DNA of 64,000 nucleotides, taken from contig NZ_BCNB01000005.1 of NCBI RefSeq assembly GCF_001485575.1, positions 1 to 64,000 on the forward strand. Direction: 5' to 3'. Numbering within the stretch: the stretch's first letter is position 1; the number at the start of each line of letters is the position of its first letter. A model generated the notes under the pieces. It was given only the letters and a program-made list of their open reading frames with translations, searched no databases and was not told where the DNA came from. The position numbers and the translations under genes are program-made. Positions 1 through 64,000 of the stretch are shown one piece after another. This DNA comes from Haloarcula sp. CBA1127 (GTDB lineage: Archaea; Halobacteriota; Halobacteria; Halobacteriales; Haloarculaceae).

Positions 1-136
1 CACCTCCTATTAAGACCAATCCGAGTCTCGTTTGATCGACCAATCCATGTGCAATGAGTCCTAACACTATTGCGGCAACTCCTACAATATGTATACAAAT
101 TGCAGTCTCTTTCTTATCCACATTCGACACTCCCAT
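1..136 (-). CDS. Small membrane protein, truncated by window edge
   Basis: An open frame runs leftward from an ATG at 136 and leaves the window, so only the first 45 codons are visible. After about ten polar residues it has a hydrophobic stretch (CIHIVGVAAIVLGLIAHGLV), a likely membrane segment. This suggests a small integral membrane protein of unknown function. It lies downstream of, and on the same strand as, the frameshifted membrane protein at 225-1207 and could belong to the same unit. No family was recognised. Confidence 0.45.
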   Translation of the reverse strand, partial: MGVSNVDKKETAICIHIVGVAAIVLGLIAHGLVDQTRLGLVLIGG

Positions 137-224
137 CGTTGCTGGTATCAATCTTTCACTCAAACGATCCTATATATCCTCAGTCAATCCTTTTATCTAA
201 CCATCTTGTCTGGAAATTAAGGTA

Positions 225-1207
225 CTAGGACGGATGCTCCTTTGCATCGTCCTCAGGGAGTGGATGTTCGAAAAGTCGCTCACCGGACTCCTCGCAAGTA
301 ACAGCAACCACCTTATGTGAACTACAGCAAGATTCTACGACTTCTTCACCCATTTGAATGTCTCCGCCTGTTGTCGGGCAGATTTCGATGAACATTCGGA
401 GCGCATTGAGAATCTGGCCCTTCTTTTCAAGCCGATAGTCGCTCCAGCCAGTGAGCTCTGACCGAAGTACGTGACAGGCGGCGATATCGCGAGAAGCGCT
501 GCTTTGGAGGGCCACTGTGAGACCAGTCGGTCATTAGTCTGTAATATTCTGGTATCACCTTGTTCAGTGAGTTCGAACTCTTTGCCCTCAGTTTCGATCC
601 CAATAGTATCCGTAATTAACGCTGCCGTGATTTCCGTCGTATTCAGCGAATCAACCTCGTCTATCCAAGCGGTCTCAAAGGAGTCTGTGAGACAAAGATC
701 ATCTGAATCAGGGCACGGTTCGAGTATGCCGTGGTCAGTGAAGAATAGTTCAAGATCATCCTCCGATGGTGGTTGGTTATCCGCTGATGTGTGATGTCCG
801 TTAGTTGCAATGTCGTCAGTAGCCACTTCTGTGTCAGCTGTCTCCTCACTCCCGGTTCCAACAGCTGCTCTGTTGGAGGACGTGTCATCACCAGTCTCGA
901 TGTCGGCAAAGCCCGTAGCCAGCTCGGGTTCCGGGTCTTTCCCAAACCAGCGGAGCACCTCTGTAGGAAGATACCGCTTAGTGAGTGTCGGGGTTCCTGG
1001 CACGAGGTAGCCGCGCAGATAGATCAACCCGACTGAGATACCGAATCCAACGATCCCACCCAATTTTGATTTCCGGGCGATAGTAGATCCAAGTATCGTT
1101 GCAATAGCTAGATTGAGGGCTGTACATGGCTCACACCGGTTCTCGCCAGTATATTCTGGTTGTCGGAGGGTATCTACTACATCTATGTCCATACAACTCT
1201 TGCTCAT
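225..1207 (-). pseudogene. Haloarchaeal membrane protein with a frameshift
   Basis: The frame starting at 1207 gives residues with CEPCTALN followed by two membrane segments (about 28-60) and a long acidic domain, a composition typical of haloarchaea. Near position 515 the acidic character vanishes in that frame and continues in the neighbouring frame, which ends at 225 with an acidic tail (EESGERLFEHPLPEDD). The intact protein was therefore probably about 325 residues, and one indel near 515 splits it. The function is unknown. The start is divergent from the protease pseudogene at 1291. A sequencing error would look the same as a true mutation. Confidence 0.55.
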
Positions 1208-1290
1208 GTGTTGATAAGGTATTTAATTTTATATTTGACCAAGACATAAACCGCGATTCGGAACGATACCTATACAAACAACCACGCGGA

Positions 1291-2666
1291 ATGTCACACG
1301 ATATAGTGTTCACAAGACGATCATTTCTTGAAAGCATTGCCGCAGGTAGTGCCGCCATAGGTACTGCTGGGACTGGACTTGCAGACGACCAGTCAATGGT
1401 CAATAACAAAGAAGTGTATATTGTCCTTGGCGATGGGAAGGCCTAGGTGATCGGCTTGCAAGTAGAGGGTATAGAGTACTGCAGGAGTTGGCAGGAGGCT
1501 CACTCGTTCTAATTGTGGGTCCTAGAGACAGCGAAGACGACCTTCGGTCACTCCCCACCGTCAATGATGCTGTTGCAAACCAGACCTTTGAGGTCGGCAA
1601 TCTCACACAGCAGACGAAGGGTCTGTCTCGGATACAACATCACTGTCTGAACAGCAGTGGGACAAGGAACTGACAAATACGTTCGCCGCTCACGACATCG
1701 CCACTGGTGATGGGACCCACGCTTGCGGTTATTGACACTGGTGTTAGTCCCTCCCATCCAGATCTTGAATCGAGGGTTGATTTGGAACAAGGCCGATTGT
1801 TCCGAACGGCCAAATCCACGCCGGACAGATACTTATCAGACCACATGAAGATGGAGAGTTCGGTAGGGATACGGTCGAACTGCCGGTCGGAGCTGATATC
1901 GACGGGCATGGCACCCATGTGTTGCGGGGATTGCCGCTGCCAATGGTACCGACTCCGGAATTATCGGCACTGCACCCGCTACAACGATAGTTCCACTTCG
2001 GACGATGTTTTACAGACAAATCAGTGACCACTCCTCTGTGAAACAGATAACCGTAGCTGATACGCTGCACGCGCTGACTATGCCGTCGAGATTGGGGCTG
2101 ACGTGGTCAACATCAGTCTTGGAAGCAGGACCGCTTTCCGCCTCTGTAACACGACAGAGATTGTTTTCCGCGTTTCGACGTGTGATTCAGCACGCGGTCA
2201 AACAAGGCACTGTTGTCGTTGTTGCTGGAGGAGATCAGGGAGCGGATTTTCACCAGGATCCTCCATATGAACTCCCCTCAGCGAACAGAGGCGTGATCAG
2301 TGTTGCCGCAAACCGGCCAAACGACAAACGTAGACACGACTCTAACTATGGGGACAATGTCATCGATGTCGCTGCGCCAGGTGGTGGGTATGACACACAA
2401 GAAAAAACGTGGAACGCAGATATCTCCGAATGGGGTATTCTATCGTCACTACCCAAGTATATCGGAGGCGAACAATACGGCTACAATGCTGGCACATCAA
2501 TGGCAGCCCCCCAAGTGACCGGACTTGCCTGTCTCATCCGCGAAATCGCGCCAGGGCTCCATCCCCGCGTGTCAAGCAAGCTATCGAAAAAGGTGCAGTT
2601 GAACTCTCGGGAGAAAACACTGCTGGGCTTGGAGCAGGGCGTATCGACGCGATTAGGTCAATTTGA
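1291..2666 (+). pseudogene. Degraded subtilisin-like (S8) halolysin-type protease
   Basis: A Tat signal (TRRSFLESIAAGSAA) begins at 1291, but the frame stops at 1446. Pieces of a subtilase then appear in different frames: the catalytic Asp in VIDTGV near 1730, the catalytic His in DGHGTHV near 1905, a core segment from about 2140, and the catalytic Ser in GTSMAAPQVTG near 2495. The C-terminal end (ENTAGLGAGRIDAIRS) is in yet another frame ending at 2666. At least four indels break it. The usual oxyanion AAGN region reads AGGD. It would have been an exported protease. The neighbouring genes are also broken, which suggests either decay on a neutral stretch or poor local sequence quality. Confidence 0.75.
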
Positions 2667-2953
2667 ACGTGTTTCTAGTCCACAATAAGTAATTTATACC
2701 GTTATTTTCGGTGAACAGCGTGATTAGCGCAGTAGAGGCCTACTGAGATCTTGGTATTGGCATAGAATATTATGTCAAATATTATTATGGCATATACTTG
2801 AATTTGCAAGATTAGATGTACACAGCATGATATAACACCGTACGCTTGTAAGATTGATTGGTTAGTGCTTCTGAGGACATTCTATGACGGATAATCATGA
2901 CAGAAAAAAGACTATATGGTTTGGGTTTAAATTGCTGATTGTAGTTCAAAGCT

Positions 2954-4275
2954 ATGAAACGACGAACTTCATACAAGCAGCTGGATCGGCTACCTCTTCC
3001 CAATGGCTGTAGATACAGTATCGGCAGAATCAACAGAAGATATTAAAAAATCTGAGCAGCTAGTTATTGGGGTTAGTATAAACGATGACCGTTTAAGAAG
3101 TGAAGCAGATATACTTCGCTACCCTCCAATCATCACAGAAAAAAAGGGATATATTCGTGATTACAATGATCGCCGTATTTCTATTCAGATGACCAAATTT
3201 TAGCATATCGTGAAGATGGGGCTATCCAAACTGGAAAAAACGATTCAGTTGATATTACGGATCTCTCCGGACTACAACATGTAGAAGCATCTAGTAAGGA
3301 TGTTCAAAAACTTAAGCTAAGTCGAAGTAACAGGAACATATCCCTGGATATCAATGGAGAATCTACTACGGTTCCAGAACAAAGCAGTAAAACAGTAGAA
3401 CTCAGTTCTACTAAGAATCCGGCCTCAATAGACATAACTAATCATGGAGTGATAAAATTATTTGCGCATAGAGATAAACATCTACTCCCTAAAAATAGCC
3501 GCCTTGGTCAAGACGTTATCAATGCCAGAGTTCGGGCGAAGAGGCAAGGATCTTCGGCAGACAAATTCATCTCCTCAGAAACAGTTGAGCGAGATGTTAC
3601 CGAAATCCCAAGTATAAATGCAATCGCTGTAGCGGAAGAGCGCACTGGCAAATCCGTCCAACCCAAACAAGACACCACGAGCAGGTACAAACAGTGTAGG
3701 TTGTATAGCTAATAATGTAGCATTTATTACTACTGAAAAGGGAGACAATAGAGATCCACAGTCACACTCAAACACCGTTGCTGATGTATGGTCAAAGGGA
3801 TATTGAAGATGGATCTTGTGAATATCTACTCTCTACTTCAACGCCTGGTCAAACAGTCTCTCTCAGCGACCCAGATTCACCAGATGATGCTCTTGATCAA
3901 TTAAAGAATAATTCAACTATTCAAGACATCCTTAGTGACAATACTAACGGTGTTGTTGTCTTGGATACGCGGCAATATCAATTAGAAGTTGGTGGCCAAG
4001 TTCATACAATAGGATCCGCTGGGCAGGATAATGCAATCGCATATATAACCCAGGATGGTGACGAAAAAGCCTCAACACACGAAGTCGGTCATTTATATGA
4101 TGCGACTCATGAGCATGCGGAGAATTGGGGGTTAGCTGAATACACTACCGTCTCACGTTATGATATTGACACGTGCCATAACAACGAACTTCAGCCTTTC
4201 TTGAAAAACCGATTTAGCTCATGTAATACAACAGACATTCGTAATCATATTGACTCGATATATGGCCGCGATTAA
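2954..4275 (+). pseudogene. Degraded secreted metalloprotease, HExxHxxxxxH
   Basis: A start with twin arginines (MKRR) at 2954 would lead into FIQAAGSATSS, a Tat-like signal, if a base were restored. Further frame changes are visible near 3000, 3185, 3700 and 3775. Joining the frames gives a protein of roughly 430 residues with a central domain rich in Asp, Ser and Asn. The last part, 3778-4275, carries HEVGHLYDATH near residue 100 of that piece. This matches the metzincin zinc-binding pattern HExxHxxxxxH, although the usual Gly at position 8 is Asp. GC is lower than in neighbouring genes, suggesting recent acquisition. The exact family is unknown. Confidence 0.6.
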
Positions 4276-4337
4276 TCACTAGACGGCGTCGGATCAGGTC
4301 GGCAGAATGACGACGTTGGAGCAGGAGACTTTGGAAT

Positions 4338-4994
4338 GTGCCTACCCTAATCTCCCGCTTCACTAAGCGAGTTAACTTCGCAGCCAAAAGAACTGGCGAT
4401 GATTGGGATGAACCTGCCGCCCCAGAAGGGGGCGGCGGGTTCACCGATGCAGCGATGATTTCCATCCACTGTCTACGGATTTACCTCGATACGACCTACC
4501 GAATGACAATCGACCGTCTGAAAGAGATGCCACAAATATCGCGGGATATCGGCCTCAAAACGGCCGATCTTCCGCATCCATCTACGTTATGTCTCGCTTT
4601 CGATAGAATTAGGATGGCGGCTTGCCGGACCCTTCTCCAACAGTCCGCTGATCTTCACGACACTGGACCGATCGGAGCTATTGACGCCACATTCTTCGAG
4701 CGGTCGCCTGCGAGCCGCTCGTACTGCAATAAGACGAAATACGAAGTACAAGATCTCAAAGCCACGAAACTCATCGATACAGAGACGAACGCTATCCTTG
4801 ACCTGCACTGCACGACCACTCGGGAAGGGAGTAACGCCGATATCTGCAAGCAACTTGCCCGCAGGCACGCGGGCGAGTTGCAGATCCTCACCGCCGATAG
4901 AGGATTTGACGGTACATGGTTCCGTGAGCACCTCCGAGAAGAGCTCAGGATCCGTCCGTTGATTAAGCACTGCATCAACAAGCCCTACGATCAC
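4338..4994 (+). mobile_element. IS5-type transposase, 3' end missing
   Basis: The frame from 4338 encodes the N-terminal two thirds of a haloarchaeal IS5-family transposase. Recognisable parts are EPAAPEGGGGFTDAA, a helical region with LRIYLDTTYRMTID, the first catalytic Asp in GAIDATFFERS and the second in LTADRGFD. Similarity ends at IKHCINKPYDHV near 4994. The C-terminal segment with the catalytic Glu is missing because an oppositely oriented IS fragment begins there. The remaining frame to 5231 is out-of-register read-through. The element is inactive. Its outer inverted repeats were not identified. Confidence 0.8.
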
Positions 4995-5277
4995 GTCTCT
5001 CGACGGCGGTCGATCGAACCCACAGCTAAGCCAGACAACCGTATTCCGAAGCTCCTCCTCAACCGGGCGAATCCCGTAGATGTCGTGATAGTAGCAATGA
5101 AGGAAGGCACACATCATCTCTGGAGGCTCGTGTTCGCCCCGTCTCCGCCGGGGCGAACACGTCGAAATCTTCGAGAAACTCGAAGGAGAGATGCTCAAAC
5201 AACGCTAGCGTCTCGGTCTCCGCGACATTGAAAAACGACTCTACCGAAGGATCATCTTGCAGGGTCGCTGGACTCAT
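4995..5277 (-). mobile_element. N-terminal fragment of a second haloarchaeal transposase
   Basis: Read leftward from an ATG at 5277, the sequence gives the N-terminus of a common haloarchaeal transposase: ESFFNVAETETLALFEHLSF, then AETGRTR. After a frame change near 5139 it continues with HEPPEMMCAFLHCYY, IYGIRPV and VVWLSCGFDRPPSRD. The match stops abruptly at 4995, exactly where the plus-strand IS5 fragment ends. Only about 90 residues remain and no catalytic core. The clean head-to-head junction points to insertion followed by deletion. Confidence 0.75.
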
Positions 5278-5371
5278 CCATCTCAGCGTTCACCCTGCTC
5301 TTTGGCGTGGGAACTGTTCTATGACACCCTCTTGGAGAAAGTTGATAAGGAACCGCAGCCAACAATGTCAT

Positions 5372-6136
5372 ATGAAATCAAAAACCATCTCACTAGCGCT
5401 CCTACTTGCCGGGTTGCTCGGATTTAGTGGTGGTATGATCATATTCTATACTACATCTATATCGGCAGGGACCACATTAATTCAAATGGGGATCCCATAC
5501 ATTGCAGTAGGAGCAGTATCACTCGGTATCATCTTTCGCAATAATAACTCTCTGAAAGTGTCAATAATACCATTACTATTCACAATCAGTTCTGTTGTTC
5601 TATTAGGTGTAATGATGAAGGAATTCTCTTACTTGCCACATTGGATAGGAGCCGTTCTTAACAACAGCACATATATATGGGTTTTAGTACCATCAGGAGT
5701 TTCGCTCGCATTTACTTTAGGATTTGTCTCATCTAAACGGGATCAATGGCTTATTACTGGTATTTTCGGTATACTATTGCTACCACTTGTGGCTACCGGT
5801 GTTCAGACAGTACAAACGATGACACCAGGGATCTCTCTACGATATATTTATCCAAGAGTGTTTGCGACTGGTACTGGTACATTACTAGGAATCCCCCTAT
5901 ATTGGTGGGGAACTCGACTAAGGAACAATATTAATCTGGAAGCTGTTTCTTCTACTCCCAAGGTGTTGCTATGTTCTGTAATTTGTTGTCTTCAAGTGGT
6001 TCTCCTCGTAATGGGGCTCAGTCTACACCGCCCCCAATTAGCATCGCAGGCATACCTACTACTAGTTGCAGTGTCGATACTTCCGCCGATGTTCGCAATA
6101 ATCAAGATCAGTTCCTCACAAAGTATCGTTAGTTAG
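5372..6136 (+). CDS. Polytopic membrane protein, unknown function
   Basis: The ATG at 5372 gives 254 residues with seven or eight hydrophobic segments spread over the whole length, starting with LALLLAGLLGFSGGMIIFY. Loops are short and there is no soluble domain. Upstream in-frame codons run into IS debris, so the internal ATG is preferred over 5228. GC is lower than in the block to the right. It is the only intact gene between the IS remnants, so it may be cargo or a survivor. No transporter or enzyme motif was seen. Confidence 0.65.
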   Translation: MKSKTISLALLLAGLLGFSGGMIIFYTTSISAGTTLIQMGIPYIAVGAVSLGIIFRNNNSLKVSIIPLLFTISSVVLLGVMMKEFSYLPHWIGAVLNNSTYIWVLVPSGVSLAFTLGFVSSKRDQWLITGIFGILLLPLVATGVQTVQTMTPGISLRYIYPRVFATGTGTLLGIPLYWWGTRLRNNINLEAVSSTPKVLLCSVICCLQVVLLVMGLSLHRPQLASQAYLLLVAVSILPPMFAIIKISSSQSIVS

Positions 6137-6779
6137 CCTGATTTGAGTTGCCTGTTCTGTCGTGATAATCGTCGATAACGGTTGAACAACACTAATCGAA
6201 GACAGAGCTGGCGGGGGAGACCAGCCGCCGACAGCGCCAGCGTAGCCACTCACAAGATGGCGTTCTCGGTCGGGGACTATCGGTGGAACCGGTCACAGTT
6301 GGATGGTTTGCGGAGACGGCCCGGCGCACCGAGAAAGTCGCCCACGCAGCCCGCCGAACCATACTGATGGACTTCTTGAATGGCCACCACCAGAGGTCAC
6401 CCGCCTCGGCGGAGCGTTGCCACGTATTCGTAGTGAAGATACCCTCAAACATATATAGCGGGCACGGAACGAACCCAACCGGGATCCCAATATATCGAGG
6501 ACTGTCAACAGTCGTTCCAGAAACAGATTGACCACCTTGGCAGAGTTTCTGTCGATGATACGGGCTCTAGCGGCCATCGAACTCTAAGTGGACGAACCAA
6601 TCGATTGATAGTGGCGATTGCTTCGCGTTTTTCGATTCGTGATTGATGTATTAGCCACGAACAGCGAGAGATTAGCAGCGATAATCATATTATTCGGCGG
6701 GTTGAGGATGAACTCTCTACCGAGCCGTGAGAAATTGAGAAGTCCGACCCAACGACCGTCTACGCACAAAATTAGCGCC
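6137..6779. other. Gene-free stretch, probably IS debris
   Basis: No frame here has convincing haloarchaeal composition on either strand. The stretch precedes a recognisable transposase relic and is probably the decayed 5' half of the same element, but I cannot align it by eye. Confidence 0.3.
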
Positions 6780-7035
6780 GAAATGTGGCTTTTTATTGAT
6801 ATTCTCTCCGATTCTCTCTTAAGCCACATTATACCGAGGACCGGGAGGCTATCGACATATTTGGCTTCGACCGCTACTCCGCCAGTCGTTACTACGCAAA
6901 ACGTATAGACTACATCTTCAGGTCGGTCAAGACAACAGCGTTGGTAGACTGTGAGTGCTATCCTACATATCCACTGTCCGATGCAATCCCACGACGCCCA
7001 AATCAGATAGCGGGTTCTCACTCAGGGTCTCAACT
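6780..7035 (+). mobile_element. Transposase relic, IS5/ISH1-like, frameshifted
   Basis: Short pieces in shifting frames resemble the central part of ISH-type transposases: EAIDIFGFDRYSASRYYAKR, then IFRSVKTTALVDCE, then after a frame change AILHIHC and HDAQI. The AID-FDR region corresponds to the first catalytic Asp. Stops and indels interrupt every frame, so nothing functional is encoded. The 145-residue frame antisense to this region is a by-product. Confidence 0.6.
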
Positions 7036-7116
7036 GATTACAGACGTTATCCTGACAAGAAGATCACTGTAAATATGAACAGAGCGTTGCTCTACGTCTG
7101 AACAAGCTCAAGAATC

Positions 7117-7359
7117 CTACTCGTCTTCCTCGGGCTGAACATCCCGAAGCCGACCACTGATATCCTGCTCGTACTCTTTTAAGAGCGTGTAGAAATCTGC
7201 AATCGTCTCCTCAGCAGTCTCACCCTTCGCTTTGATCGTCACAGTGTCTTCGTCTCGTGTCCCGGTTCCTCGTTTCAGCCGAGCCTCCATACTACAGCCG
7301 ACATCTGTTCGTTCTACTTTCTCAACTGAGCCTGGCTCTGTGTCTGATTCGTTTGACAT
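7117..7359 (-). CDS. Small acidic protein, DUF7389-like
   Basis: The protein has 80 residues from the ATG at 7359. The centre reads VERTDVGCSMEARLKRGTGT, followed by DEDTVTIKAKGETAEETIADF, a pattern I associate with small haloarchaeal plasmid proteins annotated DUF7389. It is probably an alpha/beta domain with a C-terminal helix and acidic tail. The role is unknown. An upstream in-frame start at 7410 lies inside the leader hairpin and is not favoured. It is the first gene (from the left) carrying the recurrent ATTTTGTG-hairpin leader, here in the long two-hairpin form. Confidence 0.65.
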   Translation of the reverse strand: MSNESDTEPGSVEKVERTDVGCSMEARLKRGTGTRDEDTVTIKAKGETAEETIADFYTLLKEYEQDISGRLRDVQPEEDE

Positions 7360-7388
7360 GGTGCTTCTCAGGACGCTCTCACTGGAAC

Positions 7389-7417
7389 GCCCCTCACCCG
7401 ACTGGGGCACACAAAAC
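7389..7417 (-). promoter_or_regulatory. Leader hairpin copy 1 (long form)
   Basis: Arms GCCCC (7389-7393) and GGGGC (7404-7408) are followed on the plus strand by CACAAAA (7410-7416), which is TTTTGTG on the coding strand. The box centre lies about 54 bases before the ATG at 7359. A second imperfect hairpin fills the space between. See findings for the family. Confidence 0.7.
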
Positions 7418-7583
7418 AGCCCAGGGCGTCATACAACTCTTCACAAGGTATTGGTTTCAGACAATATGGCCTGAATTGACCACACAGTTGAGCGTGCGTA
7501 CTGACCAATATCAACTGGGGAGCTACTAGAGACCCTGTAATTCCATCAATCAGTTTAATTAAATCCCGAGTTCATTCGCACAT

Positions 7584-8108
7584 ATGTCGGAGAAAGGAAA
7601 CTCAGCCGTTGAAATTCGTCGGTTTCAGTCCGAGGACGGCGAGCGTATCCGTGAGTTAAACGAAATTGCAATGGCAACGACTCCTGAGTATGAGCCAGAT
7701 ATTCCAGATAAAGACCTCCAAGATGTTCAAAACAACTACCTCGACAGTGGCGGGGAATTCCTCGTTGCGATTGTAGATGGCACAATTGTTGGTATGGGGG
7801 CCTATGCGACACCGAATGAGTGGAAAGAGGACCTCATTCAACTCAATAGCCAAACCACTGAACTAACACGAATGCGTATTGATCCTGAGTGCCATGGGCA
7901 GGGAGTTGGAAGTGTTGTCTACCACGAGCTTGAACAGCGTGCGCGGCACGATGGATATGAACAGTTTGTTTTGGACACAGGTGTTGAGAACGACACCGCG
8001 CGTGGGTTCTACGAAAACCTTGGATTCCAATTCCAGCAGGAGGTGTCCATCGACTTTGGAGATCTAGCATTTGAGCTGGTTCTGTACAAAAAGTCCATTA
8101 CTGAATAG
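7584..8108 (+). CDS. GNAT family N-acetyltransferase
   Basis: The protein has 174 residues and would transfer an acetyl group from acetyl-CoA to an unknown amine. The order of elements fits GNAT: an N-terminal strand (VEIRRFQSEDGERIREL), a central strand (FLVAIVDGTIVGMGAYA), the CoA-binding region LTRMRIDPECHGQGVGSVVY with the Q/RxxGxG/A signature (residues about 95-110), and a C-terminal ENDTARGFYENLGF motif. Length is normal for the family. It lies alone on the plus strand with an AT-rich upstream region (TTTAATTAA) suitable for a promoter. It lacks the hairpin leader of its minus-strand neighbours. Confidence 0.85.
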   Translation: MSEKGNSAVEIRRFQSEDGERIRELNEIAMATTPEYEPDIPDKDLQDVQNNYLDSGGEFLVAIVDGTIVGMGAYATPNEWKEDLIQLNSQTTELTRMRIDPECHGQGVGSVVYHELEQRARHDGYEQFVLDTGVENDTARGFYENLGFQFQQEVSIDFGDLAFELVLYKKSITE

Positions 8109-8182
8109 TTGTACTGTATTGAGCGGGCGGGGGAGAGCAGAACGAGTATGCGAACCGTTGTATGACACCCTCAAAACAGCCG

Positions 8183-9007
8183 TCAATCGCTACTCTTGAA
8201 CGCATCCAGACCGGCCTGCTCGCTCGGGACGGATGTTGCAACTGGAGCTGTTCGATCCTTCGAGCCCGCATCCCTCTGTTGCTCTGGACTGGGCTGGTTG
8301 CCTTCCTCAACCGTATTCTCGAAGGCGTCGGTCACCCACTCACGAAGTTCAGAGACTTCCTCCTCGTCTAGCTCGCAAACGCTGCCACCCAACGAAGAGT
8401 ACGAGGTCTGCCACGCTCGCTGGAACTCGACAGTCAGTGAGTCGCCCTGGATAACGTAGGCATCCAGATTCAGGAAACAGCAGTTCAGTGCTGTCATCCG
8501 TGCACATATCGGGTCCTTGTCTTGCCCGAAAAGTAGCGCGTCTGGCTGCTTTCGACCGGCAACCAGTAGCATCCGACCGCTCCCACAGGCCGGGTCAAGA
8601 ACCGTCTGCCGGTCGTCGGTATCACTCTCGCCTGCAACGCCGGCGATCTCGGTCATCGTCTCGCAGACGGTGTGTGGGGTGAAGTGCTGGCCGAAGGCAT
8701 CGCTCGACATCCCGTATTCCTCGTAAACAGCGCCTAGGACGTCCGCATTGGTGGCTGCCATTCGCTCTTGGAGCTGACCGAACGCTTTCGAGAAGAGGTC
8801 GACTGACCGTTGTCCCTCGGGATGGTCCATATCGCCGCGCTCGCGGTAGTCGTCGACGATCTCCAGATATGGGTCGTCCCGGCGCTGAAGCGCGAACAGC
8901 ATGAGGTTGACCCAGTCTCGAAAGACCGTGTGGGCACTATGCCCGCGCTGGCGGATCTGCTCAAGCGTTTCAACAATCCCGTCGACGTCGATCTGTGGCG
9001 AAGCCAT
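8183..9007 (-). CDS. Adenine-specific DNA methylase-like protein (HsdM-like), atypical
   Basis: The protein has 274 residues. The middle contains GQHFTPHTVCETM and the SAM-binding motif DPACGSGRML (about residue 140), both typical of type I HsdM/N6-methylases. FGQDKDPICARMTALN fits the next SAM-binding strand. The family's catalytic NPPY/F motif is not visible after this, and the protein ends much earlier than HsdM, so it may bind SAM or DNA without methylating, or need a partner. The tail has EQAGLDAF, matching the PCNA-binding pattern QxxLxxF and nearly repeated in the protein at 19114-19959. A methylase on an incoming plasmid would suit restriction evasion. Confidence 0.7.
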   Translation of the reverse strand: MASPQIDVDGIVETLEQIRQRGHSAHTVFRDWVNLMLFALQRRDDPYLEIVDDYRERGDMDHPEGQRSVDLFSKAFGQLQERMAATNADVLGAVYEEYGMSSDAFGQHFTPHTVCETMTEIAGVAGESDTDDRQTVLDPACGSGRMLLVAGRKQPDALLFGQDKDPICARMTALNCCFLNLDAYVIQGDSLTVEFQRAWQTSYSSLGGSVCELDEEEVSELREWVTDAFENTVEEGNQPSPEQQRDAGSKDRTAPVATSVPSEQAGLDAFKSSD

Positions 9008-9008
9008 T

Positions 9009-9037
9009 CTCTCTCAGCTCAGAGAGAGGCACAAAAT
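9009..9037 (-). promoter_or_regulatory. Leader hairpin copy 2 (short form)
   Basis: Perfect arms CTCTCTC (9009-9015) and GAGAGAG (9022-9028) with a 6-base loop, then CACAAAAT (9030-9037). The hairpin starts two bases from the ATG at 9007. The box centre is 26 bases before the ATG. Confidence 0.8.
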
Positions 9038-9161
9038 CTGGCCTGCCGGTTAGCGTCGCTCAGGGAATTCTATCCGTCGATCGGTCTGGTTGGTACAGGT
9101 CGTCTATTGGCCATCAAGTGATACACCGAATTTTAATAGTGTAATAGAGATTAGATGAAGT

Positions 9162-9521
9162 ATGAGTTCCAGTCCCTCCCTCAGAAACCGAATCCGTCCG
9201 AGAGCGTTTTTGATTATACTAGTGTTTGTTGTGGGCGGTACCTATTTCGAGTTTATATTTTCTGGGCCACCAAGTCTGTATTCAGTTGCTCTCTGGATAA
9301 TTGTCGTTCCGTTGTTGTTCTCCACGACAGTGAATGGTGTCCGGAGTCACTATCTCTACCAACCGCTCGCGTATGGCAGTTTCATCGCAATCGGTGTCCT
9401 CAACTATCTTGACGGTACTTGGTTCCTTCTCGCAGGGTTGTTCATCCTCGCAGGGATTGTCGGACTGGCTTCTGAACTTCACAATCAGTATACCCCCACA
9501 GTTTCCAGACCGCAACAATAA
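9162..9521 (+). CDS. Small membrane protein with four helices
   Basis: The protein has 119 residues. Four hydrophobic segments are visible (about 15-30, 38-55, 68-84 and 86-105) between a basic N-terminus (SLRNRIRPR) and a polar tail. There is no signal peptidase site or known motif. It is orphaned on the plus strand between two minus-strand leader-driven genes. The positive N-terminus suggests it stays in the cytoplasmic membrane with the N-terminus inside. Function unknown. Confidence 0.65.
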   Translation: MSSSPSLRNRIRPRAFLIILVFVVGGTYFEFIFSGPPSLYSVALWIIVVPLLFSTTVNGVRSHYLYQPLAYGSFIAIGVLNYLDGTWFLLAGLFILAGIVGLASELHNQYTPTVSRPQQ

Positions 9522-9587
9522 GTTCGCACGCTCACTGAATGTTCGTTTCAACCGCGCTCACAAGCAAAGAAACTCGTTCTGCAGCAG

Positions 9588-10028
9588 CTACAGTAGGTCG
9601 TACAGGTCTTGGGCCAAGCGCCGGTAGCAGTCTTGACTGGAGGCGGGAACAGGATCAGCCTCTTCTCTGTCCTTCGCGATGACACTGGCGAACTGCTTGG
9701 GCGGTTTCCAACCGTCGTCTGTTTCCCGGGCATCCAGCTCTTTCATCAGCGCGTGTTCACCGTCAGCGGTGACGTACAGTACGCGAAGCCCCGGCTTCTC
9801 GCTCAGTGGTCCTCTGAGTAGCTTCCCAGTTCGTGGATTAACCAGCCACTCAAGCAAAAGCCCAGCCCGACACTGGATTGCGTACAGTTGTACCTCATCT
9901 TCTTCGGGAGATTCTGTGCGACCCTTATCGGCCCACGATTGGGGCAGCGGCCGGTTGTCTGTCTCATCTTTCCAGCGCCATTTTAGCTTTTTCTGACCGC
10001 GATTGCGACGTCGGTATTTACTGCTCAT
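9588..10028 (-). CDS. Unrecognised 146-residue protein
   Basis: The N-terminus is very basic (SSKYRRRNRGQKKLKWRWK), unusual for a haloarchaeon and suggestive of nucleic-acid contact. A mixed alpha/beta domain follows, with LYAIQCRAGLLLEWLVNPRT and a strand LRVLYVTADGEHALM. The C-terminal helix is YRRLAQDLYDLL. I do not recognise the family. It carries its own leader hairpin, so it belongs to the leader-driven set. Confidence 0.6.
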   Translation of the reverse strand: MSSKYRRRNRGQKKLKWRWKDETDNRPLPQSWADKGRTESPEEDEVQLYAIQCRAGLLLEWLVNPRTGKLLRGPLSEKPGLRVLYVTADGEHALMKELDARETDDGWKPPKQFASVIAKDREEADPVPASSQDCYRRLAQDLYDLL

Positions 10029-10035
10029 TATTGGA

Positions 10036-10064
10036 TTCTCTCAGCCGCTAGAGAAACACAAAAT
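10036..10064 (-). promoter_or_regulatory. Leader hairpin copy 3 (short form)
   Basis: Arms TTCTCT (10036-10041) and AGAGAA (10050-10055) enclose loop CAGCCGCT. CACAAAAT follows (10057-10064). The box centre is about 32 bases before the ATG at 10028. Confidence 0.8.
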
Positions 10065-10134
10065 TCGCTTCTCGTTGTCTCTATAGCAACTTTCTTGCTG
10101 TTTGGGGATATATGTGTTAGTACGAGGACTCACC

Positions 10135-10503
10135 ATGAAAACAGCCGAGTCCCCCACTACGATTAGCGAGTGTTTGCCCCCAGACCAGTGGATATCCCGC
10201 CAGCCCAGCGGGACCCGTGATCTCGACTTCCAGCAGATCCGAGAGCGCCAGTCAGCGACGTGGAACGCTGCGCTCGATGCCGATGTCGACGTGACAGAGG
10301 GTAGTCGTCCGGACCTGTTTCTCGTCTCCGTCGACGGCGACTGTCCGGTAAACTGCTCGCTGGCCGAGCATCCCAACGGGACCCACGCCGGCTGGTGCAG
10401 CTGCGAGGTCTTCCAGACGACGACCGTCTGTCCACATCTCTGTGTCCTTCGTCAGTACGCTGCTCTCGGCGATCTCGGCCTGCCAATGCGAGAACAGGCC
10501 TGA
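10135..10503 (+). CDS. Small SWIM-type zinc-finger protein
   Basis: The ATG at 10135 gives 122 residues. Near the C-terminus is WCSCEVFQTTTVCPHLCVL, which fits the SWIM pattern CxC-x(n)-CxH and probably binds one zinc. SWIM domains are known in DNA-binding and protein-interaction contexts. The N-terminal part lacks motifs. It is on the plus strand, convergent with the gene at 10511, and has no hairpin leader. TATATG at about 10109-10114, roughly 26 bases upstream of the ATG, could be its TATA box. A related double-SWIM protein lies at 11916-12602. Confidence 0.7.
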   Translation: MKTAESPTTISECLPPDQWISRQPSGTRDLDFQQIRERQSATWNAALDADVDVTEGSRPDLFLVSVDGDCPVNCSLAEHPNGTHAGWCSCEVFQTTTVCPHLCVLRQYAALGDLGLPMREQA

Positions 10504-10510
10504 ACTACGA

Positions 10511-10897
10511 TCAGTCCTCACTCACTTGTATGCCAGCCAGTGGCCGGACATCAACACGTCCAGACCGGTCGTGGTCAAGACACTGGCACAGTCGCCTCCG
10601 AACCGTCGCTCGCGAACACGGTTCCACAGCAACACCTACTCGTGGATCGTCTCGAATCTGAACATACTCCGCGTCGACGTCCAGTTGCGTGTGCTTGACC
10701 CGACACCAGATTGTCTTCTTCCCTTCCTGCCCTAGATCGGTCACATACCGAGCAGCCAGCGCTTCGTGGTGAAGCTCGACGAGAACGCGTTCGACAAACG
10801 ATACGACCATCGTTGGCGACCGCAGCGCCGAGACTGACGCAAGAACAGTCTCAGAGTCGTGCTGTGCCGCCGATTCGGGAGTATCAGTTACAGACAT
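10511..10897 (-). CDS. Unrecognised 128-residue protein
   Basis: Starting at the ATG at 10897, the protein has a helical N-terminal half (SFVERVLVELHHEALAARYV) and a strand-rich C-terminal half (KKTIWCRVKHTQLDVDAEYV). A longer in-frame start at 10966 lies upstream of the leader hairpin and would run through it, so it is disfavoured. No family was recognised. The next gene on the same strand is the TFB, but it has its own weak leader, so the two may be separate units. Confidence 0.55.
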   Translation of the reverse strand: MSVTDTPESAAQHDSETVLASVSALRSPTMVVSFVERVLVELHHEALAARYVTDLGQEGKKTIWCRVKHTQLDVDAEYVQIRDDPRVGVAVEPCSRATVRRRLCQCLDHDRSGRVDVRPLAGIQVSED

Positions 10898-10927
10898 ATT
10901 TCTCTCGCAGGACGCGCTTTCGGGCTC

Positions 10928-10955
10928 GCCCTGCACCTCATCGGGGCACGCAAAA
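10928..10955 (-). promoter_or_regulatory. Leader hairpin copy 4 (long form, box variant)
   Basis: Arms GCCC (10928-10931) and GGGC (10944-10947), then GCAAAA (10950-10955), so the box reads TTTTGC on the coding strand. About 30 bases of extra leader separate the hairpin from the ATG at 10897. A weaker match than most copies. Confidence 0.5.
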
Positions 10956-10972
10956 CAGCCCGTCACGACGCC

Positions 10973-11872
10973 TCATTCAACGATGTGTTCCTCGATCTGC
11001 TGGAACCACTGGCGGATCGTCTCTGGGTGCAAATCCAACGGCTCGCTGATCGTCCCCTGTGTGAGTCGGATATCTGACTCCCGACTGGCGAGGTACAGAG
11101 CGCCGGCTGCAACCCCATCCGGTCGCCCGTTGACCTCAGCGGACTCGGTTGCCCGCTCTGCCAGTTCGAGTGCCCGCTGTCGAACCTCCGGCGCAACATC
11201 AAGCGGGAGATCCGAGCAAATCCGTGCCACCCAGTCCACCGGGAGCGATACTGGAATTGAGAGTTCGAGTTCCATCAAAAACGTCCGGTAGCAGTTCCAA
11301 GCGTGCGATGCAGAACACCGAGCAACGTCAGCTACTGTACCCATCGTCACGAGCCCGGTGCATCGGCAGGCAGCATACACAGCGGCCGCTGCACCGCCTT
11401 CAATCGACCGTCCGATTAGCAGGTCCTCGTCCTGCGCCTCCCGGAAGAACGTGGATGCCTGCTCTTTGACCGACCGACTCTCAGACAACGCACTCGCAAT
11501 GCGTCGGACTTCACCGAGCCCGTGAGCAAGGTTCCGGTCGCGCTTGCTGGAGTACTTCGACCGACTGTGGAGCCGCCGCTGGCGAGCAAGCTGTCGACGC
11601 CGTCTTGGAGAAATGTCCGAACTCTCAGCCGAGCCGATGTTCGTCGACAGGCCCCGGTCATGGCGAGTGGCCGTTCGGGGGGCACCCGTCCGCTTCTGTT
11701 CCTCCCGATTGTACGTTCGCCACTCCGGCCCGTGGTCGATCTGGTCTTGTTCGGTCACCAGGCCACAGTTCTCACAGTGCGTTTCCCGCCCGCTGCTATC
11801 GAGCGTGCCGCCGCACTCGGGACAGCCCTGTGCAGCTGCAAACAGCTCTGTCTGGACAGTTTGTGAAGACAT
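10973..11872 (-). CDS. tfb: Transcription initiation factor TFB, divergent
   Basis: The protein has 299 residues from the ATG at 11872. An N-terminal zinc ribbon has CPECGG and CENCG (residues about 17-36). The B-reader/linker region RTGAPRTATRHDRGLSTNIG resembles the conserved TFB segment. Two cyclin-like repeats follow, with GRSIEGGAAAAVYAACRCTG in the first and GRPDGVAAGALYLASRESD in the second. TFB bridges TBP on the promoter to RNA polymerase. Haloarchaea carry several TFBs and can use variants for particular gene sets. This copy is embedded among genes with an unusual promoter-like box, so it may serve them, but nothing here proves that. Confidence 0.9.
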   Translation of the reverse strand: MSSQTVQTELFAAAQGCPECGGTLDSSGRETHCENCGLVTEQDQIDHGPEWRTYNREEQKRTGAPRTATRHDRGLSTNIGSAESSDISPRRRRQLARQRRLHSRSKYSSKRDRNLAHGLGEVRRIASALSESRSVKEQASTFFREAQDEDLLIGRSIEGGAAAAVYAACRCTGLVTMGTVADVARCSASHAWNCYRTFLMELELSIPVSLPVDWVARICSDLPLDVAPEVRQRALELAERATESAEVNGRPDGVAAGALYLASRESDIRLTQGTISEPLDLHPETIRQWFQQIEEHIVE

Positions 11873-11875
11873 TAA

Positions 11876-11898
11876 CACCCTACTGGAGGCTCAGAAAA
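11876..11898 (-). promoter_or_regulatory. Leader copy 5 (weak) before TFB gene
   Basis: CACCCTACTGGAGG followed by CTCAGAAAA gives TTTTCTGAG on the coding strand and a poor 2-3 bp stem. Its spacing to the ATG (11872) matches the short form, so it is probably a degenerate member. Confidence 0.4.
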
Positions 11899-11915
11899 CA
11901 CGCTGTGGCGCCCGG

Positions 11916-12602
11916 TCAGGCGTCGGGCAGTTTCCCATCCGGGCGCGGGACTCGCTTGGCTTCGATCTCGATCTCGACCCGGCGACGGTGCTTGCATCGC
12001 TCGGCGGTATCGGGACAACTGCATGTCTCCTCAAGCACGTCAACCTCGTACCGGCTCCCTGACGCCGAATGGATCTCGTAGCGACCGGGCTTTGCGAGAA
12101 AGGAAACGTCGATATCTTCCTGTTTTGCTCGCTTCGTGCGTGGCGCGTCCTCAGAAGTGACGGCCAAGGGGTCCCCTTTGGGGTCTGTGACGCCGCCGTC
12201 GTTGAACCGAACCTGCATGACCCCACCGTCAGCGACCGCTTTTCGAGGTTCGCCGTCGACGTGCATACCGAACTGGTCGTCCAATGCTTCGTCGTCCACC
12301 CATTGTGGGATGGGTCGCTCGCCGGTCGCGAAGGCGACTCGCTTCTCGTGCTTGCACTCCTCGTTGGGATTGTACTGCTTCCACGGGCATTCGCAACTCC
12401 CTGTTCGAGCGTCGACAAGGTACTCTGAGCCAGAGCCAGAGTTGACCAGGAAGAGATCGTCGGCGTTGCGTGCCCGACCAACCGAGTCCATCACCGTCAT
12501 GACTTCGGTCAGCGCTCGAACGGTTCGGCTGTTTGGACTGGCCTCTGCAATCTCACTCTCATCGATGCTGGCGGCATCGCTACTAGATTCTGTGGTAGCC
12601 AT
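11916..12602 (-). CDS. Double SWIM zinc-finger protein
   Basis: The protein has 228 residues from the ATG at 12602. Two SWIM-like zinc sites are visible: CECPWKQYNPNEECKH (residues about 67-82) and CSCPDTAERCKH (about 198-209). Each is preceded by strands containing a tyrosine-valine-aspartate turn (SEYLVDARTGS, SRYEVDVLEET), so the domain appears duplicated. SWIM domains are associated with DNA-binding proteins. A GTG 39 bases upstream is in frame and inside the leader and would add VRGVPERACRLLF. The same is true of two other genes nearby, but I favour the ATG. Confidence 0.75.
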   Translation of the reverse strand: MATTESSSDAASIDESEIAEASPNSRTVRALTEVMTVMDSVGRARNADDLFLVNSGSGSEYLVDARTGSCECPWKQYNPNEECKHEKRVAFATGERPIPQWVDDEALDDQFGMHVDGEPRKAVADGGVMQVRFNDGGVTDPKGDPLAVTSEDAPRTKRAKQEDIDVSFLAKPGRYEIHSASGSRYEVDVLEETCSCPDTAERCKHRRRVEIEIEAKRVPRPDGKLPDA

Positions 12603-12617
12603 GAATAACAGGCGGCA

Positions 12618-12661
12618 CGCCCTCTCTGGGACGCCCCTCACCCCGCTGGGGCGCAGAAAAT
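12618..12661 (-). promoter_or_regulatory. Leader hairpin copy 6 (long, two hairpins)
   Basis: Hairpin one: GCCCC (12633-12637) and GGGGC (12648-12652), then GCAGAAAAT. Hairpin two reads CGTCC-CAGAGA-GGGCG on the coding strand and contains a G-T (G-U) pair. At copy 7 the same stem has a Watson-Crick pair there. Confidence 0.75.
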
Positions 12662-12754
12662 TCGAGGGTTAGAGTTTGTGAAGACGTAAGTCTACTATCG
12701 GGCAGAAGTGGGCAGTACAGGGGGCGCACGTATCGGTTAGGACAGAGAGATTGC

Positions 12755-13150
12755 TCAGCAAACCGCGTACGTCGATGAGGGAGTACCGTCTTCCTGAATC
12801 ATCACATATGCGCCTCCATAACACTGATTCGTTTTGATAGTTACCTGCCCGGCTTCATTACGCGCAGTCCAATAGATTTGAAACGTCTCGATACCATCAG
12901 GAGACGCTCTATCGGTGTTGTAGACCTCTCGGTCTTCGTCGGGGTCAAGTACATAACTTTGATTGTGAACGGTCTCCCCCGTCGCATTTCGTACAACAGT
13001 AATGTCGAACGATGCGCTCTCATTGCCATAGTTTTCGAGATACACTGGATGATCTGAGGCCGGTTGTTCCGAAGCGGGAATCCCCATACATCCAGTTACG
13101 AATAATATCGCTGTGAAAGCACAGAACGCCTTCAGCCAGCGGTCACGCAT
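12755..13150 (-). CDS. Small exported lipoprotein
   Basis: The protein has 131 residues. The N-terminus has two basic residues, a hydrophobic core and the lipobox VTGC (Cys at about 21), so it should be anchored outside the membrane by a lipid on Cys. There is no twin arginine, so Sec export is likely. The mature part is strand-rich with sequon-like sites (NESAS, NATGE, NQSY) and resembles small immunoglobulin-like haloarchaeal lipoproteins. It has no hairpin leader and interrupts the leader-driven block. Function unknown. Confidence 0.7.
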   Translation of the reverse strand: MRDRWLKAFCAFTAILFVTGCMGIPASEQPASDHPVYLENYGNESASFDITVVRNATGETVHNQSYVLDPDEDREVYNTDRASPDGIETFQIYWTARNEAGQVTIKTNQCYGGAYVMIQEDGTPSSTYAVC

Positions 13151-13261
13151 GACTTGAGCATATAGTAATCAGCATGAATACTTTCTGTTGCATACGCACG
13201 CTTATTGAGCAGGCGTTGCAGCCGGCACCATGGCTAAAGAAACTGCCTTCTCACCGCCCGA

Positions 13262-13476
13262 TCAGAGCTCGGTCGCCTGCATCTGCTCGTGGGCGTCGGG
13301 ATTGACCACCGGAATGACGCCCTCGATATCCTCCTTGCCGTACCTTCACGAATCAGATCATGGATATCGTTCGCGAGGGCAACAGCCTCGTCTTGCTTGG
13401 TGGAACTCGCCTCGTTCTCCGGGAAGTCAGCTGGCCCGACACCCTCGACAACGATGAACAGGTGGTCGTCACTCAT
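13262..13476 (-). pseudogene. Small protein gene with a frameshift near 13337
   Basis: From the ATG at 13476 the frame reads HLFIVVEGVGPADFPENEA then ANDIHDLIREG. There the acidic composition ends. One base out of register it continues GKEDIEGVIPVVNPDAHEQM and stops at 13262. The intended protein is about 71 residues and intact apart from one indel. Its start overlaps the stop of the gene at 13469-13672 by 8 bases, so the two are co-transcribed. Either a sequencing error or a fresh mutation would explain it. Confidence 0.55.
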
Positions 13477-13672
13477 TGTCGACCTCCTCGACGAGTAGCG
13501 TCGTTTCGGTCAATGGATCGCGGGAGGTCGACAGGTTCTCCGAAGTTTCCAGCGTTTCCTCGACCAACTCGACCAGTGCCTCCGGTGCATCGCCAAAGTG
13601 AACGATAGCGTCGGGATCAGGATAGTTGTCGTACTGCTGTGTAGTCGCCTTGTCTGTCTCATTCTTACTCAT
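13469..13672 (-). CDS. Small acidic protein, first gene of a pair
   Basis: The protein has 67 residues from the ATG at 13672 and contains YPDPDAIVHFGDAPEALVEL and a C-terminal LTETTLLVEEVDN. An in-frame GTG in the leader would add VRGVPERTCRLPI, like two neighbours, but the ATG is preferred. The short, very acidic sequence has no known domain. It overlaps the next gene (13262-13476), which suggests coupled translation. Confidence 0.55.
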   Translation of the reverse strand: MSKNETDKATTQQYDNYPDPDAIVHFGDAPEALVELVEETLETSENLSTSRDPLTETTLLVEEVDNE

Positions 13673-13683
13673 AATCGGTAGGC

Positions 13684-13730
13684 GGCACGTCCTCTCTGGG
13701 ACGCCCCTCACCCCACTGGGGCACAGAAAT
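13684..13730 (-). promoter_or_regulatory. Leader hairpin copy 7 (long, two hairpins)
   Basis: Hairpin one: GCCCC (13703-13707) and GGGGC (13718-13722), then CACAGAAAT. Hairpin two, CGTCC-CAGAGA-GGACG on the coding strand, has perfect 5 bp arms. The box centre is about 55 bases before the ATG at 13672. Confidence 0.75.
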
Positions 13731-13731
13731 T

Positions 13732-13799
13732 ACCCGATGGCGCGCTCCTTGGCGGCCGGTTCATCACGACGGGCCTTGCCTGCCTCTAGAAGCGGGACC
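13732..13799 (-). pseudogene. C-terminal remnant of a paralogue of 14328-14558
   Basis: The last codons before the stop at 13732 read EAGKARRDEPAAKERAIG. They line up with REVRRDESDAEEKAVA at the end of the gene at 14328. Both stops are followed directly by the same long leader type. Only about 20 codons survive and then hairpin sequence intrudes, so a duplicated gene-plus-leader unit was later truncated. Confidence 0.5.
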
Positions 13800-13802
13800 G
13801 CC

Positions 13803-13856
13803 GGACCGGCCTGCCGGTCCAAGGTGGAGCGTGTCCCCCGAGCGCTTGCGCTCGGG
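13803..13856. repeat. Two adjacent perfect palindromes
   Basis: GGACCGGC-CT-GCCGGTCC (13803-13820) and CCCGAGCGC-TT-GCGCTCGGG (13837-13856) have perfect 8 and 9 bp arms. They lie past the stop of the gene at 13905-14270 and may act as its terminator, or be insertion debris. Confidence 0.5.
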
Positions 13857-13904
13857 AACCGTGAGCGTGAGAGAAAGCGAAAGAGAGGCTGGTACGACCC
13901 TCGA

Positions 13905-14270
13905 TTAAGTCGCGATGACGTTCCCGTTTTCGTCGATGGTGTACCTGAGTAGGTACACGTTGCCGTCGATATGCCGGGACTTCTTCGGGAGCGTCTCGTT
14001 TAACCACTCTTCACGGTCGGCGTCGGTTTGGATGTCCTCGTTCGGAGAATGGACGCTGAACAGGTCCATGCTGACCCAGCGATTGACCGTCTGCTCGCCG
14101 GACGGGGAGTACACCTTCACCTGCTCCTTCTCAGCGTCAACACCGACGACAGCGACTGCAGACGTTCCCTCAGCCGTTTTCAGTCCATCGCCGATATCCA
14201 CGGCTTCGGGGTCGATGTCGAGGCTGTCGCATTGCTGTGCAGCTGTCTCGTCTGTCTTGTTCTCAGTCAT
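13905..14270 (-). CDS. Unrecognised 121-residue acidic protein
   Basis: From the ATG at 14270 the protein has an acidic N-terminus, then strands SAVAVVGVDAEKEQVKVYS and QTVNRWVSMDLFSV, and a C-terminal NVYLLRYTIDENGNVI. It is probably a small beta-rich fold. No family was recognised. The in-frame GTG extension (VRGVPRRALYIPI) resembles those of the genes at 11916 and 13469. Two perfect palindromes lie downstream. Confidence 0.55.
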   Translation of the reverse strand: MTENKTDETAAQQCDSLDIDPEAVDIGDGLKTAEGTSAVAVVGVDAEKEQVKVYSPSGEQTVNRWVSMDLFSVHSPNEDIQTDADREEWLNETLPKKSRHIDGNVYLLRYTIDENGNVIAT

Positions 14271-14285
14271 AATCGGTATGTAGAG

Positions 14286-14328
14286 CGCCCTCCGTGGGAC
14301 GCCTCTCACCCCACTGGGGCACAGAAAT
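14286..14328 (-). promoter_or_regulatory. Leader hairpin copy 8 (long, two hairpins)
   Basis: GCCTC (14301-14305) faces GGGGC (14316-14320) with one mismatch, then CACAGAAAT. A second stem, GCGCCC and its partner GGGACGC, lies at 14286-14301. It feeds the gene ending at 13905. Confidence 0.65.
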
Positions 14329-14558
14329 CACGCGACGGCTTTCTCCTCGGCATCCGACTCATCGCGACGGACTTCGCGTGCCCGCAGTCGAAGCTGAGAC
14401 TGGACTGGCGTCCGGCTCTCGTGCTGGTTCTCGTAGGCGAGATACTGCTGGATCGTCTCGATGGAGTGCATACAGTTGATGCCAGCGACGATTGGCTGGA
14501 GGTGGTCGGCGTCTAATAGCCGTTCAGGAGGGAGTTTGTCGAGAATTGGGTCGCTCAT
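14328..14558 (-). CDS. Unrecognised 76-residue protein, last gene of a four-gene operon
   Basis: The protein has 76 residues and is mostly helical (SDPILDKLPPERLLDADHL, then IETIQQYLAYENQHESR), with a charged tail. Its start overlaps the stop of the gene at 14555 by 4 bases (ATGA). A truncated paralogue end lies at 13732-13799, which shows the tail is conserved. No known domain. It is transcribed from the leader at 15366 with three upstream genes. Confidence 0.6.
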   Translation of the reverse strand: MSDPILDKLPPERLLDADHLQPIVAGINCMHSIETIQQYLAYENQHESRTPVQSQLRLRAREVRRDESDAEEKAVA

Positions 14559-14761
14559 GTGGCTTCCTCCCGGAAATTATCAAGTGTTGTCCTTCGCTTG
14601 TACCGACAGTCCGGGTAGTGAGCTAGAAGCGTCTCGTCGATGGCCTCCCAGAAGCCGACCTTGTGTGGCATAACCGACTGCCAGAGGCGAGCGCGTGCCA
14701 GTGCTGCCCCAACACGCTGGCGTTCTTCGCGGCGCCACTGCTCGCGCTCAATCATCGCCAT
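14555..14761 (-). CDS. Unrecognised 68-residue protein, third gene of operon
   Basis: The protein is unusually basic (REQWRREERQRVGAALARAR at the N-terminus; RYKRRTTLDNF near the end), which hints at nucleic-acid binding. Its start overlaps the end of the gene at 14752 by 10 bases, and its own stop overlaps the next start by 4. A second Met two codons later could be the true start. No family was recognised. Confidence 0.55.
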   Translation of the reverse strand: MAMIEREQWRREERQRVGAALARARLWQSVMPHKVGFWEAIDETLLAHYPDCRYKRRTTLDNFREEAT

Positions 14762-15066
14762 GGCGACGCTCCCTCCGGTCTGTCTGCCATGTATGAGGTG
14801 GCAAGCTCCAGCCCAGCATCGAGTGTGCTTCGCGTCCCGACCAGTTTGGTCGCCCGTTCGAGCGTCCAGCCAACGTTGCTGTGTTTAAGCAAGACTGTCG
14901 CTCCGGTGTCGGGAATATGCCACCCGATCGTGTCGTTGCCGACAGCGAGAAATTCCCATTCACCGACAGCGGCTTCTTGTGCCGCGCTTTGCTTGTCAAT
15001 CAACGCATCCGAGCGTGGGCCACCAGCGCCGAAGTCACCCAGCGTGGCTGTCCCTACTGAGTTCAT
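14752..15066 (-). CDS. Unrecognised 104-residue protein, second gene of operon
   Basis: A flexible N-terminus precedes an alpha/beta region: AAVGEWEFLAVGNDTIGWHI, then TGATVLLKHSNVGWTLERAT and a helix TLDAGLELATSYMAD. The ATG at 15066 overlaps the stop of the upstream gene (15063) by 4 bases. I recognise no family. It belongs to the operon 15365-14328. Confidence 0.55.
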   Translation of the reverse strand: MNSVGTATLGDFGAGGPRSDALIDKQSAAQEAAVGEWEFLAVGNDTIGWHIPDTGATVLLKHSNVGWTLERATKLVGTRSTLDAGLELATSYMADRPEGASPWR

Positions 15067-15365
15067 GCAAAGACCTCCCGGCGGTCCCAGCCAGCGAGTT
15101 CGGCTTCAATGGCGCTGATGATACTCGTAATCCGAGATTCTAGCGTGTCTGCCTGCTCACCGTCGACGTCTAGAAGCGAGCGAAGTTCGAGTACATCCGG
15201 CAGGGCAACGCTGTCCGATTGCCGGGCCACCGCACGGAGGACAACCGCTTCAACATCGGCGCTCCCGGACTGCGCTCGAACAGTTGTCGCGATGGATTCG
15301 ACGAACTGCGGAGTGGTTGGCTGAGACAGGCTTTCCGAACGACGGCAGGACATATTCTGAGACAT
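15063..15365 (-). CDS. Unrecognised 100-residue protein, first gene of operon
   Basis: The protein is mostly helical and ends with TLESRITSIISAIEAELAGW. The centre reads DVEAVVLRAVARQSDSVALP. The ATG at 15365 abuts the leader hairpin by one base, which fits a leaderless or nearly leaderless transcript. It heads a tightly overlapping four-gene operon. Function unknown. Confidence 0.6.
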   Translation of the reverse strand: MSQNMSCRRSESLSQPTTPQFVESIATTVRAQSGSADVEAVVLRAVARQSDSVALPDVLELRSLLDVDGEQADTLESRITSIISAIEAELAGWDRREVFA

Positions 15366-15393
15366 CCTCTCACCCGCCAGAGGAACACAAAAT
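15366..15393 (-). promoter_or_regulatory. Leader hairpin copy 9 (short form, consensus)
   Basis: CCTCT (15366-15370), loop CACCCGCC, AGAGG (15379-15383), then CACAAAAT (15386-15393). Stem abuts the ATG at 15365. The box centre is 24 bases upstream. Copies 12 and 19 are nearly identical. Confidence 0.85.
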
Positions 15394-15551
15394 TGGGGCT
15401 CACTACCCCTGTGGATGGGTTTTTACTTGCATTGGTGGCTGAAATACCTGCTCAACAAGACTACAAATGTTTCAGGTTCTCGAATCAGTGAATCTGCTCG
15501 TAAGAGCTGTGATGAATTGGTATTAAATGATGCTATTACACTTCTATAGAT

Positions 15552-16385
15552 ATGGAACGAGACGCAAAACAGCCCATTCTTGGGAGGTGTGCTCTTTGGA
15601 TAAACGATCTAGATCTCAGTAAATCCTACTGGATTCTCCTCCTCACGAATTACGGCATCTACGACGAGGAGAACGAACATATCCAGAATCTCTTGAACAA
15701 AGCCGAAAAATCATCCTCAATAATCCTTAGCTCCCTTCAGCGTCTCCAAAAGAGTAGATTAGAAGTAACTCTTGAGTTCTTTATGTGGCTGTATCATGAA
15801 GACGAGGAGTTATGTTTTGAAATTCTTAAATATATCTATCAAGACTTCAAAGACGATGATGAAGTCCCTGAGCCTTATGCTTACGTAGATGAACTAGAAG
15901 ACCTCAAAGAGGGCGGTGATTTTCCTCAAGTTGATTTAGACCAGATCGTACCAGCTACTCCGAAGGCATTTGAAGATGGAGATGAGCTAGAATTCTACTA
16001 TCAAACAAAAAATAAGGTCTCTCGGGCTACTGAAGAGGTTTTTATTATCGACGCATACGCTAATGAAGAAGTAATCTGGTATCTAAAAGAGACCTCTGAA
16101 GATATTGAGAAACGTATCCTCACACAGGGAAAGAAGGAAGGCCTGAGCAACGCGGCTGAAAAGTTAGTCTCTAACAGTAATCACCGTATCGAGGTACGTA
16201 GAAATGGAAAGTGCCACGACCGCCTGATCTTTGTTGACGACCAATGCTTCGCAATAGGGGATTCACTCCACGCTGCTGGAACAAAGCCGATGTACGCCGT
16301 CAAGTTCGGTGCTAGCGAGAAGTTTCGTCAACCTTGGGAGCAAATGTGGGAACAGTCTCAAGAATACGCGGTTTTTGAGGACTGA
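15552..16385 (+). CDS. PLD-like / defence-type protein
   Basis: The protein has 277 residues. Its C-terminal third has KVSRATEEVFIIDAYANEEV and CHDRLIFVDDQCFAIGDSLH, a layout like the phospholipase-D-related effectors seen in some defence proteins. The classical HKD triad is incomplete (HDR here), so activity is uncertain. The N-terminal 130 residues are helical and acidic. Base composition is more AT-rich than the neighbours and it has an ordinary AT-rich upstream region, not the hairpin leader, suggesting separate acquisition. I give this as a tentative family call. Confidence 0.45.
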   Translation: MERDAKQPILGRCALWINDLDLSKSYWILLLTNYGIYDEENEHIQNLLNKAEKSSSIILSSLQRLQKSRLEVTLEFFMWLYHEDEELCFEILKYIYQDFKDDDEVPEPYAYVDELEDLKEGGDFPQVDLDQIVPATPKAFEDGDELEFYYQTKNKVSRATEEVFIIDAYANEEVIWYLKETSEDIEKRILTQGKKEGLSNAAEKLVSNSNHRIEVRRNGKCHDRLIFVDDQCFAIGDSLHAAGTKPMYAVKFGASEKFRQPWEQMWEQSQEYAVFED

Positions 16386-16501
16386 ATCTTCTTACTTACC
16401 AACGCTTTCATCAAGGCACCCAAGATCGTTCATTGTGCAGTTTCCACTCTGTACTGCTCATCAGCGGATCAGACTCACCGGTTTCAGGGAACTACCGCCG
16501 G

Positions 16502-17029
16502 CTACTCAATCCACCCGCCGATCTCAACCTGTTCACTGTCTGTTGGAGCATCGTCGGTCGTCTTCGTAGCTGAGTCAAACGGTGGCTCAACGAGACACGG
16601 CACTTCGTTGTCGTATGTCCGGTCGGGACATTTCACGCAGTCGACCGGCACGATAGGACTGCACTCAGTGCAAGAGGTCGCTGTTCCGTCGAAGCCGTTG
16701 ATGCTCACTGACCAGGGGATGACGCTTGCAAGTCGATATGTCTCCGCTGCTGGACGGCGAGTACTAGCAGACCCACAGCCAACGGCCCCACAGACGTCGC
16801 AGGTGAGGAGATGGTCTCGATCTGCCTCGTGGAAGAGCGACGACGCCTGCTCGACGTTGTCGCGGTCCTGAAGCGCACAGTCCCGGCAGATCGTGAATCG
16901 GAACACGCCATCCTCTCGATCCACTTCGTCGGGCCACCGGACGTACGTGTACGCCTCGCCGGAGATATCGGCTCTGTCTCCACAGAATCGACAGTACTCG
17001 GCCGTTGCCTCGGGCTGGACGCTGCTCAT
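16502..17029 (-). CDS. Multi-cysteine zinc-binding protein
   Basis: The protein has 175 residues from the ATG at 17029. Five CxxC-type knuckles are visible: CRFCG, CRDCA, CDVCGAVGCG, CTECS and CVKCP. It therefore likely binds two or three zinc ions. The order resembles haloarchaeal zinc-finger proteins of unknown role. The start overlaps the stop of the Mom-like gene by 4 bases (ATGA), so the two form one operon and may act together. Confidence 0.6.
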   Translation of the reverse strand: MSSVQPEATAEYCRFCGDRADISGEAYTYVRWPDEVDREDGVFRFTICRDCALQDRDNVEQASSLFHEADRDHLLTCDVCGAVGCGSASTRRPAAETYRLASVIPWSVSINGFDGTATSCTECSPIVPVDCVKCPDRTYDNEVPCLVEPPFDSATKTTDDAPTDSEQVEIGGWIE

Positions 17030-17793
17030 CGGGACCACCGTGCAAGTGTTGATTGCTCTCTAGCAGTGTCCACAGGGCACAGAAAGCGCCATTTGTAGCG
17101 CTCTCGAATCGGCTTGTCCTCGCGGTTGCTTGCCTGCCCTGGTTCTCGGTAGCCTGTACAGGTCCAGCCCTTGTCTTTCAGTGCTCGAACCATCGCCCCG
17201 TCGTAATCCGAGCGAACCCACGTTAGGAGAAATCGAGTGTCGCGGTCGTCAGCCTGCAAGAAGTGTTCTTGGGAGCGAGCCAGCGCTGCTGAGGCAAGAT
17301 TAGGCATCTGAACGCCCATGCAGATCCGCGCGGCCTCGACGAGCGAGTCGCCAGAAATTACCTCGCTGTCGACGACTGGCGTATCCGTCGGCGGAAGCAC
17401 TCGCCGGGCAGTCGATCGAATCTCTGCAGGAAGGCTCTCAATATCGACGGGCTCAGGACAGAGCTGGCCGTCGACGCCGTACCGAATGCGCTTTTTCGAG
17501 ATCAGAGGGTAGCGGTACGTGATAGCTCCAACGAGCGAGCCTTGGAAGTACAGTCCGTGATGGGCGAGATTGACCGACGGTAGCGACCCCATATATGAGT
17601 GATGCGCCTCGTACACGGCAGCTGCGGTGTCCCTGTCGATTGGTTCGACGGTGACGTGATCGGCGAATCGAATCCCGAGGGGTGCCGTGAACGGGTCTCC
17701 GCCGGCGTGGATCGGACAGGAACACTGCTCTGTCTCCGCTGGCGGGCGATGCTGGAACGACTGTGCTCGCGTCGACGCTGAGTGTATGGACAT
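17026..17793 (-). CDS. Mom-like / GNAT-fold protein
   Basis: The protein has 255 residues. After a Cys/His-containing N-terminus (ETEQCSCPIHAGG), the pattern AAAVYEAHHSYMGSLPSVNL is followed by HGLYFQGSLVGAITYRYPL. Later come PNLASAALARSQEHFL and DTRFLLTWVRSDYDGAMVRA. This order recalls phage Mu Mom-type proteins, a GNAT-related fold that modifies adenines in DNA and blocks restriction. The resemblance is by eye and could instead be another GNAT branch. It starts next to a consensus leader hairpin and is followed by the overlapping zinc protein. Confidence 0.45.
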   Translation of the reverse strand: MSIHSASTRAQSFQHRPPAETEQCSCPIHAGGDPFTAPLGIRFADHVTVEPIDRDTAAAVYEAHHSYMGSLPSVNLAHHGLYFQGSLVGAITYRYPLISKKRIRYGVDGQLCPEPVDIESLPAEIRSTARRVLPPTDTPVVDSEVISGDSLVEAARICMGVQMPNLASAALARSQEHFLQADDRDTRFLLTWVRSDYDGAMVRALKDKGWTCTGYREPGQASNREDKPIRERYKWRFLCPVDTAREQSTLARWSR

Positions 17794-17820
17794 CCTCTCA
17801 CCCGCCGGAGGAACAGAAAA
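17794..17820 (-). promoter_or_regulatory. Leader hairpin copy 10 (short form)
   Basis: CCTC(T) (17794-17798) and GGAGG (17807-17811) enclose CACCCGCC. CAGAAAA follows, so the box is TTTTCTG rather than TTTTGTG. The ATG is at 17793. Confidence 0.75.
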
Positions 17821-17831
17821 CCGCTATCGAG

Positions 17832-18296
17832 TCACCAGGGAGTAATCACAATGCCGGCGTCCGGACCCTCGATGTATATCGGTTCACACCCACGATAGAA
17901 GATCGTGAATCGTTCTGGCTGGTACACAGGATGCTTCGCAAGCGTTGCGACTGCACGGCTCATGTCCGCTGGCGGGAACTGTGGCTCGCCTGACCGGAGG
18001 GCAAGGCGACCGGACTGGAGCACGTCCCACGACTGGAACTGGTAGTCGGCTGGAGGGGTGAACGTCTCTCGGGCCGTCGCGACAAGATACTCCGCACCGT
18101 CGACGACTTTTCCGGCTATGGAATAGCGAGCAGACTCCGGACGAACGGTGACAGCGCCATCGAACACAGAGACTACTTCATTCTTCCAGACAAATGGCGA
18201 TGGTGGCTTGACGACTGGAATTGGTTTCTCGTCGAAGGTCGGTTCAGAACTGTTCTCAGATGCTCCGCCACTGGCTTCGGATGTGTGTTCTGTCAT
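17832..18296 (-). CDS. Paralogue of the C-terminal domain of 18332-19012
   Basis: The protein has 154 residues. From about residue 35 it matches the neighbour: AGKVVDGAEYLVATARETFT, then a Trp-containing segment (FQSWDVLQSGRLA), PERFTIFYRG and YIEGPDAGIVI. It lacks the neighbour's zinc-binding N-terminus. Each copy has its own leader hairpin, so the duplication included the leader. The domain is unknown. The ending is strand-rich. Confidence 0.6.
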   Translation of the reverse strand: MTEHTSEASGGASENSSEPTFDEKPIPVVKPPSPFVWKNEVVSVFDGAVTVRPESARYSIAGKVVDGAEYLVATARETFTPPADYQFQSWDVLQSGRLALRSGEPQFPPADMSRAVATLAKHPVYQPERFTIFYRGCEPIYIEGPDAGIVITPW

Positions 18297-18324
18297 CCTC
18301 TCACCCGCCGGAGGAACAGAAAAT
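18297..18324 (-). promoter_or_regulatory. Leader hairpin copy 11 (short form)
   Basis: CCTCT (18297-18301) and GGAGG (18310-18314) enclose CACCCGCC, then CAGAAAAT (18317-18324). Abuts the ATG at 18296. Confidence 0.8.
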
Positions 18325-18331
18325 TGGTGAG

Positions 18332-19012
18332 CTAGTCGAGACTAGGGAGCCGCTCAGCGATGAGAATCCCACCTCCCGGTCCTTCTAAGTACAGTGCTGT
18401 GTGCCCTCGGAAGTAGAGGGTGTATCGCTCTGGAACGTACTGATGGCCGGTCGAAAGCGTCGCGATGGCCTTCGACAAGAGCCGTGCCGAGAACAGTGGG
18501 TCGCCGCGATGATTCGCCAAGCGGCCGGATTGCAGTGGCTCCCAGCTGTCGAACCCGTGGTCTGCTGGCGGCGTCAGTGTCGTCCGGGCCGTTGCGATCA
18601 GGTAGTCAGCCCCGCTGACAACTTTGCCAGCCGTGTTCGCGACATCTGGAATGAATTCCACATTCCCCCCGAAGTCGGTTATCGTCTCGTTTTCCCAACG
18701 CAATGCTTCTGGATGGCCGGCGACCGGCACCGGCGGGCCTCGGAAGCCCTCGCTTCGGATGTGGGATTTTGCTTTGCTCTCGCAACCGAATGTCTCCCCG
18801 CAGGTACACTCGAACGATTCGTCGTTGCGATAGTAGCCGTCAGTATCCTGTGAGCGGACAAGTTCGCCGTCGTCGTCCATGTAGATGGTATCGACATACC
18901 CCCACGAGTACGACACCTCAATCTCATGCTCCTGTCCGGGCTTGCTGAAGTCGAAGCCGGCTTGCTGGTCTGGCTGTCCGTCCTGCGTCTGAGTCGGGTC
19001 AGTTGCAGTCAT
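18332..19012 (-). CDS. Zinc-finger protein with duplicated C-terminal domain
   Basis: The protein has 226 residues. N-terminal QQAGFDFSKPGQ is followed by strands and a zinc-finger-like ECTCGETFGCESKAKSHIRS (residues about 69-88). The C-terminal domain (AGKVVSGADYLIATARTTLT, FDSWEPLQSGRLA, PERYTLYFRG, YLEGPGGGILI) is paralogous to 17832-18296. The zinc finger suggests DNA or protein contact. No named family was recognised. Confidence 0.6.
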   Translation of the reverse strand: MTATDPTQTQDGQPDQQAGFDFSKPGQEHEIEVSYSWGYVDTIYMDDDGELVRSQDTDGYYRNDESFECTCGETFGCESKAKSHIRSEGFRGPPVPVAGHPEALRWENETITDFGGNVEFIPDVANTAGKVVSGADYLIATARTTLTPPADHGFDSWEPLQSGRLANHRGDPLFSARLLSKAIATLSTGHQYVPERYTLYFRGHTALYLEGPGGGILIAERLPSLD

Positions 19013-19040
19013 CCTCTCACCCGCCAGAGGAACACAAAAT
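19013..19040 (-). promoter_or_regulatory. Leader hairpin copy 12 (short form, consensus)
   Basis: CCTCT (19013-19017), loop CACCCGCC, AGAGG (19026-19030), CACAAAAT (19033-19040). The sequence is identical to copy 9. Abuts the ATG at 19012. Confidence 0.85.
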
Positions 19041-19056
19041 CGCTCGATCCAGCGTA

Positions 19057-19087
19057 TTAACCAACAGAAGTCGTGAGTGTTGGTTAA
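19057..19087. repeat. Inverted repeat TTAACCAACA family, copy A
   Basis: TTAACCAACA (19057-19066) and TGTTGGTTAA (19078-19087) form perfect 10 bp arms with an 11-base spacer. It lies between two minus-strand genes, just upstream of leader copy 12. Confidence 0.75.
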
Positions 19088-19113
19088 GAAGCTCGGTATC
19101 GTGGGTTTGCGTG

Positions 19114-19959
19114 CTACTCAGCTCGATCACCTGCCCCACCGTCGGTCGTAAGACTCGTCTGTCTCGTGGCAAGGAACCGCTCAGGGACGCTCTCGAATGC
19201 ATCCAGCCCCGCTTGCTCAGTCCCTTCGACGTCGACGCCACTGTGCCCTGTTTGCCACGTAGCAGAGTCGCGCTCGAAGCCCCCGTCAAAGGCTGAGAGT
19301 TCTGATCGTCGGGCTGGAGCCGCTGCCGACGAGAGTTCTTCGGCACGGTCTGAAAGCCAGCCCATCTGATCGAACATCCCGTCGAAGTCTCGCTCCTGGA
19401 AGGGGAAGCGGACTGTCGCTTTCGGCGGGAGGGCAGTGTACGTCTCCCGCCCGGTCCGAATCGCAGTTGGTCGTCCCTCGAAGATACCACGCTCGTCCAG
19501 CACGTCGACGTAGTCGCTGCCGGCCAGAACAACCAACTCTCGACAGGGGGACTCCTGCTGATCGGCTGCGTACGGCCGCCGGAGCCAATCGCCCAGTGAT
19601 GAATGGACACAGAGCGCCCACCGATCTAGCTGGGTCTCGACTCGGTCGCCCGATGGAAGCCGGTAGTGTGGCTCACCCTCGATGGGTTCTCCACGCAGGT
19701 TCTTGATAGCCGTGTCGTACGGGGCGACCGTCTGCCGAGGCATTAGTATCGCGTGTTCCGCAGAGAGGACACCCCAAGAATTCGCTCGTCGGTCAGCAGT
19801 TCGAGCCCACTGGACAGCGGCCTCAGCATATGACCGCTTGACCGAGAAATATGACGATGTGTAGAGGCTGCGAGCCTCAGCTGGATCGTCGGTTTTCGCG
19901 TCACCGCACCCGACAAGTACGAAGCGGCCACGAGTTCGCTCAGTCTGTGTAGTAGTCAT
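19114..19959 (-). CDS. DUF6884-like protein with PIP-like tail
   Basis: The protein has 281 residues from the ATG at 19959. The N-terminal domain has VLVGCGDAKTDDPAEARSLY, then WGVLSAEHAILMPRQTVAPYD. This is the layout of DUF6884/YaaA-like proteins, often found near the 7-deazaguanine DNA-modification enzyme DpdA. The next gene upstream is TGT-like, strengthening that reading. The C-terminal tail carries EQAGLDAF, matching a PCNA-binding box and nearly identical to the tail of the methylase at 8183. The middle part is unassigned. Confidence 0.6.
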   Translation of the reverse strand: MTTTQTERTRGRFVLVGCGDAKTDDPAEARSLYTSSYFSVKRSYAEAAVQWARTADRRANSWGVLSAEHAILMPRQTVAPYDTAIKNLRGEPIEGEPHYRLPSGDRVETQLDRWALCVHSSLGDWLRRPYAADQQESPCRELVVLAGSDYVDVLDERGIFEGRPTAIRTGRETYTALPPKATVRFPFQERDFDGMFDQMGWLSDRAEELSSAAAPARRSELSAFDGGFERDSATWQTGHSGVDVEGTEQAGLDAFESVPERFLATRQTSLTTDGGAGDRAE

Positions 19960-19963
19960 CTGT

Positions 19964-19991
19964 CTCCCTCGCCCCACGGGGAGTCACAAAA
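19964..19991 (-). promoter_or_regulatory. Leader hairpin copy 13 (short form)
   Basis: CTCCC (19964-19968) and GGGAG (19978-19982) enclose TCGCCCCAC, then CACAAAA (19985-19991). The box centre is 29 bases before the ATG at 19959. Confidence 0.8.
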
Positions 19992-20015
19992 CTCTCTGAG
20001 GCTGTCCGGTCGGCT

Positions 20016-20957
20016 CTAGCCGTGGACCTCAGTGGGGATGAGTCCTGCCCGGTATTCCACTCTGTCTCGCTCGTGTTGGCTCCGGTACGCGAGCGTCTGT
20101 CCGTTCTCGTACTCGACGACAATCGCATCCTCAAGGCCATTCACAGTCGCTCTCGAACCGTCAGCAGCCCAGACGGGGTCCATCGGTTCCGCTGTTAGCG
20201 GATTCCGGTCTCTCTCTGCAGTGGGCCACACACCCCGCGATTTCCAGTATGACCGGATGTGTCGCAAACTCTCTCGAACCGTCTCTTGGATCGAGAGATG
20301 GTCCGCACTCCCGTAGCCGTGTGGTGAGAAATACTCCCCGTGAAGTGCCGCTAAGTGGACCCCGTTCCAGTCGACGCCAACGATATCGGCTGGCTCCTCG
20401 CCGGTCACGCGCGGTTGTGTTAGTTCCTCGATCACTGGATACTGTTTTGTCGGACTTGCCCCCAGCAGATGCACTCGCCGTCCCCGCCAGTCCACGATGT
20501 CCGTGTACTCCTCGGCAGTCTGGTCAGAATACCCCATCGGGTAGCCAAGTATCATGTCCTCGTCGATTACGTCGATTGCTTCGTGGCATTTCGGAACGAT
20601 GATGACCTCAGTCTCCGGAAACTTCCGTTTCAGCTCCCGTCCGGCTTGGTTGTACCGTCTCGCCTCCTGTCGGTCGTATGCGTCCCCGAGCATCCCGACC
20701 GACGGCTCGTACTGCTCGAAGCGCTCAATGTACCGGTCCAAGTCAGGATTCCGGAAGTCGTTGTCTAGAATCTCAACCGGGACCTCGACGTTCCGAAGTT
20801 TGGATTGATACGAGTAGTCCTCGCGAACACCGACGGTGAATCCGAGACGGTAAGCATCGATTACGAAGGGCTCGCGATGAAGGAACCCGATGTAATCAGC
20901 CCGCTGTGCATCGCCGAGAGCCGCCGCTGACCAAGAGTGTCGTGCCTCAGAAGACAT
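20016..20957 (-). CDS. TGT/DpdA-like barrel protein (DUF6610-like)
   Basis: The protein has 313 residues from the ATG at 20957. It contains ETEVIIVPKCHEAIDVID, ILGYPMGYSD, RRVHLLGASPTKQYPVIEEL and DIVGVDWNGVHLAA, in the order seen in tRNA-guanine transglycosylase relatives annotated DUF6610. The related DpdA exchanges guanine for a 7-deazaguanine in DNA, a phage and plasmid defence against restriction. With the DUF6884-like protein downstream, a base-modification role for plasmid DNA is plausible but unproven. Catalytic Asp residues cannot be assigned with confidence. Confidence 0.55.
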   Translation of the reverse strand: MSSEARHSWSAAALGDAQRADYIGFLHREPFVIDAYRLGFTVGVREDYSYQSKLRNVEVPVEILDNDFRNPDLDRYIERFEQYEPSVGMLGDAYDRQEARRYNQAGRELKRKFPETEVIIVPKCHEAIDVIDEDMILGYPMGYSDQTAEEYTDIVDWRGRRVHLLGASPTKQYPVIEELTQPRVTGEEPADIVGVDWNGVHLAALHGEYFSPHGYGSADHLSIQETVRESLRHIRSYWKSRGVWPTAERDRNPLTAEPMDPVWAADGSRATVNGLEDAIVVEYENGQTLAYRSQHERDRVEYRAGLIPTEVHG

Positions 20958-20969
20958 CGAAATCACCGA

Positions 20970-21010
20970 GCGCGCCCACCGGCGCGCCCAGCTGGCAGGC
21001 GCGGCAAAAA
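20970..21010 (-). promoter_or_regulatory. Leader hairpin copy 14 (diverged, GC-rich)
   Basis: GCGCGCC (20970-20976) and GGCGCGC (20981-20987) form a strong stem. GCAAAAAA (21003-21010) gives a T-run box on the coding strand. The layout matches the family, but the box is TTTTTTGC. Confidence 0.5.
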
Positions 21011-21057
21011 ACGACCCCGCGGGTTAAATACCGAGACGAGAGGAAGTGTCTGTCAGA

Positions 21058-21924
21058 ATGAAGGAAGGCATCGAATCGCAGTACGACGACCCTGACAGCT
21101 ACCGGGGCGACTACCCTCCGGACTGGCCTTACAGGATTGTTTTCCGGAAGCAGTTGGACAACAACACTTGCGCCAACTGCGAGATGCAGTACCCCTCGGA
21201 AGCGTTGGAGGTCCTGCGACGAATCCCTGCCGAGAACGGCGGGACGAACAAAACCACGAACCTACTGACAGTGTGCCCGACCTGCGAGGACGATGTCAAG
21301 CAGGAGGGCCGTCTGAACCTCCCAATGTCGCTCAAAGAAGAGCCAGCCGGCGGTTCCGAAGAGGACACCCACAGAGTCCTGCCGCTGCAGAGTGACGTCC
21401 CAAGGACTGAGGAAACTGAGACTGACGTGACCGAACAGGCGGGGCAATCCCGAGGGTCCTCCCGCTTGGAGGTCAACCACATTCCACGGTCGACGAGGAC
21501 TCCAACCGACCGACCGACGACGGAGGGGAGCGATGAACAGTCCGACCAGGGCGACACTGCCGACGAGCGTGCTATATCGAGTCGGGTGCTCTTCGCGTCC
21601 ATCGGGGGGACAGCGATGGTTCTGGCATATCTCTGTGCGATTGCTGTCGCCTCTTTCTTGCCCCCGCCTGTGAGTGACGTAGCGTTCTACGGCCTCCCGC
21701 TGGCTGGGCTCGTGACCGGAGTCCGATGGCGGCTCTCGACAGCCGTTGCGTCCGCCTACGTAGTCAGCATGTATGCTGCACTCTGGCAGGTCTTCTCGGC
21801 GGAGCCGTCAGTACCGGGGTGGGTCCCCGTAATCGCACCACTAGCTGGGATTGCCTACGGACTCGTCGTTGAGCGGACTGGGTTCTCGCTACGGAACCAC
21901 TTCCGTTCTCAGATCCGCGATTGA
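21058..21924 (+). CDS. HNH-like zinc domain fused to membrane domain
   Basis: The protein has 288 residues from the ATG at 21058. The N-terminus has CANCEMQYPSEALEVLRRIP, then NGGTNKTTNLLTVCPTC, like HNH nucleases, but the conserved His of the EVHHI segment is Arg here (EVLRRI), so nuclease activity is doubtful. An acidic linker of about 90 residues leads to four hydrophobic helices from about residue 175. It may be a membrane-tethered zinc-binding sensor. It is on the plus strand and convergent with the GIY-YIG-like gene, with 3' ends overlapping by 16 bases. Confidence 0.6.
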   Translation: MKEGIESQYDDPDSYRGDYPPDWPYRIVFRKQLDNNTCANCEMQYPSEALEVLRRIPAENGGTNKTTNLLTVCPTCEDDVKQEGRLNLPMSLKEEPAGGSEEDTHRVLPLQSDVPRTEETETDVTEQAGQSRGSSRLEVNHIPRSTRTPTDRPTTEGSDEQSDQGDTADERAISSRVLFASIGGTAMVLAYLCAIAVASFLPPPVSDVAFYGLPLAGLVTGVRWRLSTAVASAYVVSMYAALWQVFSAEPSVPGWVPVIAPLAGIAYGLVVERTGFSLRNHFRSQIRD

Positions 21925-22661
21925 TGATCCAGCGCTTCTGTTGACGAAATATACGCCGATAACTGGTCCACGACAGAGGGGTCAAACTCGTCAGAGACGT
22001 GTCGCACGTTCCACAACCCAGATTGATACACCTCAGATTTCGGCGAGTGATACCCGAGCCAATCGAGGTCCGATGGCCCTGCGGATCGACGATAACTCGA
22101 TACCATCGCGATAGTGTTCGCTTCGATCACCGCTCGGTCACACTCGGGTCCGGGGTCGCCCGGAACGTCAACCCAGAGAAACGGCAGATCACGGATATAC
22201 TCCGATACACGCTGTTCAAGTTCGTGTTCCTGCTCGCGAACAGCAGTCGTCTCGGCGTCGGGATTTTGCTCGCCCCAGTGGGGATACTCGTCGTGCCAGC
22301 CGTGCTTCTCGATCAGTGCCCGTCCGACGTGCAAGCGAAAAATCGAACCACGATGGTTGCCACCGCCGGCGTACTTCCCGCGAACGTTCCCACGATGTTG
22401 CCTGAGTCGGTTCCAGAGCGTATTCGATGAGCCTGCACTGACGCCGACGGTCCCGATCCGGGAGAGTCGCCAGTCGACTGCTGTCGCTGCGCGAAGGTCG
22501 CTTGCTGGCGAGAAGAAAAAGTAGACTCCCCGGTCGGGCCACTCCAGCCGACCGTTCACATCCCCGAGGTAGTATGGGCCGCCGATTTGGTCACGCAACT
22601 CTGCCAGCACACTCAGAAACTGTCCGACAGGGCTGCCACCCGACGCTGCTGTTGAACGCAT
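21909..22661 (-). CDS. GIY-YIG-like nuclease domain protein
   Basis: The protein has 250 residues from the ATG at 22661. Key parts are DRGVYFFFSP (the GIY position), a strand with RLSRIGTVGV (the YIG position), NTLWNRLRQHRGNVRG with the catalytic-type Arg, and GGNHRGSIFRLHVGRAL. The C-terminal half has AVIEANTIAMVSSYRR with the Glu usual in the family. Such domains cut DNA in repair, mobile-element and restriction proteins. Its leader has 7 bp arms, among the best in the set. Confidence 0.65.
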   Translation of the reverse strand: MRSTAASGGSPVGQFLSVLAELRDQIGGPYYLGDVNGRLEWPDRGVYFFFSPASDLRAATAVDWRLSRIGTVGVSAGSSNTLWNRLRQHRGNVRGKYAGGGNHRGSIFRLHVGRALIEKHGWHDEYPHWGEQNPDAETTAVREQEHELEQRVSEYIRDLPFLWVDVPGDPGPECDRAVIEANTIAMVSSYRRSAGPSDLDWLGYHSPKSEVYQSGLWNVRHVSDEFDPSVVDQLSAYISSTEALDHQSRI

Positions 22662-22665
22662 CTTG

Positions 22666-22697
22666 GACTCCCTCACTCCAAAGGGGAGTCACAAAAT
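22666..22697 (-). promoter_or_regulatory. Leader hairpin copy 15 (short form)
   Basis: GACTCCC (22666-22672) and GGGAGTC (22684-22690) pair perfectly over 7 bp. CACAAAAT is at 22690-22697. The box centre is 32 bases before the ATG at 22661. Confidence 0.85.
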
Positions 22698-22735
22698 ATG
22701 GCTCTCAAGCACGACTGGAAAGACACCGCACCCTC

Positions 22736-23695
22736 TCAGCTGTCACCTTCGACGGCATCGATCAAATCCGCTGCAGTCGATGAGATACGGTCCAGCCGGT
22801 CCCGCAACGTCTCTGGTGCGTCACCGTCCCACGCCGCGAGGTAGAACGCCGAGTTGTCGGGGTCCAGCCCAAAGTGGCGACTGACCACGTAGGCAACTGC
22901 CTCGGCCTCGACCTCACGCTTCGAACGCTCCGCCTCATCCGCAACATCGAAGTGAAGATCGGCGTGTGCGAACTCATGAATCAGTGTACTCGCAAGAGCG
23001 GCCCGATTGTCACGGTCGACTGCTTCCACCATCGGATTCGTGGTCGTCACGCTCCGACGCTCGCAGACACCCCGTGCAGACCCGTGCTCCCACTCTTCCG
23101 GAGCGACGATTCTCGCGTCGACACCGATCTCGTCGGTGGCGTCCAACAAGTCCTCGACAAGTCCATCCGGGTCGCCGTAGGCTTCTGTCTCCAGTTCGGG
23201 AAGCGGCTCGCCATCGGTCTGGGAGATATCGAACACCGACGTTGGCCGGAACCCGACTAACCCTCGACGCCACTGCTCGGGGTCTGTCTCGTCGTACTCA
23301 CAGTCCGTGTTCTCGTGATACGACGGCGAGTTTCCGCACGCGGGGCACTTCTTCGTGATAATTGGAGCCCAGATCCAGATCGCGTCCTCGCCTTTCTGGA
23401 CGTAGCGGTCGAACTCATTTTGCCACGTATTGTAGCCGGCGACCCGGGTTGCCTCGGGACACTGGAGCTTGATGAGCAGCGTGTTCCGGGCCGAATAGTC
23501 GTGGAACTTCGATTGGACGTCAAGCCACTGCTGGAACTGCTCGCTGGCCTGGGCCTCGTTCGTGAGGTCGACGAGATCCTCGACCCACGCATCGAGTTTG
23601 TCACGCATCTCCTCGTCTCGGGAGTCGGAATCGTCGAAGGTGCAAGTGGTCTGCTGGCTGGACTGCTCCGGCATATCTGACTGTATCGTTGACAT
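22736..23695 (-). CDS. ardC: ArdC-like antirestriction protein
   Basis: The protein has 319 residues from the ATG at 23695. The N-terminal part (about 25-150) has the ArdC-type ssDNA-binding layout: WLDVQSKFHDYSARNTLLIK, then ATRVAGYNTWQ and KGEDAIWIWAP. The C-terminal part is a metallopeptidase-like domain with LIHEFAHADLH (about 235-245; HExxH). A Cys4-type insert (CPACGNSPSYHENTDC) lies between. ArdC proteins protect incoming conjugative plasmid DNA from host restriction. It has a long-form leader. Confidence 0.8.
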   Translation of the reverse strand: MSTIQSDMPEQSSQQTTCTFDDSDSRDEEMRDKLDAWVEDLVDLTNEAQASEQFQQWLDVQSKFHDYSARNTLLIKLQCPEATRVAGYNTWQNEFDRYVQKGEDAIWIWAPIITKKCPACGNSPSYHENTDCEYDETDPEQWRRGLVGFRPTSVFDISQTDGEPLPELETEAYGDPDGLVEDLLDATDEIGVDARIVAPEEWEHGSARGVCERRSVTTTNPMVEAVDRDNRAALASTLIHEFAHADLHFDVADEAERSKREVEAEAVAYVVSRHFGLDPDNSAFYLAAWDGDAPETLRDRLDRISSTAADLIDAVEGDS

Positions 23696-23720
23696 TGATC
23701 TATCTCCGGGACACGCTCTC

Positions 23721-23757
23721 GGGCACGCCCCAGCACCTCCACTGGGGGACAGAAAAT
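23721..23757 (-). promoter_or_regulatory. Leader hairpin copy 16 (long form)
   Basis: CCCCAG (23728-23733) and CTGGGG (23742-23747) form the first stem, followed by ACAGAAAAT. About 30 further bases with a GCGTGCCCGAGAGCGTGTCC-type second hairpin precede the ATG at 23695. Confidence 0.75.
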
Positions 23758-23760
23758 TGA

Positions 23761-24327
23761 CTACTGCTGTTGGGACCGCGTTCTGTATCTCTCTGGCGGG
23801 TAAAAGACGACGTGAATAGCAGAACCAAGGTTGTACCACGATTTCGGGAGAACAGAGACTTCTAGCCCCCACTCGGAAGCGAACTCGAAGACGTCGAACC
23901 ACAGATTGTGGGGTGGCTCTTGCGATTCCAGTCGCTCGATATTGCCGGGGTAAACGTGCATCGAGTACAACGCCGGCTCACCATCGTCAAGCCAGAGTGT
24001 CGAGTGATCGTCTGCTGGCGGGCTGTGAGGCGGTCCCTTCGGGTCGCTGTCGGCGTCAAGCGGCGAGTGCGGGCACTCATCGTCGCCCGTAATGAGACGC
24101 CGTATGCAGGCTGTCTCAGCAGGCTCATCGAGGTCGAAGGCTTGGGCAAACGCATCGCGCTGAAACTCGCCCATGATCGCGCCGAGCGCCCGCCAGATGT
24201 CGTCCCATCTTGGGTCCTCTGGCTCGTGATCGAGGTAGTCGTGGACGGCCTCGCGCAGCTGCCGGTACTCGTCCCACGCCGGAACAGGCTCGTTCGGGCC
24301 GGGTGTCGGCCAGTCAGTGCGGTCCAT
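23761..24327 (-). CDS. Unrecognised 188-residue acidic protein
   Basis: From the ATG at 24327 the protein is rich in Asp, Glu and Pro. It has a helical N-terminal part (EYRQLREAVHDYLDHEPED) and a C-terminal strand-rich part (GLEVSVLPKSWYNLGSAIHV). No motif was recognised. The leader keeps the second-hairpin sequence (GGCGTGCTGGCGTGTCCC) but I do not see the TTTTGTG box, so expression may differ. Inverted repeat copy B lies just upstream. Confidence 0.6.
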   Translation of the reverse strand: MDRTDWPTPGPNEPVPAWDEYRQLREAVHDYLDHEPEDPRWDDIWRALGAIMGEFQRDAFAQAFDLDEPAETACIRRLITGDDECPHSPLDADSDPKGPPHSPPADDHSTLWLDDGEPALYSMHVYPGNIERLESQEPPHNLWFDVFEFASEWGLEVSVLPKSWYNLGSAIHVVFYPPERYRTRSQQQ

Positions 24328-24402
24328 ACGCTTGGGAAAATTCTGACAGGGTATCAACTCTCGGGACACGCCAGCACGCCGCGTCAGAGAAGAGGCCTTG
24401 CC

Positions 24403-24446
24403 GCTAACCAACACTGAGTGGAATATGGAGCACCGTGTTGGTTAGC
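24403..24446. repeat. Inverted repeat TAACCAACA family, copy B
   Basis: GCTAACCAACAC (24403-24414) and GTGTTGGTTAGC (24435-24446) form perfect 12 bp arms with a 20-base spacer. The right arm ends 12 bases from the stop of the gene at 24458. This is the longest perfect copy. Confidence 0.8.
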
Positions 24447-24457
24447 CTGCGAGTTGG

Positions 24458-24721
24458 CTACTCCTCGTTTCTAGCCTCCCACCCCTTGTGGAAGTACACC
24501 AGCGCCGTGTCGGAGTTGAAGCACTGTCCGGAGGGGACGTGCTGCAAGACTTCTTGTTCTGGAATTGGTTCAACCACGCCCTCATCAAGCAGACTGTTGA
24601 CGACATCGCGGCCCCGTGGCTCGTCGATCTCGACAGTATCAGGACGCTGCCGGTCGCGGTCCTGGGCGATCTGTTCACGCTCGAAGCGCTCGTAGTCTGG
24701 AACTGTTTCGGTCGGGTCCAT
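24458..24721 (-). CDS. Unrecognised 87-residue acidic protein
   Basis: The N-terminal half is charged and helical (YERFEREQIAQDRDRQRPD). The second half contains VVNSLLDEGVVEPIPEQEVL and FNSDTALVYFHKGWEA. It is bracketed by two copies of the TAACCAACA inverted repeat (24403-24446 and 24765-24803), making it a small repeat-flanked unit. Function unknown. It carries a leader hairpin with a weak stem. Confidence 0.55.
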   Translation of the reverse strand: MDPTETVPDYERFEREQIAQDRDRQRPDTVEIDEPRGRDVVNSLLDEGVVEPIPEQEVLQHVPSGQCFNSDTALVYFHKGWEARNEE

Positions 24722-24729
24722 GAAGGAAA

Positions 24730-24758
24730 TCCCTCACTCGACCGGGGAGACACAAAAT
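24730..24758 (-). promoter_or_regulatory. Leader hairpin copy 17 (short form, weak stem)
   Basis: TCCC (24730-24733) and GGGA (24745-24748), then CACAAAAT (24751-24758). The box centre is 33 bases before the ATG at 24721. Confidence 0.7.
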
Positions 24759-24764
24759 TAGCGC

Positions 24765-24803
24765 TAACCAACAATGGAAGAGTATGGCGGTCGCTGTTGG
24801 TTA
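24765..24803. repeat. Inverted repeat TAACCAACA family, copy C
   Basis: TAACCAACA (24765-24773) and TGTTGGTTA (24795-24803) with a 21-base spacer. It lies immediately upstream of leader copy 17. Confidence 0.75.
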
Positions 24804-24842
24804 AGACACACCACCGTTTCTGCAAAACCACGGGAACCCGAG

Positions 24843-25721
24843 TCAGTTCGGGAGCTTCGGCGCTATCACGAACTGCATCGCTCCATCGGCGTCAGGGAAC
24901 TCTGATTTCAGCACGAGCGGGACCTCGTTGCCGATGCGTAACACCCGATTCGTTCCGTCTGGAAGGCCAGCGTTCGCTGATTTGACGAGCGACGAGTCCA
25001 GTTTTACCTCGACATCCGCAGGCTCGAAGGCAATTAGATCGGTGTCTTCCCTCCGGTACGTCATACTGTCAGTGTCACCGTCTGCGGCAAACTGCATTTC
25101 TCCGGATTCCGGGTCAACGGAGAGATCAAACCGGTCGTCAAGCATATCTGCTGCATCGAGACCGAGGGATATGTCGTCTGGACTCAGGTGGACGGTTGCC
25201 GGGATGTCAATATCCGGCATTTCAACAGGGTAGCGAAGCGATTCAACCGGGTCAAGCTCGATGGTGCGCGTTATCCCCTCGATATCGACTTCTAGCGTGC
25301 TGTTCGCCGCATCGAGTGCGAACTGTGCAAGGTCGCCTGCATCGCCAATCGAGAGTGCATCACGGACCCGTCCGACGTCCACTCCCAACGTCCCCGTCCC
25401 CGCGTCGAAGGTGCTGAATGAACTCCCAGAAACACGCAGGTCGACCATCGAGTGCCCTTGCTGGTCGGCCGCTCGGATGGCGATTCCCGACTCTGCAATC
25501 CCCAGTCGCGTCTTGTCTGTGACCGTGCCAGCCGCCGAGAAGATCCGCTCAAACAACTGAACCTCGCCGCTAATCTGGAGATGCTTCGGCGCATCAAGCG
25601 TTAGCAGGTCCGTACTGTCTATGTCTGCTTGCGTCTCGTCAGCCGCCGAGGTCTCTGGGATGCTCTCCTCGGCGTCTGTGGTTGCTGCTTCGGTGCTACT
25701 GGCCGCTGTGGACTGTGACAT
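24843..25721 (-). CDS. pcn: PCNA sliding clamp with N-terminal extension
   Basis: The protein has 292 residues against about 247 for usual haloarchaeal PCNA. The first 45 are an extra Ser/Thr/Glu-rich tail. The clamp fold begins at LQISGEVQLFERIFSA. SGIAIRAADQQGHSMVDLRV and RYPVEMPDIDIPATVHL (the interdomain region) are typical, and the end FPDADGAMQFVIAPKL matches the family C-terminus. PCNA encircles DNA and recruits polymerases and nucleases through PIP boxes. A plasmid copy could serve plasmid replication or specialised partners; two nearby proteins have PIP-like tails. Confidence 0.85.
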   Translation of the reverse strand: MSQSTAASSTEAATTDAEESIPETSAADETQADIDSTDLLTLDAPKHLQISGEVQLFERIFSAAGTVTDKTRLGIAESGIAIRAADQQGHSMVDLRVSGSSFSTFDAGTGTLGVDVGRVRDALSIGDAGDLAQFALDAANSTLEVDIEGITRTIELDPVESLRYPVEMPDIDIPATVHLSPDDISLGLDAADMLDDRFDLSVDPESGEMQFAADGDTDSMTYRREDTDLIAFEPADVEVKLDSSLVKSANAGLPDGTNRVLRIGNEVPLVLKSEFPDADGAMQFVIAPKLPN

Positions 25722-25729
25722 CTCGATTA

Positions 25730-25758
25730 CCCTCCACTTGCCGGAGGGCGCACAAAAT
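25730..25758 (-). promoter_or_regulatory. Leader hairpin copy 18 (short form)
   Basis: CCCTCC (25730-25735) and GGAGGG (25743-25748) enclose ACTTGCC, then CACAAAAT (25751-25758). Box centre 33 bases before the ATG at 25721. Confidence 0.85.
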
Positions 25759-25773
25759 GGGGCGGCGTCGACG

Positions 25774-26811
25774 TCAGGGAACGACCGACGCGAGGCGATG
25801 GGTGCGATAGTCGACTGTCCAACGCGAGTGGTTCTGTGTTATCCGATATTCTCGAACGACTGCAACGTCTTCCAGCGACTCCTCGGGCTGCTCCCAAGTA
25901 AATTCGTAGCCGGCGACCACATCTCCCTCGTCGAGATATCCAACCGGATGGTCGGGACCGTCCCATTCAACTGAGATTAGATCGTCACTACCTGGGGGCT
26001 GGACTCCACTGCTGACTCCCCCCTGGATGACGGATGGATCGGGTGTCAACCCGTGCAACTGTGCCAAGTCACTGGCCTTGACCGTGTACTTATCCTCCTC
26101 TCCGACGAATGTGTGCTGGGTTTCCCCTCTAACAGTCGAGTACCTCACCTCCTCGATATCGACTCCAAGAGCGTCGGACAGCAGATGGGCAAACTCAGCG
26201 GCCCCCGTGAGGACCGTTCTGTTCTGTTCCTCGATCTGGAGGGTCGTTTCCGGTGTTTCAAGCGCCCTCATCGACGTGTTCTCTGGCTGGTCAACGGGCA
26301 TACAACTGCACAGGAGCGTCCCTTCTGGCCCCGTCAGAATCCACGGCCGGTTTCCGCACGGAATCGCGGAGTATTTTGAGGCAGTATATCGCCCACCACC
26401 AGTGAGGACACGGAATGCCTTTTCGAGCGCCTGTGCGTCAATTCCGAAGCCGTAGCTATCAGCGAGTCCATCGACGAATGTGACTCGAGTGTCGACTGAA
26501 CTGAAGTCGCCGTATGTGTCTGGGATTTGCAGGACATCGCCAGCTGCGTACTCCTCAACATATGCCCCGACGTCTCCGTCAACGACCCAGCGTGTCTGTT
26601 GTTTTGTCGCTCGACCAGCCGACGTGTTGATCGACGACACTGGCCGCTGCGTTGTCAGCCCCCAGTCCTCGTCTGGGGATGCCCAACTACCACCGTCGCG
26701 ATCAGGAGCGCGACCCGTCGTCGCACATCGGGCGATGCTTGCGGCACTGGGATCGAGGTCACTGTCAGCGCTATCTCCGTCTCCGAACGTACCGATTGTG
26801 AGGTTAGCCAT
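25774..26811 (-). CDS. Unrecognised 345-residue protein
   Basis: The N-terminal 90 residues are acidic and low in motifs. A middle region has WVVDGDVGAYVEEYAAGDVL and a Cys-containing segment GTLLCSCMPVDQ. The C-terminal third is strand-rich with YTVKASDLAQLHGL and AVVREYRITQNHSRWTVDYR. I recognise no family or catalytic signature. It is the rightmost member of the minus-strand block before the origin and has a consensus leader. Confidence 0.6.
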   Translation of the reverse strand: MANLTIGTFGDGDSADSDLDPSAASIARCATTGRAPDRDGGSWASPDEDWGLTTQRPVSSINTSAGRATKQQTRWVVDGDVGAYVEEYAAGDVLQIPDTYGDFSSVDTRVTFVDGLADSYGFGIDAQALEKAFRVLTGGGRYTASKYSAIPCGNRPWILTGPEGTLLCSCMPVDQPENTSMRALETPETTLQIEEQNRTVLTGAAEFAHLLSDALGVDIEEVRYSTVRGETQHTFVGEEDKYTVKASDLAQLHGLTPDPSVIQGGVSSGVQPPGSDDLISVEWDGPDHPVGYLDEGDVVAGYEFTWEQPEESLEDVAVVREYRITQNHSRWTVDYRTHRLASVVP

Positions 26812-26839
26812 CCTCTCACCCGACAGAGGAACACAAAAT
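26812..26839 (-). promoter_or_regulatory. Leader hairpin copy 19 (short form, consensus)
   Basis: CCTCT (26812-26816), loop CACCCGAC, AGAGG (26825-26829), CACAAAAT (26832-26839). Abuts the ATG at 26811. Confidence 0.85.
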
Positions 26840-26985
26840 TTTGTTTGGCTTACAGAGCATACAGAAGGATATCAGAAACTCAGAGAAACATCCAGAATGC
26901 GATATTCCTGTTTAGCTTAGAGAGGTGACGAGAGTAGTCTGAGTCGTCAAGTCATTTTCAAGCCACAATATGACCAGTTTACAAT

Positions 26986-27624
26986 ACACACCTCTATCGA
27001 TGTGTTTGCAGTGATGTGGGTGTGAGCGTCACAGTTCGTGCCTCGAAAGATTGAGACGCTGGGCGGGGTGTTATGCTTGGGGAGACAGACACCCCTCTAT
27101 CGATGTGTTCGATCTGTTCAAGTAAAGGCTAGCAACAACCATAGAGACTGATTTAGGACAATAGGCGAGGAAAACAGAGCCGAGAGACCGTGCCACTGCT
27201 AGTTAACGGAATAGATGACTGCAAGATCGCGATAAGAATTGTCGTAACCTAGGGGACAGAAAGACAAATATTGTAGGACAAATCGAACACATCGATAGAG
27301 GTGTGTGTATGTGTCTTTTCTAGAAAGCTAGAAGAAGACAAGGCAACTGACGGCGTTCGTTAAGACCGGGTTCCCACTATAACTCGCTCTATCCCGTGAA
27401 TCATGCAATATCGGGCTTCTCACAGTACCTTTGTGTGATGAATTGCGCGGTCAAGCCCTCCTCCTTCGAGACATCGAACACATCGATAGAGGGGTGTGTA
27501 TGTTCCATCCTTACTGCTAGAACACTTCGTTAGGCGTTACTGCTCTCTCGAACCCCTATAGCTGAAAATCCGCCTTCGACCCGAACAATAGTCTGAGACG
27601 ATAAATCACACTTCGATAGGGGTG
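26986..27624. repeat. Origin iterons, left cluster
   Basis: Five copies of an iteron near ACACCCCTCTATCGATGTGT lie upstream of orc1: forward at about 26986-27006 and 27088-27111, reversed at 27284-27307 and 27475-27499, and a degenerate reversed one at 27607-27624. The stretch 26840-27661 has no gene. Orientation flips toward the gene. This is the expected layout for Orc1/Cdc6 binding sites at a haloarchaeal replicon origin. Confidence 0.8.
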
Positions 27625-27661
27625 GGGAATATTTTTATGACTTGCCCGTATGCTCCACAAT

Positions 27662-29131
27662 ATGGGTACTGACGACTCCGACCCTTCTCGAGTTAATTCG
27701 AGAACACCGGAGGACGAGACCACGACGCAAGCGGGCCCTTCTTCAAATACGGCGGAATCGGAACCGGACTCCAATGAAAAAAACTCCCCGGCCAGCGGCG
27801 GACAATCGCCATCAACCAATCTCAGTTCTGATGAGTCCACGCAGTCGATCGAGGATATGCTACTTGAATTCGATGAACAGGACGGACTGATCCGTGATCG
27901 GTCGCTTCTCGATCCAAACTACGTTGTTGAAGAGGATCGGATTGTCGGCCGTGACGAACAACTTCAGGAAGTCACCAAGATGCTTCGTGTCGCACTCGGA
28001 GATAATCGTCCACCAAATCTCTTCCTGTATGGGCCGTCTGGTACCGGAAAATCACTCATTACAAAGGCTGTCTGTAACAACATCAGCCGTATCTGTGAAA
28101 ATCGCGACATCAGCTTTGGAACAATTGAGGTCAACTGCCAGGATCTAGACACCCTCGGGGTTGCGGTCTATGAACTGGCAAAACAGGCAGCTGACCAAGC
28201 TGGCGTGGATGTCGAAGTCCCGAAACACGGCGTTGCGACCAAAGAGAAGTGGGACGAACTTTACCGAATCGTGAACGAACATTTCGATTCTGTTGTCTTT
28301 GTGCTGGACGAACTCGATATGCTCGTTGGCCGTCGAGATAAGCAGGAGCCGGCATTTTCACGGCTTTTGTATCAACTCTCGCGGTCCGGTGCTAACGATG
28401 ATCTCACGGCGTATATCTCGGTAGTCGCAATCTCGAACGACACTAGAATGATGGAGTCTGTAGGAAGCCGGGCACTGAGTTCGTTTACTCCGGAAGATGT
28501 GCATTTCAACGACTACGACGCAAACCAACTCCAAGCGATCCTTCGCCGGCGGCAGGACGCCTTCCACGATGATGTTGTTGATGACGACGTGATCCCACTT
28601 GCAGCAGCCTTTGCAGCGCAAACACACGGTGACGCCCGGAAAGCGATCGATCTCATTCGCGTTGCTGGTGAACTTGCCGAACGCGAGGGGGATGATCGCG
28701 TTCAAGAGGCACACGTCCGAGAAGCACAGCAAAAGGTCGAAAAGAATCGTGTCCTTGAGGTTGTTCGGGGTATCAGCACCCAGAAGAAGCTGTGTCTCTA
28801 TGCGACAGCGACGGTCGCTGCTGAAACTGATGATGGATCTGCCCGAAGTACAACTGGATATCGTGTCTATCAATTCCTCACCGAGTCGCTTGATGCCGAT
28901 CAGTATCACCAGGAAACGTATGTTAATAAAATGAAGGAGCTGACGACGTATTCACTCGTTGACTTCGAGAGGCGGAGTCACGGTCCAACATCTGGAATGT
29001 TCTTAGAATTCCAGTTCGGTGAGCGACCCGAGACAATTCTTGAGACGCTTCGTGAAGACTCACGTATCGATATGGTATCTACCGACGCTGTCGAGTCTGT
29101 TGTGAAAGCACAGATCCGTAATCAGACTTAG
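27662..29131 (+). CDS. orc1: Orc1/Cdc6 replication initiator
   Basis: The protein has 489 residues from the ATG at 27662. A Ser/Asp/Glu-rich N-terminus of about 80 residues precedes the AAA+ domain: Walker A GPSGTGKSLI (about 124), Walker B VFVLDELDML (about 210), sensor 1 VVAISNDTRMM, and an arginine-bearing region before the lid. The C-terminal winged helix (about 380-489) should read DNA, with YHQETYVNKMKELTTYSL. It binds origin repeats and loads the replicative helicase. The flanking iterons mark it as the likely initiator of this replicon. Confidence 0.95.
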   Translation: MGTDDSDPSRVNSRTPEDETTTQAGPSSNTAESEPDSNEKNSPASGGQSPSTNLSSDESTQSIEDMLLEFDEQDGLIRDRSLLDPNYVVEEDRIVGRDEQLQEVTKMLRVALGDNRPPNLFLYGPSGTGKSLITKAVCNNISRICENRDISFGTIEVNCQDLDTLGVAVYELAKQAADQAGVDVEVPKHGVATKEKWDELYRIVNEHFDSVVFVLDELDMLVGRRDKQEPAFSRLLYQLSRSGANDDLTAYISVVAISNDTRMMESVGSRALSSFTPEDVHFNDYDANQLQAILRRRQDAFHDDVVDDDVIPLAAAFAAQTHGDARKAIDLIRVAGELAEREGDDRVQEAHVREAQQKVEKNRVLEVVRGISTQKKLCLYATATVAAETDDGSARSTTGYRVYQFLTESLDADQYHQETYVNKMKELTTYSLVDFERRSHGPTSGMFLEFQFGERPETILETLREDSRIDMVSTDAVESVVKAQIRNQT

Positions 29132-29167
29132 TAAAACCCTTCTATTGACTGTTATCAAAGCTGAAGG

Positions 29168-29508
29168 AACACTCCTCTATCGATGTGTATCGGCTAACCG
29201 TTACTACGACACGTACCTCTTGAACACACTCTGGTTAAATCCAGTTAGTAGTATGACTAGTTCTCCCTCCGTCAGACGCACGTCACACCCCTTTATCGAT
29301 GTGTAATCGTCTCAGAGAATCCCAGAAACACCTGAAATCACGACGATCGAACTTTGGAGTGATTTTTAATTTCGATTCGCATAGGCCTCTTGAATTTGTA
29401 TATTTGGTTTTATTGAAGCAGAAATAATAATTAAAAGGTGGCTGGACACCCCTCTGTCGATGTGTTCGCCTGTCCTCAGAATCGTCACACCCCTCTATCG
29501 ATGTGTTT
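29168..29508. repeat. Origin iterons, right cluster
   Basis: Four further forward iterons lie downstream of orc1: 29168-29190, 29283-29305, 29445-29468 and 29485-29508. They share TCGATGTGT with small differences in the C-rich half. The 29132-29561 gap holds nothing else. Having sites on both sides of the initiator gene fits an origin that spans the gene. Confidence 0.8.
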
Positions 29509-29561
29509 GGCCGGTCCTTCAAGTCTGAAAACTTTCGATCCGGGGCAGCGATTCAGAGTGC

Positions 29562-29813
29562 CTACGAATTGCGGTCGACCCATTCACAGAACGCTGCAAA
29601 ATCGTTCGCGCCGGCATCGTCGGCGATGCTTCGAAGCGTCCCCGTTTTGACCTCGTCGTGCAGCGGGATGGTAACGCGTCGTTGGTCGCTTTCGTTGGTC
29701 GGGTGCTGGTAGTAGAGTTGGGCGTGGTCACCAGTCGTCCGGCGCCACTCGAAGCCGCCGACATTAACCAAGACCTTCACGACATCCCTCCCAGAAAACG
29801 TACTCCGTGCCAT
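29562..29813 (-). CDS. hicA: HicA-type mRNA interferase toxin
   Basis: The protein has 83 residues. The double-stranded-RNA-binding-like fold is recognisable from SGRDVVKVLVNVGGFEWRRT, then GDHAQLYYQHP with the catalytic-type His, and RRVTIPLHDEVKTGTLRSIA. HicA cleaves mRNA and is held in check by HicB. The start directly follows the stop of hicB without a gap. It is probably a plasmid-maintenance module, sitting beside the origin. Confidence 0.85.
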   Translation of the reverse strand: MARSTFSGRDVVKVLVNVGGFEWRRTTGDHAQLYYQHPTNESDQRRVTIPLHDEVKTGTLRSIADDAGANDFAAFCEWVDRNS

Positions 29814-30083
29814 TTACTGCATGAACTCGGGTAGCTCGCCATCACCAGTCGTGTTATTTTCGGGGTCGATCCCCAGCTCTCGTAGTTCCTCGTCGGTAGG
29901 TTCGTGGCCGCGCTCGGCCTTGTAGGCCGCAACCGCATCGTCGAGCATTTCTAGGGCCTTCTGGCGAGTCTCACCCTGTGTGGTGACGCCGGTTTCGACA
30001 TCTGTGATGACCCACATATCCCCTTCGCGCCACATCCGAATCTCGTCATCATGGGGATCTCCATTGCGTGTCGAACTGGCCAT
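29814..30083 (-). CDS. hicB: HicB-type antitoxin
   Basis: The protein has 89 residues with WREGDMWVITDVETGVTTQG followed by ETRQKALEMLDDAVAAY, the partial RNase-H-like fold of HicB. The C-terminal DEELRELGIDPE segment and acidic tail replace the DNA-binding domain found in longer HicBs. As is common in archaea, antitoxin precedes toxin. AT-rich sequence upstream could hold its promoter. Confidence 0.8.
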   Translation of the reverse strand: MASSTRNGDPHDDEIRMWREGDMWVITDVETGVTTQGETRQKALEMLDDAVAAYKAERGHEPTDEELRELGIDPENNTTGDGELPEFMQ

Positions 30084-30144
30084 ATCTCTATTTGCTGCAT
30101 GAGTGGGATAAACGTTCGGTCAGCGCAGAAACAACAGGGAGTGA

Positions 30145-30408
30145 GTGAGCGGGAATCGGCTCCAGTGGAATTGGAGAGTGGTAAAGACCAGCGCTGAGTA
30201 CGAGCGCCGAGCTGAAGAACTGAGTCAGCAAGCCGAGGAAGAACTGCCTGAGTCGGTGACGGTCGTTGTAGAAGCAGAGGCGGACGAAGAAGGTGTGCAG
30301 TCGGTGGTTGAAACTCTCAGGAGCGTCAGACATGTTGACCGTCCTGACCGGGGGATGTCTCCGTCACGGCTGTCAACGTTCCAGGGTTATGCTTTCGTCT
30401 ATCGATAA
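30145..30408 (+). CDS. Possible small acidic protein or gene fragment
   Basis: A plus-strand frame of up to 87 residues has acidic, helical composition (YERRAEELSQQAEEELPESV, then EADEEGVQSVVETLRSV), unlike a random frame. The start is unclear: a GTG at 30145 is possible. No family is known. It could be the 3' remnant of a larger gene. It lies divergent from hicBA. Confidence 0.35.
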   Translation: MSGNRLQWNWRVVKTSAEYERRAEELSQQAEEELPESVTVVVEAEADEEGVQSVVETLRSVRHVDRPDRGMSPSRLSTFQGYAFVYR

Positions 30409-30600
30409 GTTCTAGTCTTACCTGATGTATCTTACCTATCAGAAAACAGACAATATTTTCGATTTTGTTACCAACTATTTAGCCTATTTTCTAGACTTTC
30501 CAACTGTATAAGATTTCTTATGATTAACCTCAAATACGGCTTACGAGACAATCTGACTGGGCATTAAAAATCAAGCCACAGCGTACGATTAGGTAACCCA

Positions 30601-30621
30601 GTATAATACAACGTATTATAC
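30601..30621. promoter_or_regulatory. AT-rich palindrome upstream of conjugation operon
   Basis: GTATAATA-CAACG-TATTATAC has perfect 8 bp arms. It lies in a gene-free 380-base stretch about 170 bases upstream of the first conjugation gene and could be an operator. No other element was recognised in 30409-30791. Confidence 0.45.
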
Positions 30622-30791
30622 AAGAGTAATGTATATTTGAGACACAAGTTATTTGTTCATTCCACTGTCAGTAGGTGGTGGCGGATTCAGGACAGGATTC
30701 ACCAACTGTATAAGAAAACCAACACAATCGCGATAGCGGATCACCGGTGGGGAATCGGTGGCCAAGCAAGACGCTCGAAACAGAGACATCC

Positions 30792-31247
30792 ATGTCAACC
30801 CAAACTAACGCACCGAACGAATCGACCTCACAACCAACACTCTACACTCACGCAAAGCGCCGATTCGCTGAAGCGTGGCTCACGCCCGGCGTGCGACCGG
30901 CAACGCAGTTGCTGTTGATCCTCACGCTATTTGCTGGCTCTGCGATGGGCCAGACCGATGTCGGGAACATTTACTGCAACACAGCTGTCGAAGACGGCGT
31001 CAACGTCGTCTTTGGGGCTCTGGCTGGCCTTGGCCTGCCGGCGACGATGGTCTTCGTCGGTCGGAGCGGCCTGTCGTATATGCGGGCCTCTGGCAACCCG
31101 AACCAGCAAAACGAGGCCCGGCGGGACCTCATCCTCTCGCTCGTCGGTCTGGGCGTTGTTGTGCTGGCAATCGTGGCTCCAGAACTCATCACGAAGTTCG
31201 GGGACAACGTCGGCTTCGGCTTCTCGGACTGCGTGACGCCATTCTAA
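30792..31247 (+). CDS. VirB2-like pilin candidate, conjugation operon gene 1
   Basis: The protein has 151 residues from the ATG at 30792. A hydrophobic segment (TQLLLILTLFAGSAMGQTDV) looks like a signal or membrane helix ending in a possible cleavage site. Two more helices follow, with NVVFGALAGLGLPATMVFVG and DLILSLVGLGVVVLAIVAPE. Size and layout fit VirB2/TrbC-type pilins of type IV secretion. It leads an operon with VirB6-, VirB4- and VirD4-like genes. The pilin assignment is from layout and context, not from a sequence signature. Confidence 0.55.
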   Translation: MSTQTNAPNESTSQPTLYTHAKRRFAEAWLTPGVRPATQLLLILTLFAGSAMGQTDVGNIYCNTAVEDGVNVVFGALAGLGLPATMVFVGRSGLSYMRASGNPNQQNEARRDLILSLVGLGVVVLAIVAPELITKFGDNVGFGFSDCVTPF

Positions 31248-31256
31248 GCACACACA

Positions 31257-33329
31257 ATGCCCTCACTCCGCTCAGTGCTGGTGACCGCGGCCCTTTGCTC
31301 GCTGCTTTCGACAGCCGCAGCTGCGGGGCCTACGTCTGGGACTACCGGCCCGGCCCAGATCCAGACTGAGCGGGGGACGGGACACTTCCTCATCGGTTCG
31401 AGCCACGGTGGCGTGGGGGTACTACAACAAAACGCCACCGCACCGAATGGCTCCAGCGGAGAGGGAACGGAAGCGAACGACACTGAAACAAACGAGTTCA
31501 GTGGCCGTGACCCAGCGGCCAACGGAACGGCAGCCAACGAAACCGCGGGCAATGAGTCCGTTGACCGAGAGCCGGCAACGAACCAGACAGGCGTGAATAG
31601 GTCCGTCAAAATGGGAGCAAGGCAGAACCTCAGCGCGAAAGTCTCGTGCTACGAGAATGCCTCAAACCCACCAGCAAACGCCTCTGTTGGGGACAACGCG
31701 ACGGCGGGTGTTCTCCCACCTAACCGGTCGTACAACCACAATCACACGTTCTTCCGTGCCCTGTGGTCTGGCGACCCCGATCATCCAGACCTCACACGGG
31801 CCGACCGGGCCGAGAACGGCACGCTGGCTGTTCTGCCTTCATGTACGGGAGATATGCTCTCTCGCGAACCGTCGAACACGACGCTGTGGAACCGGCCTGA
31901 ACACGACTCGTTCCGGACTGGTATCGAGACCTCCTCGCAACCAGTGAACGTCACGGATACTCGCTCTGGGCTCTGGATTCGTGACGCCTACGTCACGTTC
32001 TTTAGCGTCGAACCATCGACGGTTGTCCATCGAGGGTCAGGTACGACGCGTCTGGTCCGTCCAAATGGGACCGTTCGTTCCATCCATGACTACCGGGTGT
32101 ACATTTCGGAGTTCTTCGAGGACGACTTCCGAGTGGTGAACACGTCGACGAACACGACGCTGTATGCCAACGGCACTGCAATGGACAACAGCACTGCCGC
32201 CCAGCCCACGCTCAACTATACCGAGATCAACGGGACGACTGAACTCCAGTTGGTGACGACGATCTCGACGAATCTCTCGGAGATTGACGATGATGAGATT
32301 GATGAGTACGAACTGACGGTCACGGACTCACAGACGGTCCAAGTAGAGAATCTCTCCGAGCGGGAGATGGTCGTCGAGCCCGGCGTCGTTCCGAACGGCA
32401 GAGGGGCCACGACTGACGACTATCGAATCGGGACTGTAATCCCCGGCAGCTGGCAGAGCGTCCAGTTCGATGCCGGATACGAGGTCCGGAGCAAGTGGCG
32501 GTTCTATACCCGCTCACCGCCCGGCTGGGAAAACTGGTCGGAGAACACGACGACGCCAGTAAGACCGCTTGAAACCCATGCTGTCCGGGCTACGGAAGGT
32601 CCAGAAGTCACGGTCAACCGCGTTCAGAACGAGAGTTCCGACGGCTGGCGGTTCGTGCCATCACTGGAAGCAGTGTATCCGACGAATGCGACTGTGAACA
32701 CGACGGGGAACACGACCGCTAACGGGACCAACAGGACCACGCTCCCACCAGAGATTCGGGTCAACCGGTCGGCGTCGTTCACAACCACGGATCGGTTCAC
32801 GATTCGGAGTGCGGAGCAACTCCGGACAGAGAACTTCGAGATCAACGGACTCGTCCGCGGAAACAGTATCGAACAGCCAGCGGACTCGACGAACCCGACG
32901 CCAATCCGGGAGGTTAACATCACCTCTGAGGTCGTCAATTCGACCGACAACTCGACGGACCTGCTGGTCAGGGTCGAACCGAAGGCTGGCTTCCCGATTG
33001 CGGCAGGGAACGTCACTGTCGCAACGGGACAGTCACGGGTCGAACAATCACTCTCTGGCGATGATGAGGTCACCGTCACTGTCGACCAGGGCGAAGTCTC
33101 CTCGGCGATAGTCACGTATCGTCCGACCCAAATCTGGTGGGAGCAAGGGCGTGTTGTCCCGGTTCGGGACACGCAAGAACGCGTTGCGTATGAGGTGGCT
33201 CTTCCGGACCTTTCGGAGTTCATCGACCTCGCTGTAGTGACGCTCCTGACGTTGTTGCCGGCTGTGCTGGCGCTGTATGGCTACGACGTCTGGACGAGAG
33301 GCAAATTTGTTGGTTGGTATAATCCATGA
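31257..33329 (+). CDS. Large secreted, membrane-anchored protein
   Basis: The protein has 690 residues. A signal peptide (LVTAALCSLLSTAAAAGP) starts it and a single helix (LAVVTLLTLLPAVLALYGYD) near the C-terminus anchors it, so most lies outside the cell. The N-terminal 150 residues are rich in Asn, Thr and Glu with many Nx(S/T) sequons, suggesting heavy N-glycosylation. The rest is strand-rich. It may be a conjugation-apparatus or surface component. No known family. Its stop overlaps the next start by 4 bases. Confidence 0.6.
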   Translation: MPSLRSVLVTAALCSLLSTAAAAGPTSGTTGPAQIQTERGTGHFLIGSSHGGVGVLQQNATAPNGSSGEGTEANDTETNEFSGRDPAANGTAANETAGNESVDREPATNQTGVNRSVKMGARQNLSAKVSCYENASNPPANASVGDNATAGVLPPNRSYNHNHTFFRALWSGDPDHPDLTRADRAENGTLAVLPSCTGDMLSREPSNTTLWNRPEHDSFRTGIETSSQPVNVTDTRSGLWIRDAYVTFFSVEPSTVVHRGSGTTRLVRPNGTVRSIHDYRVYISEFFEDDFRVVNTSTNTTLYANGTAMDNSTAAQPTLNYTEINGTTELQLVTTISTNLSEIDDDEIDEYELTVTDSQTVQVENLSEREMVVEPGVVPNGRGATTDDYRIGTVIPGSWQSVQFDAGYEVRSKWRFYTRSPPGWENWSENTTTPVRPLETHAVRATEGPEVTVNRVQNESSDGWRFVPSLEAVYPTNATVNTTGNTTANGTNRTTLPPEIRVNRSASFTTTDRFTIRSAEQLRTENFEINGLVRGNSIEQPADSTNPTPIREVNITSEVVNSTDNSTDLLVRVEPKAGFPIAAGNVTVATGQSRVEQSLSGDDEVTVTVDQGEVSSAIVTYRPTQIWWEQGRVVPVRDTQERVAYEVALPDLSEFIDLAVVTLLTLLPAVLALYGYDVWTRGKFVGWYNP

Positions 33330-34174
33330 CAAAGCAAGATATACCACGAAATAGCAGTATCGACCGTAGAACAGTACTGGGACTCCTCAGCGGGAGTCTT
33401 GCCACGCTTGCAGGATGCAGTGGCGGGCTGTTTGATGACAGTGGCGGAGACGGCGGAAGTGCCAGCCCGCCAGAAGAGCAGTCCGACTACATCGAAGAAA
33501 CATCGATTGAGATTGTCGAGAACGGCCGCCAATTGGCTCTGGAGGTGGCTGTGACCGATGAGATCGAGCCGTCATCGGTTAGCATCATCACAGAGTCCGG
33601 TCGGGAGTTCTCCAGCGACTACTTCAGCTCCGGTGAAACTCGGACACGCCTCTCACTAACAGAAGGAGAGGACTCGTACGAACCGCTGCCTCGGGGCCAG
33701 CACACGCTCTATCTCCGTGGGGATGACGTTGAAACTGAACTCCCACTCGAACTGGGCACCACGTTTGAGTTTGAGGAAATCGTCCCCGGGACTGAGCATG
33801 AAGAGATCCGCGACGATAGCCTAGGGATGGTTGTCCGGAATGTGGGCCAGCGAACTGGCGCAGCAACGCGGACAATCCTCAACGGAGAAAACAAAGACAG
33901 CAAGGCATTTGAACCAATAAAGCCGGGTGAAACCGGGATTGTCGAATTTACTTTTCTCCTCGCTGATGGCCCGCACTGCGTAAAAGTTGAAGAAACAACT
34001 CTAAGAGAGGAGGAATTGACTGTTGGATTCCTCTGGAGTGACCCGGTTACTGTCATCCAACCTATACAGTATACCGACAGGTTTGACAGCACCGGTAACG
34101 GGTGCAAACGAACCCTAGCTGGTGAGCCAGAAGAGGTCACCACAACCCCGACAAAGACGGAGATGGAGACGTAG
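33326..34174 (+). CDS. Tat lipoprotein of the conjugation operon
   Basis: The protein has 282 residues. The N-terminus is a clear Tat lipobox signal: twin arginine in DRRTVLGLLSGSLATLAGC with the lipidated Cys at about 31. A Gly/Ser/Asp spacer follows, then a strand-rich domain with IEIVENGRQLALEVAVTDE and CVKVEETTLREEELTVGF. It is exported folded and tethered to the membrane outer face. Its position between a surface protein and VirB6 suggests it belongs to the cell-envelope part of the transfer machine. Confidence 0.7.
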   Translation: MTKQDIPRNSSIDRRTVLGLLSGSLATLAGCSGGLFDDSGGDGGSASPPEEQSDYIEETSIEIVENGRQLALEVAVTDEIEPSSVSIITESGREFSSDYFSSGETRTRLSLTEGEDSYEPLPRGQHTLYLRGDDVETELPLELGTTFEFEEIVPGTEHEEIRDDSLGMVVRNVGQRTGAATRTILNGENKDSKAFEPIKPGETGIVEFTFLLADGPHCVKVEETTLREEELTVGFLWSDPVTVIQPIQYTDRFDSTGNGCKRTLAGEPEEVTTTPTKTEMET

Positions 34175-34176
34175 CA

Positions 34177-35853
34177 ATGCAGTCGGAAATTGGTGAAGAA
34201 ATCGTTAAGGAAATCGTCGAGAGGGCAATTAGAGAACTCTCATCGGCAATTACAGCTGGTATCAGCGGCTTCTTTGCTCAACTTAAAACGCAGATAATCA
34301 ACTATCTTGATGGGTTTTTCCAAGCCATTATTGATCCGATGGTGCGGACGCCTGCTCCTGAAGGACCGAATTCAGCAGCCCCTGTCGACATTGCATTTGA
34401 GTCTGCGAGTAATGCCCCATGGGACTCGCTAATATCGGGTATCTATTTTGAGGGGGTAGTCGGCCTGGCGCTCGGACTGCAGTTCATCGTCTTGGCGATG
34501 ATTGGGCTTAGATATGGGTCGATGAACCCGGTTATCCGGAAGAAACTCCTACGTCGCCTCGGAGTCGCATTTCTTTCGCTGTTCTTCTGGCTCCCAGTGG
34601 CCTCACTGGGGACTCAGTTCTTCGACGCTATCGGAAATGTAATCTACCGTTCCGGTCAGTCGAAAGAAGAGATCGCTACACTAATCAGCTCAGCCGAGCA
34701 AATTGCGGAGCTCAGTCTGGGGATATTCGTCGTTCTGATGATCGTCGGATTGTACGTCTACCTGAAGGCGGCGTTCATCTTCATCACCCGGTGGCTGCTG
34801 GTCTTCCTGATGACCCTCTCGATGCCGCTGGTCGCGACGTTCTGGGCAGTCGAAGTCTGGCCACTGAACCGCTTCTCGGGGCTGGCAAAACAGGTCGCCG
34901 GCGCGTATCCCGGAGTCCTTGCTGCGGGCATCCCACCTGCAATCCTGATACGAATGAGCTTCGAGGCAACGAACTGGGGACTCCCCTCTAAGTTATCGCT
35001 GTTCATCAGCCTCGTGACGCTGTACTTGGCGGCAAAATCACAGAAGATCCTCATCCAGCGTAGTAGCCGCGTTGCGATTCAAGTCAGCGAACAGGCACTC
35101 GCCGGTGGCAAAAAGCCACTCAAGGTGGGTGCGGCGGCCACTGGTGCAGCGGCGACAGCCGGCGCTGGAGCGGTCGGTGGCCCCGGCGCAGCAATGGCGA
35201 CGGGTGGCACGATTCGAGCTGCCTCAAGCGCTGCAAAAGGGCGTGTCGGCAGTGCTGCCACGGGTGCCCAGATGGTCCACCGCCAGATGGCTGCTAACCC
35301 CGCTGGCATGAAGAGGGGTTCCAATAACACCGGCCCTACCGGTTCCGGCGGCGGCAGTAGTCCTACCGGCTCCGGAGGTGGCGGCAACAGTGGTTCCGGC
35401 GGCGGTGGCTCAGGCGGTTCAGGCGGTTCCGCTCCGCCCTCTGGCGGCGGCAGTGGCAGTAGCGGGTCCGGTGGCTCTGGTGGCTCACCGCCCTCTGGCG
35501 GGTCCAGTAGCTCATCTGCCGGAAGTGCCCTCAACAGCAGGTTCACTAATGGGAGTTCGTCCGGGGACTCTGAGAGCGACGACACCCCGATTAGTGAACG
35601 CCAGACGAAGATTGAGCAGCAAACCAAGATGGAGCGCCAGACGCAGATCAACTCCGGCGATACCAGAGTGTTCGAGTCCGACTCAGCCCCGCCGTTCTCC
35701 GACGACGACTTCGACGAGAACGATACTGAGACCACGGACTCCGATGAATCCGAGTCGTATGACACGCTCAAAGACGTGTTTGCGACTGATGACGATGTAT
35801 TAGGGCCGGATGTGTATCGCGACGGCCTGCCCCACCGGGAGGATGACGACTAA
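34177..35853 (+). CDS. VirB6/TrbL-like membrane protein with long linker tail
   Basis: The protein has 558 residues. Six or so hydrophobic segments (about 90-310) include VVGLALGLQFIVLAMIGLRY and LGVAFLSLFFWLPVASLGTQ. An Ala/Gly-rich linker precedes a very Gly/Ser/Pro-rich stretch (about 375-450) and an acidic C-terminus. This matches VirB6/TrbL proteins, which form the inner-membrane channel of conjugation systems. The low-complexity tail is unusual and may be a flexible docking arm. Its stop shares a base with the start of virB4 (TAATG). Confidence 0.65.
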   Translation: MQSEIGEEIVKEIVERAIRELSSAITAGISGFFAQLKTQIINYLDGFFQAIIDPMVRTPAPEGPNSAAPVDIAFESASNAPWDSLISGIYFEGVVGLALGLQFIVLAMIGLRYGSMNPVIRKKLLRRLGVAFLSLFFWLPVASLGTQFFDAIGNVIYRSGQSKEEIATLISSAEQIAELSLGIFVVLMIVGLYVYLKAAFIFITRWLLVFLMTLSMPLVATFWAVEVWPLNRFSGLAKQVAGAYPGVLAAGIPPAILIRMSFEATNWGLPSKLSLFISLVTLYLAAKSQKILIQRSSRVAIQVSEQALAGGKKPLKVGAAATGAAATAGAGAVGGPGAAMATGGTIRAASSAAKGRVGSAATGAQMVHRQMAANPAGMKRGSNNTGPTGSGGGSSPTGSGGGGNSGSGGGGSGGSGGSAPPSGGGSGSSGSGGSGGSPPSGGSSSSSAGSALNSRFTNGSSSGDSESDDTPISERQTKIEQQTKMERQTQINSGDTRVFESDSAPPFSDDDFDENDTETTDSDESESYDTLKDVFATDDDVLGPDVYRDGLPHREDDD

Positions 35854-38800
35854 TGGCTGATAACGAAGAATACAATACGAACATCATCCACGAATCCCTC
35901 GGAGATTCGACCAACTTTTGGGGAGACTACACGCTGGGGGAACTCATCCTGTTCCTCATCCCGCCGTTTGGCTTCCTCGTCGCGATGGGGATGCCGTTCG
36001 TACCAGCGGCGCTGTTCTTCCCAGCGTTGGCTCTCACAGCGGTCGTCGAGGTCTTCCTCTATATCCTGCACAAAGTCCGTCCGGACCACTATCGGTTGAC
36101 CGAGTGGCTGCGAGTCAAACTGTTTTGGCTCGTGAAAAAGCGGCAGTACACTCACGGCCAGGGGAATCAGGACACTCGGCAGGTCACGCGACTAGAGCGG
36201 GTCATGCCCCACGGCATTGAGCGCGTCGACGGAGCGTACGTCGGCGCGGTCGAGGTCGAGCCCGCCAATATGTCGTTGCAGGACGACGAGAAATGGAATA
36301 AAGCCGTCAAGTCGCTCACACGCCTGTCTGAATCCCTGACTGGCCGGGCGAAACTCCACGTCACGACGGCCGAGGTCGATAACGAGTCCCATATCCAGGC
36401 ACACGTCGACCGACTCGACGACCCCGACGCGGAGAGCCATTCGATCTTCCGGGGAGTCCTCATGGAGTTCGTCAACCGCTACACCGACGACAGCGGCAAC
36501 GTTGAGACTGAGACTGAACTCCAGCGCAAGTACTACATCGTCGTTTGGGTCACTGACGACGATATTCACGACCTCCAGATGAACAGCGACTCCATCGCGG
36601 ATTACTTGACTGGGATACCGGTCATTGGGCGGCTGTTCACTCGATTCGACAGTGACACGCTCACTGATGCCGAGCGAGAGGAGTTTAAGGCCAAGAAACT
36701 CCACGACCGGCTCGAAACCGTCGACAGAGCAGTCAACAATATGTTCCGGTGTCGCAGCCGGTCGGTCAGCCCCCACGAACTGGCCCACTTGACCGAGGAC
36801 TACTGGGCCTGCGAAACCCGGTCGGAACGCGAGTACGAAGAGGCGTCCTCCGTCTCCCCGGTGACATACTCCGCGCGGGAACTCATCAAGCACGGCGAGG
36901 GTGCTGCAGCCCACGACGCTGCGGAGGGCATGGACACTGACGACGTTGGCGGGACCGACTACGAGGTCGACGAGACTGACTTCGTCTCCCAGTTGCATAG
37001 ACCGGGAGAGAACCACCGGTCACTGGTCGCGCCAACAGATATCGAATGGGAAGCCGACCACGCCCTCATCGATCAGGAGACGTACACGCGGTGCTTCTGG
37101 ATCGAGACGTATCCCGAACATCCGACAAGTGGGATGCTGGAACAACTGCTGCTGGATACGGAGCTTGCCGTCGACGTCTCAATCTACGTTGATCCCTACG
37201 ACTCGGATGCAGCAGTCTCGGTGATGAAAGAGTGGATCTCGTCGCTGAAGATGCTGCAAAACGACAAGGGAGAACTTGAGGCTGAAGATATCGAGCAGGA
37301 GGTCAATCAGGCGAAGTACATCCGGCAGATGGTCCGGCGCAACCACACGTCGCTGTTCCGTGTCGGCGCGTTCATCCGGTTGACTGCCGAGACCGAAGAG
37401 GAACTGCGGAAGCAAACGAACCGGCTCGAAACGCTGCTGCGGGACTCGCCGTCGAACTGTGGGGTCAAGCGAACGACCCGCCGGCAGGAAGCAGGACTGG
37501 TGACAGTCTCGCCGATCGGAGCCAACGAACTCGGGCAGAACCGGCTCTCCTCGATGACTGGGGAAGCGCTCGGGTCGCTGTTCCCGTTTTCGTCGAACTA
37601 CCTGCGGATGGACGACGGAATCGAGTACGGACTACACGGGCACAACGACTCCTCGCTGTTGATCGACCCGTGGGCACTGGAAACCGGCCACTCTGAGCTG
37701 GTGACTGGGATGCCTGGCGGCGGAAAGACTCACGGCACGCAGGCTCGGGCGATGCGGATGCTGAAAAAGCGGTCGGACGTCAAGCAGATCTACGTCGACC
37801 CGGTCGGGGATATGCACGGCAGTGCGAAGATGCTGGATGCAAAGACGATCACAATCAGCGGCGAGACGCCGCTGAATCCGTGCGAGATGCATCCGACGCC
37901 GCCTCATGTTCTTGAACAGTCCCCGGATATGCAGCCCGTCTCAGCAAAAAAAGACGAAGTGTACGGGGTCATCGAGAACTTCCTGCAATCGCGGGATGTC
38001 GACTTGGAGATGCACAGCGGACTCATCACGTTCCTGATCGACACGATCTTCGCTGAGTCCGATATCGACCCAGCGGACCCGTCGACGCATACGCCGGCGA
38101 ACTCGCCGGACTTGAGCGATTTCTTGGAAGTTGTCGACCGCCTGCAAGCAGACCCGGGAATGTTCCCCGGAGCAACGACGGAGTCCTCTCAGGAGAAAAT
38201 CCAGCAGTACGCAAACGAACTCTCGATTGCGCTGCATCCGTTCCGGCCGGGAAGTACGTTCGGCAATCTCTCGAAAGAGTCGGACCTGCGGCTGATCGAC
38301 GACAGTAGCAAGGCTGTCTATCTGGATCTCCAGCAGGTCGAAGGCTCGGGCAGTGGCCTCGGCAAGCAGTCGTTCATTATGCAGTTGCTGTTGTCGACGC
38401 TGTACCAGCAGGCGAAAAATATGCAGCAGAAGGTCGAGATCATCATCGACGAAGCTCACTACCTGTTCAACGACGACGCGAACTTGGAGTCGCTGAACCA
38501 GATTGCTCGGCACCAGCGCCACGCCGGACTGCGGCTGGTGATGCTGTCCCAGACGCTCTCAGAGTTCGAGGACAAGGGCGCTGCTGAGGAAATTGCGGGG
38601 ATGTGTCCGATCAAGGTGCATCACCGCGAGCCAGAGCTAGGTGATGAGACCGCGAAAAGCGCTGGCCTGACGAGCGAACAGCAGTCCTACATCCAGCACG
38701 CTGAAGCCGGGAAAGAGTCACTGGGTGACGGACAGGGCTATTCGCAAGCACTGGTCCGCGTTGATGAACACGGCGATTACCCGCTGACGATCAAGACGTC

Positions 38801-39104
38801 GTGGGAAGAGAAGCAGATTATCGACCTCGACGCTGATGCGGAAGATGCGCTGGACGTTGTTGCTCACGAGGTTGATCCCCACGTTGCTGACTTCGAAGAG
38901 TTCGTCCATTCCAAAGCAGTCGAGCAAGAGCTAACGAATCACGGATTATCGCCTGAGAAGGCTGAACACGTCCTCAATGATCTTAGCGAAGATGAGTTGG
39001 TGGACGTGGTGTCTGTAGCACTTGACCAGGCAGAGCCGGATGCAGTTATCGCCGATGGTGGTATCGAGGCAGAGACTGATTTCGAGTTCGGAACTACGGA
39101 GTGA
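35853..39104 (+). CDS. virB4: VirB4-like ATPase with fused PrgI/VirB3-like N-terminus
   Basis: The protein has 1083 residues. The N-terminal 90 have two membrane helices (LGELILFLIPPFGFLVAMGM) like VirB3/PrgI. The main body has Walker A GMPGGGKTHGTQ (about 620) and Walker B KVEIIIDEAHYLF (about 860), with RHQRHAGLRLVMLSQ further on, all typical of VirB4. VirB4 powers pilus assembly and DNA translocation. The fusion of VirB3 and VirB4 is known in other conjugation systems. The acidic C-terminal extension (about 1000-1083) is extra. Confidence 0.9.
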   Translation: MADNEEYNTNIIHESLGDSTNFWGDYTLGELILFLIPPFGFLVAMGMPFVPAALFFPALALTAVVEVFLYILHKVRPDHYRLTEWLRVKLFWLVKKRQYTHGQGNQDTRQVTRLERVMPHGIERVDGAYVGAVEVEPANMSLQDDEKWNKAVKSLTRLSESLTGRAKLHVTTAEVDNESHIQAHVDRLDDPDAESHSIFRGVLMEFVNRYTDDSGNVETETELQRKYYIVVWVTDDDIHDLQMNSDSIADYLTGIPVIGRLFTRFDSDTLTDAEREEFKAKKLHDRLETVDRAVNNMFRCRSRSVSPHELAHLTEDYWACETRSEREYEEASSVSPVTYSARELIKHGEGAAAHDAAEGMDTDDVGGTDYEVDETDFVSQLHRPGENHRSLVAPTDIEWEADHALIDQETYTRCFWIETYPEHPTSGMLEQLLLDTELAVDVSIYVDPYDSDAAVSVMKEWISSLKMLQNDKGELEAEDIEQEVNQAKYIRQMVRRNHTSLFRVGAFIRLTAETEEELRKQTNRLETLLRDSPSNCGVKRTTRRQEAGLVTVSPIGANELGQNRLSSMTGEALGSLFPFSSNYLRMDDGIEYGLHGHNDSSLLIDPWALETGHSELVTGMPGGGKTHGTQARAMRMLKKRSDVKQIYVDPVGDMHGSAKMLDAKTITISGETPLNPCEMHPTPPHVLEQSPDMQPVSAKKDEVYGVIENFLQSRDVDLEMHSGLITFLIDTIFAESDIDPADPSTHTPANSPDLSDFLEVVDRLQADPGMFPGATTESSQEKIQQYANELSIALHPFRPGSTFGNLSKESDLRLIDDSSKAVYLDLQQVEGSGSGLGKQSFIMQLLLSTLYQQAKNMQQKVEIIIDEAHYLFNDDANLESLNQIARHQRHAGLRLVMLSQTLSEFEDKGAAEEIAGMCPIKVHHREPELGDETAKSAGLTSEQQSYIQHAEAGKESLGDGQGYSQALVRVDEHGDYPLTIKTSWEEKQIIDLDADAEDALDVVAHEVDPHVADFEEFVHSKAVEQELTNHGLSPEKAEHVLNDLSEDELVDVVSVALDQAEPDAVIADGGIEAETDFEFGTTE

Positions 39105-39109
39105 TTCAT

Positions 39110-39487
39110 ATGAGTGAAAAAGTTACAATTCGGATGAGTGCAGAGCAGCGAAAACAGATCGTAAAGCAGGCTAACAAAGCGGGTGAAGGGGTTTCAGAGT
39201 ACATTCTGAAAGCTGCGGAACGGCGTATTTCGAGCGAACTACAGGAACAGCGTGCGGGGGAATTAAACCTTGGATCGGAACTGGAGTACATCGCTGATGC
39301 CGTCGTAGAAGACGTTGATGAAGCAACAAACGTTGACACGGATCAGGAACTGTTCTACTCGGTCGCTCTGTGGGATTTAATTTCCTCTGAGTTCCCGGCA
39401 GACAAGCGCGCTACTGCGATGGAAGAAGCGACAGATAAACTAGAGGATGAGGTTGAAACCATCCGAAACAAGGAGGGTCAGGAATGA
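39110..39487 (+). CDS. Small RHH-like protein, possible relaxosome accessory factor
   Basis: The protein has 125 residues from the ATG at 39110. VTIRMSAEQRKQIVKQANKA followed by GVSEYILKAAERRI has the strand-helix-helix shape of ribbon-helix-helix DNA-binding proteins. The second half is acidic and helical. It precedes a paralogue and a HUH relaxase candidate, and in many conjugation systems RHH proteins bind oriT next to the relaxase. It overlaps the next gene by 4 bases. Confidence 0.6.
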   Translation: MSEKVTIRMSAEQRKQIVKQANKAGEGVSEYILKAAERRISSELQEQRAGELNLGSELEYIADAVVEDVDEATNVDTDQELFYSVALWDLISSEFPADKRATAMEEATDKLEDEVETIRNKEGQE

Positions 39488-39957
39488 CTGAGAGAGACAC
39501 TCTACTCCAGATTTATACGAGTGAAGAGAACAAAGAATTGTTTGACCAGTTGGCTGACGCCGCGGGGACATCCACCTCCGAATACGGACACGAGGTTATC
39601 GAGGAATACGTTGAGTGGGAGACTGGAGAGAGTCAGTATCAGCGGTACAGCACTAACACAAAAATCGAAGTCTTGCTGGAGGAGGCAAAGCGCGAGGTGA
39701 CAGAGCTGTTAGAAGAATTTGAGTCTGGAACAATGGAGGAGGTAAAAACCGTCCAAAAAGTCCGGACGGCATACACTATCGCGATCTGGAAACTGATTCA
39801 AGATGACTACTCAGCTGAACAGCGACGGCTTGCGCTGAAATTTGCCGGCGAGCATGTTGGGAGAGATCCAGACACAGAATCGCAAACACCAGACGAGGAA
39901 AGCAACCCTGATTCAGATGCCTCGATTGCCGCCGAACCGGCAGGTGAGAGTGCATGA
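39484..39957 (+). CDS. Paralogous RHH-like protein
   Basis: The protein has 157 residues and shares the layout of its neighbour: LLQIYTSEENKELFDQLADA, GTSTSEYGHEVIEEYV, then a helical region (VQKVRTAYTIAIWKLIQDDY) corresponding to FYSVALWDLISSEF in the other. The pair looks like an old duplication. The C-terminus is disordered and acidic. A role at oriT with the relaxase is inferred from position. Its stop overlaps the relaxase start. Confidence 0.55.
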   Translation: MTERDTLLQIYTSEENKELFDQLADAAGTSTSEYGHEVIEEYVEWETGESQYQRYSTNTKIEVLLEEAKREVTELLEEFESGTMEEVKTVQKVRTAYTIAIWKLIQDDYSAEQRRLALKFAGEHVGRDPDTESQTPDEESNPDSDASIAAEPAGESA

Positions 39958-40709
39958 TGCTGAAAACAGATTATCAGGAGGGTGGTGCAGGGAACCTCGT
40001 CGATTACATTCAGCGTGTTCGCGAACAGGACGCCGGCGCGGCAGTTGACCTCCGAAACCCAGCTGGGCGAGAACTGTCTGACTCAGAGGTGAATCGGTTT
40101 GTCAACAAGAGCCGCGAGTTCGGATTCCAGCGGCATTTAATCGTCTCGCCAGATCCCACAGGACAATATTCGCCAGAAGAAGTCCGTGATAACACTCGGG
40201 AACTGGTGAATAGCGGGCTGGCTCAACAACCGACAACCGACTGCGTGTATGGTGTTCACCGAGACACAGAGTTTCCCCATGCACATATCGCGGCGACTGG
40301 CGAGCGTGCGGAATTAGAAATGGGTCGGGAAGATATCCGACAGATGCGCGAACAAGCAGCGACTGCGTTTGAAGAACCCGCTCGAACACGCGACCCAACG
40401 GCTGCCGCCCGTGATTCTCCCGAGGACATTGGCCGGGTCGTGGATGAAGAAGCACGGGAGCAGTACCACGAGGCAGAACTAGCGTTGAACCCCGAAGCGG
40501 AAAAAGCGCTCAAACGGGCGACTGAGAAGAGTCAGCAGAAAGACGCCGGACAGCCCACGGCTGAGAAAGCGACCGATGAGCGCCAAACTGAGCCACTCTC
40601 AGAGCGTGCTGGGGAGAGGACCGAAGAGCAACCGGAACCTGAACGCGAACCCGAAGTTGATCTTGAACGCGAGCAGGAACCCGAGCGCGAAGTTGGGTGG
40701 TGGCAGTGA
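39954..40709 (+). CDS. HUH relaxase candidate (MobA/VirD2-like)
   Basis: The protein has 251 residues. It begins with LKTDYQEGGAGNLVDYIQ (possible catalytic Tyr in the first 20 residues), continues with FQRHLIVSPDPTGQYSPEEV and then YGVHRDTEFPHAHIAATG (residues about 99-116), where three His give the HxxxxxxHxH metal site of HUH relaxases. The C-terminal 110 residues are highly charged helix without motifs. A relaxase nicks oriT and pilots the strand. It is small for a relaxase, so DNA recognition may need the RHH proteins just upstream. The next gene is the coupling protein. Confidence 0.7.
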   Translation: MMLKTDYQEGGAGNLVDYIQRVREQDAGAAVDLRNPAGRELSDSEVNRFVNKSREFGFQRHLIVSPDPTGQYSPEEVRDNTRELVNSGLAQQPTTDCVYGVHRDTEFPHAHIAATGERAELEMGREDIRQMREQAATAFEEPARTRDPTAAARDSPEDIGRVVDEEAREQYHEAELALNPEAEKALKRATEKSQQKDAGQPTAEKATDERQTEPLSERAGERTEEQPEPEREPEVDLEREQEPEREVGWWQ

Positions 40710-42922
40710 GTTCGAGTTCCTCTGCACCACCAGGACAACGCTCCGGGGAGGTTCCGAATAGCCTCAAGTACGACAACGTCGTCGGGTTCGTCTGGGCCGG
40801 ATTTATGCTGTTGTTCCCGCCGATGATCGTCGATAGTGACAAGGTCCTTCCGAAGCGGTTCTGGGCGTGGCGCTACATCTACCTCGGGTTCGGACTGATT
40901 AGTGTGGCGTTCTTCTACGACGTGCTGGTCCAGACACCCAGCGTCGCATTGCTATTCCCATTCGCACACGTTCTGGCTGCCATCTCGGTCGGGACACTGT
41001 TCGCTGACTTCACCGTGCCCGGCCTGTCGCTGCCGATGCTCTCGTACTCGAATACGGTGATTCTGTATGCTATCTCAATCGGTATCGTGTTCTCCGGGGA
41101 GCTGCTCCGCCGGACATCGCCGGAAATGCTCGCGATGAACCAGTGGGACCACGACGACGGGGAGTCCGTCGTCCCGCTGGAAGAGGTCTCTCACGAACAC
41201 AACGAGGCCGAAATGCCGTTCACCCTCGATCAGGATGTCTCTACAGCCGTCGTGGGCGAGACTGGTTCGGGGAAGACGTCGATGATGAAGCTGCTGGCCT
41301 ACCAGTTCCCATACTACAGTAACACGGCAGTCATCGCCCACGATACTGGTGAGGACTTCCAAGCATTCTACGAGGAGCTGGGCTTTGAGGTCCAGCGCAT
41401 CCGCCACGAAGATAGCGATGTGGTCTGGAATCTGTTCAAGGACGCTGATTCAGAGTCGGACTTCCGTGAGGTCGCCGGCGCGATCTTCGGCGAAGCCGAC
41501 GGCCACGACCCGTTCCACCGGCCCGCCAAACAGACCTTCGCGGAGATGCTGATGTATCTGCATCTCAGCGCGAAAAAGAACAACCGCCGCCATGCGCTCT
41601 GTCACGCCGATATCGTCTCCTTGCTCAACGAGGGCCACATCGCGCTGAAGGAAGCCCTCGACGAGTTTGACCGGTTGGACTCGGGTCATATCGACCCTGA
41701 CAAGGGGAAAGGCGCACAGAACGTTTACCAGACGATCAAGGAGAACGTCGATCCCGTCTTCACCGGCGACTTCGGAGACTACGGGGAGTTCTCGCTGCAA
41801 GAGTACATCGAGAACCCCGAAGGACGGGTCCTCATCATTGACTCGAACCCGACGGAACTGGAAACGCTTGGGCCGATGTATCAACTGCTCGTGGACTGGT
41901 CGATCCGCTACGCGATGAACGCCTCGAATCCCACGGTCCACATCCTCGACGAGATTGACGCGCTGCCGGCGCTCACGCAGGTAACGAACCTCACGGCGCG
42001 AGGCCGGAAACACAAGGCTCGGGCACTGGTCGGCGTACAGACAATCGGCCAGCTCAAGGACACGTACAGTACGATCTCTGGGATTGTCGGCAACTGCCCA
42101 CAGGGAGTCTACTTTGGTCCGGGTGACAGTGAGTCGACGGACTTCATCCTCGACGAACTCGGCGAGAGTCGGCAGTATGATCGCTCGGAGATGGTCTCGA
42201 TGAGTCACCAGGGGCGTGGCGAGAACCCACGAACGCAGGCTCGGGACACGTATAAAGAGAAGGACAAAACGCCGGTCACGTCCGGCCTGCTCCGAGACTT
42301 CCAGCCCGGTGAGTGCGTTGCCGTCTCTCGGACGACGTGGGTCCACGGGCAGTCCTACGAACTGGCTGACGTTCGCGACAGCCTCCCGGCGCAGGGCGCG
42401 GAGTCGCCGGGCAGTTCGGAACCAGAGCCAACGGAAGATGACACCGACATAGAGAACGACAGTTGGTTCTCGTTCACTCGGGCTCGACTTGACGATGTAC
42501 TCCGTGGGTCAGTTGGTGAGACCGACGGCGATGAATCCAGAAATAGTGGCCCGGATCGTAACCCGGAAGTCGAGCCGACCGTCGACGCGACAGACGGGTT
42601 GGGCGACGACGATTCCAGTGACCCACTCGACCAGACAACAGCAAACACTGCCGTCACACCTCCGGACACAGACCGCCCAGACCTATCAGGTGAAGAAGAT
42701 GAGTACGACGGTGGCGATCACGACCAGCAGTCCGACGACAACACCGGGGGACTCTTCTCTGATCCGGACCCAGATCCCAGCTTAGGTGGGGCGGAATCTG
42801 CCGAGCAGGAAGGCGGTGAATCACCCACTGAATCAGATGCAGAGGAAGACTCAAACGAGACTGAAGAGCGGGACGAAACTGAGTCAAAAGAGGAGGAGCG
42901 CGACGTATCTGAGTTCATGTAA
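40706..42922 (+). CDS. virD4: VirD4/TraD-like coupling ATPase
   Basis: The preferred start is the GTG at 40706, which overlaps the relaxase stop by 4 bases (738 residues); GTGs at 40697 and 40700 are also in frame. Membrane helices lie in the first 130 residues. The ATPase has Walker A VVGETGSGKTSMMKLL (about 184) and Walker B VHILDEIDALPAL (about 410), with GIVGNCPQGVYFGPGDSEST near the end of the core. The last 200 residues are acidic and disordered. The coupling protein links the relaxase-DNA complex to the VirB channel. It ends the operon. Confidence 0.9.
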   Translation: MSSSSSAPPGQRSGEVPNSLKYDNVVGFVWAGFMLLFPPMIVDSDKVLPKRFWAWRYIYLGFGLISVAFFYDVLVQTPSVALLFPFAHVLAAISVGTLFADFTVPGLSLPMLSYSNTVILYAISIGIVFSGELLRRTSPEMLAMNQWDHDDGESVVPLEEVSHEHNEAEMPFTLDQDVSTAVVGETGSGKTSMMKLLAYQFPYYSNTAVIAHDTGEDFQAFYEELGFEVQRIRHEDSDVVWNLFKDADSESDFREVAGAIFGEADGHDPFHRPAKQTFAEMLMYLHLSAKKNNRRHALCHADIVSLLNEGHIALKEALDEFDRLDSGHIDPDKGKGAQNVYQTIKENVDPVFTGDFGDYGEFSLQEYIENPEGRVLIIDSNPTELETLGPMYQLLVDWSIRYAMNASNPTVHILDEIDALPALTQVTNLTARGRKHKARALVGVQTIGQLKDTYSTISGIVGNCPQGVYFGPGDSESTDFILDELGESRQYDRSEMVSMSHQGRGENPRTQARDTYKEKDKTPVTSGLLRDFQPGECVAVSRTTWVHGQSYELADVRDSLPAQGAESPGSSEPEPTEDDTDIENDSWFSFTRARLDDVLRGSVGETDGDESRNSGPDRNPEVEPTVDATDGLGDDDSSDPLDQTTANTAVTPPDTDRPDLSGEEDEYDGGDHDQQSDDNTGGLFSDPDPDPSLGGAESAEQEGGESPTESDAEEDSNETEERDETESKEEERDVSEFM

Positions 42923-43087
42923 TCCGCTGTTGTGAACTCGTTTCTGTATATAGAGTATCTAATACTTTTGTGCTGTTCTGCGACTGTAATTCTCTCTACT
43001 ACGTTGGTAAGAGTGGATTGCAAGTACGCCCACCCTCTATTTTGTCAGATACCAATACTTACCTTTATTGCTACTATTATATCTCTG

Positions 43088-43182
43088 AAATCGCAGGACG
43101 GCGGCGGTTTTACTCCGGTTTGAATCACCAGCAGTGAATCACCACATCCGACTGAAACAAATCTAAATCGCAAGACGGCGGC
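43088..43182. repeat. 18 bp direct repeat downstream of coupling protein
   Basis: AAATCGCAGGACGGCGGC (43088-43105) and AAATCGCAAGACGGCGGC (43165-43182) differ at one base and are 77 bases apart. A related short string (AAAACCGCCG) lies shortly after. The location next to relaxase and coupling genes makes oriT or an operator possible. Confidence 0.55.
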
Positions 43183-43713
43183 CGAATTATTCACCGAAAA
43201 CCGCCGATGTAAGACACTCTTTATCTTGTCCTTTGGCGATTCAGTCGTGAGCCGGGCGCTAGAAACAACGATACATAAGAAATAGAACATAGGTGCCGGT
43301 GACCAACAGCAAACCTCGGATAGAGTAGAGCCCGCCCACTCAGCCCCCGGCTACAACTATTGGAGAACAGATATGTCTCGACTCACTCCCCAGAGTCCAA
43401 TCGGGACTGCACACGGCGGGCCAGCCCCACCGAACATCATGTGAGTCTACTGTGCCACGCACGTCGCCGGCCACCGACGTCCAAGGCCACGCCGATCACG
43501 ACCTCGTTCAAACTGAGCCAGCGCTGGCAGACCCACGCTCGATCCTCGCTCACTTCGGCCCCTCGTGGCGCATACCTTGTTGCCCACTGACGAGGAACCA
43601 CACCACTTTGTCCGGAGCTTTGTATCTGATTCCCAACAGGTACAATGCACCTTGTTTTCGTACTCACTCAGTAGCGTAATTTAGTGTGGCATTCAGCCGA
43701 GAACCGGTCCGAT
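43183..43713. other. Gene-free stretch with a diverged repeat copy
   Basis: No convincing gene on either strand. Around 43490-43565 there is sequence like the GC-rich dispersed repeat (CTGGCAGACCCACGCTCG), suggesting an eroded copy. The left third is AT-rich. Confidence 0.35.
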
Positions 43714-43950
43714 TCCCGGCGGGGATCGCGCCCGCTACTGCAGGCACGATTGGACCGGCGTGAGGCGCGCGATAGCGCCGAGCGCAGCGCCCCGTCGTCC
43801 GAGTGAGCGCTAGCGAACGAGGACACGACAGACGAGCACCGCGAGGCTGTCAGTGGCGTCGCGCGCTGGGACGTTCCACCTGCCGTCCAGCCTCAGTTGC
43901 GCTCGGGCCGGCAGACCCACGCCTGCGATCTATCCGGGACTCCGTGGGAC
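43714..43950. repeat. GC-rich dispersed repeat, copy R1
   Basis: Begins CCCGGCGGGGATCGCGCCCG, contains GCCGAGCGCAGCGCCCCGTC and a GTGAGCGCTAGCGAACGAGG segment, and ends with GCCGGCAGACCCACGCCTG. About 155 bases recur at R2 and R3, and the 3' part recurs at R4. Confidence 0.75.
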
Positions 43951-44035
43951 CAGTACCTCGACGTGTGCCAACTGGAGCCACCCGGACCCGGAGATTTTTG
44001 AGCGATGACGGCCAAGTCTGAATCGCACCGTTCTC

Positions 44036-44401
44036 ATGTCACAGCCACAACTTTCCCCAGAGCAACAGCCATCTAACCAGCGTCAAATCCCGAGCATCGA
44101 AGCGATTGGGCCAGTCGTCGATGAAGTGATCGACATTGCCCGGCGAGAACTCGATGCACCGCGGTCAGTGAAGATTAAAACATGGGAGGATCGCGAGTTC
44201 TTGGTACGTGTTAAACACAGCACCGCACCGGGCGTGAACACCCGGTATGGGTACGAGACAGCAATCCAGTATCACAGTGATCGGGAAACCGTCGAGGCAT
44301 TCTTGATCGAGGAAGACACCCACACTGATGAGTCAGAACGACTACTGAAGATGGAGATAGGGACAATCCCTGACCCAGTCGACGAAAAAATTGCGGAGTA
44401 G
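44036..44401 (+). CDS. Unrecognised 121-residue protein
   Basis: The start at 44036 gives a Gln/Pro-rich N-terminus and then helices (PVVDEVIDIARRELDAPRSV) and strands (REFLVRVKHSTAPGVNTRYG). The C-terminal part is acidic. I do not recognise the family. It sits between repeat R1 and a zinc microprotein gene transcribed toward it. Confidence 0.5.
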   Translation: MSQPQLSPEQQPSNQRQIPSIEAIGPVVDEVIDIARRELDAPRSVKIKTWEDREFLVRVKHSTAPGVNTRYGYETAIQYHSDRETVEAFLIEEDTHTDESERLLKMEIGTIPDPVDEKIAE

Positions 44402-44411
44402 GCGACTCGGC

Positions 44412-44564
44412 TTACTTGTCTGTCAGTTCTCGATGACAGTCCTCACAGACTTGATCGTACTCCTCATTGCGCTCTGAGTCGTAGAAGGACCCCGCGCGAA
44501 ACCTCACTGGATTGTACCGAGTGTTGAACGTCTCCTCACACCGTGGACACTGAATCTCTCCCAT
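44412..44564 (-). CDS. 50-residue zinc-ribbon protein
   Basis: The ATG at 44564 gives 50 residues with CPRC near the start and CEDCH near the end, a classic zinc ribbon. The middle is RYNPVRFRAGSFYDSERNEE. A strong Shine-Dalgarno, GGGAGGTGA, lies about 10 bases before the start, unusual in haloarchaea where leaderless genes prevail, and it argues that the reading frame is real. Further upstream is a diverged ATTTTGTG leader. Role unknown; perhaps a DNA-binding or adaptor microprotein. Confidence 0.7.
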   Translation of the reverse strand: MGEIQCPRCEETFNTRYNPVRFRAGSFYDSERNEEYDQVCEDCHRELTDK

Positions 44565-44584
44565 TTGAAATATCACCTCCCAGC

Positions 44585-44624
44585 GGCCCTATCTGGCCAC
44601 CACCTGCCTGCGGTCACACAAAAT
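44585..44624 (-). promoter_or_regulatory. Leader copy 20 (diverged) with Shine-Dalgarno
   Basis: CACAAAAT (44617-44624) is present. The hairpin is GGCC (44585-44588) with GGCC (44595-44598), further from the box than usual. A GGAGGTGA site lies between hairpin and ATG. This copy helps separate promoter from translation signals. Confidence 0.6.
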
Positions 44625-44665
44625 TGGAGATGAGTACCGTCTGGGATACCGGTCCCAGACACCGA

Positions 44666-44707
44666 CTAACCAACAGTATCCGGGATTTCACCGGTTCTGT
44701 TGGTTAG
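44666..44707. repeat. Inverted repeat TAACCAACA family, copy D
   Basis: CTAACCAACAG (44666-44676) and CTGTTGGTTAG (44697-44707), perfect 11 bp arms with a 20-base spacer. It lies just upstream of leader copy 20, as copies A and C lie beside leaders 12 and 17. Confidence 0.8.
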
Positions 44708-44810
44708 ACCAGCGAAGAAACTGACCTGAATCGCAACTGGTCACGTCGCTCGAAGCAGGGCAACGCACGGACAAGCGATAGACTAGCGAAAGAGCGGTTC
44801 CCGTCCACAT

Positions 44811-44968
44811 CCCGGCGGCAGGCCGGAATCGCGCCCGCCACTGCAGGCACGATGGACCGAAGCGAGACGCGCGACCGCGCCGAGCGCAGCGCCCCGTCGT
44901 CCGAGTGAGCGCAAGCGAACGAGGGCACGACGGACGAGCATTGCGAGTCTGGCAGTGGCGTCGCAAGC
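44811..44968. repeat. GC-rich dispersed repeat, copy R2
   Basis: Matches R1 and R3 from CCCGGCGGCAGGCCGG to GGCGTCGC. CCGTCGT and ACGACGG within it can pair. It separates the zinc microprotein cassette from the PQQ-propeller gene. Frames across it are not genes. Confidence 0.75.
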
Positions 44969-45013
44969 TGTCAGCATTATCCGGAAATCAAATCACAAAT
45001 CGAGGAGTGACCG

Positions 45014-46093
45014 TCAGCGCTCAATGGCGTACACGTACCCATCGTTGCTGCCGAAATAGACGGTGTCGTCGGTAATGTACGGTTTAGAGAAGATAGCGTT
45101 GCCAGTCTTAACTGCCCAGTGCTGTTCTCCCGTCTCGGCGTCAAAAGCCCGCATGTAGCCGTGACGGTCGCCGACGTAGACCACGCCATCGGCAACTCTT
45201 GGATTGCTGTTAAGTGGACCTTCTGTCTTCCCGGTCTTCCAGCGGACCTCGCCTGTGGCTGTATCCGCAGCATAAAAGACTCCAAGATGATTACCAAAAT
45301 AGACTGTCTCATTCCAGACAACTGGGGTAGAATTAATATCAAGATCAGTTTCCAGTGACCAGAGCAAACTACCGTTGTGACGGTTCAGTGCGTACAGCGT
45401 GGCGTCAGTTGACCCGACAAAGACATGATCCCCAGAAACAGCAGCGTCTGCCCAGATCTTGTCCTCGGTCGGGAAGTCCCACAAATGCTCACCAGTCGTG
45501 GCATCAAGCGCATAAAATGAATTGTCACCACTACCCACATACACAATATCTTTGTGTACAGATGGACCTGCCCCGACACGGCCCTTGGTCAGGTACTCCC
45601 AATGCTTGTCTCCTGACTCGGCATTGAGTGCGTAGATATGGTTATCGGAACTTCCAAAGTACACTGTTTCATCATCAGTGGTTGGACTACTGATGATATC
45701 GTCGCCAGCTTCGAAATGCCAGCGCTCCGTTCCGCTGGAAGTTACTGCGTAGAGGCTATTATTGTCACTTCCAACATAAATAGTATCGTTGTTCACCTTT
45801 GGACTCGACCAAATTGGGCCGTTGGTTTCAAACTTCCAGTTGAGCGATCCATCAGCCGGATTTAATGAATAAAGGTGGTGATCACCGCTTCCAACGTAGA
45901 GTTGGCCATGCCTACTGCGTACTGCGGTGGGGACACGGCCGTTTGTTTTATATCGCCACCGAAGCCGCTGTGGCTCAGGCACACGCTCGGTCTCAACGCC
46001 TTGATTTCGGCCCTGGAAGGAAGCATAACAGCCGGCGCTCCCAGCCACACCGCCAGCGATCAGTGTCAAAATTTTCCGTCGAGTGTATACCAT
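45014..46093 (-). CDS. PQQ/beta-propeller Tat lipoprotein
   Basis: The protein has 359 residues. The signal TRRKILTLIAGGVAGSAGC has a twin arginine and a lipobox Cys, so it is exported folded and lipid-anchored. The rest is about eight PQQ-type repeats, each with a V/IYVGS or VYFGS strand, a DN or D-G turn and LYALN-like strand ending in W-x-F/Y (for example TIYVGSDNNSLYAVTSSGTE). This is a propeller like BamB or PQQ-dependent enzymes, but no catalytic site is evident. It is probably a cell-surface binding protein. It lies between repeats R2 and R4. Confidence 0.85.
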   Translation of the reverse strand: MVYTRRKILTLIAGGVAGSAGCYASFQGRNQGVETERVPEPQRLRWRYKTNGRVPTAVRSRHGQLYVGSGDHHLYSLNPADGSLNWKFETNGPIWSSPKVNNDTIYVGSDNNSLYAVTSSGTERWHFEAGDDIISSPTTDDETVYFGSSDNHIYALNAESGDKHWEYLTKGRVGAGPSVHKDIVYVGSGDNSFYALDATTGEHLWDFPTEDKIWADAAVSGDHVFVGSTDATLYALNRHNGSLLWSLETDLDINSTPVVWNETVYFGNHLGVFYAADTATGEVRWKTGKTEGPLNSNPRVADGVVYVGDRHGYMRAFDAETGEQHWAVKTGNAIFSKPYITDDTVYFGSNDGYVYAIER

Positions 46094-46267
46094 GTAAACT
46101 CTGGTTATACTCAGTTTTTCCGTAGATACGGTGTAGAGAGTTCTAGTGTAGATTTAGTTCATCGGTGAGTGGCAGTAAAATATCTTCGATTGATCCGAAC
46201 GATTGCTTATCGGGGTCCTCACAGTTTCGTTCCCATCAGTGTCGATTTTCAGGGTGTAGTTCGGAAC

Positions 46268-46380
46268 TGAACGAGCGAGTCTGCCAGTGGCGTCGTGCGC
46301 TGGTGCGCTCCACCAGTAACCCAGCCTCAGTTGCACCCCGGGCGGCAGACCCACGCCTCCGACATATCCGTGAGTCCGTG
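46268..46380. repeat. GC-rich dispersed repeat, partial copy R4
   Basis: Corresponds to the 3' part of R1: TCTGCCAGTGGCGTCGTGCG through GGGCGGCAGACCCACGCCTC and GAGTCCGTGGGA. The 5' half is absent. It lies between the PQQ and PIN genes. Confidence 0.65.
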
Positions 46381-46456
46381 GGAACAATCGTACCGTAATT
46401 GGAATACGGGATGTCGAAGATACGGTCCGGATGTCCTGACAGGGCGTTGAAAATGA

Positions 46457-46966
46457 CTAGCTGTCGTCTGGGAGTAAATCTTCGAGGAACCGGAAGCCGT
46501 TCACGAACGTCACCGAGTCTCCATATCCCTCACTGGTGAGTACGGTCTCGGTCCCTTCGCCGGCCGCGATATCGGTCGTGTAGATGTACACTTCGCTTAC
46601 CGTCCCCGCGCTGAGATGCTGGACAGCTAGGGCCGCAAGCGCGGCGTCGGCCTGCTCAACCTCGTCCGCGGGTCGGTCGTCGGCGTTCGCGATGTATCGC
46701 TGGACGCCATCCATCGCCCGCGAGACGATGGGCTTGGAAAAATCAAGTGGCGCTGCGACGTCAGCCCACCCCTCGTCGATCGCGGCGTCGACCGGCGGTG
46801 CTTCAACGTCGGAGTCATCGACTGTCAACTCCTCGTGCACCCGCTCTGGGAGGACGAAGGTGATGTCGTTCTGGCGGGCGAATCGACGAATAGCCCTGTA
46901 CCGGTTGTTCGACAGCTGTCCCATGGCGACGAACAGGCCAGTGTCGACGATATGGAGGCGACTCAC
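46457..46966 (-). CDS. PIN-domain nuclease, likely toxin
   Basis: The protein has 169 residues. The PIN fold's acidic residues appear in IVDTGLFVAMGQ (first Asp), VHEELTVDDS, DEVEQADAALAALAV and VYIYTTDIAAGEG. PIN proteins are RNases and often VapC-type toxins. The gene begins inside the end of the upstream HTH gene (4-base overlap), as in antitoxin-toxin pairs. The length is slightly more than a typical VapC. Confidence 0.7.
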   Translation of the reverse strand: MSRLHIVDTGLFVAMGQLSNNRYRAIRRFARQNDITFVLPERVHEELTVDDSDVEAPPVDAAIDEGWADVAAPLDFSKPIVSRAMDGVQRYIANADDRPADEVEQADAALAALAVQHLSAGTVSEVYIYTTDIAAGEGTETVLTSEGYGDSVTFVNGFRFLEDLLPDDS

Positions 46967-47559
46967 GTGTCGTCAGCAGCGCCGTCGTCGATGTCCAACT
47001 CGTCAAGCGACGCGCCCGACGCCTCGATATCGTAGTGTTCGTGGACGACGGGCCGGAGCGCCTGCAGGATCATCTCCGCAGCTAATGGCGAGATATCGAG
47101 GTCTTCGGCCATCAGCCGGTGGGTCACTTCTCCACGTTCGCGGGCGACCGCGTAGGTGAGCGCCGTTGCGAGGCCGGCGACGCCGTGGCGGTCGATGTAG
47201 GTGTCGATGTCGTCGTTGGTCTCACGGCGACCGACCGCGTCGATGAGCGCTGGCGTGATCGTGTACTCGCGGTCGCCGGCGGCTGTCGTCACAGTCAGGT
47301 TGATCTCGCGGGCTGCATATCGACGGGGCTGTTCATCGTGAGTGACCTCGACGACGCCGGCGTCGACGATCCGGTTGACGTAGCTGTAGGCAGTTCCTTG
47401 TGCGAGGTCGAGTTCGTGCATTACGTCTTGGACGGTTGCCTCGTCTTCGTGAGCGAGGTACGTGTATAGCTGGGCAAGCTGTGGCTCTTCGAGGATATCC
47501 GCAATCGAGAGGAAGTCGCGGACGATGTCGCCGTCGGTCTGGTCTGAGGTGCGTGACAT
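46963..47559 (-). CDS. Winged-helix regulator, partner of PIN protein
   Basis: The protein has 198 residues. The N-terminal 100 form a winged helix: PQLAQLYTYLAHEDEATVQD, VMHELDLAQGTAYSYVNRIV and a wing with PRRYAAREINLTV. The C-terminal half is helical. This layout is common in haloarchaea beside PIN genes. It probably represses the pair and may serve as antitoxin. Flanked by repeats R4 and R3. Confidence 0.7.
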   Translation of the reverse strand: MSRTSDQTDGDIVRDFLSIADILEEPQLAQLYTYLAHEDEATVQDVMHELDLAQGTAYSYVNRIVDAGVVEVTHDEQPRRYAAREINLTVTTAAGDREYTITPALIDAVGRRETNDDIDTYIDRHGVAGLATALTYAVARERGEVTHRLMAEDLDISPLAAEMILQALRPVVHEHYDIEASGASLDELDIDDGAADDT

Positions 47560-47732
47560 AGTGCGCTTTGATTACAGTTTACAGAGAAACAGTAAAAAGT
47601 GTTCTGGTCACCATTACGATATCGCGATAAGGTGCTCTTTGAGGTCGTGTGTCCAGTAGTTGGCTGGCCCACTGGTATTCTCTCTTGATCGACGGTCGAC
47701 CAACTAGAGCAAGAGCGACCCCAGTCTCTGTT

Positions 47733-47945
47733 CCCGGCGGCAGGCCGGGATCGCGCCCGCTACTGCAGGCACGATGGACCGGCGTGAGGCGCGCGATAGC
47801 GCCGAGCGCAGCGCCCCGTCGTCCTCGTGAGCGGTAGCGAACGAGGGCTCGACAGACGAGCAGCGCGAGTCTGTCGGTGGCGTCGCGCGCTGTCGCGAGC
47901 CACCAGCCACTCAGCCCCAGTTTCTCCCGGGCCGGCTGGCCCACG
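47733..47945. repeat. GC-rich dispersed repeat, copy R3
   Basis: Same order as R1, from CCCGGCGGCAGGCCGGG via GAGGCGCGCGATAGCGCC to GGCTGGCCCACGCTC. Copies R1 and R3 are more alike at the 5' end than R2. The frames that open across it on the minus strand are artefacts. Confidence 0.75.
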
Positions 47946-48046
47946 CTCACGCACACACTAGGACACCAGCCCTCTCACAGCCTCTACCAGACTGACCAAC
48001 GTCGACGCGACGTTGCAGTGGCGCTCCAGTCCGTGCGCGCGGTTGT

Positions 48047-48082
48047 CTCGCCGCCGCCCGGCTCGCCGGAGGCGGCGGCGAG
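48047..48082. terminator. Strong GC hairpin downstream of the OB-fold gene
   Basis: CTCGCCGCCGCC (48047-48058) and GGCGGCGGCGAG (48071-48082) form perfect 12 bp arms. A second stem, CCCCCAC-TCG-GTGGGGG, lies nearby. They follow the stop of the gene at 48156-49301 and may end its transcript. No T-run is present, so this is tentative. Confidence 0.45.
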
Positions 48083-48155
48083 GCCGCGTGCGCGAGCACC
48101 GTCGCACCGCCCGAGGAAGCCCCCACTCGGTGGGGGACGCCGCCGCTATCGGGCG

Positions 48156-49301
48156 TCAGTCTGCGGAGTGGGCGATGCCGCGATGGGTGGCGGCCCCATG
48201 CTCAGTGTCGAACAGGTCCGAACACTCGGGACAGCGGGCCTTCCCGAGCGTCACGGCGACCGCGCGGTCAGTATCCCGCTCGTTGGCCCACTGATGGGTG
48301 TCTGACTCTGCTTCCCACGACGCCGCCGTTCGGCTTTCGCCGGAGGTGCCAAATGCACAGCCAGCGTGTCCAGTGGGCGCGGGACCGTCGCCGCGCTCGA
48401 TGACGCACATGAGCGTGTCACTCGTGACCGCCACCGTCTTCATGCCGTTGTACTCGTCTGGCTTGCCCCCGGAGATTCGCACCCTATCGCCTTCGTGGAG
48501 CGTGCGGACCATCTCGCCGCCGTGCATGGACTTGCCCCAGACCGTGACCTTCGCGCTCGTACCCTCGTCGTCTTCGAGGTACAGCACTTGGTACTGGTTC
48601 CGAGCGTCTGGCTCCTCAATGATGTGGGTGACTTCACCCTCGACGGTACACTCGTAGCCGTAGGGCGAGACATCCGCGATTGGCGTGGGTGATTCCAGTT
48701 CGTCGCGGGCTTCCGCAAGCACGGTAAAGGACGCCTCATACAGGTCGTCACAGTTGCCCATCTGCCCGGAGACGAGGGCCGCGAGCCGGCGGCTCGCCGC
48801 CGCCTGTGACAGACTGGTCTTGTCTGCGAGCGTTGCGGCCTGCTGGTTGACTCGGGCCAGCGTGTCCCGGTCCATCCACTGCCGGGGGTCAGCCGGCGAG
48901 CGGAAACCGTCGGCACGTTCCGCCTCGGCTTCGGTGAGCTGGCGAGCCGAGGCTTCGCGGTCGGGACCGTCGACGTGAGCGCGTGCGACCTCGGAATGTC
49001 GGGCTTGCTCGGCCTCGCGTCCGTGGCGCTCCTCTTGCTGTTCCAGAGTTTCGCCAAAGTATCGGTTCGGCCCAACCTTGGTCGAGCGCGTCCAGTCGTA
49101 GTCGTATGCCTCCTCCTGACGGGCGTAGTAGTTGCCGCGGCTATCGCTGCCCTTGTTCATCCGGAAATCGAGTTCGTCGCCGTTCTCGGTTGCTGCGACC
49201 TGCTCTAGAAGTTGCTCGGGACCGCCCTCGACGTGGGCGGAGAGGGTAACCGTCTGCTTGCTTGCCGATGCTTTCTTACCGCTGGAATTGGTAGCGTACA
49301 T
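48156..49301 (-). CDS. OB-fold plus C2H2 zinc-finger protein
   Basis: The protein has 381 residues. The N-terminal 170 are charged helix with HGREAEQARHSEVARAHVDG. An OB-fold follows: CTVEGEVTHIIEEPDARNQY, QVLYLEDDEGTSAKVTVWGK and HEGDRVRISGGKPDEYNGMK. The C-terminus has a C2H2 finger CPECSDLFDTEHGAATHRGIAH. OB-folds of this type bind single-stranded nucleic acid, as in RPA. A plasmid ssDNA-binding protein would suit transfer or replication. Two hairpins precede its start. Confidence 0.75.
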   Translation of the reverse strand: MYATNSSGKKASASKQTVTLSAHVEGGPEQLLEQVAATENGDELDFRMNKGSDSRGNYYARQEEAYDYDWTRSTKVGPNRYFGETLEQQEERHGREAEQARHSEVARAHVDGPDREASARQLTEAEAERADGFRSPADPRQWMDRDTLARVNQQAATLADKTSLSQAAASRRLAALVSGQMGNCDDLYEASFTVLAEARDELESPTPIADVSPYGYECTVEGEVTHIIEEPDARNQYQVLYLEDDEGTSAKVTVWGKSMHGGEMVRTLHEGDRVRISGGKPDEYNGMKTVAVTSDTLMCVIERGDGPAPTGHAGCAFGTSGESRTAASWEAESDTHQWANERDTDRAVAVTLGKARCPECSDLFDTEHGAATHRGIAHSAD

Positions 49302-49351
49302 TGTCTTTCGCGTTCCTACGGAAAGACACTTGTCGGGTGTGCCATCACCCG
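49302..49351 (-). promoter_or_regulatory. Two-hairpin leader before the OB-fold gene
   Basis: TGTCTTTC (49302-49309) with GAAAGACA (49321-49328), then CGGGTG (49334-49339) with CACCCG (49346-49351). The first stem abuts the ATG at 49301. It resembles the long leaders in layout, but no TTTTGTG box follows. Confidence 0.5.
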
Positions 49352-49530
49352 ATTTCTGCGGCGTGAAACTGCTTCGTGAGCGCCGCGTGCGTCGTGCCTT
49401 TCCGTACTTAACGACACGGGTGCATATAACTTAAAGGTAACGGAAAAAATGGGTTGTTTCAAGTGCAATATTTGGGTGTCTGAATGGTGTCTAAGCGGTG
49501 TATTGTGTTTTCGTTTTCGAGGGAAATTAG

Positions 49531-49800
49531 TATATAAAGAGCGGTGTGGGTTTGACACCCCGGCGGGCGGTCCCATCGTGTGCGGTCGCGGTGAGCCAGC
49601 ATCCCGCGCGGCCAAGCGAGTGCCGGATGGGTGAAAGCCCGGCAGCGCAACGCAGTGAGCAGCCCGGAACACAGGGCACTCCGTGCCCGTCCTCGTTCCG
49701 GCGAGGGAGCGCCGGCCGCGAGGGTTCCTCATCCAGACCGCGCGCGACTCCGACGCGTGCGTCGACTACTGCTGTGCTGCAGTAGTCGGGTGGGACTGAA
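49531..49800 (+). ncRNA. Candidate structured RNA
   Basis: TATATAAA (49531-49538) is a good TATA box. Starting about 25 bases later, a GC-rich, gene-free stretch contains several perfect hairpins: GGGCAC-TCC-GTGCCC, GCCGG with CCGGC around GTGAAAG, and CGACTACTGC-TGTGCT-GCAGTAGTCG (49763-49788) at the end. No acidic reading frame exists. The sequence does not match RNase P, SRP or other RNAs I know. A promoter followed by stable stems suggests a transcribed non-coding RNA. Confidence 0.4.
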
Positions 49801-49805
49801 AGGGG

Positions 49806-49894
49806 CACGCCGCTGGCGCTTGCTGTAGTCGGGTCAGCGACATATCCGCGTGCGGTTTACGCGGATATGTCGCTGAGCGACCGCCAGCGGCGTG
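49806..49894. repeat. Large nested cruciform
   Basis: Inner arms CAGCGACATATCCGCGT (49835-49851) and ACGCGGATATGTCGCTG (49859-49875) are perfect over 17 bp around a 7-base loop. Outer arms CACGCCGCTGGCG (49806-49818) and CGCCAGCGGCGTG (49882-49894) are perfect over 13 bp. It is the largest palindrome in the window. It could be a replication or recombination site or a terminator. Confidence 0.75.
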
Positions 49895-50497
49895 GGGCTT
49901 TCGAGGTGTGCTGGTCCGACACCGCACTCGCCGTCGCGATACTGTTTGGAGTGGTTCCAGTACCGCAAGTCCCGGCAGTCCCGCGACAGTCAGTAGTGCC
50001 CCCGAAGTTAGTGCTACGAGTTACGCCGCTAGCAGTGCCGTGAGTCTCGCCTTCTGTAGTGCTATCTCCTTCAATACTGCCACGAGTGCCACACCATTCG
50101 ACTCCAGGTATAGCAGTGCCAGAACCCACCTCCTGCCAGACACGCGACCCTTCTACTCTGCACCAGTCTCGTCCGCCCTCTGTTCCCGTCCCGGCTCCGG
50201 AAAGAGCGAGAGTGCCGCCCAGCGGCAGCTGCCCGGCGGCCAGAGAGTACACCAGTCAATCACCTGTTTCCTGCCCGGCCGTCAGTCCCACGCCGACACA
50301 CGCTCGGCTCTCGCGTTCTCAGCCGCCCTGCCAGCCCCACGCTGCTATCCACCAGCCGTCCGTCTGTTTCGCCCGGCTGTCTGCCCCACGTTGAGAGGGA
50401 CCGACTGCCAGCGCCAGTGCAGTCGTGTCCCTCTCGTCTCCAACCGCGCGCGATTGACGTGCGCGTCGTCTCTACCGGTAAAGGCAGGTCAGCGACC
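49895..50497. other. Gene-poor stretch with low-complexity and repeat debris
   Basis: From about 49920 to 50110 the minus strand shows irregular repeats of GGCACT-like units, giving Gly/Thr-rich frames with no haloarchaeal character. At about 50270-50395 the plus strand has three degenerate copies, roughly 55 bases apart, of the GCCCGGC-then-CCCACG motif found in repeats R1-R4. I see no convincing gene. Confidence 0.4.
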
Positions 50498-50650
50498 TCA
50501 CACGGTGTTCTTGTGGCCTTCCTCGCAGATGACGAGAGGTTCGGTGCGCGGATCGCGAGCGCGTGGGTCTGTTTCGACGTTGACAGTCTCTGTCTTGGCG
50601 ATTTCTGCGTTACAGTCCTCGTTCGGGCAGGTACCTTCAGTCTCGGACAT
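50498..50650 (-). CDS. 50-residue zinc-binding protein
   Basis: The ATG at 50650 gives 50 residues with CPNEDCNAEI near the start and VICEEGHKN near the end, a likely Cys/His zinc site. It is too small for most gene finders, but a perfect leader hairpin and ATTTTGTG box sit directly in front, and the frame has acidic haloarchaeal composition. Function unknown. It is in the same orientation as the operon at 51250-50747. Confidence 0.65.
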   Translation of the reverse strand: MSETEGTCPNEDCNAEIAKTETVNVETDPRARDPRTEPLVICEEGHKNTV

Positions 50651-50653
50651 TGT

Positions 50654-50682
50654 GTTCCTCGCCCGCCAGGAACTCACAAAAT
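50654..50682 (-). promoter_or_regulatory. Leader hairpin copy 21 (short form)
   Basis: GTTCCT (50654-50659) and AGGAAC (50668-50673) enclose CGCCCGCC; CACAAAAT at 50675-50682. Box centre 28 bases before the ATG at 50650. Confidence 0.85.
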
Positions 50683-50746
50683 ATCGACCAGCGAACCCGG
50701 TCCGACAATGGACTCGAGGGTTGCTCTCCAGAAAAGAGAGTCTCGC

Positions 50747-51112
50747 TTACAGGAGACGAGCGAGCAACTTTTTGAAGCGACCTGTAATACTGGACGTCTC
50801 GTTGATCTCGATCTCGACAAGACAAGAACACAGTAGCAACTGCTCGCCACACGCGGGGCACTCTTCGTAGTCACACATCTGGTGGTGGAGCTCGCCTTGC
50901 TCGACGCCACAGGCAGGACACGAGCGGTCGCGCCACCGTTCAGGGTCGATCACAGCGGTTGGCTCACCACTTTCGAGCGTTTGCCGCTCGTAGGTGAGAG
51001 ACTGGCTGCCCTCGCCCCACGGAATCGGGTCGAAAGCCTGCCCGTCGATATGGTAGCGTTTGTCGACACATGCCGACGCCGACTGTGGCCGATGGCAGTC
51101 GGGACAACACAT
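50747..51112 (-). CDS. Multi-cysteine zinc protein
   Basis: The protein has 121 residues with CCPDCH at the start, then CPACGVEQGELHHQMC and CPACGEQLLLCSC, enough for two or three zinc sites. The C-terminus is a helix (SITGRFKKLLARLL). It starts directly after the stop of the 45-residue gene and shares its leader. The pair resembles the zinc protein next to the Mom-like gene in layout. Role unknown. Confidence 0.6.
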   Translation of the reverse strand: MCCPDCHRPQSASACVDKRYHIDGQAFDPIPWGEGSQSLTYERQTLESGEPTAVIDPERWRDRSCPACGVEQGELHHQMCDYEECPACGEQLLLCSCLVEIEINETSSITGRFKKLLARLL

Positions 51113-51250
51113 CTACTTGTTACCCCGACGACGGCCCTGAAAGACCTCGCCGCGTTCCTGTGCCTGTCGATGCTGGGCACGAATGTCTGGTTGGTCGTCG
51201 GCTTCGGTATCTGAAGGCTGTTCATCGACGGACTGCTGTTCGGTACTCAT
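51113..51250 (-). CDS. 45-residue leader-driven small protein
   Basis: The ATG at 51250 gives 45 residues: an acidic, Gln-rich N-terminal half (STEQQSVDEQPSDTEADDQ) and a basic end (FQGRRRGNK). It is directly followed by the multi-cysteine gene without a gap. The leader hairpin in front supports expression. No known family; it may be disordered and act as an adaptor. Confidence 0.55.
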   Translation of the reverse strand: MSTEQQSVDEQPSDTEADDQPDIRAQHRQAQERGEVFQGRRRGNK

Positions 51251-51259
51251 GATCGGGAA

Positions 51260-51288
51260 ACCCCTCGCCCAGTGGGGGGTCACAAAAT
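51260..51288 (-). promoter_or_regulatory. Leader hairpin copy 22 (short form)
   Basis: ACCCC (51260-51264) and GGGGT (51276-51280), then CACAAAAT (51281-51288). Box centre 34 bases before the ATG at 51250. The rightmost copy in the window. Confidence 0.8.
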
Positions 51289-51545
51289 TGCCTCTAATAC
51301 TGCCGTCAGACTGGTATCGCTACGGCTCTATACGCTTGTAACAACCACCAAGTTGGTCCGTTGACGCTGTACTTTCTATACGACCCCGTTAGATGACGAA
51401 ATCGATCTGACGGCACCACCATGGTTTAATCACACAATGCACTAGAGAGGGCTTACACAGTAGCGTTAATCTGTAGTCGGCCAAACATCACCAGTGGGCA
51501 GAAGACCTGCAGTGAATGGCAAAACACTCCGCACTTGCTGAAAAT

Positions 51546-52694
51546 CTATTTTGAGGACTCAAATACTCTTTCTGGGTCCGTGAATAGCTTCGTAACAGAT
51601 GATTCAGGCCCAAACATCTCTGCAAACTCATTTTCGTCGTACATGGGGATGTCCTGAATATTACCCCCACGTGCTGTACTCTTGTTGAGATGAAGATAGG
51701 GTTCGTTATTTTTCTTCCCCCGATCTCCATACCGGATATACTTTTTATCCCCAGCAGAATTTGTAATCTCTGCGACTGTAATCTGTCCACCCCCCGATTC
51801 ATAATCGTCGGCAATGCACGCTAATTCCCCCTTTTCAAATGCCTTGACATAACACTCATCCATCGATGAGAGTAGCTGTCGCCATTCTTCAGGGCTAAAG
51901 AACAACCGGCCACCGTTCTTAGACCCCTCTTCATAGACGCTCTGAAATACGACCGCTACAGGTACCCTTTCAGTCTCTTCGTAGGGCTCGATCGCTTTAT
52001 GAGGGATTTTCACATCCTTTTTGAGTCTGATTGAATTCTCACCCGCCGTATAGGATGACGTTCCAATCTGTTCCCATGATACGACCAATTCATTCTCCAG
52101 TAACTTTCGGTATTCAGAAAGCAGCAGTCTAACTGTTTCTCCACTAATTTCCTCCCCTGAGATCTCAGTTTTACCGATCTCATCAACAGGAGTATTCAAC
52201 AGTGCCCCAATTTGCTGACTGAGTGCTTCCCATGTTACAAGATCGAACTCTGACGCTTCCAACTCGCGGGCATGATCTTGTAATTGTGACTGATTGAATG
52301 TACTGCCTTCCTTCGCTTCTACTCCGACAACGAGTTCATCATTAATCTCGATCGTTATGTCTAGCCTCCTCGACTCTTTCGGTGGCTGTGACGGATCAAG
52401 CTCAGTCACATCTGGTTTGTCGTAATCATGGCCCTGGGTAGCTAATCCTATGAGCGCCGCGTCATCTGACCGTTCTGCCGACACTGCAGTATTTTCTTGA
52501 GCTTTCACCGTGACACTACTTGGATCAATAGTCTGTAAATTGATATCGTGGTCTACTGGGTCAACTAGTGTTTCCAGCATCCTCCGTGAGATATCCCAAG
52601 GAAGTTTGTTCAACAACCAACAGAGGTTCTTCGTTGCATTATCTTCTTTGTGGCTCCCGTGATGTGCGAACAACAACTCTTCTGCACGTGTCAT
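51546..52694 (-). CDS. PD-(D/E)XK nuclease-like protein
   Basis: The protein has 382 residues. RLDITIEINDELVVGVEAKE (about residues 110-130) fits the PD-(D/E)XK core, with the Asp, then ExK as EAK. The region around it (FNQSQLQDHARELE) resembles restriction-type nuclease families. The rest has no clear domain. GC is lower than in the plasmid backbone, as for other defence genes nearby. A restriction or defence role is plausible, with no recognisable partner. Confidence 0.55.
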   Translation of the reverse strand: MTRAEELLFAHHGSHKEDNATKNLCWLLNKLPWDISRRMLETLVDPVDHDINLQTIDPSSVTVKAQENTAVSAERSDDAALIGLATQGHDYDKPDVTELDPSQPPKESRRLDITIEINDELVVGVEAKEGSTFNQSQLQDHARELEASEFDLVTWEALSQQIGALLNTPVDEIGKTEISGEEISGETVRLLLSEYRKLLENELVVSWEQIGTSSYTAGENSIRLKKDVKIPHKAIEPYEETERVPVAVVFQSVYEEGSKNGGRLFFSPEEWRQLLSSMDECYVKAFEKGELACIADDYESGGGQITVAEITNSAGDKKYIRYGDRGKKNNEPYLHLNKSTARGGNIQDIPMYDENEFAEMFGPESSVTKLFTDPERVFESSK

Positions 52695-52821
52695 AGCTAT
52701 TTCTAATAAGACAGCGAAAAAAACCTATTGGTGCACAATTGTATTCGATTGGATATTTCATATATAAATATTTTAACTAGTTAGTATGTAGCAGAAAAGT
52801 TACTTAATAATGAACCCAATT

Positions 52822-53259
52822 TCAAACCTTCCATCTCACATTTCGTCCAATTTCTATATAGTGAGCACCCCCATGACAATTCGCATCGTCTATTTCGGCT
52901 TTTGCACGAGACGTCAGAGCACCCATAGCGATCACCAGCCACTCGGTTCCAGCGGGGAGGTCATGCAGTCGGTCCTGCACTGTCGGCCAAGTCACTGGAC
53001 CTCCACGGTAGAATTGCACTCGGAGGTCTTTGTGTGCAAACTGGAGTTCGACCTCATCTTTAACGAACACAACCGTGGCCTCTCTCGCAGATGGAGTAAA
53101 TGCGTCATAGTCACGCACCAACGCTAGAAGGGCCCCTGCTAACTCTCGTGCTGAGAGGGTTGCAACCGTGTTGTCGAGCAATACAGTACCGGGAGAGTTA
53201 GGAAGTGTAACGCTCTCGACAGTGAAGTCTCTCTTGGAGTGGGAATCATCGGAGAACAC
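52822..53259 (-). CDS. Unrecognised 145-residue protein
   Basis: An N-terminal strand region (FTVESVTLPNSPGTVLLDNT) is followed by helices (ARELAGALLALVRDYDAFTP) and strands (EATVVFVKDEVELQFAHKDL). It appears a complete small alpha/beta protein. I know no family for it. It is in the gap between two defence-like genes, with AT-rich flanks. Confidence 0.5.
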   Translation of the reverse strand: MFSDDSHSKRDFTVESVTLPNSPGTVLLDNTVATLSARELAGALLALVRDYDAFTPSAREATVVFVKDEVELQFAHKDLRVQFYRGGPVTWPTVQDRLHDLPAGTEWLVIAMGALTSRAKAEIDDANCHGGAHYIEIGRNVRWKV

Positions 53260-53317
53260 GCACCCCTCAAACCGAAAGAGACATTTAGCACTTTGGGTTT
53301 TAGCAACTGAATAGTCA

Positions 53318-53335
53318 GACGTACCGCTGTACGTC
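53318..53335. repeat. Short perfect palindrome
   Basis: GACGTAC-CGCT-GTACGTC, 7 bp arms, followed by a T-rich run. It could terminate plus-strand transcripts or bind a regulator of the flanking genes. Nothing else stands out in 53260-53604. Confidence 0.4.
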
Positions 53336-53604
53336 GAATTTTTGTATAATAGTCAGAGTTATATAATGAGTTAATGAGGGATATCGCGGCAAACTGCTAT
53401 ACCCGTGGTTGTGTCTTCAATGGTTTCTACTGGGTATAAAATCCAGCGGTTTTAGCGTTCATATTGGCATCCTTACTGTTCTATGATGCTGCCTCTACAC
53501 TCAATCCGATACACAAGAATAGTCCGCCGAGTTGCAAAACTTTAATATACTAGTTTCGCCAGAACCGCCAGCGATATACATCACGTTTCAGTCTATTCGA
53601 ATAG

Positions 53605-53967
53605 ATGTCCTGGCCTGATGAGAGAACCCAAGCGTCTGCTGGCACCTCAGATGAGACCTTCGTGAGCTGGGAGTTGACGTATGAACGGGGGTTTGCCTCA
53701 GCACCCGATGATTCCGAAAGCGCACTTGGGATGGTCCTCTTGATGCTGTTGGACACAAATCGAACAGACGAGTGGGAGGACCGCCGGAAGTGCGCCGCCA
53801 TCGCACGAGACCACTCTGATCTCAACGTCCCAGAGATCGCTGGTCTGCTTGGGATGGAGCCGATGGGAGTCCACCATGCCTCAGCCGTTGGTGAGCCGCC
53901 TTGGACGTTAACTCACCCGGAAGAGAATCGTCGGGTGCGATTACGTCGAGAGATCGAGACGAGGTAG
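53605..53967 (+). CDS. Unrecognised 120-residue protein
   Basis: The frame has a helical middle (LGMVLLMLLDTNRTDEWEDR) and a possible helix-turn-helix (CAAIARDHSDLNVPEIAGLL) near residues 75-95. The start at 53605 follows an AT-rich stretch. The basic C-terminus (RRVRLRREIETR) overlaps a minus-strand frame ending at 53913. It may be a small regulator. Confidence 0.45.
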   Translation: MSWPDERTQASAGTSDETFVSWELTYERGFASAPDDSESALGMVLLMLLDTNRTDEWEDRRKCAAIARDHSDLNVPEIAGLLGMEPMGVHHASAVGEPPWTLTHPEENRRVRLRREIETR

Positions 53968-54145
53968 CCAACGAGGAAATCGTGATTGCTGGGGGAGCCG
54001 TCTGGATCACCTTCTGAGAACGACTCTGGCGAGACGGCCTGTTGCATTGCCTCAAGCTTTGGCCGGAGTTGGCCGCTCGTCGAGCGCACCAGCTCATCGT
54101 CAGGTCAAGAACGGAGTACCCCTGTCGAAGCGGTCGCAACTTGGT
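53913..54145 (-). pseudogene. Fragment of an unrecognised gene, frameshifted
   Basis: A minus-strand frame ending at 53913 has good composition (GQLRPKLEAMQQAVSPESFS, then HDFLVGYLVSISRRNRTRR). Upstream of about 54100 it continues in another frame as RQGYSVLDLT. One indel would join them. No start is evident. It overlaps the end of the plus-strand gene by 55 bases, so one of the two ends may be wrong. Confidence 0.35.
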
Positions 54146-54269
54146 GGACAGTAATCTAGCTGTTCAACTGTGGACTCAACTCGTATCGAATACTATCCTG
54201 TATTCGCTGTAGGCGTAGTCAATGTAACAGTAAAATATAAACTTGTATATATTTAGTGGTAACCTTTTA

Positions 54270-56456
54270 ATGTGTATATGTAGACGTATCGCTGTGGATT
54301 TCATACCGACCGAAGTCGACACAGGGCAAAGAGGTAGTGAGGCAGAGTTGCCGGTCTGGGATGCAATCAAAAGCGCGTTCGGGGCGGACGACTTGGGTAT
54401 TGCCTACTACAAATATCCAGTTATTGATAAGAGCGGCGAGGACTATGATCGGGAACCTGATTTTGTGCTTCTGCATCAAGAACTGGGCCTGATTGTTATC
54501 GAGTGTAAAGGCTACCAGATCGACCATATCGATACAATCCAGGGACAGGTATGGAATCTTCAAGGAATAAGCCAGTCGAAGGCAAAACCTCATCCGCAAG
54601 CCCGAGATCAGGCATTTAAGATTCGCTCGTATTTCGCTCGGGAAAGCGAACTCACTGACGAGATGGGGCGGTGTAAGATTCCAGTGAACGTGTTCATTGC
54701 GCTTCCCAACATCTCACGTGAGGAGTGGACTGACTGCGGGTATGATGAACTCCCATCGACACCACGGGTACTCACCTCAGATGATCTTTCGCCGCAGTCA
54801 CTTCGTGACCAATTAAACAAGACACCGAAGATGGAGGCACTCTCCAGTGAGGAATTCCGTGCTGCTCGATCTGTCCTCGGTGGTGGAACCGTCATCGGCA
54901 ACGAGGGAACTGCTGCACCACCAGACCCAACCACCAAAGGGGAACTCTATGATACAGTCGAACAGCGCCTCCCGAAGCTTGATCAAAAGCAAGAGGAGAT
55001 CGGCATTCAGATCCCACCTGGCCCTCAGCGAATCCGGGGTATCGCAGGCTCTGGCAAAACCATTCTTATGGCGATGAAGGCAGCCCGGATGCACGCGAAA
55101 CATCCAGAGTGGGATATTGCGGTCACGTTCATGACCAAGAGCCTCTATCCCCAGATACAGAGCCTCATTTCTCGCTTCTACTGGCACTTCGCTGAGGAAG
55201 AACCAAACTGGAACAAGTTGCGACTGCTCCACGGGTGGGGTGGCCACACAGTGCTTGATGGGATGTACTATGTTCTCTCACAGAACTCGGAAGCTCATGA
55301 CTTCCTCAACGTTGGTGACGCCCATGCTCGGTTTGGCCGATTCGAAAAAACACCGGACTTGCTTGATTCCTGCTGTGCCTCTCTCATTGAATCAGGGGAC
55401 GTCCCCACGATGTTCGATGCGGTTTTGATCGACGAGGCGCAGGATTTCCTCCCGAATTTCTTCAAAATGTGTCGAGAGGCACTTCGCGAGCCCAAACGGC
55501 TTGTCTGGGCGTATGATGAAGCCCAGAGCCTGAACTCGCTCACGGCACCTCGATCCGAGAATATCTTTGGGACCAACGATGATGGGGAGTTGCTTGTTGA
55601 TCTGAGCGGGTCATATGAGGGTGGCATCCAGAAATCCCAGATAATGCGGAAAGCGTACCGCTCACCGCGAGAGGTGCTCATGGCCGCCCACTACTTTGGA
55701 ATGGGACTGAAACGAGAGCAAGGTGCTGTGCAAGCGATCACAACAAAGCCCGGCTGGGAAAATCTCGGATACGAGGTCGTTGATGGCGACTTCCGCCGCA
55801 CAGGCGAGGACATCCGAATTCGTCGCCCAGAAGAGAACTCGCCACACCCGCTGAGCGAACACGAAGAGGCTCGTCCATTCGTCCGCTTCTCCGCTGCTGA
55901 GACGAAACGCGAGGAAATTGAGCTGATTGCTGAGAGTATCTCACAGGATATTACGGCTCACGGGCTTGATCCAGAGCAAATCATGGTCATTCTCTTGGAT
56001 CGAGAAACCCAGGAGGATGCGGATGAGCCGACGGATCGTCTTGATGAAGCCTCAGCTGATGACATCGTCTTCAACCGAGTATGGGACGGTGAATCGAGCG
56101 TGTTCGCGGTCGACGATGAAGTAACTGTCACTCGGATCAACCGCGCGAAAGGGAACGAAGCAGCAATGGTCTATATTTCCGGGTTAGAGCACGTTGACAA
56201 TGTCTCTAGTGGACAATCACTGGTTCGGCGGCGCAATCAGGCCTTTGTCGCCATGACCCGAACTCGGGGGTGGTGTCACGTTACTGGGACTGGCTCGTGT
56301 GACGCGTTCGATGAGATGCGGTCAGTGCTTGATGGTGTCACTGCAGATGAGCCTGAAATGCTCTTTCCCGCGCCTGATCCACAGTCACTTGAGAACGAAA
56401 TGGAAGCTGAGCCCGAACCAACGACGCTCACTGACTTCATTTCAGAAGAAGAGTAA
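54270..56456 (+). CDS. NERD nuclease fused to UvrD-like SF1 helicase
   Basis: The protein has 728 residues from the ATG at 54270, with TATATATTT about 25 bases upstream. The N-terminus has the NERD nuclease pattern EPDFVLLHQELGLIVIECKG (D, then ExK; residues about 60-80). The helicase has Walker A RGIAGSGKTILM (about 257), Walker B DAVLIDEAQDF (about 385), and motif VI QAFVAMTRTRGW (about 660). Such fusions occur in defence islands, where they are thought to unwind and cut invading DNA. A PIP-like motif was not found. Confidence 0.85.
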   Translation: MCICRRIAVDFIPTEVDTGQRGSEAELPVWDAIKSAFGADDLGIAYYKYPVIDKSGEDYDREPDFVLLHQELGLIVIECKGYQIDHIDTIQGQVWNLQGISQSKAKPHPQARDQAFKIRSYFARESELTDEMGRCKIPVNVFIALPNISREEWTDCGYDELPSTPRVLTSDDLSPQSLRDQLNKTPKMEALSSEEFRAARSVLGGGTVIGNEGTAAPPDPTTKGELYDTVEQRLPKLDQKQEEIGIQIPPGPQRIRGIAGSGKTILMAMKAARMHAKHPEWDIAVTFMTKSLYPQIQSLISRFYWHFAEEEPNWNKLRLLHGWGGHTVLDGMYYVLSQNSEAHDFLNVGDAHARFGRFEKTPDLLDSCCASLIESGDVPTMFDAVLIDEAQDFLPNFFKMCREALREPKRLVWAYDEAQSLNSLTAPRSENIFGTNDDGELLVDLSGSYEGGIQKSQIMRKAYRSPREVLMAAHYFGMGLKREQGAVQAITTKPGWENLGYEVVDGDFRRTGEDIRIRRPEENSPHPLSEHEEARPFVRFSAAETKREEIELIAESISQDITAHGLDPEQIMVILLDRETQEDADEPTDRLDEASADDIVFNRVWDGESSVFAVDDEVTVTRINRAKGNEAAMVYISGLEHVDNVSSGQSLVRRRNQAFVAMTRTRGWCHVTGTGSCDAFDEMRSVLDGVTADEPEMLFPAPDPQSLENEMEAEPEPTTLTDFISEEE

Positions 56457-56537
56457 AACTCATCAACCGTTTCAAGCTTTCCAACCGAGTTCCGTCTAAT
56501 TGTATCTGGCTTGGGTACGTAAGCATCGCTATATACC

Positions 56538-56693
56538 CTATCCGCTCCACTGTTTCTGATTACCAATGACTCCGTTGGGGCCCGAGAGAAATGATGCTTC
56601 GTATATGAAATTGGCGCCAGTATCACCGTCGGGATCATGATAGTCAACCCACTCTTTCAGCAGAGTTACAGCGTGATACCCTGACTTGTTCAC
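56538..56693 (-). CDS. Short frame, possible gene fragment
   Basis: A minus-strand frame reading YHAVTLLKEWVDYHDPDGDT and NFIYEASFLSGPNGVIGNQ has real-protein character. A GTG at 56693 gives 51 residues. Codons before it (KRILFVWK) look like the same protein, but no ATG is in reach, so it may be truncated. Unknown family. Confidence 0.35.
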   Translation of the reverse strand: MNKSGYHAVTLLKEWVDYHDPDGDTGANFIYEASFLSGPNGVIGNQKQWSG

Positions 56694-56779
56694 TTTCCAG
56701 ACGAAAAGAATTCTCTTAGGTATAAATCACAGATTACTTCGAAATAGCTAATTATAGGCACTTAGTCTGCCGTCTGAGA

Positions 56780-56932
56780 CTACTCTGGCGCAACGATGTC
56801 TTCACATATTGTACACTCTGTCCAGATGCCCTTTGTGCTATCCTCTCGTTTGAATTCAATCAGAGGCCACGCAGCCGTGATGCGCTCGTCACAGTTTGGG
56901 CAACGACCGAGACTTTGTGTGGCATCAAGCAT
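56780..56932 (-). CDS. 50-residue zinc-ribbon protein
   Basis: The ATG at 56932 gives 50 residues with CPNCDERITAAW and CTICEDIV, two knuckles of a zinc ribbon. It is unrelated in sequence to the zinc ribbon at 44412 but the same size. It precedes the Hachiman genes on the opposite strand and could be an independent microprotein. No hairpin leader is present. Confidence 0.6.
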   Translation of the reverse strand: MLDATQSLGRCPNCDERITAAWPLIEFKREDSTKGIWTECTICEDIVAPE

Positions 56933-57169
56933 GGAAAGTGATGGAAGAGGCCTTTTGCAGCGTCTTCACCACGTGAAACCCGACACCGTTGAGAATATGG
57001 ATTCACCTAGCTATCAGATAATAAACGTGTATGTCGGATATCTGCCCGCATATTCAACCAGAAAGTATTCCACAATAACATTATTGCGATTAAATAGCAT
57101 CCATCTGTTATAAACAGGAAAAATATTATATTAAAATATCTTCTTAGAGGAGATGATGGAGTTAGATGA

Positions 57170-58102
57170 GTGAGCGAACCCAACTCTGCTAATGATTCGT
57201 GGTCTGTACACACACAGATAGACCGGGAAGAATTCCTTGAGCAAATTTTCAAGTGTGCAGAATGGGAAGAGGAGAGGCTCAATATTTCCGCATATTGTGT
57301 AGATCCAAATCATAATGTGATTGAAACAGGCCCATTCATCGAGTATGTCAGTAATAAATATCCGAAGTTTGTATTCTCCCAAGACGAGATCGAGGAAATG
57401 TTCGAGGAGGGTACTTGGCCATTCAAAGAAGCTCAGAAGCGATCAGATTTTACTGACGACCCAAGTAACGATGGCAAACTTGGGGAGCTAATTCTCTTCC
57501 TATTCGTCGATGCTGTATTAGATATTCCGATGGTAAGCCACAAAATCGCTTGGACACAAGAACCGGTACAAGAAGTTAAGGGATCTGATGGACTCTTCTA
57601 TGGAATATATGATGGAAAGGAATCTCTTGCACTCAGTGAGTCGAAAATACACAAGCGACGGCATGATGCACTACGAAACTCACTTGAGAGCATCAAGCGG
57701 TTCCACGATCATAGAGGGAATACGAAAACTAACCATGAACTTAATGTGGCGGCAAAGAATCTCAGCTCAAATCTCTCAGAAGCAAAAATACAAAAATTGA
57801 TGGATCTGTTCACCGGACGTGACACTTCGTATCAGCAGATTCACCCGATATTCGCAGCGTATAATGAAAGCTGGATGCTAGACATACAAGCAGAATCTGA
57901 TGATGAGGAAGAGTTACGCGAACGTGTAACTTCTGAATTACGCGACTCTGGAGTCAAACAGTACCTAATTAATAAACTAAATGAGGATGAGTACCAGTCA
58001 CTGAAAAAGTACCAACTCATTTTTTTCCTCCTCCCACTGGAGGATGTGGACTCATTTCGTAAGGAACTGCAGCACGCGATTTACCCATTTAAGAATTCAT
58101 GA
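57170..58102 (+). CDS. hamA: HamA (DUF1837), Hachiman defence nuclease
   Basis: The protein has 310 residues from the GTG at 57170, with a GAGGAGATG stretch upstream that may serve ribosome binding. The DUF1837 core has GKLGELILFLFVDAVLDIP (Glu at about 106), VKGSDGLFYG (Asp at about 139) and LALSESKIHK (ExK at about 157), a PD-(D/E)XK layout. In the Hachiman system HamA is the nuclease held inactive by the helicase HamB until invading DNA is sensed. It overlaps hamB by 4 bases. Confidence 0.85.
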   Translation: MSEPNSANDSWSVHTQIDREEFLEQIFKCAEWEEERLNISAYCVDPNHNVIETGPFIEYVSNKYPKFVFSQDEIEEMFEEGTWPFKEAQKRSDFTDDPSNDGKLGELILFLFVDAVLDIPMVSHKIAWTQEPVQEVKGSDGLFYGIYDGKESLALSESKIHKRRHDALRNSLESIKRFHDHRGNTKTNHELNVAAKNLSSNLSEAKIQKLMDLFTGRDTSYQQIHPIFAAYNESWMLDIQAESDDEEELRERVTSELRDSGVKQYLINKLNEDEYQSLKKYQLIFFLLPLEDVDSFRKELQHAIYPFKNS

Positions 58103-60714
58103 CGGAAACTGGAAAGTCAACATACGAAATCGCAGAAGGGTTTGATGTATTTAATGACTGTCTGGATGCTCTGACAGCTAATCTAATACAGGAAGATTTG
58201 GGGGTTTCAGAACACAATCAAACGGGACTCGATACTTTCCAAGAGGATAGAAACTCAGAGACCATCACTGACGAGGATATTCGGCAGAGTGCGTGGCTTG
58301 CCTCGGCGCTTGCTTCCAGTGACAATGACACTCACAAACTAAAAGCTCTCTCGTTCGGTATTCTAGCTTATCTTAGGTATCAAGGCAATGAGCAAGAATC
58401 ATTGTATAAACGATATTTATACATCATTCTCTCTCGGGTTGGAAACCTTCCTGCGTTTGAGAACATTCGCAGAGCAGAAGACCAACTCGGCTTTGAGACC
58501 CAGCTGATTAACTCCTTAGACTCAGTGTTAGGACTTGAGCTAGAATCAAATCTTGATGAGTATGAAATAGATGAGGGGAAGATATTGTCAGAATTCCAGA
58601 TGGAAATTTATAATTTACTCATTGAGGGTAAAGACGTTGCCATTTCTGGGCCAACCTCATCTGGTAAGTCGTTCGTTTTACAGGAATATATTGATCATCA
58701 AATAACTAGGGAAGAGGGTTTTGAAGCGATCTACGTCGTTCCAACTCGCGCGCTGATCTCCGAAGTCAGCCGAGATTTATCCACTCGGCACGAAGAGATT
58801 GAAGTTCGAACTGGAGCTTACTTTGAGAAGGGAGATATTGATGATACTGATGAAGATAATGCCGACGTGTTTCTTGTTGTCACTCCAGAACGATGTCTGA
58901 AATTGATTGATCCAAGCACCCGACATCAAATCGATCCAAGTCTTGTATTCCTTGATGAACTGCAAAATGTTGAAGAAGACCAACGAGGTGTGCTTTTTGA
59001 AAGCATCATCCAATATCTAACAGACTACTACCCGAGTGCTCAGATTGTCGCTGCAGGTCCATATCTAGATAATCCTGGAAATACACTAGAATCCCTAACA
59101 GGTCGCGATGTTGAGGAGGTCTCAACAGCGTTTACACCGATTCTCCAACTTAAAACTACACTTCGATTTATTAGCCAGAAGTCGAAAATAAACCGCGAGT
59201 TGGAACTGGAAATTCATAGCCCCTCTGGAGATACGATGAGCATCCGGGTTCCAGAACCAGAAAGTATGACTTATTCCGAAGTCAAAGGTAATAAGAAAAA
59301 ATCACTCCGAAAAATAATCGAAACCTTCGGAAAAGATACTAAGAACTTGATCTACTCTGCTAGGAAAGACTATGCCGAAGATCGAGCAAGGCATATCGCT
59401 AGTTTTCGGGATACACAGCCGGTTGAGGCATCAGTTCAGGATTTGATTGATTTTCTTTCCGATGCAATTCACAAAGAATACTCGCTGATCGAATGTCTTG
59501 AAAAAGGAGTTGCATATCACCACGGAATGGTTCCGAAGATTGCAAGAGAAGAAATTGAACAGATTTACGATAACTCTGCATTTCTGGATACAATCATAAC
59601 AACCCCAACACTAATGCAGGGGGTAAATCTTCCTGCTGAAAAGATTTTCTTGGTGAGTGCAAACCGAGGGCGCGAAAAACTCTCTGACTTCGAATTCAAT
59701 AATCTTATTGGACGTGTTGGTCGATTAGACACCAAGCTCTACGGTTCTATTTATTGTATTGAAACAGAAGGCGATGAGTGGGCGGACGACAAGTTGGGTA
59801 ATGACGAAAAAAAGGAAATTGAGTCTGCCACATCTAAGGCCACAAATAACGCCAAGCAATTGATCGATGCCCTCCAACGGGACGACCTCAGTCAAATTGA
59901 TGACGATGCTATTAGGTATACATCAATTCTGCTCCGTGGTCGGTACTTGAAGGATCAAGATACTGTAGCTGCGTATCTACAAAACAAAGGTTTCGACAAA
60001 GAAAATATTCAAGCTGCTGAGGAAGCCCTCCAATCAACGTTAGTGAACGTTGAGATACCCGAGTCGGTTTTGCGAAAAAACCCAACGGTTGACCCAATCA
60101 AACAAAATACTCTCTATCAAAATCTCCAGCAGAACCCGGATCCTTGGATCGTGGCTCCAAACCGCCACGAATATTCATATGAACAATTTGAGAGCGTAAC
60201 CAGTCGACTCAACTCGATTTTCAAGTTTACGAATGATCCCGAAATGGGGATCGAGACCGAAGTTCGAGAAACGGAAAACTGGGGGCTTGGCCCAATCATA
60301 TATGCCGGTAACGAGTGGCTGAGGGGTTACAATTATAACACCATCATCACTGGTCGGCAGGAATCAGAAGCAGTTAACGATGGAGATATTAATACGTCGA
60401 TTCGGAAGGCGCTTCAAACCGTACGGACAGATATCCGATTTGTTCTCGTGAAGTATTATGGGATATTGACAACACTACTCGAACACGGAGATATAGAAGC
60501 CCCAGACTGGATGCTGCGGTTTGATCAGATGCTTGAGATGGGTTCTATGCGCTACAATCAAATTAGACTCATGTCGATGGGTGTAGACCGATCTGTGGCG
60601 GTCAGTCTCAGGATCCCAGAAGATGTAGATGACGCGGTAGGCTATTTGAACGAAAATCGCGGGAATATCGCCCCGTTCTATAAGCGGCATCTCAAGAACC
60701 AAGGAATCCTCTGA
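58099..60714 (+). CDS. hamB: HamB, Hachiman defence helicase
   Basis: The protein has 871 residues. The SF2 helicase core has Walker A ISGPTSSGKSFVLQ (about 183), motif II VFLDELQN (DELQ rather than DEAH, about 283), TPTLMQGVNLPA and motif VI NLIGRVGRLD (about 536), the latter typical of Ski2-like and HamB helicases. Next to a DUF1837 gene, this makes a complete two-gene Hachiman system. The N-terminal region has NQTGLDTF, which matches a PCNA-binding pattern but is internal. The unit is AT-rich relative to the backbone and probably transferred. Confidence 0.85.
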   Translation: MTETGKSTYEIAEGFDVFNDCLDALTANLIQEDLGVSEHNQTGLDTFQEDRNSETITDEDIRQSAWLASALASSDNDTHKLKALSFGILAYLRYQGNEQESLYKRYLYIILSRVGNLPAFENIRRAEDQLGFETQLINSLDSVLGLELESNLDEYEIDEGKILSEFQMEIYNLLIEGKDVAISGPTSSGKSFVLQEYIDHQITREEGFEAIYVVPTRALISEVSRDLSTRHEEIEVRTGAYFEKGDIDDTDEDNADVFLVVTPERCLKLIDPSTRHQIDPSLVFLDELQNVEEDQRGVLFESIIQYLTDYYPSAQIVAAGPYLDNPGNTLESLTGRDVEEVSTAFTPILQLKTTLRFISQKSKINRELELEIHSPSGDTMSIRVPEPESMTYSEVKGNKKKSLRKIIETFGKDTKNLIYSARKDYAEDRARHIASFRDTQPVEASVQDLIDFLSDAIHKEYSLIECLEKGVAYHHGMVPKIAREEIEQIYDNSAFLDTIITTPTLMQGVNLPAEKIFLVSANRGREKLSDFEFNNLIGRVGRLDTKLYGSIYCIETEGDEWADDKLGNDEKKEIESATSKATNNAKQLIDALQRDDLSQIDDDAIRYTSILLRGRYLKDQDTVAAYLQNKGFDKENIQAAEEALQSTLVNVEIPESVLRKNPTVDPIKQNTLYQNLQQNPDPWIVAPNRHEYSYEQFESVTSRLNSIFKFTNDPEMGIETEVRETENWGLGPIIYAGNEWLRGYNYNTIITGRQESEAVNDGDINTSIRKALQTVRTDIRFVLVKYYGILTTLLEHGDIEAPDWMLRFDQMLEMGSMRYNQIRLMSMGVDRSVAVSLRIPEDVDDAVGYLNENRGNIAPFYKRHLKNQGIL

Positions 60715-60753
60715 ATAAACTGGGTTCACACGGGAACGCTGGTCCGAATGTGG

Positions 60754-60900
60754 TCAATTTAAAAGCCAGAGTACGGCGACCACGACGATCGCGAAAGCGA
60801 GAATGGGAAGCAGGTACTGACGGAGTAAAGCAACCGGTGCGAGAAGCACTGCCCGTAGTATGTGATAGACGCGCCGAGTCGTCGCCGCTGTGGTCGGCAT
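60754..60900 (-). CDS. 48-residue membrane protein
   Basis: The ATG at 60900 gives 48 residues: a basic N-terminus (TTAATTRRVYHILR) and one or two hydrophobic segments ending ILAFAIVVVAVLWLLN. It is divergent from, and overlaps by a few bases, the frameshifted gene at 60890. It could be a true mini membrane protein or the last piece of a larger one. Confidence 0.45.
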   Translation of the reverse strand: MPTTAATTRRVYHILRAVLLAPVALLRQYLLPILAFAIVVVAVLWLLN

Positions 60901-61394
60901 CGGGACACGGGCGGCCTACTACGCGGTTCGGCGCGTTCGGTACCCGCTAAGTGAGCTAGAGTCGGCCGAACGAGCGCCGTCGCAGGTCCAGATCCGGGCC
61001 TATCGGCTCTGGCAGCCAGCGGTGACGAACGTACTACGCCCGGGTCAACGCTGTCGAAGTGGCCCACGAGGGAGCCACCGCCCTGACCGACGCCGTCTGT
61101 GCGGTCGCGGCGGATCGCTTTGCCGACGGCGAGACTGATCCGTCCGTTGAGCGTGCGTTCGCCGAGGACTTGCTGCGGTTTGGCATCATCAACGTGGCTG
61201 AGACGCGACGGAAGCTCGAAAAGAAGGTCGAGGAGGCGGCCGAGGGGCGGATGCGCAAGCACAGCTGGCAGTATCCCCGCGAGAAACTCGAAACGGGTGT
61301 CCTGCAGCGGATTCCAGAGAGGATGTTTTCGACGAGAAGCGAGTGCGCGGCGAGTGGATCACCCGCGACGACTACCTCGTGTTGCGAGGATAGC
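60890..61394 (+). pseudogene. Frameshifted gene, unrecognised
   Basis: Three frame pieces join into one protein of about 165 residues: RAAYYAVRRVRYPLSELESA with VQIRAYRLWQP; then ARVNAVEVAHEGATALTDAV, RFADGETDPSVERAFAEDLL and RKLEKKVEEAAEGRMRKHSW; then DEKRVRGEWITRDDYLVL. Frames change near 61035 and 61315. GC is high, like the plasmid backbone. The family is unknown. Two indels suggest decay or sequence errors. Confidence 0.5.
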
Positions 61395-61515
61395 GATGGC
61401 CGGCCTGTTTTTTTTTGTCGCACCGATAGCGCTTGGATTCGTGTCGCAAGCGAGCGGCGTAGTGTCTTCCACCAACCCGTATTCTATGATGAGAAGTGTT
61501 GGGCGACATAGCCAA

Positions 61516-61695
61516 CTACCAACCCGTGAAGACTTGGTACAAGCCAATCGAACCAGCGATGGCGGCAGCTGCGAGTAACGCCGGAGATAATCTGTTCATG
61601 TCGAGCACAGGCCCATTAACACCTCCAACACTAAACAGAGCTGCTAATACTACCCCTACGATTGCGAATCCTATGGCCTGATTTCCAAGCGACAC
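61516..61695 (-). CDS. 59-residue membrane protein
   Basis: A GTG at 61695 starts 59 residues with two hydrophobic segments: GFAIVGVVLAALFSVGGVNG and LLAAAAIAGSIGLYQVFTG. The composition and clean start-stop make it a plausible small membrane protein. It lies 60 bases from inverted repeat copy E. Function unknown. Confidence 0.5.
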   Translation of the reverse strand: MSLGNQAIGFAIVGVVLAALFSVGGVNGPVLDMNRLSPALLAAAAIAGSIGLYQVFTGW

Positions 61696-61757
61696 AGGTT
61701 GTTTAATCGATTACTGGCACATAATACGTATGCAGAGTGATTGATAGTACGCTGGGG

Positions 61758-61796
61758 TAACCAACATGGGGGTTGTTTTGACGGTTATGTTGGTTA
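61758..61796. repeat. Inverted repeat TAACCAACA family, copy E
   Basis: TAACCAACAT (61758-61767) and ATGTTGGTTA (61787-61796), perfect 10 bp arms with a 19-base spacer. Unlike copies A, C and D it is not next to a leader hairpin. Confidence 0.75.
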
Positions 61797-61955
61797 GCGG
61801 TTGAAATCACAGTGATGGCGGTGCTCTTTGCGGCTCACTCGCTTTGGAGTTCGTTTGTCTGCTACCAGCGCGTTCAGCACACGGCGGTCAACATCGGCCA
61901 GAACTTGCTCGTGCATGGAATGTGTGTGGTATTGACATGTGTTCAGGCGGTGGCA

Positions 61956-62261
61956 TTAATAATCTTCTTCTTCATCGGCCGCAGCTTGGTAAATGTATTT
62001 TCTGGAACCTTGTCTCCCAATAGGTCCATCGTTTGCGAGTTCGTAAATAATATCACCCCATTTCTCAGGAGGGACATCGCTCTGTGGATCCTCAACGAGG
62101 AAATCACCCGGACCTTTAGGATACTCAGCATCAAGTTCTGCGAGCGCTTTGTAAAAATCAATCAACATCGGGACAGCATATTCGTTCCCGTCAGCAACAA
62201 CATGGTGTGCGAGTTCTTTCAGTTCCGAGTTAGCAGGAAGGTCAACTGTTTCATCTGCCAT
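61956..62261 (-). CDS. Unrecognised 101-residue acidic protein
   Basis: The protein is helical and acidic: NSELKELAHHVVADGNEYAV, PMLIDFYKALAELDAEYPKG and ending YIYQAAADEEEDY. It resembles small hypothetical proteins found beside restriction or toxin genes, without a named family. It is transcribed away from the SRA-type endonuclease gene, so the 130 bases between them may hold both promoters. Confidence 0.6.
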   Translation of the reverse strand: MADETVDLPANSELKELAHHVVADGNEYAVPMLIDFYKALAELDAEYPKGPGDFLVEDPQSDVPPEKWGDIIYELANDGPIGRQGSRKYIYQAAADEEEDY

Positions 62262-62390
62262 ATATTGTTATTTGATTGGTATTATAAGATACTGACGGAC
62301 TGGTAAGTAAACAAACTCACTTAGCGTCTGATAAATTGTTGAAACCGGACAGGGTCGGGTATTATTTATTCTGTATCCGTATTCCGACAC

Positions 62391-63359
62391 ATGGCTATTA
62401 TCAGCTCTGTTGAATTGGAACCTGGGACAACCTATACAGCTTCTGAGCTTCGGGACATCTTCGATAAAAGCCGCGCCGGTAGGGGAATTGAAACACTCTA
62501 CGACGACAATGATAACCGGTTTATTAGACTATTTTCCAAGGAAGAGAGCGAGTACGGAGACGATTTGGATGCTGATCCAATGCGATACGTCGGTGAGAAA
62601 GATTTCAGTAATCCTGCTGGAGATCAGGTACTAAATCGAGGGAATGGACTTCTTGCGGAGAGTCAAGATCACGACTGGCCGATCTTTCTTTTTGAGAAGG
62701 TCTCAGAGAATCCAGTCAAACACTTCTACCACGGCCGTGTCCGAGTCGTCAACTACGACCACAACTATCGGCCGAATAAAGACAAACGAGAATACGACTT
62801 CTATCTCAAACTAATCCAGGATGACGCCTCGACAACTGCTTCGAGGACGAGTGGATCTGACGACGATCTCGCTCCAGGAGAACTACGCGACGTCAATCCG
62901 ATAAACCGCGAGGTACCAGAGTCAGAAGAAGAGATCTCTTACACGTCAAACAAAGAATCTCAAGCTGCAGCTACCAATGAGCATGAGGACACTGTTGCGG
63001 AACTGCGTGATACGTTAGAAGCAGTTCAATGGGAGTGCCACGAAACCGATGAAACAGATCTATTGGCGCTGGCTGATTCAAAAGCTCTAGTCATCGAAGT
63101 CAAATCGGTCAGTGACTCAAATGAACGGAAGCAGATACGGAAGGCACTCGGCCAAGTTCTGGAGAACGGTTATCGAGACGTACAGAATAGGGGATTAGGA
63201 GATAGAGAATTGATTCTGTCCATTGTGTTCAGCGAAACTCCGTCAGATCAGTTCTCTGGATATTTCGACTTCTTACAGTCAAGGGGTATCGAGATTCTGT
63301 GGAGAGAAGAGGGCCAAATCAAAGGACTCCCTGAATCTACAGATCAGATACTCGAATAG
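62391..63359 (+). CDS. SRA-like plus PD-(D/E)XK modification-dependent endonuclease
   Basis: The protein has 322 residues. The N-terminal domain (about 1-150) has GDQVLNRGNGLLAESQDHDW and HFYHGRVRVVNYD, the order seen in SRA/YDG-like domains that flip modified bases. A linker leads to a nuclease domain with LLALADSKALVIEVKSV (D then ExK, about 215-235). Such proteins cut DNA carrying modified bases. This is striking on a plasmid that may modify its own DNA. It is AT-richer than the backbone and stands alone. Confidence 0.7.
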   Translation: MAIISSVELEPGTTYTASELRDIFDKSRAGRGIETLYDDNDNRFIRLFSKEESEYGDDLDADPMRYVGEKDFSNPAGDQVLNRGNGLLAESQDHDWPIFLFEKVSENPVKHFYHGRVRVVNYDHNYRPNKDKREYDFYLKLIQDDASTTASRTSGSDDDLAPGELRDVNPINREVPESEEEISYTSNKESQAAATNEHEDTVAELRDTLEAVQWECHETDETDLLALADSKALVIEVKSVSDSNERKQIRKALGQVLENGYRDVQNRGLGDRELILSIVFSETPSDQFSGYFDFLQSRGIEILWREEGQIKGLPESTDQILE

Positions 63360-63598
63360 GCATCCGCTTCTGCGTGTATACTTGGACACACATGCTGTGT
63401 GATCAATAGCGATGCCTCGATGGAGTACGGGCGGAGCGTCGGTCGATAAACGACCAACCGACATACTACACTACAGATGGGATTCAAAAATATATTTTGC
63501 GAAATATATTTAAAATATAAAAACGTACATATTAACGCGAAAGAGAAGACGATTCCAAGTACTACCGTGCGTGCCCAACCCCAGTCTTGCTAGGCTTC

Positions 63599-63622
63599 GG
63601 TGGTTCAAATCCACCCGGGGGC
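63599..63622 (+). tRNA. tRNA 3' fragment, likely attachment-site remnant
   Basis: GGTGGTTCAAATCCACC is a perfect T-stem and loop (5 bp stem, TTCAAAT loop), followed by CGGGGGC, which would be the 3' acceptor arm. No matching 5' arm lies within 90 bases upstream, so this is the 3' end only. Haloarchaeal integrases commonly target tRNA 3' ends and leave such copies. Confidence 0.5.
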
Positions 63623-63690
63623 TTCACCGTGGGAGGAATGGCTGGGTCAAAGGTATCGCTAGCAAACTAACGGAGTCTCTGAAAGAAATT

Positions 63691-63834
63691 ATGGTAGGAA
63701 CAATAACCACTGGAATCTGCAGTATAGTGATGGGAACAAACGGCATAACGCTCGGACTCGTAATGAGCACCCTATCGGTGTTGTATGTCGTAATGCAGCC
63801 AGCCTCCGAATCTCCTGCGGACGCTTCGCATTGA
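63691..63834 (+). CDS. Small membrane protein, start uncertain
   Basis: From the ATG at 63691 the frame gives 47 residues with two hydrophobic stretches (GTITTGICSIVMGTNGITLG and LVMSTLSVLYVVMQ). The upstream codons ASKLTESLKEIM look genuine, so the start may lie earlier, but they run into the tRNA fragment. Function unknown. Confidence 0.4.
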   Translation: MVGTITTGICSIVMGTNGITLGLVMSTLSVLYVVMQPASESPADASH

Positions 63835-63841
63835 GTCCCAA

Positions 63842-63952
63842 CTATACCTGAATTGCTCCCTCCTCGATGTGGTAGACGCTGACTTTCTCGTCTTCGGCCC
63901 ATCCACGGAGGAAATGCTGTGGGACGTAGTGTTGGTTCTTGTACTCTGGCAT
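63842..63952 (-). pseudogene. N-terminal fragment of a DUF4238 protein
   Basis: The ATG at 63952 gives 36 residues with NQHYVPQHFLRGWAEDEKVS, matching the start of DUF4238 proteins (HYVPQ-x-LR). It then stops at 63842, whereas the family has several hundred residues. The truncation lies beside the small membrane gene and the tRNA fragment, suggesting a junction. DUF4238 proteins are of unknown function. Confidence 0.5.
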
Positions 63953-64000
63953 TTAATTGGCCGTCGTATTTTCGGTAGTGCCTCCAGCGTCCTCTCTGCC

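Follow-up and report, generated by a model that had tools for sequence, protein, structure and literature searches.

A repeated box-and-hairpin leader on one strand of haloarchaeal conjugative plasmids, proposed as a core promoter without a TATA box

The window, which is the whole 64,000-nt stretch of DNA analysed here with positions counted from its first letter, is identical over the 23 kb compared to NZ_CP010533, a 104-kb MPF_T plasmid of Haloarcula sp. CBA1115. Its plus strand carries a conjugation operon. Its minus strand carries a series of short leaders before genes, with the consensus TTTTgTG, usually 1 nt, one arm of a 5-bp stem, a loop of about 10 nt (NNNNGGGYGA) and the other arm. 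There are two forms: in the short form the ATG mostly lies 27–38 nt past the first T of the box, and in the long form it lies at 51–65 nt and a second hairpin is present. We built covariance model R1 from 20 aligned leaders of the window, so their own matches to it, given below in bits, are expected by construction. Model R2 was built from the analogous leader in genera other than Haloarcula. Pfam and NCBIfam scans covered part of the plasmid proteins, not all.

7382–7418, minus: leader, long form, gene 7117–7359 (R1 42.9 bits)
9002–9038, minus: leader, short form, before the N-6 DNA methylase gene 8183–9007 (R1 28.4 bits; Pfam N6_Mtase)
10029–10065, minus: leader, short form, first gene, divergent neighbour 70 nt off the leader (R1 35.8 bits)
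10921–10957, minus: leader, long form (R1 29.5 bits)
10973–11878, minus: plasmid TFB gene (transcription initiation factor IIB family), ORF as listed (Pfam TFIIB, Zn_Ribbon_TF)
about 11870–11898, minus: decayed leader copy of the TFB gene (no R1 match)
12626–12662, minus: leader, long form, before a SWIM zinc-finger gene (R1 40.2 bits; also R2, E 0.005)
13696–13732, minus: leader, long form (R1 40.0 bits)
14294–14330, minus: leader, long form (R1 35.3 bits)
15358–15394, minus: leader, short form, stem ending at ATG 15365, divergent neighbour 158 nt off the leader (R1 42.6 bits)
17786–17822, minus: leader, short form, before the weakly Mom-like gene 17026–17793 (R1 38.9 bits; Mom 22.6 bits, below the Pfam cut-off)
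18289–18325, minus: leader, short form (R1 41.0 bits)
19005–19041, minus: leader, short form (R1 40.5 bits)
19957–19993, minus: leader, short form, before a DUF6884 gene (R1 35.5 bits; Pfam)
22662–22698, minus: leader, short form (R1 27.7 bits)
23722–23758, minus: leader, long form, before the ArdC-like gene 22736–23695 (R1 27.6 bits; Pfam ArdcN)
24723–24759, minus: leader, short form (R1 30.1 bits)
25723–25759, minus: leader, short form, before the weakly PCNA-like gene 24843–25721 (R1 21.6 bits; PCNA_N 17.8 bits, below the Pfam cut-off)
26804–26840, minus: leader, short form, first gene of the main array (R1 43.1 bits)
30747–42922, plus: conjugation operon with pilin, VirB4-like ATPase, NikA-like protein, relaxase and coupling protein (Pfam, NCBIfam; no R1 match on its own strand)
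42923–44035, no strand: non-coding stretch 3' of the coupling-protein gene, inferred oriT candidate, best conserved from about 43378
44589–44625, minus: leader, long form, close to the oriT candidate (R1 25.9 bits)
50647–50683, minus: leader, short form (R1 33.9 bits)
51253–51289, minus: leader, short form (R1 35.4 bits)

A leader element with a conserved stem

The earlier note had listed about 22 copies, and 20 of these hold, fitting an ungapped 37-column alignment (one row was entered 1 base short). The copy at 20970 proved false; it has no R1 match, and a TATTTAAC stands upstream. In this plasmid the 3' arm of the weak copy at 11876 is gone and R1 does not match it, whereas orthologous TFB-gene leaders were matched on most other plasmids examined. 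The string ATTTTGTG occurs 14 times in the window against 1.34 expected, a count reached by none of 100 shuffles, with 13 of these copies on the minus strand. A box followed by a stem of at least 5 bp was found 23 times on the minus strand and 6 times on the plus strand; random sequences with the same dinucleotides gave 2–13 (mean 7, n = 20). The one-strand rule extends to the whole plasmid, where all 24 leaders are on the minus strand.

The loop is 10–11 nt long in 248 of 292 leaders, and GGGCGA and GGCTGA are found as variants of its conserved end. Stem bases vary while the loop is conserved, with the 5' arm remaining pyrimidine-rich. The box reads TTTTGTG in Haloarcula and mostly (G)TTTTTC in other genera, and no bases 5' of it are conserved among 157 distinct short forms. 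Rfam 15 at gathering score yielded no match in the window, and there were no matches in an exact-pattern scan of viral contigs or in the window's own genome searched with a narrow-spacing pattern. Our literature search, mostly of open-access papers, likewise turned up no described element of this form. We put aside a tRNA (none found), a CRISPR repeat (no resemblance by eye) and an in-frame GTG start inside the long-form loop, where TGA closes the frame in the 7382 copy.

Among the 20 window leaders, standard pairs fill 86% of stem cells against 70.9% after shuffling, and the covariation score is 0.503 against 0.236; neither value was reached in 500 shuffles. Selection on pairing had been proposed from the window alone and would have been refuted by a lack of covariation in homologous leaders. 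A set of 133 distinct leaders, of which nearly all come from other genomes and which were aligned by fitting to the model, shows strong covariation, with 154 cells changed on both sides (0 of 500 shuffles). G-U pairs are rare in stem 1 in Haloarcula (9 of 665 cells). The long form's second hairpin accepts G-U (70 cells, versus 2 with A-C; 109 of 122 leaders scored) and thus, in contrast to stem 1, behaves as RNA. Single mispairs in Haloarcula stem 1 are C-A in 9 cases and G-T in 4 by hand tally with ambiguous rows excluded (p = 0.27 against equality), and in the R2 family G-T in 9 distinct sequences and C-A in 1. Looser counts (C-A 35 vs. G-T 7, and 35 vs. 5) were discarded because register shifts next to the loop-end GA inflated both. 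Since the strict tally is weak and the R2 family points the opposite way, stem-1 wobble was not used as evidence on the strand.

Within the genus, 20 of 32 genomes have R1 leaders. Any R1 match at E ≤ 0.01 occurs in only 14 of 96 genomes of the family, which is not the random density that would have counted against the element. R2 finds its leader in 122 of the 242 class genomes, and 148 genomes drawn from the phylum gave 14 matches, all inside the window's order; since 114 of the 148 are of unlisted order, no enrichment statistic is drawn from this. Plasmids hold 24–27 copies each. Neighbouring gene content differs between plasmids, and orthologous genes retain their own leader type, as judged by eye.

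Start codons, TATA boxes, TFB and strand

The proposed link to start codons is borne out, with an ATG 27–65 nt downstream in 357 of 386 distinct R1 leaders. The distances group at 27–29 (107 of 386), 35–38 and 57–61 nt, clusters that are expected for a fixed transcription start followed by a variable 5' UTR. The most frequent spacing between box start and ATG is 27 nt (81 of 386), and in this form the ATG adjoins the stem.

The canonical haloarchaeal promoter is TATA/BRE. The leader resembles it in that its box lies at the TATA distance of leaderless genes, as the earlier note had remarked, and in that the plasmid carries a TFB gene; it differs in having a hairpin and no TATA-like match or conserved BRE. 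TATA-like sequence precedes none of 355 leader genes at −45 to −20 and 2 of 355 at −60 to −1. Reading this as a TATA box missing from its place some 26 nt ahead of the start assumes that transcription starts near the ATG. Among CDSs of NZ_CP010533 with at least 60 nt upstream, a TATA-like match at −60 to −1 was seen in 0 of 14 leader genes and 18 of 53 others.

Strand and neighbours were counted for 76 leaders on three complete plasmids, including NZ_CP010533. A co-directional gene precedes 62 of them, so read-through and a role in RNA are possible there. The other 14 stand before a first gene with a divergent neighbour, with gaps of 51–70 nt in six. In 12 of these 14, the up to 170 nt examined 5' of the box showed nothing TATA-like on the leader strand. 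A CATATA, outside the TATA expression used, lies upstream in three orthologous divergent cases of the window-10029 type, and a TTTAA lies 133–145 nt upstream in two further divergent cases.

A plasmid-type TFB (at least 300 bits; the next lower score was 266) is present in 18 of 20 R1-positive genomes and 0 of 12 R1-negative genomes (Fisher 4e-7). The two R1-positive genomes G026 and G105 have none among the matches listed. Only 20 of the 29 plasmid-type TFB genes have their 5' end inside a fetched locus and were scored; 18 have an R1 leader directly upstream, while the TFB gene of the window lacks one. Four contigs of the window's own genome (C3, C4, C5 and C9) each have one plasmid-type TFB, on the leader strand. 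Of the 11 contigs that carry three or more R2 leaders, 4 show no second-class TFB among the matches listed. The co-occurrence may mean no more than that the TFB gene is one gene of the array.

All 76 leaders on the three plasmids lie on one strand, opposite to the transfer operon; on a Natronomonas plasmid the leaders run with that operon. A block including the oriT candidate runs for about 1.3 kb, into two small genes, and two other plasmids share it at 80–84% identity. That oriT lies in the non-coding stretch behind the coupling-protein gene is an inference, and the nick is unknown; a nick site looked for by eye with a relaxase consensus was put aside for want of a firm candidate. If the candidate is oriT and the transfer genes enter last, plus is the transferred strand; the main array would then enter late in transfer. 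The leader strand also bears ArdC-like, methylase and SSB-like (SOSS-B) genes, the SOSS-B gene without an R1 leader, and it is from ArdC-like, methylase and comparable products that we infer a role of leader genes in establishment. Eight plus-strand segments folded as single-stranded DNA gave −3.7 to −7.3 kcal/mol (z −1.1 to −4.1).

How the leaders may act

With confidence little above even, we favour the reading that the leader acts as DNA, as the core promoter of a plasmid-wide regulon that is read with the plasmid TFB and is probably linked to transfer. The T-rich box would substitute for a TATA box, and the hairpin-forming stretch behind it would span the segment that must melt. Transcription would start about 27 nt past the start of the box. 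For the most frequent short form this point coincides with the ATG; for the long form it precedes the ATG by about 30 nt, which would put the second hairpin into the 5' UTR. Host RNA polymerase may be guided to the leaders by the TFB of the plasmid, a protein whose gene in most cases has its own leader, and we propose that the genes of the regulon are thereby switched together. The leaders of any one replicon share a strand, and for this reason their use probably has to do with conjugative transfer, in which the transferred strand would serve as template. What the data show is the element with its covariation, its position ahead of start codons, the want of TATA-like boxes, the one-strand rule in three plasmids and the co-occurrence with TFB. 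Promoter activity, start site, reading by TFB and the transfer link are all inferred, and no transcript start is known.

Whether the leader works as DNA or RNA had been left undecided, and the balance now tips toward DNA, with a role in RNA remaining the main rival. On that rival account, which we consider possible but the less probable one, transcription is by operon and the hairpin is a translation start signal or regulator site in mRNA, its GGTGA loop pairing with the 16S rRNA tail. The GGGTGA loop presumably fits the anti-Shine-Dalgarno core, at a suitable distance from the ATG in the 107 leaders with an ATG at 27–29 nt though not in the rest; this is a point in favour, as are the strong stem covariation, the G-T mispairs of the R2 family and the many leaders behind a co-directional gene. 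However, the loop is conserved in long forms too, about 30 nt too distant from the ATG; the variants GGGCGA and GGCTGA weaken pairing with rRNA; and in the commonest form the stem abuts the ATG. The rarity of G-U in Haloarcula stem 1 also speaks against it, first genes near divergent neighbours mostly lack another promoter, and the single strand per replicon is left unexplained.

A narrower variant of the promoter reading is that the hairpin forms on the incoming transferred template strand and lets establishment genes be read before second-strand synthesis. It would account for the orientation of the 76 leaders opposite to the transfer operon and for the ArdC-like, methylase and SOSS-B genes on their strand; the folding of plus-strand segments and the conserved oriT candidate near a leader, which makes plus the transferred strand on the assumptions above, also fit. 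We nevertheless doubt it. The main array is distant from the oriT candidate, neither oriT nor nick is known, the Natronomonas leaders run with the transfer operon, the SOSS-B gene has no R1 leader of its own, and stem-1 wobble does not decide the matter. Use of the leader on the transferred single strand is suggested, not shown. Complementary-strand priming sites or attC-like cassette recombination sites, standing before genes by chance, would explain the hairpins, the one strand per replicon and the variable neighbouring genes, but are very improbable given the few preferred distances to the ATG in 357 of 386 leaders and the leader types kept by orthologous genes.

Three other known systems were compared. 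Frpo/ssi elements of F-like plasmids similarly place a structure, on one strand, before anti-defence, methylase and SSB-type genes; there the fold makes −35 and −10 mimic duplex, and the elements were sought in 50–350 bp regulatory regions (PMC11541004). The haloarchaeal element differs in being about 37 nt long and present in 24–27 copies per plasmid, with its box outside the 5-bp stem, so by our alignments promoter hexamers do not fall within a folded duplex. A transferred strand serving as template, as with Frpo/ssi, is consistent with the oriT candidate, but the nick position is lacking. Promoters of the phage N4 virion RNA polymerase, used with host SSB, share conserved loop bases, stem bases that are free if the hairpin is kept, and a hairpin just 5' of the start (PMC4496689). 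Their loop has 3 bases centred at −11 (PMC4496689), which the 10-nt haloarchaeal loop does not match, and no N4-type polymerase was found among those plasmid proteins, not all of them, that went through Pfam or NCBIfam. The bacterial pLS20 EGeRS1/2 resemble the leaders as a shared sequence repeated before many establishment operons of conjugative plasmids; they are far longer than single-stranded promoters, have a predicted fold without a promoter, and have the transferred strand as non-template (PMC8708921).

The most far-reaching version is speculative, and we think it unlikely: that the transferred strand of haloarchaeal conjugative plasmids bears tens of these hairpins as promoters, and that they are read while the entering DNA is still single-stranded, with a TFB that the plasmid encodes for this task. 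They would be the first archaeal single-strand promoters and would form a class-wide establishment regulon with two leader lineages, each with its own TFB class.

If the promoter reading is true, the leader is an archaeal core-promoter type outside TATA/BRE, found in half of the sampled haloarchaeal genomes (122/242). It marks a regulon that conjugative plasmids seemingly switch together, and thereby points to establishment or anti-defence genes among the unknown genes of haloarchaeal plasmids. Some of the numerous TFBs of haloarchaea would also gain a testable role, in which each TFB class may read the matching leader class.

Form and reach of the leader

The earlier note had described a recurrent box-plus-hairpin leader, placed on one strand, whose pairing is kept while the arms differ, and all of this held. 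The box sequence ATTTTGTG is tenfold above chance expectation in the window, with 13 of its 14 copies on the minus strand. Twenty of the listed leaders align with zero internal gaps in a single design: a TTTTgTG box, usually 1 base, a 5-bp stem, a 10-nt loop ending GGGYGA, and the 5-bp stem again. The covariation score of this alignment exceeded 500 of 500 shuffles. Two listed copies fared differently, as 20970 is false and holds no leader, and 11876, given as a weak copy, proved decayed.

A covariance model built from the 20 leaders (R1) was searched against other genomes and matched 14 of 96 in the family (E ≤ 0.01). The 8 genus genomes in that sample carried 13–71 matches each, and every other genome 0–2. 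Within the genus, 20 of 32 genomes matched at E ≤ 0.005. An analogous leader occurs on conjugative plasmids of Natronomonas, Halorubrum, Haloglomus and Salarchaeum; its box differs from that of R1, being mostly (G)TTTTTC, and its loop ends in GGGTGC or GGCGGA. A second model (R2), built from 16 such leaders, was searched across the class at E ≤ 0.001; matches came from 122 of 242 genomes and 45 of 74 genera. The phylum draw of 148 comprised 24 listed genomes of the window's order, 10 listed outside it and 114 others without kinship shown; all 14 genomes that matched R2 were in the order, and there were zero matches in the 10 and the 114. Because R2 weakly finds four window leaders of the long form, which has a second hairpin (E 0.005–0.14), R1 and R2 leaders seem to be two versions of a single design, with common descent not shown.

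Four R1 searches of the fetched loci gave 550 matches, 386 of them distinct, and 364 of these can pair perfectly by Watson-Crick rules over 4 bp or more in some register. In an alignment of 133 distinct R1 leaders (A6), 91.9% of cells were paired vs 74.8% when shuffled, both sides had changed in 154 cells, and G-U occurred in 9 of 665. The corresponding alignment of 93 distinct R2 leaders (A8) had 75.6% paired vs 68.7%, 37 both-side changes and a covariation score of 0.194 vs 0.093. Each alignment was fitted to its own model. With the partner shifted by −1, pairing in A8 rose to 81.3% (375 cells in that count), and the register of the R2 stem is accordingly less sharp. Freedom of stem sequence is also incomplete, since the 5' side is rich in pyrimidine and the 3' side in purine.

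Of the 386 distinct R1 leaders, 357 have within 65 nt an ATG that begins a frame of 45 codons or more, with distances clustering at 27–29 nt (107), 35–38 nt (89) and 57–61 nt (113). For R2, an ATG of this kind follows within about 110 nt in 85 of 89 distinct leaders, and in 82 it is no more than 57 nt from the stem end. The long form accounts for 122 of the 386, its second hairpin being of the CGTCC CAGAGA GGGCG type. In several long forms, e.g., downstream of window 13696–13732, a loop GTG shares the reading frame of the ATG, and the protein would gain a VRGVPERxCRLPIM-like start from it; in the long-form copy at 7382 a stop closes the GTG-opened frame.

Possible promoter and RNA roles

No conserved bases were found upstream of the box. 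TATA-like sequence was absent at −45 to −20 from all 355 leader genes and present at −60 to −1 in 2 of 355. Of the CDS on the complete plasmid NZ_CP010533 that have 60 nt or more before them, it preceded 0 of 14 with a leader vs 18 of 53 others. Against a promoter role, 62 of 76 leaders on three complete plasmids come after a co-directional gene, and the GGTGA loop would fit ribosome binding in leaders with a nearby ATG. The other 14 precede first genes beside a divergent neighbor, six across gaps of 51–70 nt, and in 12 of these 14 the leader strand has no TATA-like match in the up to 170 nt before the box. Our TATA expression does not count CATATA, which three orthologous divergent cases contain.

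A transcription start between the two hairpins fits the wobble contrast between them. The second hairpin has 70 G-U and 2 A-C cells in 109 scored long-form leaders, vs 4 G-T and 9 C-A single mispairs in stem 1 of Haloarcula. The second-hairpin counts are not independent, because long forms share kinship, and in the R2 family stem 1 favors G-T instead (9 vs 1).

N4 hairpin promoters resemble the leader in their variable stem and conserved loop (PMC4496689), and Frpo promoters (PMC11541004) and EGeRS sequences (PMC8708921) of bacterial plasmids occupy a comparable position, but the leader lacks at least one defining feature of Frpo promoters and at least one of N4 promoters. Our literature search, which did not cover most subscription papers, found no archaeal counterpart.

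The plasmid and its TFB genes

The window is part of contig C5 in a 4.36-Mb genome and is identical (100% over the 23 kb compared) to NZ_CP010533, plasmid unnamed4 of Haloarcula sp. CBA1115, which is circular, 104,322 bp and of MPF_T type. Features of the window are as follows.

Plus strand: conjugation operon (pilin, VirB4-like ATPase, NikA-like protein, relaxase, coupling protein)
Cdc6 gene
Minus strand: N-6 methylase, ArdC-like protein, transcription initiation factor IIB family protein (TFB), SWIM protein and DUF6884 genes
Minus strand: Mom-like and PCNA-like proteins, with scores under Pfam cut-offs
26830–27660: direct and inverted 25–31-nt repeats adjoining Cdc6, a likely replication origin
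43718–43922, 44790–44970, about 46.28–46.39 kb and about 47.70–47.95 kb: GC-rich block of ~110–205 bp, copies 81–88% identical, outside annotated genes, right of the transfer operon; portions are common to other plasmids
54243–56456, plus strand: helicase (annotation: nuclease-related domain DEAD/DEAH helicase) that matches PADLOC helicase models, a defence candidate
57170–60714, plus strand: HamA/HamB pair (PADLOC, 185 and 1026 bits), which we take to be a Hachiman-type defence system; R1 has no match on this strand there

Plasmid-type TFB was defined as at least 300 bits to the window TFB, a cut-off set post hoc at the gap above 266. Among the matches listed, such a TFB was present in 18 of 20 R1-positive genus genomes (not in G026 or G105) vs 0 of 12 R1-negative ones. 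The 5' end lies inside a fetched locus for 20 of 29 such genes. Immediately before 18 of these 20, on the gene's own strand, stands an R1 leader; the window's own gene and that of G086:C5 have none. Contigs C3, C4, C5 and C9 of the window's genome carry one each, on the leader strand, and the two oppositely oriented arrays (runs of leader genes) of G065:C1 each have a TFB on their own strand. Several contigs with multiple R1 matches, e.g., G096:C65 and G105:C12, have none among the matches listed.

A second TFB class (about 240–266 bits) occurs, among the matches listed, on nine R2-leader contigs (G026:C60, G107:C6, G116:C7, G097:C4, G104:C3, G112:C37, G102:C3, G105:C9 and G105:C10). Three or more R2 matches fall on each of 11 contigs, of which 7 have this class; of the others, G101:C42, G093:C1 and G097:C6 have none among the matches listed, and G111:C2 has a TFB of 214 bits. 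R2 leaders also stand about 80 nt before TFB genes at G111:C1:1708648 and G112:C12:2768, one of these contigs being at least 1.7 Mb long. Linkage alone could explain the association of TFB and leader, since the TFB gene is itself an array gene.

Strand and conjugation

The one-strand placement claimed for the window extends to whole plasmids: NZ_CP010533 has 24 leaders on the minus strand, NZ_CP010532 25 and NZ_CP073372 27 on the plus strand, and none on the opposite strand, which carries 40, 46 and 51 CDS, respectively. The chance of this is 6e-18 if leaders followed the CDS strand ratio independently, a figure overstated because of operons. Leaders are on one strand in 53 of 55 R1 loci with at least three matches, the exceptions being L001 (on account of one weak match) and L091 (truly mixed), and in 21 of 21 R2 loci; several loci overlap or share one plasmid.

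In all three plasmids the transfer operon is on the non-leader strand. Comparing three intergenic stretches between plasmids, we found 80–84% identity behind the coupling-protein gene over about 1.3 kb, into two small genes, just 116 nt of conservation before the transfer operon, and, in the plasmids compared, none before Cdc6. On the Natronomonas plasmid, leaders and transfer genes point the same way. Behind the transfer operon of Natronomonas plasmid NZ_CP101324 lies a gene for an NrS-1 polymerase-like HBD domain protein (L108:45275–46528).

During conjugation, transfer genes usually enter last. An oriT behind the coupling-protein gene would mean that the main array enters late. For this reason, and because the Natronomonas leaders run with the transfer genes, we regard a tie to single-stranded transfer as a lead rather than a finding. 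If the coupling-protein stretch is oriT and the transfer genes enter last, the plus strand would be both the transferred strand and the template of the leader genes.

Follow-up and report, generated by a model that had tools for sequence, protein, structure and literature searches.

A Candidate Conjugation Module with a MOBP-like Relaxase on a Plasmid of the Haloarchaeon Haloarcula sp. CBA1127

Introduction

Reviews of archaeal conjugative plasmids report that a relaxase has not been found on them. In the Sulfolobus pNOB8-type and Thermococcus pT33-3 plasmids and in the Ced/Ted DNA import systems, which have VirB4- and VirD4-like motors in common with the locus described here, no relaxase has been identified (PMC12857230; PMC9905601). 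The first-pass annotation of this locus called relaxases poorly described in haloarchaea, a fair statement, but they are not undescribed: pNG500 of Haloarcula marismortui was called conjugative in 2011 (PMC3158045), and a relaxase on a Haloarcula contig has been reported (PMC6333295). The transfer regions of pNG500 and of H. taiwanensis pNYT1, both known from sequence in the literature found, correspond gene for gene to the operon of Haloarcula sp. CBA1127, with orthologues at ~91% and ~83% protein identity, respectively; the pNYT1 relaxase gene is annotated as a relaxase. With a homologous plasmid already called conjugative and some relatives of the protein already carrying the annotation ‘relaxase’, our finding is not wholly new.

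More distant relatives share the mating-pair formation (MPF) part. The MPF operons of Natrinema and Halorussus, the closest related ones examined, encode a VirB4 that is ~45% identical, together with related surface, lipoprotein, pilin and VirB6 homologues, and that of Haloplanus combines a 31% identical VirB4 with related surface and lipoprotein genes. Unlike the Haloarcula operon, all of these lack RHH and relaxase genes and carry a different coupling protein (T4CP) or a HerA-like ATPase after VirB4. A protein of ~400 aa preceding the T4CP in Natrinema and Halorussus was considered as a hidden relaxase and discarded, having no Pfam match and no HUH motif by eye. In Firmicutes and Mollicutes, the CD1110/CD1115 and Mbov ICE T4SS supply the best profiles for VirB4 and pilin and secondary ones for the T4CP, but the present operon is archaeal, its surface proteins differ, and its scores lie under the curated cut-offs.

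The window analyzed here comprises 64,000 nucleotides of a CBA1127 plasmid (NZ_BCNB01000005.1, positions 1 to 64,000). With a probability of about 0.8, we read its operon as a complete haloarchaeal plasmid module for conjugation, in which DNA processing would be the task of a minimal MOBP-like relaxosome for single-strand conjugation.

Organization of the Transfer Operon

Between 30792 and 42922 the window holds a single run of + strand genes whose ends overlap or almost abut, and every gene named in the first-pass annotation lies where it had been placed. The two limits agree with where the annotation of NZ_CP010533.1 starts the pilin and ends the T4CP; from this annotated plasmid copy, the starts of RHH1 (39110) and of the T4CP (40706) were corrected. 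The order is pilin, surface protein, Tat lipoprotein, VirB6-like protein, VirB3-VirB4 fusion, two ribbon-helix-helix (RHH) proteins, relaxase and VirD4/TrwB-type T4CP, all coordinates below being on the + strand unless noted.

The run opens with a T4SS pilin-like protein of 151 aa (30792..31247), annotated ‘pilin’ in NZ_CP010533.1, which has two TM helices and matches PF18895 (1.4e-5, slightly below cut-off) and the NCBIfam Mbov_0395 pilin (3.4e-7). A secreted N/T-rich surface protein follows (31257..33329), with a signal-like N-terminus and TM segments at 4-22 and, C-terminally, 655-673; it had no match in the Pfam search, and its position is conserved across all MPF operons examined of Haloarcula, Natrinema, Halorussus and Haloplanus. 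The next gene encodes a putative Tat lipoprotein (33326..34174), recognized by sequence (RR...LAGC) and conserved position. The polytopic membrane protein at 34177..35853 keeps its earlier VirB6-like label on the strength of five predicted TM helices, a Gly/Ser-rich tail and its position, the Pfam profile search having returned no match. The fusion ATPase of 1083 aa (35853..39104) matches the NCBIfam CD1110 family VirB4 (1.2e-39) and, over residues 23-912, the Mbov_0397 VirB4 (3.9e-29), and its two N-terminal TM helices (32-50, 55-73) are VirB3-like. At the far end of the run, the VirD4/TrwB/TraD-type T4CP (40706..42922) carries four N-terminal TM helices and matches PF10412 (TrwB_AAD_bind, 1.2e-29) and PF12696 (1.6e-10). 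Profile matches (PF18895, CD1110 and TrwB_AAD_bind) and TM helices bear out the pilin-like, VirB3-VirB4 and VirD4-like calls. The gene set of a conjugative T4SS, namely VirB4, T4CP, pilin and inner-membrane channel (VirB6, from topology only), is found in one locus, and PLSDB types the replicon as MPF_T.

A MOBP-like Relaxase and Its RHH Partners

Both proteins proposed earlier to be RHH-like precede the relaxase gene. RHH1 (39110..39487), a NikA-like relaxosome accessory protein, matches PF21983 at 1.8e-7 and 31.6 bits, above the cut-off of 27, and the NCBIfam MobA accessory family at 5e-7, under the cut-off. The second, RHH2 (39484..39957), has weak matches to NikA-like (0.009) and RHH Pfam profiles; it is the one that adjoins the relaxase in most stand-alone cassettes. 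The relaxase candidate itself (P0001; 39954..40709) has, as first described, 251 residues and sits between the RHH proteins and the T4CP. Its catalytic domain spans only about 140 residues (~1-141) and bears Y18, H102, H109 and H111, and its charged C-terminal tail looks disordered.

A search against MOB family profiles, which the first-pass annotation had proposed, placed the protein with PF03432 Relaxase (2.1e-5), narrowly above the curated cut-off (25.2 against 24.6 bits). This profile was matched by 23 of 24 diverse homologues (E<=0.01, best 6e-11), and the NCBIfam MobP1 profile by 19 of them (best 2e-8). P0001 scored 0.0024 and 17 bits against the MobP1 cut-off of 200, and all MobP matches fell far under the curated NCBIfam subfamily cut-offs; the protein is therefore filed as MOBP-like and not as MobP1. 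The motif I Tyr (Y18) and the motif III His residues (H102, H109) are invariant in the 24 homologues, down to 28% identity. The three-His signature noted earlier is present in P0001, but its last His (H111), the third metal ligand, is Gln in three homologues. In a profile alignment to IncP TraI, Y18 falls on the motif I Tyr and HRDT..PHAH on HHDT..LHIH, the TraI sequence used being a 99.4% match to the database TraI. A degenerate pattern for YGVHRDTEFP occurs once (40248-40276), where chance would yield none. Furthermore, dN/dS in the catalytic domain is ~0.1, and the domain is under purifying selection.

These features resemble those of MOBP relaxases (PF03432; MobP1; IncP TraI, Ti VirD2), in which a motif I Tyr in the N-terminal helix and an HxD...PHxH motif III are accompanied by a NikA-like RHH partner and a neighboring T4CP. 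The haloarchaeal protein differs from known members in its archaeal origin, its small catalytic domain, its scores under the MobP cut-offs, its HUQ variants and the tight joining of its gene to that of the T4CP.

Structure prediction, also suggested earlier as a check of the HUH fold, gave an N-domain model (pLDDT 83, pTM 0.80) with an alpha/beta architecture and the element order of relaxases, beta-alpha(Tyr)...beta(H102)-beta(H109/H111). A MobA/VirD2 relaxase (TM 0.63, E 5e-3) is among the BFVD matches with probability 1.00, whereas a PDB fold search with the full-length and N-domain models returned no significant match, so that structural support for a relaxase fold is moderate. The only PDB match of notable probability (0.54), a circularly permuted viral Rep domain, bears on whether the HUH protein is instead a rolling-circle replication initiator of the plasmid. 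HUH folds are common to both kinds of protein, and one of the 24 homologues also weakly matches a Rep (G2P-like) profile. However, the Tyr precedes the His motif as in relaxases, a Rep having the His motif first; the profiles matched are PF03432 and MobP, not Rep families; the gene lies between RHH and T4CP genes in all well-preserved copies; and the plasmid already encodes its own orc1/cdc6 initiator. A Rep function is thus very improbable, and the assignment of P0001 as a relaxase with putative nicking activity is supported by its profile matches, motifs and model, with an RHH accessory protein and a T4CP encoded alongside.

The RHH-Relaxase-T4CP Cassette Across Haloarchaea

The three genes form a mobile cassette, present in ~8% of Halobacteria genomes either within complete transfer operons (Haloarcula) or alone on small plasmids. 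Their order is held in every well-preserved locus, and one locus joins relaxase and T4CP in a single ORF of 690 aa. Distances among the relaxases track those among the T4CPs (Mantel r 0.795, 0/2000 permutations). A scan of IMG/VR for viral carriers found none. For H. jeotgali plasmid 2, a relative, MOB-suite assigns the type MOBP and a conjugative status.

The relaxase could still be a relic, attached to a T4SS that now secretes protein or is vestigial: the literature found has no record of such a system mediating conjugation in haloarchaea, and the closest related MPF operons do without a relaxase. Against this stand the selection on the catalytic domain, the invariant active-site residues, the intact cassette on four plasmids of the CBA1127 genome, the existence of stand-alone mobilization-type cassettes and a near-identical plasmid in two strains, which together leave loss of conjugative function unlikely and a working transfer relaxase the preferred reading.

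That plasmid belongs to Haloarcula sp. CBA1115 and differs by 2 substitutions in ~104 kb in a gapped comparison; the 2834 mismatches obtained when the window is compared to NZ_CP010533.1 without gaps reflect an indel shift. For two further CBA1115 plasmids, the CBA1127 genome lacks a close counterpart (best 93% and 86% for the stretches tested), which suggests that this plasmid was recently transferred between the strains, by one route or another; as evidence of self-transfer, the near-identity is circumstantial.

A Candidate oriT Downstream of the Coupling Protein Gene

The candidate oriT core lies at 43515..43538 and consists of a palindrome-like GCCAGCGCTGGC followed by AGACCCACGC. The 13-mer GGCAGACCCACGC has eight sites in the 4.36-Mb genome, all in the same orientation and on its four relaxase plasmids (reversed control 0), and is missing from unrelated haloarchaeal loci totalling 685 kb. 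It also ends a 205-nt noncoding direct repeat (43718..43922), of which a partial copy (44821..44970, 87% identity), a 3' part with the core (46275..46386) and a full copy (47743..47946, 88% identity) follow. The first copy lies at a constant ~0.8 kb past the T4CP in most Haloarcula plasmids. Location and specificity make this repeat family the best oriT candidate.

We give even odds, however, to a working relaxase whose oriT lies elsewhere, the GGCAGACCCACGC core and 205-nt repeats being a partition or recombination site. Each plasmid has two to four copies, some of which lie far from the operon and border accessory genes; those at 44821 and 47743, for instance, flank a PQQ-propeller/PIN/HTH module that all but one or two of 28 related loci lack. 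Moreover, the core is absent from stand-alone cassettes. An oriT is favored by the restriction of the repeats in this genome to relaxase plasmids, the fixed distance of the first copy from the T4CP, and a palindrome with an invariant 3' block similar to a nic region.

Other features of the region were also considered. The sequence AAATCGCAAGACGGCGGC (43088, 43165) follows the T4CP at a set position in almost every Haloarcula plasmid, but it was rejected as a relaxase-specific oriT/nic because it is widespread (62 exact 16-mer matches, spread over 52 of the 391 Halobacteria genomes, against 0 for the reversed control) and only 2 of 40 inspected loci adjoin conjugation genes. The idea that the 205-nt repeat is a structured RNA was likewise dismissed (shuffle z-score 0.05, hardly any covariation); an Rfam search of the window returned no family, and conserved inverted repeats with arms of at least 7 were absent from 42923-43780. 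Beyond the candidate, on the - strand, lies a gene for an OB-fold (RPA/SOSS-B-like) protein (48156..49301), annotated as SOSS complex subunit B family, with sub-threshold Pfam OB-fold matches only and retained by 16-19 of the 28 related loci; its product is a possible leading-region ssDNA-binding protein.

Conclusions and Perspectives

In the proposed mechanism, RHH1 and RHH2 would attach to oriT and bend it, the most likely site being the GCC-N6-GGCAGACCCACGC region past the end of the T4CP gene. One strand would then be nicked by the HUH domain, in which H102/H109/H111 would hold a metal, with Y18 remaining attached to the 5' end of the nicked strand. The T4CP would dock this complex and drive the strand into the pilin/VirB6/VirB3-VirB4 channel, and a plasmid so equipped may be self-transmissible as single-stranded DNA. 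As a broader and tentative proposal, which we consider rather less probable than its negation, the system may represent a haloarchaea-specific MOB family: a minimal HUH-or-HUQ relaxase in a swappable RHH-relaxase-T4CP cassette, sometimes fused with the coupling protein, would have been grafted in Haloarcula onto an ancestral relaxase-less archaeal MPF; elsewhere, small plasmids (one terminase-bearing) would ride the channels of others, and oriT would be a GGCAGACCCACGC repeat array that also accumulates accessory genes.

Because these haloarchaea are culturable and the relaxase is conserved together with its RHH and coupling partners, use of the bacterial single-strand mechanism by some archaea becomes directly testable. 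Laboratory Haloarcula hispanica strain N601 carries the plasmid pHH126. In archaea, moreover, the relaxosome can be a module apart from MPF, and the ‘non-mobilizable’ type that current tools give to haloarchaeal plasmids, this plasmid and pNG500 included, is therefore probably wrong. Additionally, a defined oriT would supply a gene-transfer tool for haloarchaea.

The transfer operon and its plasmid

The transfer operon lies on the + strand, from the pilin start at 30792 to the stop of the VirD4/TrwB-type coupling protein (T4CP) gene at 42922, and its junctions are mostly 1-4-base overlaps or 2-9-base gaps. The pilin, VirB4, the NikA-like first ribbon-helix-helix protein (RHH1), the relaxase and T4CP were identified by profile search; the names of VirB6, the surface protein and the lipoprotein rest on topology and position. 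The operon noted in the first-pass annotation is confirmed. The relaxase is a 'hypothetical protein' in RefSeq; in PLSDB the plasmid is listed as 'non-mobilizable, MPF_T'.

The contig carrying the window (119,710 bases) is a circular plasmid of 104.3 kb with an end overlap of about 15 kb. Aligned with plasmid unnamed4 of Haloarcula sp. CBA1115 (NZ_CP010533.1), it shows 2 substitutions and some 50 small gaps. Stretches taken from two further CBA1115 plasmids lack a close copy in the CBA1127 genome, where their best matches reach 93% and 86%. A recent transfer of the plasmid between the strains is possible. CBA1127 harbors four related plasmids (contigs C3, C4, C5 and C9); every one of them has a full transfer operon and encodes a relaxase of its own, and these relaxases share 81-92% identity with that of the window. 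OB-fold and ArdC-like genes, which mark the leading region in bacterial plasmids, are found here at 48156-49301 and, further from the operon, at 22736-23902.

A MOBP-like relaxase of haloarchaea

The 251-aa protein matches the Pfam Relaxase profile PF03432 at 25.2 bits (cut-off 24.6) and scores far under the cut-off of the NCBIfam MobP1 subfamily. Twenty-four haloarchaeal homologues, 28-83% identical to it, were aligned, and Y18, S53, I63, P66, Y99, H102, H109 and L121 are invariant among them; PF03432 recognizes 23 of these sequences (best 6e-11) and MobP1 recognizes 19 (best 2e-8). Profile comparison with the N-terminus of IncP TraI (sequence 99.4% identical to annotated TraI records) aligned Y18 with the motif I Tyr, and HRD...PHAH with HHD...LHIH. 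In the AlphaFold prediction for residues 1-145 (pLDDT 83, pTM 0.80), the Tyr lies in the first helix, and the His motif spans two neighbouring strands. Foldseek returned two BFVD matches with probability 1.00, one of them named a MobA/VirD2 relaxase (TM 0.63, E 5e-3), and no significant match in the PDB. Values of dN/dS of 0.07-0.14 show that purifying selection on the catalytic domain is strong; in the tail they are 0.17-0.28. Homology and genomics support the earlier reading of this gene as a relaxase. It is classed within a haloarchaeal family of MOBP-like relaxases and not with the curated MobP1 members.

A homologue-profile search of 391 Halobacteria genomes found the family in 33, which belong to 11 of the 86 genera; in an independent run, PF03432 exceeded its cut-off in 6/393 genomes of the phylum, including CBA1127 and other haloarchaea. 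PF03432-type proteins also occur at L074 and L079, loci in small genomes (G643, G394) of another family of the same phylum outside Halobacteriales, the former with the motif HLDEDHPHVHF; these are possibly further archaeal relaxases.

A separable RHH-relaxase-T4CP cassette

Among the larger loci and plasmid records examined, RHH, relaxase and T4CP adjoin in that order at every well-preserved locus, the exceptions being L097 (T4CP not detected), L109 (none adjoining the relaxase), and L131 and L132 (weak or partial matches). In Haloarcula, the cassette follows the pilin-surface-lipoprotein-VirB6-VirB4 genes; at L095, L103 and L113, VirB4 lies a few kb away, and plasmids of Halomarina (16.7 kb) and Haladaptatus (21.4 kb), among others, carry it as a stand-alone cassette without VirB4. 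Distances between relaxases parallel those between T4CPs (Mantel r 0.795, 0/2000 permutations, 22 loci), so the two are inherited as a pair. In one genome (L039/L108, G073:C33) they form a single 690-aa ORF preceded by an RHH gene; its motif III has Gln in place of the third His, a change also present in homologues L036/L037.

The Halomarina plasmid (NZ_CP100460.1, complete) also has genes for the large subunit of a phage terminase and for a Mu F-like head protein, and may be a virus-plasmid hybrid that could be mobilized. On the Haladaptatus plasmid (NZ_CP085343.1) the same proteins are annotated twice, resembling a head-to-tail dimer of a cassette-bearing unit of ~10.7 kb, either biological or an assembly artefact.

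The Natrinema and Halorussus MPF operons, the closest outside group among those examined, have neither RHH nor relaxase; their VirB4 is about 45% identical to that of the window, and their T4CP is a different one. In the Haloplanus type (VirB4 about 31% identical), HerA-like ATPase and primase genes replace the cassette. Because these sister operons lack RHH and relaxase and carry a different T4CP or a HerA-like ATPase, module exchange is suggested, though not proven.

A candidate oriT downstream of T4CP

About 1.1 kb of noncoding DNA 3' of T4CP is ~86% conserved in 13-23 of 28 related loci and contains up to four copies, in a single orientation, of a 205-nt element. All 13 matches to the element in CBA1127 fall on the four relaxase-bearing contigs. 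Among 72,556 plasmid records it occurs in 12, all from Haloarcula, and these are also the twelve with the best relaxase matches. Strong matches are present in 16/16 relaxase-bearing Haloarcula genomes and in one of seven relaxase-less ones (G051), whose relaxase may be unassembled because the contig ends inside a T4CP gene. The core GGCAGACCCACGC, usually preceded by GCC-N6-GGC, has 8 sites in the 4.36-Mb genome, every one on these four plasmids and in the same orientation (reversed control 0); most, not all, exact matches in other genomes lie in such regions (reversed control 0-2 per genome). The odds that the element with this core is the oriT are about even. Alternatively, it may be a site for partition or recombination. 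The copies at 44821 and 47743 lie on either side of an accessory module that is present in only one or two of the 28 loci. Folding energy and covariation of the element were unremarkable.

The same region holds AAATCGCAAGACGGCG (43088-43105 and 43165-43182), a widespread haloarchaeal intergenic motif with 62 exact matches in 52/391 genomes (reversed control 0), which by eye lies just ahead of apparent RNase P RNA or tRNA genes at several loci. Positions 44666-44707 form an inverted repeat (CTAACCAACAG...CTGTTGGTTAG) whose 20-nt arms match almost perfectly and are 2 nt apart; its CCAACAG/CTGTTGG pattern is confined to this plasmid among the loci compared.

Relation to earlier work and implications

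In 2011, a single archaeal conjugative plasmid, pNG500, was found and unknown archaeal relaxases were suggested (PMC3158045); the window's operon is also on pNG500. A relaxase with TraD on a Haloarcula contig resembling pNYT1 was later termed a rare trait of archaeal plasmids (PMC6333295, 2019), and 18 MOBP1 domain matches with unassigned hosts were reported from a lake plasmidome (PMC8563766). According to PMC9905601 (2023) and PMC12857230 (2025), the archaeal conjugative plasmids treated there have no known relaxase; PMC6563490 reports that thaumarchaeal ICEs have none and cites a dsDNA proposal. In the open-licence literature, no description was found of residue conservation across the family, the cassette as a separable unit, the joining of relaxase and T4CP in one ORF, the difference from sister operons that lack a relaxase, or the candidate oriT.

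Evidence from homology and genomics supports a transfer system that would resemble a MOBP relaxosome in its working. The co-residence of putative conjugative plasmids in CBA1127 is relevant to incompatibility and exclusion.
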